DNA from: Zoopage sp. CT-All
Taxonomy: Eukaryota; Zoopagomycota; Zoopagomycetes; Zoopagales; Zoopagaceae
Assembly (NCBI GenBank): GCA_004114245.1
Contig: QZWS01000046.1
Coordinates: forward strand, 1-34,578
DNA length: 34,578 nt
Direction: 5' to 3'
The notes under the pieces were generated by a model. That model was not told the origin of the DNA and did not search any database. It was given only the letters and a program-made list of their open reading frames with translations. This document shows, piece by piece, positions 1-34,578 of this stretch. Position 1 is the stretch's first letter, and each line of letters starts with the position of its first letter. A program made the position numbers and the translations under genes.

Positions 1-1340
1 CTCGCTGATCGAGTGTTAGCGTGCCAGAGGGCGGAACTGTGGCGACATCCGTGATTGGATTGGCATCGGTGAGACTGCGGGTGGCATCGGTGAGACTGCG
101 GGTAGCATTGCTCGCTTGCATTTTCTCTGCTGCATCTTGAGATGATGGCGGCTGCGCGACTGACTCGTTTTGCAGGGCATTTTGTGCCGCTGCGTTTGCC
201 GCGTCAACGTAGCTTCCGTCCATGCGTATTACGTATTGGCCAGAATCCGTAAAAAGCTACTTCGCGTTACACTGCATGATTAATTACAAGCAAGGCCCAC
301 CTCACGAGCAATGCCAACAAAGTTGCGGTCGACGGCGCCAAGAAGCTGGCCGTTGGCGGCACGCATCGAGAACTCCCAGGCAAGGAAGCCAGAGTCCACG
401 TCTGCGAATTGATGAGAGGCCCGTATCGGCTCGTCCTGCTGTGTGCTATCGTCCGACGATAGGCCCTTGTTTTCTGCAAGATATAATTCGTATCGACGCC
501 GGTAAACGTGCCAGCGCTGTTGAACGCCACCAATATCCACATCGTCGCTGGTGGTGACCACAACATGACTGTTGATCCAGGCAAACGGCCGACGAATCTG
601 CTCATATGCGATTGAGGGCGCGATTCGCACTGCTAAGCGTACCTTTAAAAGAACATCTCCAGAGGCAGGATCAAGAACGGTGGCGCGAAATGCACGATGC
701 GTCTTGAACATTTGCCGCGCCACAGCCTGACCAATCCCAGCGTCTTCTTCCATGAGATACGCCAGAGTCTCGCCTGTGACTGCATCCGATATGAGATACT
801 TATTTGCCTGCTCATATCCCTAAGGCGATGCTTGTCAGCGTGGCAAGGGGCGCATCAGATTGACCGACCAAGAAGATATTCATCATCTCGATTTGCCGAG
901 ACACGACCAGCGTAGGAGCAGACAGCAGTCTTGTGATTCCGGCATACAATACAGGATCCAGGATGGACCCAGAAGGAATGGCTGGCACGGGGTGCTCGAT
1001 GCGTGGGACAGCGGCGGCATCCTCGGCATGAGCCTGTGCCAGCGCCGGAACAGCATCTGACACGGCGCCAGCAGAATGTATAGTGCCAACCAAACTACTC
1101 GTGGTAGAGGTAGAGATAGCGCTATCGCGGTTGCGAGCGGACGGGAAAAACGGGCGTGGGGAATATGCGCCTGTGACGGCGCGTCGGCTTCGGGGTCCTG
1201 GGACGCAGTGGCATGCGATTCACACGGCAACATGAACGCCTACCTGCAGCACCACTTGCATGTCTGCATAGTTTGACGTGCGTCTGGAATTGTGTTCGGG
1301 ATAATGCGGCGATGCGATGGAGATGGCGCTGATGCGACAT
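1..1340 (-). CDS. AIM25: Phospholipid scramblase family protein, mitochondrial type (3' end beyond window)
   Basis: The scramblase family comprises membrane-associated proteins linked to bidirectional phospholipid movement; the fungal AIM25-type member is mitochondrial. I build it from four exons: 1340-1244, 1197-869, 819-301 and 256 to the window edge. Introns are 1198-1243, 820-868 and 257-300 (46, 49 and 44 bp), all GT-AG and phase-consistent. Recognisable blocks are VVSRQIEMMNIFL joined to GYEQANKYLISD, then WEFSMRAANGQLLGAVDRNF and, across the last intron, RELFTDSGQYVIRMD; these match the family core in order. The ATG at 1340 opens an N-terminus rich in Arg/His and without acidic residues, as expected of a mitochondrial presequence. 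The C-terminus is Ala/Gln/Ser-rich with a TRSLTDA duplication and runs off the window without a stop. The family call is firm; mitochondrial location and the symbol are inference. Confidence 0.85.
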
Positions 1341-1568
1341 GGGCGAAATGACGCAACTGGTTGATCGCACTCCCACGCGACATCGAGGCAAGCAGTGTCA
1401 AGTAAATAGTGCATTTGTGTTCAACGCCTGAACAGCACAGGCGTACCGTACGTATTTGGCCTGCCAACCCAACACCCCGTACATTAATACACCCACGCAC
1501 TGGTACAATGACAAGAGAAATAGCTGATATAGGCACATTCCACATGGCTGGTCCATGCAATATATCTG

Positions 1569-2909
1569 CTAACTTCCCACCTCTGCACCTTTGATTGCCA
1601 CTGACGGAGCCGGGACGGGCGGAGGAGATGCACCCAGCCCATCCTTCCAGCCCTCCACACGCACTGGTGGCGGAGCGCTCGTCGGCAGTGTCTTGGACGA
1701 CCACTTTTCTAGCGACGGCGACTGCATCATAGGCACCTTCATTCCTGACATGTACATTCCAGGAACGCTGATGGCAGGCCCAGACATCATGTACGGTTGA
1801 TGTGGGTGTTGTATGATCGAGGATGGACGGCTAAATCCGACGGGATGCGCACCGCCACCATGATACATCCCTGGGCGCGCCATTGACGGATGAGTATTCG
1901 GTAGATAGGACGAGGACATGCTATTATGACGCGGCGCCATGCCGCCGTGATGCGGCATGCCACCGCCGCCACCAAGCATCATCATTCCGCCGGCAGAACG
2001 GCCAGACCCTGCCGCTGGGAACAATGGCTGCTGCAGCGCGTAAACATTGCCCATCTCATCGATAATGGCAAGTGGGGGTGGTCCGGCGCCGTGCTGAGTC
2101 GACACTCGTCGAACCCCCTGAGCCGAATTCGATATCGTGGTTGGACTCGACGATACGGAAGTGGGGGACGATTTCGACGAGCTTGGATTGATTGAGCTCG
2201 CTGTCACTGCAGTTGGGTCCGCTATTTCGCCCTGCTGCTCGTCGTCGTCATCCTCATTGGCGTCTTCATTGCTATCAACGTCACTGTTGAGATCCATAGC
2301 TGCTGCTGCTGATGTGTCGGCGTGGGCAACCTTCAAAGGCTGACGATTGACAGCAGGCTGCGCCCGCAGTGTACTGCGACGAATGACCGTAGGCCGCGCG
2401 TTCGCATCACTTCCAGCGCCTGCTAATTTCTCCTCGTCCGCCACGGCCACAGCATCGGGACCAATGCCTGATGGCGGCACGCCAGGACCCGGCGCAGCCA
2501 ACTCGCGCTTTGGATCGCCGCGACGCGATCTCCTTTGCTTCAGCCGCCAGCCAACCACGGCAAAAACAATCAAAAGCAAGCTCCCAGCCACAACGATGGT
2601 GATAAACATCCCGGTGGAGAGCCCCAGCACCGTAGACTCGGCGTCGCCGGACGATTTGGCGGCGTCGGCTCCAACCACGCTCCTTGGCGCCGTTGAATTA
2701 TTACTCGAGAACGAAGAATTACTCGAGAGCGAAGAATTACTCGAGAGCGAAGAATTGCTCGGTGATTCGGTGGGAGCGGAGATGGATATGGCGTTGGACG
2801 GGTCTGGTCGCGGCGCGCGAGCGACAGCAGAGGGGGTGGGGCCGGCCTGGCGCTGCGTGGGCGGGTCAGCCGGCGGCGGCACGTTGCCGAGCACCGGCGC
2901 CGAGGACAT
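1569..2909 (-). CDS. Single-pass membrane protein, Ser/Asn-rich outer segment (membrane protein 1)
   Basis: This intronless 446-residue protein matches no family I can name. Residues 1-97 are rich in Pro, Ser and Asn and include a repeated NSSLSS block with many possible N-glycosylation sites. Residues about 98-122 form one membrane helix, followed at once by the basic cluster KQRRSRR. Residues 130-446 form a long cytoplasmic-type tail with an acidic run (EDANEDDDDEQQ), a Ser-rich stretch and a Gly/Met/His/Pro-rich C-terminus. There is no typical cleavable signal peptide, so the helix probably acts as a signal anchor with the N-terminus outside. The architecture recalls yeast Mid2/Skg6/Axl2-like surface proteins, but I see no sequence identity that proves it. 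Five more proteins in this window have the same layout. The start at 2909 is supported by the upstream AT-rich TATAA sequence. Confidence 0.75.
   Translation of the reverse strand: MSSAPVLGNVPPPADPPTQRQAGPTPSAVARAPRPDPSNAISISAPTESPSNSSLSSNSSLSSNSSFSSNNSTAPRSVVGADAAKSSGDAESTVLGLSTGMFITIVVAGSLLLIVFAVVGWRLKQRRSRRGDPKRELAAPGPGVPPSGIGPDAVAVADEEKLAGAGSDANARPTVIRRSTLRAQPAVNRQPLKVAHADTSAAAAMDLNSDVDSNEDANEDDDDEQQGEIADPTAVTASSINPSSSKSSPTSVSSSPTTISNSAQGVRRVSTQHGAGPPPLAIIDEMGNVYALQQPLFPAAGSGRSAGGMMMLGGGGGMPHHGGMAPRHNSMSSSYLPNTHPSMARPGMYHGGGAHPVGFSRPSSIIQHPHQPYMMSGPAISVPGMYMSGMKVPMMQSPSLEKWSSKTLPTSAPPPVRVEGWKDGLGASPPPVPAPSVAIKGAEVGS
2695..2760 (-). repeat. 18-bp tandem repeat encoding NSSLSS
   Basis: About 3.7 copies of an 18-bp unit (plus strand GAAGAATTACTCGAGAGC) lie in the outer-segment coding region of membrane protein 1. 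Because the unit is a multiple of three, copy-number change would lengthen or shorten the Ser/Asn stalk without a frameshift. Confidence 0.9.
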
Positions 2910-3275
2910 TTATATTAGATCGAGCGTGAATGCAATTAGGTCGATTAGAGGGGCAGTGCCGGCCGTTTGACGGGAGGTGCAGGCCCGATGGCCGGGTCAA
3001 TTTATTAGAAAATAGCCGTCAGACCGCGTGATGGGGATCGGAATTCAGTGCACGTAAAATAGCGGGCAGTGCACAACGACGATGCGGCTCCACTTCTCGA
3101 TGCTTCCTCAGCCGCGGCTCATTGCAGTCATGGCTCGTCAAGCTTCGCCTAACACCATCGGTGTGCATTCACTGGACGCGAGCTGTAATAGTTCATAATG
3201 ACGTTGCTGTATGTCATAAACGTAAACAATGCGCTTTGCGGTAGCCCATCAACACTGACTAGGTTATCTCGGGCG
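2910..3275. other. Intergenic region between membrane proteins 1 and 2
   Basis: These 366 bp hold the 5' flank of the 1569-2909 gene and the 3' flank of the 3276-4340 gene; both are on the minus strand. I see no reading frame with family resemblance, no RNA gene and no notable repeat. Confidence 0.6.
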
Positions 3276-4340
3276 CTACGGTCTACTTATTGAGTACTCT
3301 GGTGTCGTGGTCCAAGTAGCGCTACTTTTCTGCGAGCCGGAAAAATCGACCGCAGGATCAGTTGATCGTCCAATGGTATTGGTGATCACATGGTGGAGAG
3401 ACTCGGCATCTATAAGGTCTTCGTCGTCTTCAAGGATGACGCTGGGCGGCCGAGACGGATTCCGAATGGACACGACCGTTTCGTTGATTGGCCGAGATCG
3501 AAGCGAGGACGATTTGGTTGCGGCGGGAAGCCCAGATCCCACTTCGGTCCAGCCCGCATCCGATGCGCTGTGCATGCTCTCACACACACTCGGCCTCTGG
3601 CCGCCGCCAGCGACCTCATTGGCGTTCGGAGTAAAGAGCGATGAGAATCGTGGCTGGAACGGCGACGTGTCGGGCTTTGGCAGTCCGAATAAGATACTCA
3701 CCCTCGACTGCTTCCTGTCCTTGCCAGCTGCTGCCGGCGAGCCCACGCTGATTGTCCGCGAAGATCTATCACTGATCGCAATCGTTGGCGCCATGCCAAG
3801 CTGCCTTGAAGACTTCCTGCTCGAATTCGCCGAGCCGCCAACACCAGGGTATGGTCGCACTGGAATGGAGACAGCATTCAGCGGATTGGTCTCAAGTGGC
3901 GACCCAGGCGCAGAAAACGATCCATGGAAATGTCCTATCGGCATGATATACGGCGCCGAGGTATTCAAATCATAGCTGTGCATGCGACGGTGGGTATAGG
4001 CGAGGTGCGGCAGCTGCGGCACAGCAGCGCCACCAGCCGTGCCGATGTTCACGGCCGTCATATGCCCGTTGTCGTCGTCATCCCAGTCAAACACGCTCTT
4101 CTTCCGCGCTCCACTCCGACTCATGAATTCTCTAAACGATATTCGTCCCCGGCGCTGCTGCGATTCCACGGTCGCCAGCTTTTCGGACGACACTCCGCCG
4201 GTAAATACATCGTCAGCATCGACGGATGACGGCGAGCCTTTTCTCCTGCACCGCCGCAGCATCACAAAACCCACAAAAAGCATAAGGAGGACGGAAACGG
4301 CGAGAAGAAAAATGAGAATCGCGATGTGTGAGCCGTCCAT
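3276..4340 (-). CDS. Single-pass membrane protein with N-terminal anchor (membrane protein 2)
   Basis: This intronless 354-residue protein has no recognised family. The first in-frame ATG is at 4340. It leaves only about four residues (MDGS) before a strong membrane helix at residues about 5-28, followed by the basic cluster RRCRRKG. The remaining 320 or so residues are a Ser/Pro/Arg-rich tail without clear globular domains, including RKSSRQL, ISDRSSRTISVG and an acidic stretch (LEDDEDLIDAESL). The tail has many Arg-x-x-Ser sites of the kind basophilic kinases favour. The protein is either a signal-anchored cytoplasmic-tail protein or an uncleaved signal-peptide type. Its layout (helix, basic stop-transfer, disordered tail) repeats that of its upstream neighbour and of four genes further on. 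Function unknown. Confidence 0.7.
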   Translation of the reverse strand: MDGSHIAILIFLLAVSVLLMLFVGFVMLRRCRRKGSPSSVDADDVFTGGVSSEKLATVESQQRRGRISFREFMSRSGARKKSVFDWDDDDNGHMTAVNIGTAGGAAVPQLPHLAYTHRRMHSYDLNTSAPYIMPIGHFHGSFSAPGSPLETNPLNAVSIPVRPYPGVGGSANSSRKSSRQLGMAPTIAISDRSSRTISVGSPAAAGKDRKQSRVSILFGLPKPDTSPFQPRFSSLFTPNANEVAGGGQRPSVCESMHSASDAGWTEVGSGLPAATKSSSLRSRPINETVVSIRNPSRPPSVILEDDEDLIDAESLHHVITNTIGRSTDPAVDFSGSQKSSATWTTTPEYSISRP

Positions 4341-4599
4341 GGTGGACAAAGTCTATGCAGACAAGCAAGGGAGGGGATTTTCGAGTGGCAGGTTGATGCA
4401 GCCACGTGATGGAGCGCGCCTGTTCATGACTTGTATATAGGATCTGCAATACTATAGGAAATCTGAAGCACAATGGCATATGCCATCGCATTGATGTGCA
4501 GTACGACATTCATGCGCCTACACTAGTGAGGCATGCAACAACAGTCGCCTGTGAATCATTCAAATGGGGTATCATATTTATGCAGCAACCATGGTCACA

Positions 4600-5853
4600 C
4601 TACTGGCGGATAAGGTCCAGGCGAGCCATCCACTTCTGGTCCCGGAATCGGCCGCACGGCTTTGAGCGCATCTTGGAGTGGAATTCGGCATCGAGGCAGG
4701 CATTGCTCTTGTCGGCATTACGCAAATAGAAGACACCGTGCTTATTGGTAGAGCCGAGCGAGAACTTGGTCGACTTGACGTCACAGGGGTAGAAGCGAGT
4801 GCCGGTGGTCTCGCTGCGGGCGCACAGCTCGTTGCCGTTATGGACGATGACGAGATTGGCGAGGTTGTTGTCGGGGGAGGGGCGCCAGTAGAAAGCCATG
4901 TTGGAGCTGGCCGGGATAGCCTGCTCCAGACTGCAGCGCTCGGTGACGAGGCGAAGGCGGTGACGACGGCCCCTGGGCTTGACCGAGGCGCAGGTGCCCT
5001 TGTGGGGATTGTAAAGGGCAAAGGGTCGCTTGGTGAGGAAGGAGTTGGAGGTGAAAGGAACGGGAATCTCGGAGTTGGCTCCCTCGACATTGTCCTCGGA
5101 ATCAGCGTCAACACCGTTCTCCTCCGTCTCCTCCTCATCTTCTTCCTCGGCAACAGCGGCGACCTTGACCGGGCGCTTGGCGGAGCGGGTGACGGTGACG
5201 ACAGTGGTGGGCGAAGCCTTGGACTTGGCCTGTCTGATGGGAAGAGCGGCCCTGGCGGCGGGTGCTGCCCTGGCCGCAGCTGGTGGACCATAGGCGTTCT
5301 CGGGCTCGCTATCTTCCTCTTCACGGTCTTCTCCGACCGAGTCAACACCGACGGCAACCACGGTCTTTTTAGGGCCTGCGGGGGTAGCCACGGGCCTAAG
5401 AACGGGAGCAACCGACTTGGCAGCGGGCTTGCGAGCAGGGACGACGACTTCCTCCGCCTCCTCCTCCGCCTCCTCCTCAGCCTCCTCCGGCTCGTTGTCG
5501 CGCGAGACGGTCACGGTGGTCTTGCCCGAGGCGCGGGCGGCAGCCACGGGCTTGCGGACGGTCACGGTGGCCTTTGCCCTAGCAACGGGCCTGGCAGCAG
5601 GCTTGCGAGCAGGGACGACGACTTGCTCGACCTCCTCCTCAGCCTCCGCCTCTTCCTCCTCCGGCTCATTGTCCTGCGAGACGGTCACAGTGGTTTTGCG
5701 CGAGGCGCGGGCAGCGGCGACACCGGAAGCGGTCGCGGGGAGCGAGTCGTCGACAAACGGCGCCCAGGTGAAGTCCTGCGACCCGGCCTCGACAAGGGAG
5801 GTCGCGACGCAGAGGACGGCGGCAAGAAGCGGGAGCATACGGATGGCGTGCAT
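4600..5853 (-). CDS. Secreted protein 1: Val/Glu repeats plus C-terminal six-cysteine trefoil-like domain
   Basis: The 417-residue protein begins with a clear signal peptide (MHAIRMLPLLAAVLC, cleavage likely after VEA near residue 23). Residues about 45-165 hold two copies of a 58-residue repeat (KTTVTV, NEPEE acidic run, VVVPARKPAA). More Ala/Lys/Glu low-complexity sequence follows to about residue 255. Residues about 278-417 form a compact domain starting FALYNPHKGTC with six cysteines spaced C-x18-C, C-x12-C and C-x13-C, ending CGRFRDQKW. The final Gln-Lys-Trp after a cysteine resembles the QxW motif of ricin-B beta-trefoils. The same domain occurs in the proteins at 8181-9476 and 24183-24890. 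It is intronless with the start at 5853. Secretion is well supported; carbohydrate binding is inference only. Confidence 0.82.
   Translation of the reverse strand: MHAIRMLPLLAAVLCVATSLVEAGSQDFTWAPFVDDSLPATASGVAAARASRKTTVTVSQDNEPEEEEAEAEEEVEQVVVPARKPAARPVARAKATVTVRKPVAAARASGKTTVTVSRDNEPEEAEEEAEEEAEEVVVPARKPAAKSVAPVLRPVATPAGPKKTVVAVGVDSVGEDREEEDSEPENAYGPPAAARAAPAARAALPIRQAKSKASPTTVVTVTRSAKRPVKVAAVAEEEDEEETEENGVDADSEDNVEGANSEIPVPFTSNSFLTKRPFALYNPHKGTCASVKPRGRRHRLRLVTERCSLEQAIPASSNMAFYWRPSPDNNLANLVIVHNGNELCARSETTGTRFYPCDVKSTKFSLGSTNKHGVFYLRNADKSNACLDAEFHSKMRSKPCGRFRDQKWMARLDLIRQ
5411..5725 (-). repeat. 174-bp in-frame tandem duplication in secreted protein 1
   Basis: Two adjacent copies with a 174-bp period (58 codons) encode the KTTVTV / Glu-rich / VVVPARKPAA module. 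Matching plus-strand anchors begin at 5419 and 5593. The copies differ by scattered substitutions, mostly conservative, so the duplication is not brand new. Confidence 0.85.
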
Positions 5854-6643
5854 GGTGGATGTCGTAAGTGGTTGAGTCTACGATGGAGCGTTGGCTGGTG
5901 GTGGGGTGGTGGAGGAGAAACCCGGCGGTGGCGGCCACGAGGCGAGCAGGCGTTTTCAGCCGGCACCGCCATGTGGGTGCCTGACAAGCAGAACATGTGT
6001 TCTGTTCCGTGGATTGTTGTTTGCAGCGGATGGACGGCGATGTTTGGGCTGTGTTTGGGCTGTGCTGTGTAGTAGAGGTTTGCGTCCTGGTATAGAAGCT
6101 GCTGGGTGGGTTTCTGCTGTGGCCTCTTGACAGGCATCAATAATACTACAATTGTGAGGGCTCCAAGGTGGATCTGATGAAGCTTCTATGCATTGGGACC
6201 AGCACTGGTGTTGGTTGGATGAAGAAGAAAAGACCACCATAAGAATTGTCTAGCCAAATAGTTGATCTGGATTTATAGACACTTATAGTTACAGTCTCTT
6301 TCTCTTTGTCAACACTAGTGTTGACCCTAATACACCAAATCACTCCAGCACCTCCTCTCTGCCTCCTCTCTTCCCTATCTCTTTGGTTGATATCCATTGA
6401 GAAGCTGCTCTTGCAAGGGGTCAAGGACTGCTGGCAGACAAATGACTAGTACATTTCCCCTTATCTATTGCACACCGCACTGTTCACCGCACTGCTCGCC
6501 ACACTTTCCATAATCTCATGGTTGCAGTCACTCAAACATGTGTACCAATAACTCGATGGCCACCTCGCGCTGCCAGGGGTTGTCCTCTGTAGACTGTCGC
6601 CAGCGAGCGCCCCCTTTTTGCCCTCTCTCGCACCAAATCCGCA
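5854..6643. other. Intergenic region between secreted protein 1 and RPL4 (divergent promoters)
   Basis: This 790-bp region separates two divergent genes and must contain both promoters. Its middle (about 6130-6470) is AT-richer than the surrounding genes, and the part just upstream of the RPL4 ATG is pyrimidine-rich, as often seen before highly expressed fungal genes. Reading frames here look like chance frames. An 18-bp palindrome lies at 6308-6325. Confidence 0.6.
6308..6325. repeat. 18-bp perfect palindrome
   Basis: GTCAACACTAGTGTTGAC is identical to its reverse complement. It sits in the intergenic region between the divergent genes for secreted protein 1 and RPL4, where a dimeric regulator could bind; a chance palindrome is also possible. 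Confidence 0.6.
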
Positions 6644-7777
6644 ATGTCGACCACCGCGCGCCCGCTCGTCCAGGTCTACTCGGAATCCGCCAAGCACACC
6701 GCCGTCGCCTCCGCCGCGCTCCCGGCCGTGCTCCACGCGCCCATCCGCCCAGACATTGTTCAGGCCGTGCACACCCGCATCGCCAAGAACCGCCGCCAGC
6801 CCTACGCCGTCTCGGAGAAGGCCGGCCACCAGACCTCGGCCGAGTCCTGGGGCACGGGTCGCGCCGTGGCGCGTATCCCGCGTGTCAGCGGTGGCGGTAC
6901 CTCGCGCTCCGGGCAGGCCGCGTTTGGAAACATGTGCCGTGGCGGTCGCATGTTTGCGCCAACCAAGACATACCGTCGCTGGCATGTCAAGGTGTCGGTG
7001 AACCAGAGGCGCTTTGCCGTGGTCTCGGCGCTCGCCGCGACCGCGATCCCCGCGCTTGTCCTTGCCCGTGGCCACCGCATCGCTCACATTCCCGAGGTGC
7101 CGCTGGTGGTTGCTGACGGCGTCGAGTCGATCTGCAAGACCAAGATGGCCGTCAAGGTGCTCGAGACGCTGGGCGCGTACAGCGACGTCGTCAAGGTCTC
7201 CAACTCGCGCCGCATCCGCGCCGGCCAGGGCAAGCTGCGCAACCGCCGTCACCGCCAGCGCCGCGGTCCCCTCATTGTCTACAAGGAAGATAGCGGCATC
7301 ACGCGCGCCTTCCGCAATCTCCCAGGCGTGGAGCTCTGCCAGGTCTCGCGCCTCAACCTCCTCCAGCTCGCCCCCGGCGGCCATCTCGGTCGCTTCGTGA
7401 TCTGGACCCAGGGCGCGTTTGCCCACCTCGATGCGCTGTACGGCACATACCGCAAGGCGTCGACGCTCAAGGCCGACTACCACCTGCCCCGCGCACCCAT
7501 GACCAACCCCGACGTGGCGCGTGTAATCAACTCGGACGAGGTGCAGTCTGTGCTCCGCCAAAAGGGGCCGGCGCGCACCAAGCGCCCGTACTCGCAGAAG
7601 AAGAACCCGCTGCGCAACTCGCAGGTCATGATGAAGCTGAACCCGTACGCAGCAGTGTTTAGGCGCCAGGAAGCTGCGCTGAGGGAACGCAAGGCCGCGG
7701 GCAAGGTCGAGGCCAAGAAGGTGGTCAAGAAGCAGCGCGCGTCCAAGGACTTTGTCAAGATGCTGCACCAGAACTAG
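6644..7777 (+). CDS. RPL4: 60S ribosomal protein L4 (uL4)
   Basis: Structural protein of the large ribosomal subunit; in the uL4 family an extended loop lines the peptide exit tunnel. The 377-residue intronless frame contains the hallmark eukaryotic block [14 protein letters not shown] followed by [20 protein letters not shown] (residues about 87-127), then [36 protein letters not shown] and [19 protein letters not shown] near the C-terminus. Its length is close to that of yeast L4. The ATG at 6644 gives a family-like N-terminus ([14 protein letters not shown]). Codon use is strongly C/G-ending, consistent with high expression. The long minus-strand frame across this gene is a composition artefact. 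Confidence 0.98.
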
Positions 7778-8180
7778 ATTGCAGCGCAATAGCAGGTGGA
7801 ATGCAGCCAGTTCTGCCAGCAGAGTGTACACACCGAGTTAAAAGATTGATGTTGGCCAAACCTTGTCTCCGCTTGACATCGGTCTGAGCAGCATTTGTCA
7901 GCAGTGCAGTATATTAGCGAATAGTTCAATCTAAGACTCCGACATCAGCTTCATCTGCTGGTGGAATGCTCGTGACACGCCTTCTGCCCCATGGTCTGCC
8001 GCATGGCTCGACAGCGACCGCATGGCCACAGTTGCTTAAATCAAACAACGCCTCGCTCCCTGCGCCCTCTTCCTCCACCTTTGCCCGCCTCCATCTCCAC
8101 CCGCCACTCGCTCCGCGCCATACATTTCCCACCCACTTACACTTTCTCCGCCTCCTTTTCCCTTCCTTTCGATACGCACC
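7778..8180. other. RPL4 3' flank and promoter of secreted protein 2
   Basis: These 403 bp contain the RPL4 3' untranslated region and the upstream region of the 8181-9476 gene. The last 130 bp before the ATG are C/T-rich on the plus strand, typical of a fungal core promoter and leader. I see no RNA gene or repeat. Confidence 0.6.
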
Positions 8181-9476
8181 ATGCACGCTCGCTTCTCCTC
8201 CTCACTGCTGGCCATCTCCACCGTAGCGGTTGTGTTTCTCGCCACCGCCGTCTCGCCGTCCCCCGCTTCGCCCGCCCTCATTCGTCGTGATAATGCCTAC
8301 AGTCCCCATGCGTTGCCTCACCACGACGATGGCGAGTACGATGACGAGGATGGCCGCCTCCCTATCCATCACGATCAACCGTCGTACGGTGGCGGCCATC
8401 TCCCTGTCCATCACGATCGGTCGTCGTACGGTGACGGCCACCTCCCAGACCACCATGACCGGCCTGCATACACTGGTGATGTGCTCGGTGCCCACCAAGA
8501 TAATATGCTGAATCACGCCCCGGCCGCACATATGGGCCCGAATATGGGCAATATGGTCGGCGGCACCACCTTTGTTCCGAATGGTGGCCAGCGTTTCGTG
8601 GACACGGTGGTAGTGCACGACCATCGCGACGGAACCGTGTTGGAGACTACTTCACAGAGGGATACGGTCTCGCCTGTCGGCAGCGTTGGTGCTATCCATG
8701 CAGGCCAACCGGGCCCCATGTTTGGTGCACCTGGCCCCGCATTTGGCGCACCTGGCCCCGCGTTTGGTGCGCCTCGCCCCGCATTTGGCGCACCTGGCCC
8801 CGCGTTTGGTACGCCTCGCCCCGCATTTGGCGCACCTGGCCCCGCGTTTGGCGCACCTGGCCCTGCGTTTGGCGCGCCTCGCCCCGCGTTTGGCGCACCT
8901 GGCAACCCAGCACCATTCAACCCGCAACTTGCCGGCCGTCCGCTGGTCAACCCATCCCTTGCCGGCCCGGCACCAGTCAACATGATTCCTGCCGGCCCCG
9001 CGCTCCTGTCACGCCAGTCATTTAACGTTCCCGAGCTCTTTGCGCTGTACAGTCGCAGTCAGCACAAGTGTGTGGCGCTCAAGGAAGGCAAGCGCAGGCT
9101 CGTAATGGAGCATTGCTCGCCCGAGCAGCACTTCGACCTGCATTCGCACATGGCGTTCCACTGGGTCCCTGTGAATAACAACCTTGCGCACCTGGCTATT
9201 TTCCACGCCGGTGCACGGCTGTGTGCTACCGCCCATAAGATTGGAACGTACATGGAGCCGTGTGGCCCGAACAGTATCAAGTACTCGATCAGCGATAGCC
9301 ACAAGACTCACGGCGATGGCGATGAGATTTCTATTCGCGATGGAGGTCGCACTTCGCAGTGCATGTCGGCAGAATTGCACCTTCACATGAAGACGTGCGG
9401 ACATTTCAGGAAGCAGCGGTGGACGAAGATCCACATTGCCTTTATGAATCAATTGGCAAACCCATTGGCTGGGTAA
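8181..9476 (+). CDS. Secreted protein 2: His/Pro repeats plus C-terminal six-cysteine trefoil-like domain
   Basis: The 431-residue intronless protein starts [19 protein letters not shown], a signal peptide, with cleavage likely near residue 30 and an IRRD dibasic site shortly after. Residues about 50-100 contain three copies of an HHD-x-SYG-GHLP module rich in His and Asp, suggestive of metal binding. Residues about 180-242 are nine heptads of the type AFGAPGP. The C-terminal domain, residues about 287-431, begins [11 protein letters not shown] and has six cysteines spaced C-x14-C, C-x12-C and C-x11-C, ending CGHFRKQRW. It aligns with secreted protein 1 throughout, for example CS-x-EQ, MAF-x-W and NNLA-x-L-x-I. 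A ricin-B-like beta-trefoil is the best structural guess. Ligand and target are unknown. Lies 55 bp upstream of the HIG1 gene. Confidence 0.82.
8718..8906 (+). repeat. 21-bp tandem repeat (9 units) encoding AFGAP[G/R]P heptads
   Basis: Nine 21-bp units encode heptads that vary mainly at the sixth residue, Gly or Arg. In-frame unit size allows length change without loss of frame. The alternation of Gly and Arg types looks like higher-order duplication of blocks. Confidence 0.9.
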
Positions 9477-9531
9477 GATTTGCAATGCAGTCCACTTACT
9501 GCATATTGTCACGTGTCATTTGCAACCATCA

Positions 9532-9903
9532 ATGGCCTCTGTCTGGGATCATGTCAAGCAGCGCGCGCGCGAAGAGCCTTGGGTCCCGCTCGGTACATCC
9601 CGTCCTTCTGCCTCTCCCTCTCATTCCATTCTAGGTGCCGCGGCTACTGTCGGTGCCCTTGTCATGGCAACCATCTCGCTGCGCCGCGGAAACCGACAGT
9701 CCACAAATACCTATCTCCGCCTCCGCGTCGCCCTACAAGCCGCTACTGTCGTATCCATGCTCGCCGGATCCGTCTTTGTCGCCGATAAGCGCCGATTGGA
9801 GCGCATCCAGGCGCAAGAAGAGGCGGAGGCGCGGCAACTAGAGAGAGCCAAGGCCAAACAGGTGTTGATGGGGGGTGGTGGGAGTGGCGGGGGCACCATG
9901 TAA
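9532..9903 (+). CDS. RCF1: HIG1-domain protein (respiratory supercomplex factor 1-like)
   Basis: HIG1-domain proteins sit in the mitochondrial inner membrane and help cytochrome c oxidase assembly and supercomplex formation. The predicted 109-residue protein needs removal of a 42-bp GT-AG intron at 9593-9634. This converts the junction into WVPLGAAATVGALV, which fits the family pattern PLG-x3-T-x-GAL much better than the read-through version. Because 42 is a multiple of three and has no stop, the unspliced frame is also open. Two membrane helices are evident (about residues 19-36 and 52-70) and RLRVALQ between them matches the family R-x-R-x3-Q motif. A charged coiled-coil segment (RRLERIQAQEEAEARQLERAKAK) and a Gly-rich tail follow. 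The start is the ATG at 9532. It is convergent with the membrane protein gene 66 bp downstream. Confidence 0.85.
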   Translation: MASVWDHVKQRAREEPWVPLGTSRPSASPSHSILGAAATVGALVMATISLRRGNRQSTNTYLRLRVALQAATVVSMLAGSVFVADKRRLERIQAQEEAEARQLERAKAKQVLMGGGGSGGGTM

Positions 9904-9969
9904 TAGATGTATAATATAATTCTTGCATCAGCACATGTTAACTACAGGTTTGCGTGCCGAGGGCAATAT

Positions 9970-10503
9970 CTACGAGGATAGCGCGGGTTCATCGTTGCCT
10001 GTAACTGGCGCTTTTTCGCCCGCATTGTCGCCCGACTCATCCACGACAATGGTCATCTGACCGAATGCTTCTTCGTCGACAGCGGACTTTGATTTGGTGG
10101 TGCTGCCAGCGACAGCGCTGGACCATAATCGCCCGCCGTGGATTCCCGTCTTCTCCCCCGATCCGGAATCGCCAGACGCGGAATCTTTCGCCATCTGTGG
10201 CGCGGTCACCCCATCTTCAATATTATTCTTTCTGCGCCTAGCCAGACGACGACGGCCGAGCACAACCACGTACGCCCAGCAGAAGCACGTCACGTACAGA
10301 GCAGCGACGCATCCAAGCAGGATCAGGAACACGATAAGGCTGGAAGTAACATTGGAAGAGGCAGACGTGGATGTGAGGAATGAGAATGGGGAGGCGTCGG
10401 CGGGCGGTGCAGCGGGCGGTGGGGAGTTGGTCGGCGGAGGGGCGCGAGATATGCCAGGCGTCGATGGCGAGGTGGATGCCTCAAGGGGCGATAATGCGCT
10501 CAT
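9970..10503 (-). CDS. Small single-pass membrane protein (membrane protein 3)
   Basis: The 177-residue intronless protein, read from the ATG at 10503, has a Ser/Thr/Pro/Ala-rich first 55 residues with no obvious cleavable signal. One helix follows at about 56-82 (SSLIVFLILLGCVAALYV, then CFCWAYVVVLG). A strong basic stop-transfer (RRRLARRRKN) leads into an 85-residue acidic/Ser-rich tail. An in-frame ATG at 10644 would add 47 residues, but a TATATA sequence at 10519-10524 lies inside that extension and the shorter start gives the architecture of the sister genes. It is the shortest of the six single-pass proteins in the window. Function unknown. Confidence 0.65.
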   Translation of the reverse strand: MSALSPLEASTSPSTPGISRAPPPTNSPPPAAPPADASPFSFLTSTSASSNVTSSLIVFLILLGCVAALYVTCFCWAYVVVLGRRRLARRRKNNIEDGVTAPQMAKDSASGDSGSGEKTGIHGGRLWSSAVAGSTTKSKSAVDEEAFGQMTIVVDESGDNAGEKAPVTGNDEPALSS

Positions 10504-10662
10504 TCGCAAAGGCAGAAATATATACTCAAAGTCTAGCGAGAAAGAAGCGTGGTGATGAAAGGTGTGGGCGGAGGGACGATCGGTGGGATGCACAGCGCGT
10601 TGGCGCCAAAAATAGCCCAAGTTTGACGCGTCGAGAAGCAGCACAGAGTATAGTGTACAGTG

Positions 10663-11138
10663 TTAGCTCGCTCTTAGCAGCCGAAGCAGCTCATCAAGCA
10701 TGCCGACCTCCATCTCCAGCGACACCACGGGGGATACCTGCGGTGCAGAGTGCATCACCACCGACGCCTGGTCGACAACGCCTGTGGACGATGTGATGGC
10801 AGCCCCCAATCCTTGTGACTCCACGTATGACATGGCCTCACGCAGGCCACTGCGAATTTCCTATTCCGCTCAAATAAGCATGTATGCACAGAGAATAACA
10901 CGCGCCATACTTGTACAAGGCGCGCGTACCGCCCAGCGTGGGCACGAAATTCCGCCAATCTGGACAATACTGCCCGTTGCATCGCCGCCTCGTCATCGTC
11001 CTCATCGTCCCCCTTTCCTGCATCATTTATTGCACTATTTCCCCCTGTTTCGGAGCGATGCGGCGGATTGGGGCTGTTGGGGCTTGAGTCTGCAAGAATG
11101 GAGATGGCGGAAGCCGCGGCTTCAACCAATTCGCTCAC
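10663..11138 (-). CDS. Uncharacterised 141-residue acidic/helical protein, one intron
   Basis: I do not recognise this protein. Exons are 11138-10911 and 10860-10663, separated by a 50-bp GT-AG intron (donor GTATGG, acceptor AATAG, phase 0). The spliced protein begins MSELVEAAASAISILAD, has a polar stretch with an acidic run (GDDEDDDEAA, residues about 42-51), then a probably helical segment (AVLSRLAEFRAHAGRYARLVQ joined to EIRSGLREAMSYVESQG), and ends in an amphipathic helix (EMEVGMLDELLRLLRAS). Continuity of helical pattern and frame across the junction supports the intron. Small helical complex subunits (Mediator, kinetochore, BLOC-like) can look like this, but no motif decides. It is divergent from GABA transaminase, with 177 bp between the two ATGs. 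Confidence 0.6.
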
Positions 11139-11315
11139 ACTCTATCCGGCAGCGTCAGTGAGCGTCTATCAGTCGCTGTTGTTTGTCACACGTCCTGGAT
11201 TCCCGCAAGCCGGGTGATATGCTCGGCCAAAGCCGCACGCCCGGTTTCCGGATCGTCGGCCTGCATAGCACGTTCTGGCTTTTCTCCGCAATCGGCCACT
11301 GCGCTTCCCGCGAAA

Positions 11316-12854
11316 ATGCTTGGCCGCCGCATGCCTTCCCCTGCTTTCCGCTCCGCCTCCCTCGCATCGACTCTGTCACGACATCTTGTCCCGCATCGTT
11401 CCGTCCGCGCTGCCGTATCTGTCCGCACAATGGCCACGGCGGCATCGTACTTTCCATCGCAGCCCTCTGCTCCATCACTCACCTCTGCCGTTCCTGGTCC
11501 CGAGTCGCTCAGGCATTTGGCCGCGCTCGACGTCACTCAAGATCGCCGTGCAGCGACGTTTGTTTTGGACACGGACAAGTCTATCGGCAACTACGTCGTG
11601 GATGTTGATGGCAATTCTATGCTCGACTTGTACTGTCAGATTGCATCACTTTCGCTCGGATACAACAATCCGGCGCTGCTCAAAGCCATGTCGGATCCCA
11701 AGGTTGCGAGAGCGCTGGCGAACCGGCCAGCACTTGGCGTCAATCCGACCGCAGACTGGGTGGAAACCGTCGAGCGCGCATTCATGCGAGTTGCACCAAA
11801 AGGCGGTCTCACCGCGGTCTTCACCGCCATGTGTGGAAGCTGCGCGAATGAAATCGCATACAAGACCGCATGCTTCTATCACCAAAGGCTAAGGCGCGGC
11901 GTGGATGCAGATTTCGCAGTCGAAGATATGGAATCGTGCATGCGCAACGCCACTCCCGGCTCACCCGACCTTGCCATCCTCAGCTTCACCAAGGGATTCC
12001 ACGGCCGGCTGTTTGGCAGTCTGAGCACGACCCGCAGCAAGGCCATCCACAAGGTGGATATTCCCGCATTCAACTGGCCCCAAGCGCCGTTTCCCCAGCT
12101 CAAGTACCCGCTCGAGGAGCATGTCGCAGCAAACAATGCGGAAGAGGCGCGTTGTCTGGCCGAGCTGGAGACGATTCTGAAGGAGAATCCCATGCCGGTA
12201 GCCGCGGTGATAATCGAGCCAGTGCAATCAGAAGGTGGTGACCGCCACGCGTCGCCAGCATTTTTCCGCGGTGTCCGTGAGGTGACCAAGCGCCATGGCG
12301 TGCTGATGATTGTGGATGAGGTGCAGACGGGTGTCGCTGCCACTGGAAAATTCTGGGCTCACGAACATTGGGGCCTGGCGGACGGCATGGAGCCAGATAT
12401 GGTGACGTTCAGCAAGAAGTTCCAGGCTGCCGGGTTCTACTACAAGCCCGAGCTGAAACCCGCGCAGGCGTACAGGAACTTTAACACATGGATGGGTGAT
12501 CCCGCGCGCGCCTACCTCGCCTCAGCCATCATCGACGAGATTCATGACAAGGGATTGGTGGAGCACGTTGCCAAGGTCGGAATAGCATTGACTGGGGACC
12601 TCAGGGAGCTAGAGAAGAAGTTCCCCAACATTGTGCAAAATGTTCGCGGATTGGGCACATTCTGTGCATTCGATTGTCCGGATCAGGCCACGCGTGACCG
12701 CGTTGTCGGAGAGATGCGAGCTCAAGGAGTGAATATGGGCGGCAGCGGAGAGCAGACTGTGCGCTTGAGGCCTATGTTGGTATTTGGCAATAAGGAGCGC
12801 GCGGTGTTTATGGAGCGTCTTGAAACAGTTGCAAAGAAGTTGGCAGGACAGTAA
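11316..12854 (+). CDS. UGA1: 4-aminobutyrate aminotransferase, mitochondrial
   Basis: A class III pyridoxal-phosphate aminotransferase that moves the amino group of GABA to 2-oxoglutarate, giving succinate semialdehyde and glutamate (GABA shunt). The 512-residue intronless protein has an N-terminal extension rich in Arg/Ser and free of acidic residues (MLGRRMPSPAFRSASLAS), predicted as a mitochondrial presequence. Family marks are AMCGSCANEIAYK (the two cysteines that in mammalian GABA-T hold an iron-sulfur centre), EPVQSEGGD, IVDEVQTGVAATGKFWAHEHW and TFSKKFQAAGFYY. In the last, Lys367 or Lys368 is the cofactor lysine. The frame is open upstream to 11214, but 11316 gives the cleaner targeting sequence. 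Yeast UGA1 is cytosolic, so the presequence is a real difference and resembles the animal enzyme. Confidence 0.95.
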   Translation: MLGRRMPSPAFRSASLASTLSRHLVPHRSVRAAVSVRTMATAASYFPSQPSAPSLTSAVPGPESLRHLAALDVTQDRRAATFVLDTDKSIGNYVVDVDGNSMLDLYCQIASLSLGYNNPALLKAMSDPKVARALANRPALGVNPTADWVETVERAFMRVAPKGGLTAVFTAMCGSCANEIAYKTACFYHQRLRRGVDADFAVEDMESCMRNATPGSPDLAILSFTKGFHGRLFGSLSTTRSKAIHKVDIPAFNWPQAPFPQLKYPLEEHVAANNAEEARCLAELETILKENPMPVAAVIIEPVQSEGGDRHASPAFFRGVREVTKRHGVLMIVDEVQTGVAATGKFWAHEHWGLADGMEPDMVTFSKKFQAAGFYYKPELKPAQAYRNFNTWMGDPARAYLASAIIDEIHDKGLVEHVAKVGIALTGDLRELEKKFPNIVQNVRGLGTFCAFDCPDQATRDRVVGEMRAQGVNMGGSGEQTVRLRPMLVFGNKERAVFMERLETVAKKLAGQ

Positions 12855-13080
12855 GGAAGTTAGAAGTAATAAAAGTGATCTTGGTAGACTGAAATTGGTA
12901 TACTGTACTTGATGTGATGAACAAGCATCAAGGGCCTAGCTCCAAGATCATTGTTCTATTATGAAATAGTGCAGTATTAGTCTGATTGAGGCTCATGTCT
13001 ACGATAGGAGATTGAAATCAGCCTTGGTTGTGTGTTTTTGACCAGAATAAATTGACATTCATAGCGTTCTGCATCCCCAG

Positions 13081-13140
13081 GTGCTTATTTTAGGCGCCTG
13101 CCTTAATTATTCAAAAGAGCCAAGCGCCTAAAATAAGTAC
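13081..13140. repeat. 60-bp inverted repeat (17-bp arms)
   Basis: Arms 13081-13097 (GTGCTTATTTTAGGCGC) and 13124-13140 are reverse complements at 16 of 17 positions around a 26-bp spacer. It could be a small non-autonomous element with terminal inverted repeats or a solitary cruciform. It lies about 90 bp from the 3' end of tRNA-Arg. Confidence 0.75.
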
Positions 13141-13231
13141 CCCTGTACATCCCGACACAAAGAATCACCATGCTCTTGTCAGCGTACAGAGAGACTCAAA
13201 TAGCAAGTATCGCTAACGAACGCACAAAAAC

Positions 13232-13314
13232 ACTCCACACGGGACTTGAACCCGCAGCCTTCGAATGTCGTCTTTAATAGAAGTTCGACACGCTAACCAT
13301 TGCGCCAGTGGAGC
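13232..13314 (-). tRNA. tRNA-Arg (anticodon TCT) with 11-nt intron
   Basis: Read on the minus strand: acceptor GCTCCAC/GTGGAGT, D stem GCGC/GCGT, anticodon stem TCGAA/TTCGA, T arm GCGGG-TTCAAGT-CCCGT. The anticodon loop is CTTCTA, then an 11-nt insert at 13267-13277, then A, so the intron falls at the canonical position after base 37. The intron contains AAAGA, able to pair with the TCT anticodon as in tRNA splicing substrates. Mature length is 72 nt before CCA. A TTTTT terminator follows directly. Confidence 0.93.
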
Positions 13315-13631
13315 TTAACTATACTGTGTAGTTTGTATAGTTATAAAGTTTTATCCACACAAGGCCACGTGGAACCATGGTTGTAAATTTTTGGGCGCGC
13401 GGAGCGTTGTATCTCACCTAGAGTTTTTCTAGTAGCAGCTAGTTATTGACCCAAGTCAATATCGATAGGCTGCATAGTATTTTCTAGCCTATTAATTTTG
13501 TTTCAACAAACTGCAATGCTATTAGAATTGTTCTCTGTGAACTCCTCTTTGCAGCAAATGTGCACTTAACAATGTTTCATATAGTAGACACCACCAGGGC
13601 ACCTTTAATATCTAGACCCTCCCATGCACAT

Positions 13632-14300
13632 TCACTCTTTCAAAATGATTTCACACTCTTCTAGGAAGCCCTCTGATAGCCCTCCATACCTGCAACAAAA
13701 TCCTGGTGTTATGCCACAAAAACCAGAGTTGCCTTCAGCACTATAGGACATATTGCTAAGGTATCCTGCCCTTGGCTTAGCTCCATAATTGCAGTACATT
13801 TTAGGCAAAGTAGATTTCTGATTGTCTTCACAATAGTCAGTACAGCATACTACTGACTTCTGGTGTTTATCAGCCAACTGCTTGATATTACCATGAGGAA
13901 TATGCTGACAGCAAAAGGGAATAATATAACAATCAAATACTTGGCAGGCTGCCACAACATCTTTGATCATATCCATTTCTAGCCCTCCATGTACATATTA
14001 TTAACCTCAAACAATGCAGTCTTGGCATTTTCTAAAGCCTTTTTGTAAACGGACTAAGACATAGAGAGAGTAATAAGCCTCCAAGGTTCCGTAGAGCCAG
14101 GGTGACTGTGTACTTCAGCAAACACAGCCCCATTCAATCCACACAGCACCCACACACTATGACTTCCACCCTTGCCGGATTACCCAAAAAAACTGTTTAA
14201 GTCACAGCAAACACCCCATTGATTAGGGTTACTTGGTCCAACAAAAACCATAGCTTATGGCTCAGCACCCCGCCTATTGCTGCCTACCCCATTTCACCCA
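13632..14300 (-). pseudogene. Decayed coding relic, possibly from a transposable element
   Basis: The intact part is a 114-codon frame (13976-13632) rich in Cys and Tyr (for example SVVCCTDYCEDNQKS, CNYGAKPRAGYLSNMSYS). Directly upstream on the same strand, protein-like sequence continues in a different frame: VLCGLNGAVFAEVHSHPGST, then ALENAKTALFEVNNMYMEG, broken by at least two in-frame stops and one frameshift next to 13976. Still further upstream the coding-like signal changes frame again. The Asn-Gly ... His-Pro-Gly-Ser pattern is loosely like DDE-transposase catalytic regions (KDZ-type), but I cannot confirm this. It could also be a dead host gene. No intact catalytic set is present. 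Confidence 0.4.
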
Positions 14301-14531
14301 TGACCAGCAACTGTGGAGCGGCAATTAATTTAGTAGTGACTGTTTTGTATTTACCCAATTACACAGCGTCCCACAGTGCACCGCGGGTGCATTGTCCACA
14401 CATCACCCCCACCTCACTATAGCAACGCCATTGCTATGCCTTATATGCATTCCATGGCAGCGAATCTCCTCTTATAATCCAGCCCATGTTGACCAGGTTG
14501 CTGACTCACCTTCCCTCATCCAGTGCATGGA

Positions 14532-14657
14532 CTAAGACATAAACGTGCAGCATGCATCCTTGGTGCTGGATTCATGGCTAAAGGTAAGAGATGGGGATGG
14601 TGCAGTGGAGAGGATAAGGATAACAAGAGTGAGGAGGAATGCGGCAAATACATTCAT
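14532..14657 (-). CDS. Possible 41-residue secreted peptide
   Basis: A short frame from the ATG at 14657 begins MNVFAAFLLTLVILILSTAPS, a textbook signal peptide, followed by only about 20 residues with two adjacent cysteines (SHESSTKDACCTFMS). It may be a complete micro-peptide, the first exon of a broken or longer gene, or a chance frame in AT-rich sequence. No homologue is recognised. Confidence 0.25.
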   Translation of the reverse strand: MNVFAAFLLTLVILILSTAPSPSLTFSHESSTKDACCTFMS

Positions 14658-14893
14658 TGTTGTGTTATGTTTGTGTTTTGCATTGCGTTGTGTTGTGATT
14701 GAGTGTGTGGGTTGGATGGCAGGTGGAAGCAAGGTGGTAGAGGCTGTCAGCTGCCACGTTGCCAGCCCATCAATAGGATGTTTACGCTTCTATGGTTGCA
14801 CTAGCTTAAAGGTTGAAGTTTGGTCAGGATTTAGTTGATGAAATATAAAAAGGATGTTACCCGAAGAACTCTTTGCAATATATCATTGATATG

Positions 14894-15856
14894 CTATTTA
14901 TTAGAAAGCAAGGGAACAATCAAATCGATGCACTCGTACAACGCAGACTCCTTTGCGCCAACGTACAGCTCGCACCACTAGTATATAATCACTTAGGACA
15001 ACTTGCATCATACTTCGCATTGTACCTTGCTGACATGCAGAGGCAATTCGACGTCCAGGACTGCCGCAGCAATATAAAAGCTGCTGGCTGCCACTAGTCT
15101 CGGATTCGAGTCGAGGACGAGCACATCAGATCGTAGACTTCTCAAAGTCAGCAGTTACAGCCCATACTAGTGAACCTACCATTGGTTGGCCACAGCAAAG
15201 CACAGCTGCACCAGGCCTTCAAGCTGCCGGGGATCCTCCACTCCTTGCGCGTGATCTGATATCATCCACGACAGCCACGTTCCAATTGTCTCATTACACG
15301 CGTTGTCTCCTGGCGACAGTCGAAACCCCATGAACCTGAGCAAAATATGCTCCGTATTGAGCACGCTTGATCGCATCTCATGGTACTCATGCTGTCGTAG
15401 CGAAATCGGCTCCTGCTTATGCGGATTCATAATCGCATAAAAGACATTCAAAACATCGCGTATTCGCCGCCCGGCGGTGGCGGCTTCGGCGACTTTGCAT
15501 GCGAGATGCACGCACGCCTCAGCCATGAGATACTCATCGGGAAACGCTGTGTGGGACGGCAGCCGTGGCGGGACCACATTCCGCAGTATATCGACAGCAC
15601 GGAGATACCTATGCCAATACGCCGCAGCATAATGCAACGCAGATGGCGGAAGTTGCAGGACGTGGCAGGCGGCCAATAAGACATCCATAGCCGGAGGCGG
15701 CTTCGAGGGAAACGGCGGAGCGACGGCCGCCGAGAGGTCCGACGCCAGCTTGGTTGTTATAAGGTCACGATCCAGAGGAAATCTTAGCGTCCGATTCGGT
15801 GCGGAGAAAGGCCGCGGTGTTGGCGGGTTTGCCGGAGTCCCTGGTGTTGACGCCAT
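14894..15856 (-). CDS. CCNQ: Cyclin Q-like protein (FAM58 family; CDK10-type partner)
   Basis: Cyclin Q is the activating partner of CDK10 in animals. Three exons are inferred: 15856-15180, 15083-15026 and 14977-14894, giving 272 residues. The first exon holds the cyclin box: DEYLMAEACVHLACKVAEA, RIRDVLNVFYAIMNPHKQEP, EYHEMRSSVLNTEHILLRFMGF, close to the CCNQ pattern (LAGKVEE, RDIINV, NP-x-GEPL, LLMLRVLRF). The small exons supply the C-terminal half: SFYIAAAVLDVELPLHVSK, then WCELYVGAKESALYECIDLI, where CCNQ has an equivalent Trp-containing segment. Introns are 15084-15179 (96 bp, the longest in the window; acceptor chosen to keep frame) and 14978-15025 (48 bp). Budding yeast lacks an obvious CCNQ, which fits an early-diverging fungus. 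Divergent from CIAO1. Confidence 0.82.
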
Positions 15857-15898
15857 GCCTGGTGAGCAGCTCGGCTTATCTGATTCTTTTCAGCTTGG
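15857..15898. promoter_or_regulatory. 42-bp bidirectional promoter gap, cyclin Q / CIAO1
   Basis: Only 42 bp separate the two divergent start codons, so core promoters and 5' leaders of the genes must overlap each other or extend into the opposite coding region. No TATA box is evident in the gap. Confidence 0.6.
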
Positions 15899-17200
15899 AT
15901 GCCCTTGACGCTGGTCGCCGATCTTGCCAGTACCGCAGCAAACCCAACTCCGCTATTGCTAATCTCCAAACAGGCCACACGGACCGCGTGTGGTGCGTCT
16001 CTTGGCATCCGACGCGGCCGGTGCTTGCCTCGGCGTCATCAGACCGCACCGTCCAAATCCACGCGCCGACGGACCCCACCAAGCCGTCCACGCTCCGCAC
16101 GATGCAGAAACTCGCCGACGGGCACACGCGGACGGTGAGAAGTGTGTGCTGGACCCCGGACGGTCGGAGACTCGCGTCGGCTGGGTTTGACGGACAAGCC
16201 GTTATTTGGGAGCGCAGCGATCCAAGCAATCCAACCGGCTCCGACTTTGAGGTCGCTGCAACGCTGGAGGGCCACGAAAACGAAGTCAAGTGCGTGGCCA
16301 TCAACCGATCAGGATCGCTGCTTGCGACGTGTGGTCGTGACAAGTCTGTTTGGGTTTGGGAATGGGTCAAGGACACAACAAGCGCGACAACGTCTATGCG
16401 TGGGGACATACTCGACGACGAGGTAGAGTTTGAGTGCCTTGCTGTGATGCAGGACCACCAAGGAGACGTCAAATACGTTGCTTGGCATCCCACCGAGGAC
16501 ATTCTGATTTCTTGCGGCTATGACGATGCAATCCGTGTTTGGGAGGAGCACGAGGATGACTTCATTTGCCGGCAGGTGATAAGTTGCGACACGGTGGTGC
16601 TGCCGGCGGACCATACGAACAAGGGATGGGTCGAGGAGTCTGTGACGCCGTCGCATAAGAGCACTGTATGGGCAGTGGATTTTGACAGCACAGGCAACCG
16701 CTTTGGTCTGTTGGCCATTTGTCCGCGGCCTATTTAACACCCTCTTAGCATCGGTTGGCGATGACAAGACGGTGCGCTTCTGGCGGCGAAGCCAGCCCGA
16801 GACGAGCATGGCCACGTCCACCGAGCCCACGTCGCTGTCCTCGTCAGTGTACGCGGCACTTCGCAGGGCACCGGAATGGATGCCCGAGTCGGTGCTGACC
16901 AATGTACACTCGCGCCCGATCTACTCGGTATCATGGTCCAAGCAACACGGTCTCCTGGCCACGGCTGGCGGCGATGACACTGTCCGAGTGTTCCAGGAAG
17001 CGCCTAGTGCTGATGGCTCGACCATGTGGAATCAAATAGGCGAGACACGGCTGAATCCCGGCATAGAGCCCAACTGTGTAAGATGGTGCGAGTCCGCAAG
17101 CGGCCAGTGGCTGCTCGCAGTTGGTGCCGACGACGGGCATGTTCGTGTGCTTAGATTGGATTTGAATGAAGCGAGGGATGTGGACATGGCAGACGGATGA
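15899..17200 (+). CDS. CIAO1: Cytosolic iron-sulfur assembly protein CIAO1/Cia1 (WD40)
   Basis: CIAO1 is the WD40 subunit of the CIA targeting complex (with CIAO2B and MMS19) that delivers iron-sulfur clusters to cytosolic and nuclear proteins. Exons 15899-15929, 15974-16705 and 16749-17200 give 404 residues; introns are 44 and 43 bp. The first exon encodes only MPLTLVADLA and joins in phase to SHTDRVWCVSWHP, restoring a normal blade-1 start. Diagnostic blocks are GHENEVKCVAINRSGSLLATCGRDKSVWVWEW, DHQGDVKYVAWHPTEDILISCGYDDAIRVWEE and, across intron 2, STVWAVDFDSTGNRFASVGDDKTVRFW. It is longer than the usual 330-350 residues because of insertions between blades (around TSATTSMRGDILDDE and ADHTNKGWVEESVTPS). 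It is convergent with STRAP, with 82 bp between stops. Confidence 0.93.
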
Positions 17201-17282
17201 TGTATGAGTTATAAAACGATCTCAATTATGCGCAGCAACAACGCGTGTTTGCAACAACCGTATGCCGCCCTGAAAAGTGATA

Positions 17283-18779
17283 TTAAGGGAACATCGAGTT
17301 GGCGAGCGGATGCCGACGACCGGGGGGTTGGTAGCGACCGGAACCACCGCCAATGGCAGGCTGGGAGGACGGCGGTGAGGTGGACGACGGCTCCGCAGGG
17401 TCTACAGAGTCTGCGCCATCCGAGGAGGTGCCATTTGACGACGGTGCCTGCTGAGCGCGAAGGGCCAGTTGGTGCATATGTGCCTGCTGTTTGCGGAAAT
17501 CCTCTTCGGCCTGCAACCGCATCAGCTCCTGCTCCTCGTTTGTCATCATCCCGCTGAGAATGGCAGCCATGGCGAGATTTGGATCGGCGGTGGTGGCTGT
17601 AGCAGCAAGACTCGCATTCGTCGCCGCGAGCAAGGCTGGATCCGCAAGGCCAGCGACGGCGGCATCACCCTGAGCCAGCACGGCGGGTTGAGTGCGCCAG
17701 AGCCCGTATTCTGTCCCAGGGACCGTCTGCCATAGGCGAATGGTACCGTCCTCACTGCCGGTGGCGTAAAGCTCGCCGTCGGGGCTGTACGCGACTGCGT
17801 GGACGGGACCATGATGACCGCGATACACCTCCATCTCCTCTCCGGTGGGGAAGCGGAATACACGCACCCAGGTGTCCGAGCGACTGCCACATACGAAGCG
17901 ATCCCGGAGCGGGTGAAGTGCAACACAGGAGATATCGTAAGGGGTGTCGACACGGCATGCAAGCTCGTAGGTCTGCGCCGACCAGAAGTAGACAGACTTT
18001 CCGGCCGCGGCTTCCACCACCTCGCCGTCATCAGACAGGCGAAGATACGCGACGGGGTCAAGCGTTTCCATCGTGTGCACCAGCTCAAGCGTATCCGCGG
18101 CCCAAATCTTGACATTTTTCTCATCGGCCGCGGTGATTATTGCACCGCGCCAGGCATCCCAGAGCACCGTTTTTATCGCAGCATTATGCGCCTTGACCTC
18201 CACTACGCCGGTGGTTGGCGCCTGCGGCTTCTTGGTCGGATCATCCGGGTTATTGTTTGGCGGGATCACGTCGAGGTCAAACACGCGCAGCACCTTTTCA
18301 TTTCCGCCCGATACGACGTACCTGCCATCGGGGCTGATGTCCACGGAGCGCACAACATGGCGGTGCGGGAACGTGTACTGCACCGAGCCGGTATACGTGT
18401 CCCAGATCTTGATTGTGAAATCGGCAGATCCGGTTACTGCACGCGATGCATCCTCATTCAGCCGCGCGCACCACACGGCGCCCTTGTGACCGGCAAATGT
18501 GCCGATCCAGTCGCCTGTATCGCCAATACGCAGCATCGGGGAGCCGTCTTTGCAAGCAGAGATGAGTAGATAGTTACCATCGTCGAGGATGCGCGAGAAC
18601 TGCAGCTGCACGACGGGACGGGTGTGGCCGGCGCAGGTGAGCGGGACTTGGCGCGGGTTGTTTAGGGCGGAGGAGGCGGGCGACTGCGAACGCGGCAGCG
18701 GCGGGGTGGCTGTGGCCGAGGGCGGGCCGGTGGCAGGGGCGGTGCCAGAGGGCGGAGTGGCGGGGGCGTCGGCAGACAT
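17283..18779 (-). CDS. STRAP: STRAP-like WD40 protein (serine-threonine kinase receptor-associated protein / unrip)
   Basis: A seven-bladed WD40 protein; in animals STRAP/unrip works with the SMN-Gemin complex in snRNP assembly and in TGF-beta receptor signalling. The 498-residue intronless frame contains the family signature in order: RQVPLTCAGHTRPVVQLQFS, LISACKDGSPMLRIGDTGDW, GTFAGHKGAVWCARLNEDAS, TGSADFTIKIWDTYTG, SGGNEKVLRVFDL, TGSEDGTIRLWQT. WD repeats occupy residues about 40-350. A 150-residue C-terminal extension absent from the 350-residue animal protein is Ala-rich, then has a charged helix (NEEQELMRLQAEEDFRKQQAH) and a Ser/Pro-rich end. An in-frame ATG at 18827 adds 16 residues; I prefer 18779 (MSADAPATPP). 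No kinase receptors of the animal type are expected here, so an RNA-assembly role is more likely. Confidence 0.92.
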   Translation of the reverse strand: MSADAPATPPSGTAPATGPPSATATPPLPRSQSPASSALNNPRQVPLTCAGHTRPVVQLQFSRILDDGNYLLISACKDGSPMLRIGDTGDWIGTFAGHKGAVWCARLNEDASRAVTGSADFTIKIWDTYTGSVQYTFPHRHVVRSVDISPDGRYVVSGGNEKVLRVFDLDVIPPNNNPDDPTKKPQAPTTGVVEVKAHNAAIKTVLWDAWRGAIITAADEKNVKIWAADTLELVHTMETLDPVAYLRLSDDGEVVEAAAGKSVYFWSAQTYELACRVDTPYDISCVALHPLRDRFVCGSRSDTWVRVFRFPTGEEMEVYRGHHGPVHAVAYSPDGELYATGSEDGTIRLWQTVPGTEYGLWRTQPAVLAQGDAAVAGLADPALLAATNASLAATATTADPNLAMAAILSGMMTNEEQELMRLQAEEDFRKQQAHMHQLALRAQQAPSSNGTSSDGADSVDPAEPSSTSPPSSQPAIGGGSGRYQPPGRRHPLANSMFP

Positions 18780-19068
18780 GCGTGTTTCGGGGGATAGATG
18801 GAGGGCGAGAGAGCGTAGGGAATGCACAGTTTAGCGGTGGAAGAGAACGCGGCGTCTCGGGGATCGGCGGCAGGCGCACTGATGAGTGGGCAAATGAGCA
18901 GAAAAGTCGGTGCCAGCCATCTGCATAGCTTGATGATGACGATGACGTGCTGCCGGGGTCAAGGCCCGAAGTTTGAGGCCTGGATTTAGCGGTGCTTTGG
19001 AGTGGCAGTGACGGGCGCACGCATGCACATGCAATGGCAAGAAATTGGGTCGGGAAGGGATGCAAAAT

Positions 19069-19149
19069 GAGAGAAGTGGGATTCGAACCCACGCCTGTTT
19101 CCAGACCACGACCTGAACGTGGCGCCTTGGACCGCTCGGCCATCCTCCC
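19069..19149 (-). tRNA. tRNA-Leu (anticodon CAG)
   Basis: Minus-strand type II tRNA: acceptor GGGAGGA/TTCTCTC (two G-T pairs), D region TGGCCGAGCGGTC, anticodon stem CCACG/CGTGG around loop TTCAGGT giving CAG, a long variable arm (TCTGGAAACAGGC) and T arm GTGGG-TTCGAAT-CCCAC. No intron. A TTTT run follows shortly after the 3' end. Confidence 0.95.
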
Positions 19150-19417
19150 AATGTGATGATTCGGGAATATTATTAAACGACATATACAATGACTCGGCAA
19201 CGAAATTTTACGCTGACTTTTGCGCGGCGCCAAAAATTAGAGGGCAAGCTAGCACAATGGCCAGAACACGGCTTTACACCCTTGCACTGAGCCCAGGCAC
19301 TAGTCCGTCCTCTGGTTGACTTGCAGTGGCAGACATCCATGTAGTGACAGACATACATGCAACCGTTTCATCATCAAAGGCGAGTGCAAAGCACCCTGTA
19401 TATCATCACTTTGGAAG

Positions 19418-19438
19418 CACACACACACACACACACAC
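19418..19438. repeat. (CA)n microsatellite
   Basis: About 10.5 CA units lie immediately downstream of the glutamine synthetase stop codon, in its presumed 3' untranslated region. Confidence 0.95.
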
Positions 19439-19443
19439 TTGTC

Positions 19444-21747
19444 CTAACGGAACAGCATCTCGGTGTAGCGCGGCAGCGACCAGAACTTGTCGCCGCACCA
19501 GTCCTCCAGTTGGTCCGCCGCCTCGCGGATCTCCTCCATCAACGGGTACAGCGTGCTGCGACACAGACGGGCAGCCTTTTCCACCGAGTGCTCCGTGCCA
19601 TCGTCCGCAGCCACCACTTTGTCAACAGCAGTCTCGAGCTGGGCAAGGGTTTTCTGGACCTTGACGGCCTGGATGCTTGTACGCTTGAGAATAGCCTTCT
19701 CTGGCAGCTCCTCGTCGGCCAGACCGCACTGGGCCATCGCCGCACAGGTGTCGGCCAGCATTTTGCGGTACTCAAACACGGAGGGGAGGACCTGGGTGCG
19801 GAGCATCTGCAGCAGCGTGTTGGCCTCGATCAGCATATCCTTGGTGTACTTCTCCATGAGGATGTGATAGCGCGAGTGGAGCTCGTCGCGCGAGAAGACG
19901 CCGAGCGAGACAAGCATATCGGCATTCTCGTCCTTGAGCAGTTGGGCAAAGGCGGTAGGCGCATCCTGGATGTTTGGCAAACCGCGGGTGGCGGCCACAT
20001 CGGCCCAGGCCTGCGAGTAGTTGTCGCCCTCGAAGCGCACATGCTTGGACACCTTGATGAAGTGGCGAATGGTGGCGACCTTGTCGGCGTCGTTGGGATA
20101 CGCGCGCCCTCCGGCCTTGGAGCATTCGCGGAGCTTGGCAGCGACCTCGCGGATCGAAGCGGCAGCGGCCGAGTTGAGCAGCGTCATGGGGAAGGACGGG
20201 CTCTGCTTGGAGCCGACCGCGCGGAACTCGAACTTGTTTCCGGTAAAGGCGAACGGAGACGTGCGGTTGCGGTCCGTCAAATCGCGGTCAATGTTGGGGA
20301 GCGTGTCGACCTTGATGTCGAGCACGGTTCCACCAAGCTTGATAGAGTGAATCTCGGGCTGCGAGAAGGATTTGATCGGGCGACTCTCTTCAATGCTGTC
20401 GAGGACCTCGGAGAGCTGCTCGCCGAGGAACGCGGAGATGATGCCTGGCGGAGCCTCGTTGGCGCCAAGACGGTGGTCATTGGAGGCAGAGGCAATGCCA
20501 GCGCGGAGCAGGCCGCCGTGCTTGGCGAGCGCGTTGAGCGTCGCGACAAGGAAGAGAAGGAACCGATAGTTGGTTTCGGGCTTGTCGGTGGGGTTGAGCA
20601 GGTTGGAGCCGCGCTCGGTGGCCATGGACCAGTTGCAGTGCTTGCCGGATCCGTTGATGCCGCGGAACGGCTTCTCGTGGTAGAGGGCCGTAAGATGGTG
20701 GCGAGCGGCAACTTTGGAGATGACGTCCATGGTCAGCAGGTTATGGTCGACCGCCACCATGGCCTCCTCAAAGATCGGGGCCACCTCGAACTGGCACGGG
20801 GCGACCTCGTTGTGGCGCGTCTTGAGAGGCACGCCGAGGGCGTACAGCTCACGCTCGGCCTCGGAGATGAGCGCGAGCACCTTGGATGGCATCTTGCCAA
20901 AGTAGTGGTCCTCGAGCTGCTGATGGCGCGGCGGGATGGAGCCGAGCAGAGTGCGACCAGACATTTTCAGATCGGGGCGGAGGTTGGCCATCGCCTGATC
21001 GATGAGGAAAAACTCCTGCTCCGTTCCAAGGGTGGTGTTGACGTGCTGGACGTAGGGCGGGTGACCACGCGGAGCAGGGTCAAGGAGATCGATGAGCTCG
21101 ACAGCGGCCTGCGAGAGGGCGGCCGACGAGCGCAGCAGCACCGTCTTCTCGTCGAGCGCTTCTCCGTTGTACGAGATGAAGACGGAAGGGATGTAGAGAA
21201 TCTGGGTGTTGTTGGGCGCCTCGCGGATGAACATGGGCGAGGTGGTGTCCCAGATGGTGTAGCCGCGGGCCTCGAACGTGGTCCGCATCCCGCCCGACGG
21301 GAACGACGACGCATCGGGCTCGGACTGCAGCAGCTGCGATCCGCTAAACGTATCGATGGCGTGCGTCGGATCCACCCCGGCGTGGGCGGAGGACCCCGCC
21401 GCAAGGGTCAGGAACGAGTCGTGCTTCTCGGCCGTAGAATCCGTCTGCGGCTGGAACCAGTGCGTAAAGTGCGTCGCGCCGCGGTTCATGGCCCACACGC
21501 GCACGGCGTGAGCCACAGCGTCCGCTGTGGCCTTGTCCATCTGCTGGCGGCCACGCATCTGACGCAGAAACTGGGCGTACACAGGCTTGGGCAGTGCGGC
21601 CGCCATCTGCTTGAGATTGAAGACGTTCTGGCCAAACATCTCCGAAGGGTACATGGTACGCTGCGGGTTGGTCGCCACGGTGGGATAGTCGACGGCGCGG
21701 AGTGCGCGGTCGTCGCCGGCACGGAGAGCAGCACTGCGGGCGTCCAT
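19444..21747 (-). CDS. Glutamine synthetase, type III (GlnN-like)
   Basis: Makes glutamine from glutamate, ammonia and ATP. The 767-residue intronless protein is about twice the length of the usual fungal GSII enzyme and matches the large GSIII class. Marks in order: NTTLGTEQEFFLID (metal-binding glutamates, residues about 237-250), RHNEVAPCQFEVAPIFE (311-327), DHNLLTMDVISKVA, EKPFRGINGSGKHCNWSM (nucleotide/glutamate site, 358-375), LLRAGIASASNDHRLGANEAPPGIISAFLG and, near the C-terminus, a helical region typical of GSIII. The start is the ATG at 21747, after a leader lacking family sequence. GSIII is best known from bacteria and scattered protists; its presence in a fungus is notable. Codon use resembles its neighbours, so any transfer is not recent. 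Confidence 0.95.
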   Translation of the reverse strand: MDARSAALRAGDDRALRAVDYPTVATNPQRTMYPSEMFGQNVFNLKQMAAALPKPVYAQFLRQMRGRQQMDKATADAVAHAVRVWAMNRGATHFTHWFQPQTDSTAEKHDSFLTLAAGSSAHAGVDPTHAIDTFSGSQLLQSEPDASSFPSGGMRTTFEARGYTIWDTTSPMFIREAPNNTQILYIPSVFISYNGEALDEKTVLLRSSAALSQAAVELIDLLDPAPRGHPPYVQHVNTTLGTEQEFFLIDQAMANLRPDLKMSGRTLLGSIPPRHQQLEDHYFGKMPSKVLALISEAERELYALGVPLKTRHNEVAPCQFEVAPIFEEAMVAVDHNLLTMDVISKVAARHHLTALYHEKPFRGINGSGKHCNWSMATERGSNLLNPTDKPETNYRFLLFLVATLNALAKHGGLLRAGIASASNDHRLGANEAPPGIISAFLGEQLSEVLDSIEESRPIKSFSQPEIHSIKLGGTVLDIKVDTLPNIDRDLTDRNRTSPFAFTGNKFEFRAVGSKQSPSFPMTLLNSAAAASIREVAAKLRECSKAGGRAYPNDADKVATIRHFIKVSKHVRFEGDNYSQAWADVAATRGLPNIQDAPTAFAQLLKDENADMLVSLGVFSRDELHSRYHILMEKYTKDMLIEANTLLQMLRTQVLPSVFEYRKMLADTCAAMAQCGLADEELPEKAILKRTSIQAVKVQKTLAQLETAVDKVVAADDGTEHSVEKAARLCRSTLYPLMEEIREAADQLEDWCGDKFWSLPRYTEMLFR

Positions 21748-21881
21748 GGTGGGTGTGGATGCGGGTGTGGGTGGGCAGCGGAGGAAAAAGCTGCTGAAGG
21801 AGATTTGATGTGAGCCAACAGCACATCTCCGGCACTGCACCCAATGCACGATGCCATGATGATTTATTAGGCGCTTGTATT

Positions 21882-22723
21882 CTACAGATTCCGGGCCGCT
21901 GCTAGCGAGTTGGCCACATGAGCGTGCACGGTGGCCAGCGGATCGCTGCGAAAGGCAGGATGGGCAAGAACATTTTGGAATCGCTGCATCTCAGCAAGCG
22001 CCGCTTTTTTCCTTTCCTTGGCCGTCAGGACTTTTCCCTTGGATATCGCAGATGCCTTTGCAGAGGGCATGGCAGCGCGAGCCGGATCAATTACGGCTGC
22101 TGTGGTTGCAAAAGGCGCCACTCCACTGACCACGACTGCTGGCTCGGCTTTAGGAAGTCGTGCCATAAATATATCGTCATGCTGCGGGAGAGCTTCCATC
22201 AGATCGTCAAGCGCATGCGAGGCAAGTGGAGCAATGCGACGCTGCCGTGATTTAGCGTGCTTCGCCAGCGACGGCTTTCCCAGTTCTGCAGCTCGACGAT
22301 GAAGCTCTGTATCCAGCGCACTACGGTTCTGCTCCAGTTCTAAATACGATATAGAACACATTTTAGCAATGTCCGCATACTTTGACGAAAGAGCTGCCGT
22401 TTCCGGATCTGACGCTGCTTCCGGGTAACAGCAAGCACATCGTCATCATCCGTTTCGCGCACTTTCACGCCCACCTCCCTCGGTTGAATTCTTTCGACAG
22501 CGCCCACTGCCTGCTTCACTGCGTCTGTGAACCCGCTCATGGACAAGTCCAAATCGCGAACTGGTGCCATTAGCACGTTCTTGCCATCGGCGGCGAGCGA
22601 CGCAGCGATTGACGCCGCCGGAACGATCTCAGCCGCTCGCGAGGCAGCATATGGGTGTGTGCGGAGCAAAGAACCGCCCGTGCAGCCGCCGGAAAACCGC
22701 TTGCTGGACTTGATTTTTGGCAT
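21882..22723 (-). CDS. SLX9: Ribosome biogenesis protein SLX9 (FAM207 family)
   Basis: SLX9 is a nucleolar factor of 40S pre-ribosome maturation and export. Exons 22723-22381 and 22339-21882 are joined by a 41-bp GT-AG intron (phase 1), giving 266 residues; the junction reads RKRQLFRQKLEQNRSALD, like the animal family's RREQWLQKIEA. Other matches are a basic N-terminus (MPKIKSSKRF), LDDLMEALPQHDD (animal LRDALPEL) and the C-terminal block EMQRFQNVLAHPAFRSDPLATV, which closely follows the family's ERTRFQELLASPAYRASPLVAI pattern. An upstream in-frame ATG at 22738 is also possible; 22723 is chosen for the conserved-looking start. Divergent from the zinc-ribbon gene. Confidence 0.85.
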
Positions 22724-22784
22724 CGCAACGTGCGGCAAGAAAATCGTGCACAGTCATCAGCTTGGCAGCTCCCACCATCCCGCC
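22724..22784. promoter_or_regulatory. 61-bp bidirectional promoter gap, SLX9 / zinc-ribbon protein
   Basis: Sixty-one bp separate the divergent start codons (22723 and 22785). As in the cyclin Q/CIAO1 pair, there is no room for separate promoters and no TATA box is evident. Confidence 0.55.
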
Positions 22785-23206
22785 ATGTTCTTTTTCATCG
22801 GCAAGTCTCTGCGAAGTTCGCCTGGTTGTTGCAATTCACCTCGTTTGCCACAGGAGGCGTCAACTCAGTCACGAAGCTGCTGACCGACCAGCTCTTTGCA
22901 TGCCCCAATTGCCGCAACCACGCTTCGGTGCGCCATCTGCAACGCTTGAACAAGCTCTCGTTGTTCTTCATTCCCCTGGCGACCATTTCAAAGAAGAACC
23001 CAGTGTTTGAGTGCAGCGTCTGTGGATGGTGGAGTCCGCAGCATCCCCCTCCGCCAGCATATCCGTCACATCCTCCGCCAACTATTGACGAATACGCAAG
23101 TGGCAAGCAGACGGGCCAGGTGTCCCAGGGAGCGTGTGGGTCGTGTGGAGCTTGGGTGCCGTCAGCTGATTATCGGTTCTGTCCAAGGTGTGGTGCCCAG
23201 CGTTAG
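22785..23206 (+). CDS. Small zinc-ribbon protein with candidate GC-AG intron
   Basis: A 122-residue protein with two zinc-binding units. Exon 1 (22785-22800) encodes MFFFI; a 53-bp intron with donor GCAAGT and acceptor CACAG (22801-22853) joins it to GGVNSVTKLL and on to FACPNCRNHASV, LSLFFIPLATISKKNPVFECSVCGWW. This order (hydrophobic FFFI-G start, CPNC, FFIPL, lone CxxC) is that of the fungal zinc-ribbon 15 family. After a Pro-rich linker come two more CxxC pairs, GACGSCGAWV and FCPRCGAQR, forming a second, C-terminal zinc ribbon. Without splicing no ATG gives the family N-terminus in frame. Molecular role unknown. Confidence is high for the domains, moderate for the first exon. Confidence 0.75.
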
Positions 23207-23242
23207 TGGCGCCCAACGTTAGTGGCGCCCAGCGTCAGTGGT
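23195..23242 (+). repeat. Three 16-bp tandem repeats spanning a stop codon
   Basis: Units at 23195-23210, 23211-23226 and 23227-23242 (consensus GCCCAGCGTTAGTGGC) differ at one to two positions. The first unit contains the last codons and TAG stop of the zinc-ribbon gene, so the repeats extend from coding into the 3' untranslated region. Confidence 0.9.
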
Positions 23243-23368
23243 AGCAATTATGTAATTTTGTTCAACTGCAACTGACTTCCAGTGTTGGTGCTGATGCCGT
23301 CACATAAATGGCTTAATGATGTAATAAATTGCTAGTCAGCATGTTGCTGCACGCATATCAAAAGAACT

Positions 23369-23440
23369 GCTCCCTGCCAGGCTCGAACTGGCGGCCTTCA
23401 GATTATGAGACTGACGCTCTACCGACTGAGCCAAGGAAGC
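23369..23440 (-). tRNA. tRNA-Met (elongator, anticodon CAT)
   Basis: Minus strand: acceptor GCTTCCT/AGGGAGC, D arm GCTC-AGTCGGTA-GAGC, anticodon region GTCAGTCTCATAATCTGA identical to the yeast elongator tRNA-Met anticodon arm, T arm GCCAG-TTCGAGC-CTGGC. No intron. A TTTT run follows. Confidence 0.96.
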
Positions 23441-23596
23441 CATGACGCTAATTTGGACAGAGTAAATTATCAACAATTACTGAAAATTGCAGAAAAATTT
23501 GGTGGCAAAAAACCGCGATTTTTAAAGAGGTAGTTCTGGCTGGCCTCAAGGCGCTGCCCATGTGCTGAGAAGCATGAAAGATAATGATGTAGTATT

Positions 23597-23618
23597 CAGA
23601 ATGTTCTAGAACATTCTG
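23597..23618. promoter_or_regulatory. Perfect four-unit heat-shock element (22-bp palindrome)
   Basis: CAGAATGTTCTAGAACATTCTG is its own reverse complement and contains GAA, TTC, GAA, TTC at exact 2-bp spacing, the alternating nGAAn array bound by trimeric HSF1. The nearest plus-strand gene is secreted protein 3, 565 bp downstream. Function is inference from the motif. Confidence 0.6.
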
Positions 23619-23700
23619 GAGCAAAACAAGTAATATTTAAGCTGCTTGTGTACTGGATAGCTGACAAATATGTACTTTGTTGTGCTGAACATCTCTCTCA

Positions 23701-23730
23701 CTCCACCATATGCAATAACATATAGTGGAG
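23701..23730. repeat. Hairpin-forming inverted repeat
   Basis: Arms 23701-23712 and 23719-23730 (CTCCACCATATG / CATATAGTGGAG) pair over 12 bp with one G-T wobble around a 6-nt loop. It could be a transcript hairpin or part of a degraded element. Confidence 0.7.
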
Positions 23731-24182
23731 AAGTATTATGATGCAGAGCAGGAAGAAGTAGAAGAAGAAAACGTTCTTTTAGAAGGTCATATGGCCACTA
23801 CAGCCTTGTATACCACTGAATGACACTATTCAATGATAGCCACCATATCCCAACAATAGTTGTGGAATATGACCATCCAATCCAAAGCAAACACCAACCT
23901 GCAACAAGAAGTGTAGTAGAATTCAATCACAGGGGGAATACAGTGGTAGCAGCACTGGAAGAGGATTGGTGATCGATGTAACTGCGTACATCTGTGCCAG
24001 GCGCAACACAACAACACAGGAATGCCAGTGCGCTGAGCGCCGCGTGGTAATGCCACATGGTCTCTGATTGCAGAAAACACGCTGCCGCCACGCCGCCATC
24101 TGCCCCGCTTTTTCCTCTCCACTCGCCACCACACCAACGACCGCATCCGTAACGTTTCGTCACACCCACGTAGACCATCATC

Positions 24183-24890
24183 ATGCACGCCATCAACGTC
24201 CTCGTCGCCATCGCCTCCGCCATTGCGTTGCTTTCTGCTACCGCCACCCCCGCTGCTGCCCGCAGGGCCCTGCCTGTACCTCGCCCAGCCCTTACCGTCG
24301 ATTCCATCGGCACTATCATCTCCCCCACCATGATATTCGGCCGCAACGGCCGATGCCTCAGGTATGAAAAGGGCTCCCGGCTCCGGAAGACCTTGAAGCT
24401 CAGGCAGACGAAGAAATGTGCTCCCGAACAGGCTGGCAAGAAGGCCGGTCAGCTCCGCTTTGTTTTCAAGCCCGTACGCGGCTCTGTGCTTGAGGGCAAG
24501 CTTGCGATCCTAGTCGCTGGCGCTACCGAGGGCGATGAAGACATTGAATATTGCGCCTACGCTGCTGCCGGGCGCCGTGTTCGCTTCAGCAGCTGCTCTG
24601 GCAAGCGCGTGCTCGTATTCCGCCGGATGCGCCGCGATGCGAATGCCAAGGGCCGTGGCGCGCGCGATTTCCTGCAAACCGTTGCCGTCAAGCCCAAGTG
24701 CCTCACCATGCACCGCCACCGTGTGCGACTTGAGAAGTGCAAGGACCACCATAAGCGCAGTAAGGGCGCCCCTCGCCAGAGGCATGGCAAGAAGGGCAGG
24801 AAGGCCGCCGCCGCCGAGGAGGCAGAAGAGGCAGAGGAGGAAGCAGAGGAAGAGGCAGAAGAAGAGGAAGAGACCACTGCAGCAGCATGA
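24183..24890 (+). CDS. Secreted protein 3: six-cysteine trefoil-like domain plus Lys/Glu-rich tail
   Basis: The 235-residue intronless protein begins MHAINVLVAIASAIALLSA, a signal peptide nearly matching the start of secreted protein 1, with cleavage probably at ATPAAA and an ARR dibasic site next. Residues about 50-198 hold the six-cysteine domain in divergent form: spacing C-x20-C, C-x13-C and C-x12-C, with CAPEQ in place of CSPEQ and LAILVAG in place of [10 protein letters not shown]. The final Trp motif is absent. The domain is very basic. Residues 198-235 are a Lys-rich then Glu-rich tail (KKGRKAAAAEEAEEAEEEAE). Here the low-complexity part follows the domain, whereas in its two relatives it precedes it. 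No function assigned. Confidence 0.78.
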   Translation: MHAINVLVAIASAIALLSATATPAAARRALPVPRPALTVDSIGTIISPTMIFGRNGRCLRYEKGSRLRKTLKLRQTKKCAPEQAGKKAGQLRFVFKPVRGSVLEGKLAILVAGATEGDEDIEYCAYAAAGRRVRFSSCSGKRVLVFRRMRRDANAKGRGARDFLQTVAVKPKCLTMHRHRVRLEKCKDHHKRSKGAPRQRHGKKGRKAAAAEEAEEAEEEAEEEAEEEEETTAAA

Positions 24891-25223
24891 TGGATCCACG
24901 CCTGATGCATGATGTACCCCGTTCGTTGCAAGATATGCCCAATCACACAAATATAGATCCTAGGATGCACATTTTAAAAGCCAACTATGTGTTATTTTCT
25001 GGTCAAGGGGCGAGACTCGATGTACCTTGTTCATTAGAAAGGGTAGTGCTATGTCCAAAGACAAAGCTCTAGCAATCCTTTCCAACAATTCTCGCTAAAC
25101 TGTAAGCAGTGTCACTTGTTTGTAGAGGCCCCACAAGTCCCTATTGTCGAAATCTCAAATACATAAATCTACACTATAGGCAGCACTATTTGGCAGTGGT
25201 TATCGCGCCAGACGGCCATGCTT
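24891..25223. other. Convergent intergenic region
   Basis: These 333 bp lie between the converging 3' ends of secreted protein 3 and membrane protein 4. The sequence is AT-richer than the flanks. No gene, RNA or repeat is supported. Confidence 0.6.
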
Positions 25224-26333
25224 CTACGACTCGGGCTGCTGTTGATGACAACGCTGATCTGTCGGCGGGCCAGACAACACTGGGGCACGTTCCGGGACGA
25301 TCGGCAGCATCGACACCGACTTGTACATTCCACCGCCGTGTGCAGTGGGGTAATGCGCAAGCTGCTCGGATGCGCGTCGCATTGAACGCTGCACGAGCTC
25401 CTGCTGATACTGCGACAGCTGTCCCATTGATGCCGAAGATACGCGTCTCGGGTGCACAGCGGTGACCGGGTATGGGCCAATGCCAGGCGTGACATGGTGG
25501 AGCGATGTGGCCGAGGTGTTCAGATTCACGCGTCCGATGGGGTAGAACGAAGGCACCCCGGAGACTGGGTCCACAAGGGTGTAGAACGCCAGCGGCTGCT
25601 GGTGACCGTGCGTTTGCACCGAGGACGCCGACGAGTTGGCATATTGCTGGTACAGGGTGGTGGCGGAGCCGCCCAATTGAGATGGTATAGCGCCGCTGCT
25701 GCTGCCCGTCACAAACGTCCCCGTGGAGGCGTTGTTGTGCAGCGGCATGAACGGCGTGCTCGCAAGCATTGGCGAGCCGAGCCGCTCCTCGATCGATGGC
25801 GCCGTGGAGCGGGAGGTTGCCGCGCGCAGGGGGACAGAGAAAGGGGCGCCGAGCACCGCGGGCGAGGACGCCTCCAGCGCAGCGCCGTCGTCCACGCTCA
25901 TGCGGCGGCTCTCGGGCTCACCGCTTCCATCCCCCTTTCCTTTACCCTCATCGGTGCGCACGCCGTAGCGGTATTCGCCGCCGTGGCGCTCCATCCGCCG
26001 CTTGTGAGCGCCCCACGCGGCCATCCCCAGCAGCACGACCAGTATGATGCCACCGGCCACGGACAGGGCAACCACCAGTCCGCCAGGAAGCCCCGTGGAG
26101 GCGGCCACCGGCGTCGGCGCAGCATTGACCGACGGCGCTGTCGGCGCGGTGTCGGCATGGATGGGAGGAACGGGCGGAGCCGGCAGCGGGGTGCTCCCCG
26201 CCTCCGAGCCCGTGGTGGCGCCCTCTATCCGCGACGACGAGGTGGGCGATCCACGCGCGGCGCGCCGGGTGATGGTCGGTATGAACGAGAAGTCCGGGAA
26301 GTCCGGGAAGTCTGGTTGCCGCGCGAAGGACAT
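25224..26333 (-). CDS. Single-pass membrane protein (membrane protein 4)
   Basis: The 369-residue intronless protein has an outer segment of about 83 residues, beginning MSFARQPDFPDFPDF (a 9-bp triplication) and continuing Ser/Thr/Pro/Ala-rich. One Gly-rich helix follows at about residues 84-107 (GGLVVALSVAGGIILVVLLG) and the basic cluster KRRMER. The 255-residue tail is Ser/Thr/Pro-rich with segments FYTLVDPVSGVPSFYPIGR and RRVSSASMGQLSQYQQELVQRSMRRASEQL, the latter with basophilic-kinase-type sites. There is no cleavable signal peptide. The GxxxG-like helix and basic border resemble Mid2/Skg6-type fungal surface proteins in layout only. It is divergent from membrane protein 5, with 525 bp between the starts. 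Confidence 0.75.
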   Translation of the reverse strand: MSFARQPDFPDFPDFSFIPTITRRAARGSPTSSSRIEGATTGSEAGSTPLPAPPVPPIHADTAPTAPSVNAAPTPVAASTGLPGGLVVALSVAGGIILVVLLGMAAWGAHKRRMERHGGEYRYGVRTDEGKGKGDGSGEPESRRMSVDDGAALEASSPAVLGAPFSVPLRAATSRSTAPSIEERLGSPMLASTPFMPLHNNASTGTFVTGSSSGAIPSQLGGSATTLYQQYANSSASSVQTHGHQQPLAFYTLVDPVSGVPSFYPIGRVNLNTSATSLHHVTPGIGPYPVTAVHPRRVSSASMGQLSQYQQELVQRSMRRASEQLAHYPTAHGGGMYKSVSMLPIVPERAPVLSGPPTDQRCHQQQPES

Positions 26334-26858
26334 GCCAAGGTGGGAAGAAACTCAAGGCCCGATCGGGCGTTGCATGACAAACCGCAATAGATTGCATGAT
26401 AAGCCGAGATAGTGCAGGCCAATGTGGCAGCTATTAATTGCCATCCAGCCTGTGATGGGTCCCGCATTGGCAATCTGGTGATCGTGTTTGGCACAGAGAG
26501 CTGTTTGCACATTGCTATCATACCATTGGCATAAGGGCAAGTTGAACTGCTGTGCAGTATAGTAGCAACGCGCCGATTAGCCCACGGGACAACAAGGCGA
26601 GCAGTGTTACACAAAGCAATGCAATTATGTTCAGCGCCATGCAATATACAATACTGCATTGCAGAATCGGCCACAATCATCGCCGCATAGGGCAGCATCC
26701 CCCGAACGAGGAGTGGACGCAGCCACCACAGCGGAATGCGATTCGGAGATATCCATTCCGTTTTAATATCCGTTGAGCGTCACATTGGCACGTCTCAGCG
26801 ATCCGCGCCCGCTGACCCGCGCCCGTCAACCCGCAGCCCACCATACCCTACCTCCGTC
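26334..26858. other. Divergent promoter region, membrane proteins 4 and 5
   Basis: 525 bp serving two divergent genes. It contains two 21-bp direct repeats (26370-26412) close to the start of membrane protein 4, the 10-bp palindrome CCCGATCGGG (26358-26367) and an AT-rich block around 26760. No gene is supported. Confidence 0.55.
26370..26412. repeat. Two 21-bp direct repeats
   Basis: Copies at 26370-26390 and 26392-26412 (consensus TTGCATGAYAARCCG plus a TAG end) match at 17 of 21 positions, 40-80 bp upstream of the membrane protein 4 start. They may be duplicated regulator sites. Confidence 0.65.
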
Positions 26859-27821
26859 ATGTCCCCAGACGGCTCTGTGTCCGCGGTGGTTATCGCCACG
26901 TCGACGCTTGCCGCCGTCGTCTTTGTGGGCCTGCTCATCTTCCTCGCGTGGTGGTACCACGCCCGGCGACAATGCCACGCTGCGGTTGGCCACGGCAGCG
27001 ACGCCCTCTTCCAGAACCAGAGGGTCGATTCTGTGCTGGTCACCGCGGATAATATCAAGCGCATGGAGCAGCAGCGTTCGGTGGCGTCGTCGGAGCGCGG
27101 CGGCGCCATGTCCGTGGACCACCGTATATCGCAGGACACTGCAATCCCTGCTGCGTCCGCGATCCATGCGGCGTCCATCAAGGCCGTGGCCGACCGCCAG
27201 CCTCCGGCGCCTCCATCGATTGTTTCGGTGTCTGCGATGAGCAATATATATGGTGCGGCGAGTCAGGCGCCGCGGTACACGTTTCATGGGAAGCAGCTTG
27301 GCGCGGCCCACGCGCGAGAGCCCCTTCACCGCGATCCACCGCTCACCCAGTTCCGCGTCCTGCTTATTCCCGACAGCGGCGCATTTGAGCATCCTATGCA
27401 GCAGAACGCCGCTCTGAATCAAGCAAACGTCGAGCTACTGTCCCAATCGTACCCGCCGCGGTCCATGGCTGGCTCGATCCTGTCGCTTTCCCGACAAACA
27501 TCGCTCGAGAGCATCGGCATAACGGGTGGCGGCGCAGCACTGCCTCTGTCGGAATATGCCAGGAGTCACCAGTCGTCGTCCATGCAAGCGACGAATAGCG
27601 AGCGGCACATCCAAGCACGCGTCGATCGGCCGCCAATATTGTGGCGGGCCTCGGGCGACGCCGTGCACCTCCAGTCCATCACCTCCCAGGCTGGCAACGC
27701 GTCAGCAACGGCGCCAAGGAGACGCTCGATGTCGTCGCCGCTCGCGGCTTCAATGCAGAGCAGCCCCGTGCCAGCGCGCATGAATCTGCCCCAGGTCCGA
27801 GAGGCGTGGAACGATGAATAG
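26859..27821 (+). CDS. Single-pass membrane protein with N-terminal anchor (membrane protein 5)
   Basis: The 320-residue intronless protein, read from the ATG at 26859, has a very short outer segment (MSPDGSV), one helix at about residues 8-32 (VVIATSTLAAVVFVGLLIFLAWW) and a short basic border (HARR). A tail of about 285 residues rich in Ser, Ala, Gln and Pro follows, with many isolated Arg-Ser motifs (RRRSMSSPL near the C-terminus). The layout matches membrane protein 2. An in-frame ATG at 26736 would add 41 residues but starts in AT-rich promoter-like sequence. Its stop overlaps a spurious frame, and the next gene starts 142 bp downstream on the same strand. Confidence 0.72.
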   Translation: MSPDGSVSAVVIATSTLAAVVFVGLLIFLAWWYHARRQCHAAVGHGSDALFQNQRVDSVLVTADNIKRMEQQRSVASSERGGAMSVDHRISQDTAIPAASAIHAASIKAVADRQPPAPPSIVSVSAMSNIYGAASQAPRYTFHGKQLGAAHAREPLHRDPPLTQFRVLLIPDSGAFEHPMQQNAALNQANVELLSQSYPPRSMAGSILSLSRQTSLESIGITGGGAALPLSEYARSHQSSSMQATNSERHIQARVDRPPILWRASGDAVHLQSITSQAGNASATAPRRRSMSSPLAASMQSSPVPARMNLPQVREAWNDE

Positions 27822-27963
27822 TGTACTATTATTTATATTTGCATTCAATACAGATCACGAGCCATGTGCTGTGCCGACTGCCCAAATAGGCCGAGGGCAC
27901 TCGGAATGCAATTTCGGCCCATATCTCACGAAACGCTCCATCCATCCCCAGCCGCGCCGTACA

Positions 27964-29289
27964 ATGTCGGGCCCAAGCGGGCGTAATAGGAATAGGACTC
28001 CGTCGCCGCCGTTACCACCGCCGTCGACGGCGCCTGTTGTTGCGCAGCCGCCTGCAGCGCCAGTTTCCGAGACGGCGGCAGCCTCGCCTACCCCTGCCCC
28101 TGCTCCTCCAAGCACCGCGAGCCCGACTCCTGCAGTGTCTGGGACCAGCCGTGCACCAGCGGTAACACCACCTGGTACATCTGCGTCCATTATAGGTGGT
28201 TCTGTTGGTGGCGTCGTGGTTCTGTTGATCGCCGTCGGGCTATTTGCCGTGCATCGTCTCCGACAGCGGCGACGTCAGGCCCAGAGAAAGGCCGCCACGG
28301 ACGGACCGCTTCCACTAGATTCTCATGTACCGTCGCATCAAGATATTATTAACAACATATATATACCCGAGGACGCGCAAGCGGTTACCGTCGATGCAAA
28401 TACAGCAACGGTTCTCGGCCGTCCAAGCCTGCCCGCAACACCGCCGCAGACGCCCACGACCGCATCGCCGTCTAATTCCAGCGCCCATTCATCATCATAT
28501 GGTGGCTCGGCGATACGGACACCGTCGAACGAATCGCTTCCTGCGGTGAACCTGACCGTAAATGAACCACGCCTACCATCTCGACTAAACGAGAAGCTCC
28601 GGCCAGCGCCTATTCTCACCGATGGTGCGGCCTCGCGCCGCTCATCCATTTCTTCTGCGTCTGGGTCCTACTATACTCGTCGAAATTCTATCATAGACTC
28701 GCCAATGGGGCGTCCGTCAAGCGTGTACTCGACCTTGAGCGCCGCGCAATCGTCGCGGTCGGTATATCAGATGGAGGTCGACCGCCAGCGCACGCTCTCT
28801 TTCAACAGAATGTCGCGCTTTTCGGCGCCTCGTCAGTTCGACCTGACCGGAAATTTTAGCACGTCGGTGCTCTCCCATCCGGCCTTTTTTGAGGAGCCCG
28901 AGTTAGCGGACGAGGTCCGTGAGACAGCCAAAAAGCTTGCCAATATCAGTCACCCTGTACCGCGGTCGTCTGCAGTATATGCGCACCCGAGTCTGCCGCG
29001 TGGCGGTGTAGACGGCATGCGTGACCGCAGCTGGACTCTATCCTATCACAGGCACCCGCTCGACAGGCATCCGCTCGACGGGCACCCGCAGTTCACGCAG
29101 CCCGCAACCCCGGCCATGGTGGAAGCATACCGCTTGCATACCGCCAAGCGCATGTCAATGCCGGGAGCGCACAGGCCCGTGGCAATGCCCACAGTTGATG
29201 CCCGGTGGCAGATGCAAGCGCTCCAGGCGGTGGCACCAGCTCCCCCGACACCCCGTCAGCGGCCACAGATTCCCTGGGCGAACGCGTAA
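27964..29289 (+). CDS. Single-pass membrane protein, Pro/Ala-rich outer segment (membrane protein 6)
   Basis: The 441-residue intronless protein, read from the ATG at 27964, has about 74 residues of Pro/Ala/Ser/Thr-rich sequence (likely O-glycosylated stalk if outside). A Gly/Val-rich helix follows at about 75-97 (SIIGGSVGGVVVLLIAVGLFAV), with a strong basic border (RLRQRRRQAQRK). The 335-residue tail holds Ser/Thr-Pro clusters, RRSSISSASGSYYTRRNSIIDS, and a short duplicated DRHPLDGHP motif near the C-terminus. It is the closest in layout to membrane proteins 1 and 4. An upstream ATG at 27814 is rejected because it overlaps the previous gene's stop. Only 133 bp separate it from IQGAP on the same strand. 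Confidence 0.75.
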   Translation: MSGPSGRNRNRTPSPPLPPPSTAPVVAQPPAAPVSETAAASPTPAPAPPSTASPTPAVSGTSRAPAVTPPGTSASIIGGSVGGVVVLLIAVGLFAVHRLRQRRRQAQRKAATDGPLPLDSHVPSHQDIINNIYIPEDAQAVTVDANTATVLGRPSLPATPPQTPTTASPSNSSAHSSSYGGSAIRTPSNESLPAVNLTVNEPRLPSRLNEKLRPAPILTDGAASRRSSISSASGSYYTRRNSIIDSPMGRPSSVYSTLSAAQSSRSVYQMEVDRQRTLSFNRMSRFSAPRQFDLTGNFSTSVLSHPAFFEEPELADEVRETAKKLANISHPVPRSSAVYAHPSLPRGGVDGMRDRSWTLSYHRHPLDRHPLDGHPQFTQPATPAMVEAYRLHTAKRMSMPGAHRPVAMPTVDARWQMQALQAVAPAPPTPRQRPQIPWANA

Positions 29290-29422
29290 GACTTCAGTGC
29301 CATATGCATATTCATATTTTACCTGCAAGGCTGCAAGTCTGCAGGTCTGCAACCCTACAACCCTGTTGCCTTGTTTCTGGTCACACGGCTGATTCTCAAA
29401 CACCACATTAGCCCATCCCACC

Positions 29423-32400
29423 ATGCCGCGACCCGTGCTTCCCAATGACGACATCGTTTCGGAAATCTCCGAATCGGATGAGATCCCCCACCTGGGCGGC
29501 CGCAGGCGCCTCCAAAAGCATTCCAACCCGTCCTCCTCGCGCCGCTCCTCCCTCGTCTCCTCGCTCTGGATGGACGAAGAGCGCCGCAACCTGGTCGCGT
29601 ACGAGTACCTGTGCCACATCGGAGAGGCAAAAGAGTGGATGGAGTCGTGCATTCACGAGACAGTGCCTGCGATTACACGGCTCGAACAGGCGCTGAGGGA
29701 TGGGGTGGTATTGGCGAAGCTAGCCCGCGTGTTTGAGCCCTCTTGTGTGCCACGGATATTCGAGCATCCAAAGCTGCAGTTCCGGCACAGCGATAACATT
29801 AACTATGTGTTTGCGTTCATCGATAGGGTTGGGTTGCCGGAGGTACGCATGCTTGCGTCGCAGATATCCCTGCTTAACTCGTCATCGTAGAACTTTCACT
29901 TTGAGTTGACGGATCTCTACGAAGGAAAGAATATCCCAAAAGTGATCTACTGTATTCACGCACTTTCCCACCTCATGGCCTTCCAACGCGGTGCGCCCAA
30001 GATTAAGGACCTGGTTGGCCAGCTCGAGTTCACTGCCGACGAGCTGGATGCCACCGGCCGAGAGCTTGCCAATGCACATCGTGCCATGCCCGCGTTCAAG
30101 TCGGTTGGCACCGCGCTTGCAATGGAACTGAAGGAATTTACCCTGGAGAACGTCGAAGCATACAGCTCGTCGGAGGACGAGGACATTGATGTAGACGTGC
30201 AGCTCCCGCGCACAGTTCAGCTCGAGATGGGCTTTGCCGACACAGAGGCGTTGCAGAATTTGACTCGGCTACAAGCATCCGTGCGCGGGTGGTCAACGCG
30301 ACGCCGACTCGCTGAGGAGAAGATTAGGGATCTGGCATGGGAGCATGAGCAGGCAGAGACGCTTGTTGAGTTCTCGCAGCTCAAACCTGCTGCCACCCGC
30401 CAACCTCGTACTCTACAGTTTGAACGTATTGTCGTTTCCGAAAATGCGAGCGACGATGACGACGAGGCTGCCGATCAGCTTGTCGGCATTGGCAGCGCTG
30501 GCATTGGCGCCGGCATTTCTGCCATCGCAGCCGCTCAATTACTCCCAGAGCTCGAGCCCGAGAAGCGTATGCACTACACCGGCAGCACAGACAAAGTCGT
30601 CAAGCTGCAATCCATGTTTCGCGCTCGACGCATGACCAAGGCCTACCGCAACCTTACGATGGGAGAAAACCCGCCGATAACTGCCATGAAAAATTTTGTC
30701 CACCTTCTGGACGATAGCGAGCTAGACTTTGAGGAAGAGTTGGAGCTGGAGCGACTACGCCAGTTTGCTGTTCGCAAGATCCGCGAAAACCAGGTCACGG
30801 AGACACAGCTTGGAAGCCTTGATATCAAAATCGCATTGCTTGTCAAGAACCGGGCTTCGATCGAGGAAGTGCTGCACGCCTCTAGGCGTCAGGCCTACCG
30901 CGTCGTCGAGGAGTCTGAGATGGCGCATAAGATGCTTACCAATATGACCCGCGACAGTCGGAATCGACTCGAGGGATACCAGCGCATGTTTTACCTGCTT
31001 CAAAAGCGCCCACAGTACCTCGCTCGCCTGCTCTATGCGATGAACCAAAGCCCTATTGGCGACAAGGAGAAGCGATTCGTGGAGACCATCGTGCTCACAG
31101 TATTCGGGTTTGCCCAGAACGCCCGAGAGGAGTATCTGCTTCTCAAATTGTTCAAACAGTGCATTGCCGAGGAAATCCGAAACGTGCCATCGGCGAGTGA
31201 ATTCCTTCGCAGCAACCCTGCATTTATCCGACTCGCCGTTCACTACAATCGTGGTGTCAAAGAGCGACAGTACCTTCGAGACCTGCTCCAGCCCCTTGTC
31301 AAGCAGGTGCTTGATGATCCAAATCTGGACTTGGAGACGGACCCCTTGGTTATCTATCATGGGCTGATTCGTGAGGAAGAAACCAAGACCGGCATGCCAA
31401 GCAAGCGCAAGTACAATGCCAGCCGAGAGGAGGCCCTGGCAGACGCGGAAGCACGCGCTGCGCTTATCAGACGCACGTACTTGTTTATTTGGATGTCGCA
31501 CCTTACTCCTGGGTAGATTTGCAGACGCTCAGAACGCTTACGGATCAATTTTTAAGCGGCATCCAGGGATCTCTCGACAAGATGCCATACGGAATCCGAT
31601 ATATTGCTCGAGAGCTGCGCGATTCACTTATTGTAAGCAGCTAACGTGGTGTGATCGATGGTGCTCTAATCCTCGGCTTGGCTAGGCTACATTTCCCGAC
31701 GAGAAAGAAAACACTGTCATGAAGATCGTAGGAAATCTTGTATATTATCGCTACCTCAACCCAGCGATTGTGGCACCAGAGTCCTTTGATGTTATCGAGA
31801 CACTGATTTCCCCCGCTCAGCGAAAGAACCTCGCCGAAGTTAGCATTGCTCCTGCTCAAAGATTCCCTACCACCCTTGTAGATCGCCAAAATGCTCAACC
31901 AGGTCTCATCTGGCAAGCTCTTCTCTGACGACAACCTTTTCCTGCAGCCGCTTAACAACTATGTTGCCTTCATGGCGGAGAAATTTGCGCGCTATGCTTA
32001 TTCTGGTATGTTGCCGTGGATTTCATTGATCCTGCCTAATGACTTGCAGTTGCCGAGGTTTCAGACGCCGAAATGCATTTCCAAACCGACGAGTTTCAAG
32101 ACCTGACTACAACCACACGACCAATTGTGTACATCTCTCCTCAAGAAATGTTTGCCATGCATGCGTTGCTTGCCAGCAACATCGATTATTTGGTAAGCTG
32201 TGGCGATGCACTTGCTATCTAGCTATTGCTTAGGCTCCGGAGCCCAGCGACCCACTTCGCTTGACCCTGTCTGAGCTTGGAGAGGCGCCCATGATTGATC
32301 CAGAGGATCGCAACAAGCATGGCAATGAAATCACACTCGAGCTCGTTGGCCGCTTGGATGTCAATGGTGATGCCAATTACATCTAATACTTTCGCGCTGA

Positions 32401-33404
32401 CCAAGTTTGCAGATTCGCAAGCAGACCTTAGGCAGCTATTCATGGAGACGAAGCGCAATGTGCTGCACATCATTCGCGTTCAGTCGGGCCCAACGCTTCT
32501 CGACATTCTCTCTCGGCCTGTCACCGAATGGGAAGAGAACCAATTTGCCGAGATGCTTCTTAAGGAGAAGGCAGCACTGGCACGCTTGGAGCGGCCCCCA
32601 AACAATTTGCCGGATCTCACCTGGCTCGTTTTTATCCAGCATATCTCAAAGCTGATGGCTTGACCTAGTACTTTTGCTGAACTCAAGGAACAGGTGCTTG
32701 AGAATGTTGACAAGCTCGAGCTTGGCGGTCTTGTGTCCCGCGACAACGACTGTCAAGAGATCATCAACGCGATCGCCTTGGATATTCGTACAAAGCACAG
32801 TCGTCGCGTTCAACGCCGAGATGAGCTCCGCAAAATCCGCATGACGCTGCTTAGTCTGAACGAGAAGGCTGCGTATCTCGACGAGCAGCAGAAAATCTAC
32901 TTGGACTATGTTGACAGCTGCATGCAGCAAATGGTGACTAAAAGGTGCGGCTCTCGCAGTCCTTGCGCGAGTATCCCTGACGCACCCCGTAGCAAGAAAC
33001 GCACAGTGGTCCCGTTTACGCGCCACTACTTCCATCTTCGTCAGCTCCAGCGAACGGGAGCGATGCCCAAGTTTGGTTCGTACAAATATACGGCCGAGGA
33101 GCTGCACAAGAAGGGCGTGCTGATGTACATTGATGGATACAGCGCGAGCAAGTTTGACAAGGTCAAGATCACGATATCGTGCGATCAAGCTGGCGTGTTC
33201 TCGGTCCAGGCCACCCTTGCTGGTATTCCTGCCGTTGGTGGCGCCGAGGAGCTTCGCATGGACGATCTGCTCCAGGCACAGTTCGACAGCGTCACCACGA
33301 TGAAACTCTTCGCGGTGGTCGTGGTCAATGTAAATCTTCTCGTGTTCCTGATCAACAAAAAGTACGTCCGCGCGCGTGGCAAGACTGCACTAATGGTGGA
33401 CTAG
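29423..33404 (+). CDS. IQG1: IQGAP family protein (Iqg1/Rng2-like, Ras-GAP-like scaffold)
   Basis: IQGAPs scaffold actin, calmodulin/myosin light chains and Rho GTPases at the cytokinetic ring and cell cortex. Nine introns are inferred: 29843-29890, about 31477-31516, 31633-31685, 31839-31881, 32006-32049, 32193-32233, 32367-32412, about 32628-32668 and 32945-32992, giving about 1,190 residues. Domains: calponin homology (about 55-175, LRDGVVLAKLARVFEP, NFHFELTDLYEGKNIPKVIYCIHAL); two visible IQ motifs (LQASVRGWSTRRRL near 265, LQSMFRARRMTKAYRNL near 375); GAP-related domain (from about 535; YYRYLNPAIVAPESFD); RasGAP C-terminal domain (KYTAEELHKKGVLMYIDGY ... MKLFAVVVVNVNLLVFLINKK). It is shorter than yeast or animal IQGAPs, with fewer IQ motifs. 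Introns cluster in the last third. Two junctions (31476, 32627) are off by one base with canonical sites. Confidence 0.93.
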
Positions 33405-33719
33405 ATTCTATAGCTAGATCGGGCATCTCCAGCTAGCTCGGACATGCTCCTGTAACATAATATGCAACAGTGCTATTGAGACAGACTTGGGGTGTATATT
33501 CGCATGAGGTACATGTATCGCAAGGCCGCCACCAGAGCAAGACCTGGGCACGCAAGGCAGCAGCAACGGGCAACACACTCGCTCCCCTTTTAGATACACA
33601 CCCGCAAGCTGGGAGAATGAACCAATTGACATATGACACGATGCAGCCTGACGATGTAAGACCAGACCGAACCGCGTCATGCGCTCTTGGACACGCAGCG
33701 ATAATTGACAAACACACAC
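33405..33719. other. Convergent intergenic region, IQGAP / RRM protein
   Basis: About 315 bp between converging 3' ends. I see no supported gene, tRNA or repeat; frames on both strands here look random. Confidence 0.6.
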
Positions 33720-34565
33720 TTACTGATCAGCGTTGGCGGCATCAGCATCAGCATCGGTCTTCTGGTCCGACAGGGCGACCTTGACACCGAGCTCGCGCTC
33801 TTCGCATACAAACTTGGCACCGCCCTCGACGGCGGCGAGCAGACGGGCCTGCTCGGCCTCGGTGGCAAGCTCGACAAACCCGAATCCCTTGGAGCGCCCA
33901 GTAGCCTTGCGCACCACGACGGTGGCGGACGCGACCTTGTAGCCGGTAAAGGCCTCGGCAAGAGACTCGTTGGTGAGGGAGAAGGGAAGATTGGCGACGA
34001 AGACGGTGGTCTTGGACGGCTCACCAGTCGGAGGCGGACGGCGCTCGCGCGGAGCACGCTTCGCCTTGGGCTGGCGCGGCTCGGCGGACGCAGCGCCCTC
34101 CTCGCCCTCCTTGGGCGTGGCGGCCTTCTTCTTGGGCTTGCGCTTCTTCTTGCGCTTCTCGCCGTCAGCGTGCGAAATGACGACGCCGTCTTCGGTCTCT
34201 TGCTGCTTGGGTTCGGCACCGGCGGCCTCACCTTCGGCCTTGGGCGCGCGCTTCTTACGCGGGGCACGCTTGGCACGTGGCACGCGCTCGGGCAGCTCCG
34301 ACTTGGGTTTGGCTACCTCGACGTTGATCTCGCGGCCATCGAGTTCCTTCTTGTGGCAGAGCTCCACGGCCTTGTCGCACTCTTCGGCGGAGGCGAGCTG
34401 GACAAAGCCGTAGCCGAGCGAGCGGGTGCCGCGGGTGATGACGTTGACGGAGACCACGGAGCCGGCGGGGGCGAAAAACGTGCGGAGATCATCGTCGGAG
34501 GTCTTGAACGGCAGGTTGCCGACAAAGACGAGGTTCTCGATGGGGTGCGCGGGCGCGGATTCCAT
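33720..34565 (-). CDS. RNA-binding protein with two RRM domains
   Basis: The 281-residue intronless protein has an N-terminal RRM (residues about 10-88) with RNP2 LVFVGNLPF and RNP1 LGYGFVQL. A highly charged Lys/Arg/Glu linker of about 95 residues follows, containing nuclear-localisation-like KRKKKRKPKKK. A second RRM (about 186-268) has RNP2 TVFVANLPF and RNP1 KGFGFVEL. A short acidic tail ends it. The layout is like small fungal nuclear RRM proteins (S. pombe Rnp24-like), probably in nuclear or nucleolar RNA metabolism; the exact orthologue is uncertain. The start codon lies 13 bp from the window edge, so an upstream exon cannot be excluded. Confidence 0.9.
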   Translation of the reverse strand: MESAPAHPIENLVFVGNLPFKTSDDDLRTFFAPAGSVVSVNVITRGTRSLGYGFVQLASAEECDKAVELCHKKELDGREINVEVAKPKSELPERVPRAKRAPRKKRAPKAEGEAAGAEPKQQETEDGVVISHADGEKRKKKRKPKKKAATPKEGEEGAASAEPRQPKAKRAPRERRPPPTGEPSKTTVFVANLPFSLTNESLAEAFTGYKVASATVVVRKATGRSKGFGFVELATEAEQARLLAAVEGGAKFVCEERELGVKVALSDQKTDADADAANADQ

Positions 34566-34578
34566 GGTGGCGGGGCGG

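Follow-up and report, generated by a model that had tools for sequence, protein, structure and literature searches.

The question raised by this contig is whether three secreted-looking proteins, each with a different low-complexity partner, share one cysteine-rich domain and, if so, what its fold and role might be. The window, i.e., the whole stretch of DNA that was analysed (34,578 nucleotides), is contig C294 in its full length, and the genome searched comprises 8.62 Mb in 419 contigs. The reading favored here, with a probability of roughly 0.6, is that the proteins constitute a small, fast-evolving, secreted and nonenzymatic family, whose beta-trefoil head, stapled by disulphides and of degenerate R-type-lectin architecture, is joined to unrelated low-complexity stalks (Table 1).

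The contig encodes several ordinary eukaryotic proteins, namely ribosomal protein L4, a WD40 protein, a RasGAP-domain protein, and a type III glutamine synthetase, together with a 4-aminobutyrate aminotransferase. Of the 120 relatives listed for this last enzyme, those with names come mostly from fungi, many of them of Mortierella or Coemansia type and all at no more than 60% identity; the host is accordingly taken to be probably an early-diverging fungus. The glutamine synthetase (227.8 bits with GSIII_N) lies at 19444-21747(-) of this fungal-looking contig, and at 13231-13314(-) ARAGORN places a tRNA whose anticodon is undefined. Measured against three neighboring housekeeping genes (own values 0.58-0.78), the codon index is 0.69 for protein 1, 0.62 for protein 2, and 0.61 for protein 3, compared with 0.41-0.57 for four opposite-strand frames, so that the margin of protein 3 over the highest of these (0.57) is small. 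On the strand opposite protein 1, an open frame of 410 aa at 4840-6072(+) has an index of 0.51 and is probably a by-product of GC-rich coding.

Table 1. Positions in the window of the three genes, their parts, and the neighboring membrane ORFs
Feature	Position	Strand	Basis
Protein 1 gene (417 aa), encoding a signal-like start, a stalk of acidic/Val repeats, and the six-Cys domain at the C-terminus	4600..5853	-	
Protein 1 signal-like start, MHA, about residues 1-23	5785..5853	-	hydropathy; cleavage point a guess
Protein 1 low-complexity stalk	5071..5784	-	sequence
Protein 1 six-Cys domain, residues 262-417	4603..5070	-	alignment, structure model
Protein 1 lobe alpha, Cys288-x18-Cys307, CSLEQ	4900..5028	-	
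Protein 1 lobe beta, Cys344-x12-Cys357	4744..4854	-	
Protein 1 lobe gamma, CLD ... Cys400 ... QKW; nearest to canonical ricin-B repeat	4609..4734	-	
Protein 2 gene (431 aa), encoding a signal-like start, a His/Pro stalk, and the six-Cys domain at the C-terminus	8181..9476	+	
Protein 2 stalk, 14-residue HHD...Y...GHLP repeats, 42-base period, 2.3 copies	8352..8446	+	
Protein 2 stalk, 7-residue PAFGAP[GR] repeats, 21-base period, 9.3 copies	8708..8903	+	
Protein 2 six-Cys domain, residues 274-421	9000..9443	+	
Protein 2 lobe alpha	9033-9149	+	
Protein 2 lobe beta	9192-9302	+	
Protein 2 lobe gamma	9324-9443	+	
Protein 3 gene (235 aa), encoding a signal-like start, a divergent six-Cys domain that lacks QxW, and a tail rich first in Lys and then in Glu	24183..24890	+	
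Protein 3 six-Cys domain, residues 48-197	24324..24773	+	
Protein 3 lobe alpha	24324-24449	+	
Protein 3 lobe beta	24501-24638	+	
Protein 3 lobe gamma	24669-24773	+	
Protein 3 low-complexity tail, Lys/Arg then Ala/Glu	24774..24887	+	
Six single-span membrane ORFs (1 to 6, in this order)	1569-2909(-), 3276-4340(-), 9970-10503(-), 25224-26333(-), 26736-27821(+), 27814-29289(+)		

All three proteins begin with Met-His-Ala, a start found in 3 of the 146 ATG-started frames of at least 60 aa in the window, and by hydropathy they carry a hydrophobic stretch within residues 3-25. The stalk of protein 1 contains a duplicated KTTVTV...NEPEE...VVVPARKPAA unit, with DNA repeats at 5450-5488 and 5506-5607. 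The domain itself has six cysteines in each protein (an additional one, Cys15, lies in the signal-like stretch of protein 1), with within-pair gaps of 18/12/13 in protein 1, 14/12/11 in protein 2, and 20/13/12 in protein 3, and its second cysteine opens CSLEQ, CSPEQ, and CAPEQ, respectively. The first-pass annotation had described three such ORFs with a Met-His-Ala start and signal peptide, a different low-complexity partner on each, three C-x(11-20)-C pairs, C[SA]xEQ at the second cysteine, LAxLx[IV] in all three, and a terminal Q[KR]W in proteins 1 and 2. This description was largely reproduced, with the addition that protein 1 lies on the minus strand and with QKW and QRW in proteins 1 and 2 only, whereas LAxLx[IV] is present in proteins 1 and 2 and missing from protein 3.

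The homology of proteins 1 and 2 is not in doubt: their domains are 40-43% identical and reach a score of 244, whereas shuffles average 28.5 (sd 4.9) and 0/1000 of them attain that value. The aligned identity is 41%, their third codon positions are the least alike (0.43 vs 0.56 and 0.59) and their best nucleotide match has an E of 0.16, and the two look like old duplicates.

Protein 3 is more divergent. Its pairwise scores against proteins 1 and 2 are weak (43 and 45, reached by 9/1000 and 5/1000 shuffles, respectively), and in protein searches of the host's own genome, which take no account of introns, proteins 1 and 2 find only each other while protein 3 finds only itself. It has neither LAxLx[IV] nor QxW, and no other lobe matches its gamma lobe above z 1.5. 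These observations favor the alternative that protein 3 is unrelated and that proteins 1 and 2 alone make up the family, which nonetheless appears rather doubtful, as the Met-His-Ala start is common to exactly these three proteins, CAPEQ stands at the same cysteine with the six cysteines in the same order, and the alpha and beta lobes of protein 3 resemble their counterparts in proteins 1 and 2 (z 2.6 and 2.6 for alpha, 2.3 and 2.3 for beta). Moreover, a profile of proteins 1 and 2 ranks protein 3 third among the 314 window frames, at 15.1 bits with the next frame at 4.6, and the trimmed domain scores 15.9 bits, a value reached by 0/1000 full shuffles and 0/1000 cysteine-fixed shuffles. One chance frame on contig C330, among 2589 frames from 98 loci, also scores 14.6 bits on this profile, so for protein 3 the motifs and the common start carry as much of the assignment as the score does; the C330 frame, which is antisense to a 327-aa frame, was rejected as a family member. 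The full cysteine/CxxEQ arrangement is confined to proteins 1, 2, and 3 among the same 2589 frames. Protein 3 is therefore best described as a likely third, more eroded member, rather than the equal one proposed by the first-pass annotation.

Each of the three genes has a single-span membrane ORF on its 3' side, on the same strand for protein 1 and on the opposite strand for proteins 2 and 3. Most of the six membrane ORFs in the window have a Ser/Pro/Thr-rich part before the span, with Lys/Arg after it followed by a low-complexity tail; none has a Pfam match at E ≤ 0.01, and 6 of their 15 pairs exceed 200/200 shuffles, so that by sequence some of them may form a local family. A segmental duplication of a unit consisting of a Met-His-Ala gene and a membrane protein was considered and set aside: ORF 2 (beside protein 1) resembles ORFs 3 and 4 no more than shuffles do (91/200 and 116/200 reach the score), the likeness between ORF 3 (beside protein 2) and ORF 4 (beside protein 3) exceeds 200/200 shuffles, and biased composition and common membrane segments blur these comparisons.

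As for the fold, the beta-trefoil is a twelve-strand, three-lobed structure. The AlphaFold model, made with no template, is poor (pLDDT 51.7, pTM 0.48) and has eight strands, and a second structure model was unusable. The structural matches listed for the AlphaFold model are almost all beta-trefoils, the second-ranked Foldseek match being the Culex salivary beta-trefoil 7kc8 of the PDB (E 0.13).

In terms of sequence models, the six-Cys domain is outside PF00652 and PF14200. PF14200 (RicinB_lectin_2) gives 14.8 bits on residues 363-409 of protein 1, below its cut-off of 25.6, and at E ≤ 1 neither model appears for protein 2 or protein 3; NCBIfam returned no relevant family for the proteins tested, and no Pfam or NCBIfam family reaches its cut-off. 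Searched against the PDB by sequence, protein 2 has no match and protein 1 finds a telomere-factor-interacting protein (E 0.38), while the three-row profile, taken to E ≤ 10, matches a single entry, an R-type lectin chain (E 1.5, not significant). A ricin-B domain consists of three homologous repeats of about 50 aa with two cysteines each, and the host genome offers a genuine example: PF00652 and PF14200 searches return a single locus, an alpha-galactosidase on contig C277 (L004, C277:6393-9842) whose C-terminal ricin-B domain scores 66.2 bits with PF00652 (cut-off 29). PF05270 (AbfB) had no match, but its control was equally silent and the negative carries no weight. This domain served as the positive control and yardstick for lobe comparisons, which were made with the cysteines fixed and have a mean z of 1.46 over all 66 lobe pairs. 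Its own lobe pairs give z 5.0, 3.8, and 2.3; within the family proteins, alpha resembles beta at z 2.0 in protein 1 and 2.9 in protein 2, and the other within-protein pairs do not exceed 1.5. The best of the 27 comparisons with C277 lobes is that of protein 1 gamma with C277 beta, at z 5.6, or 5.4 with QxW masked in both; with QxW masked, protein 1 gamma gives 1.7 and 1.6 against the two other C277 lobes, and protein 2 gamma gives -1.7, -0.6, and 0.5. The profile of proteins 1 and 2 scores -1.4 bits on the whole C277 ricin-B domain (hhalign E 0.38), and by this comparison the C277 domain was rejected as a relative of the family.

Since the structural matches listed are almost all beta-trefoils and the likeness of protein 1 gamma to a C277 ricin-B lobe persists with QxW masked, the beta-trefoil is the best-supported fold. 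This fold and three intralobe disulphides are both quite probable. The three-lobed, ricin-B-like trefoil that had been proposed for this domain accordingly holds up as probable, with three cysteine pairs in all three proteins and with neither a confident nontrefoil fold nor a named domain above its cut-off having emerged. The competing explanation, a lineage-specific cysteine-rich fold that looks like a trefoil only through three C-C loops and a chance QxW, draws on the low confidence of the structure models, on the lack of a family model above its cut-off, and on the failed profile comparison with C277; it is distinctly improbable given that the matches of a template-free model converge on one fold and that the lobe match persists with cysteines and QxW discounted. 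The domain probably has R-type trefoil architecture and may descend from an R-type trefoil.

The canonical sugar-binding positions of such a trefoil are mostly missing across proteins 1, 2, and 3. QxW occurs in the gamma lobe only of proteins 1 and 2 and in no lobe of protein 3, with published modules containing 0 to 6 QXW (PMC11212257). The usual sugar-site Asp, as in ricin, stands two residues behind a lobe's first cysteine; each C277 lobe has it, as does 1 of the 9 family lobes, namely protein 1 gamma (CLD ... QKW). Protein 2 gamma (CMS ... QRW) has no Asp at that place and protein 3 has none at any first cysteine, so that QxW and this Asp coincide in protein 1 gamma only. Classical sugar binding, if there is any, would thus be expected of protein 1 alone, at one predicted site.

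The loss of the sugar-site Asp and QxW from most lobes also suits a nonlectin beta-trefoil, i.e., a secreted protease inhibitor or other protein-binding trefoil (Kunitz-, mycocypin- or cocaprin-like), whether derived from an R-type ancestor or independent. The Foldseek matches listed include structures of FGF and Kunitz inhibitors, and beta-trefoil protease inhibitors do occur in fungi, cocaprins being one case (PMC9104457). This alternative is nevertheless unlikely: the profile and PDB sequence matches include no inhibitor family, the one lobe likeness that survives QxW masking is to a ricin-B lobe, and cocaprins are described as small, at 15 kDa, while proteins 1 and 2 have long stalks. For the favored lectin-like family, the combination of secreted head and exchangeable stalk would fit a putative wall or contact protein. 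The head would bind glycans or some other polymer, either on the wall of the fungus itself or on the surface of a partner, a proposal with about even odds, in protein 1 mainly via the gamma lobe, and the acidic, His/Pro or Lys/Glu stalks would hold it in, or away from, the wall matrix. The binding head and the wall or host-interaction role suggested by the first-pass annotation are at best weakly supported, most of the canonical binding positions being missing.

The searches for relatives bear on how restricted the family is. Against 5.8 billion proteins, the domain of protein 2 gave 108 candidates, none at E ≤ 10, and the three-row alignment gave 1111, none at E ≤ 1, in a search that admits candidates of 0.55-1.75 times the query length with short words in common, so that a head on a much longer or different partner could escape it; the same protein set yielded 3551 relatives of the 4-aminobutyrate aminotransferase at E ≤ 1e-50 among 8000 scored. 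In bacterial and archaeal genome contigs, none of 118 pattern matches was confirmed by tblastn, nor was any of 24 in viral contigs. In the host genome, the C[SA]xEQ codon pattern has 114 matches, compared with 69 for the reversed control pattern, and a screen of six frames (at least 50 aa, some cut by contig ends) found no fourth copy at 96 of the 97 pattern places outside C294 among the 100 listed of these 114 (3 lie in C294). The AGY form of the pattern has 23 matches, one of them protein 1 and the other 22 outside this screen. The suspected lineage restriction is thus in keeping with these length-limited protein, prokaryotic, and viral searches, in which no relative outside the host genome was found, whereas the family called multicopy numbers, within this incomplete screen, proteins 1, 2, and 3, all on C294. 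"Private" may mean that relatives are unsampled, as fungi are in the protein set but no close relative of the host was found there. A bolder version, in which an isolated fungal lineage has a private trefoil family of modular wall or contact adhesins invisible to sequence searches, one stapled head being set on several unrelated fast-evolving stalks with the ricin-type sugar site swapped for a new ligand surface, is speculative and on balance doubtful.

The fold and general role are familiar, and no relative of the six-Cys family was found in the searches made; among the papers found in the literature search, none was seen to describe it. If correct, the favored reading would give a sparsely sampled branch of the fungi one more secreted protein family that lacks annotation. 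It would also imply that an R-type lectin domain can retain its cysteine frame and yet diverge beyond the reach of the sequence models tried, much as has been reported for microsporidian RBLs; it would mainly concern those who catalogue fungal secretomes and beta-trefoils.

With ricin-B/R-type lectins (PF00652, PF14200; CBM13) the family shares three lobes with two cysteines each, a terminal QxW in proteins 1 and 2, and a probable beta-trefoil, but all three proteins fall below the Pfam cut-offs, QxW is limited to one of three lobes (proteins 1 and 2) or none (protein 3), and C-x-D at the first cysteine to a single lobe of protein 1. The Culex salivary proteins (PDB 7kc8) are likewise secreted beta-trefoils grouped by predicted structure (PMC10027276); they are animal proteins with solved chains of 138-141 residues, likened to the family here by predicted structure. 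The ricin-B-like lectin of the chytrid Batrachochytrium salamandrivorans, which is reported to mediate chemotaxis and adhesion to galactose (PMC8490390), is a recognized ricin-B lectin, unlike the heads discussed here, and could be a model for what the six-Cys head might do. The nearest parallel found in print is the NbRBL family of Nosema bombycis, reported as 52 genes in clusters of diverging paralogues, many with signal peptides, in which the QxW of the alpha lobe has turned into QxF and some members have lost a recognizable domain (PMC9224602). That family is far larger than the 2-3 genes found here, which have long low-complexity stalks and are likened to it by their features, but the clustered, diverging paralogues, the signal-like starts, the members in which the domain is hard to recognize, and the QHF in lobe alpha of protein 2, reminiscent of the NbRBL QxF, are features that the two have in common.
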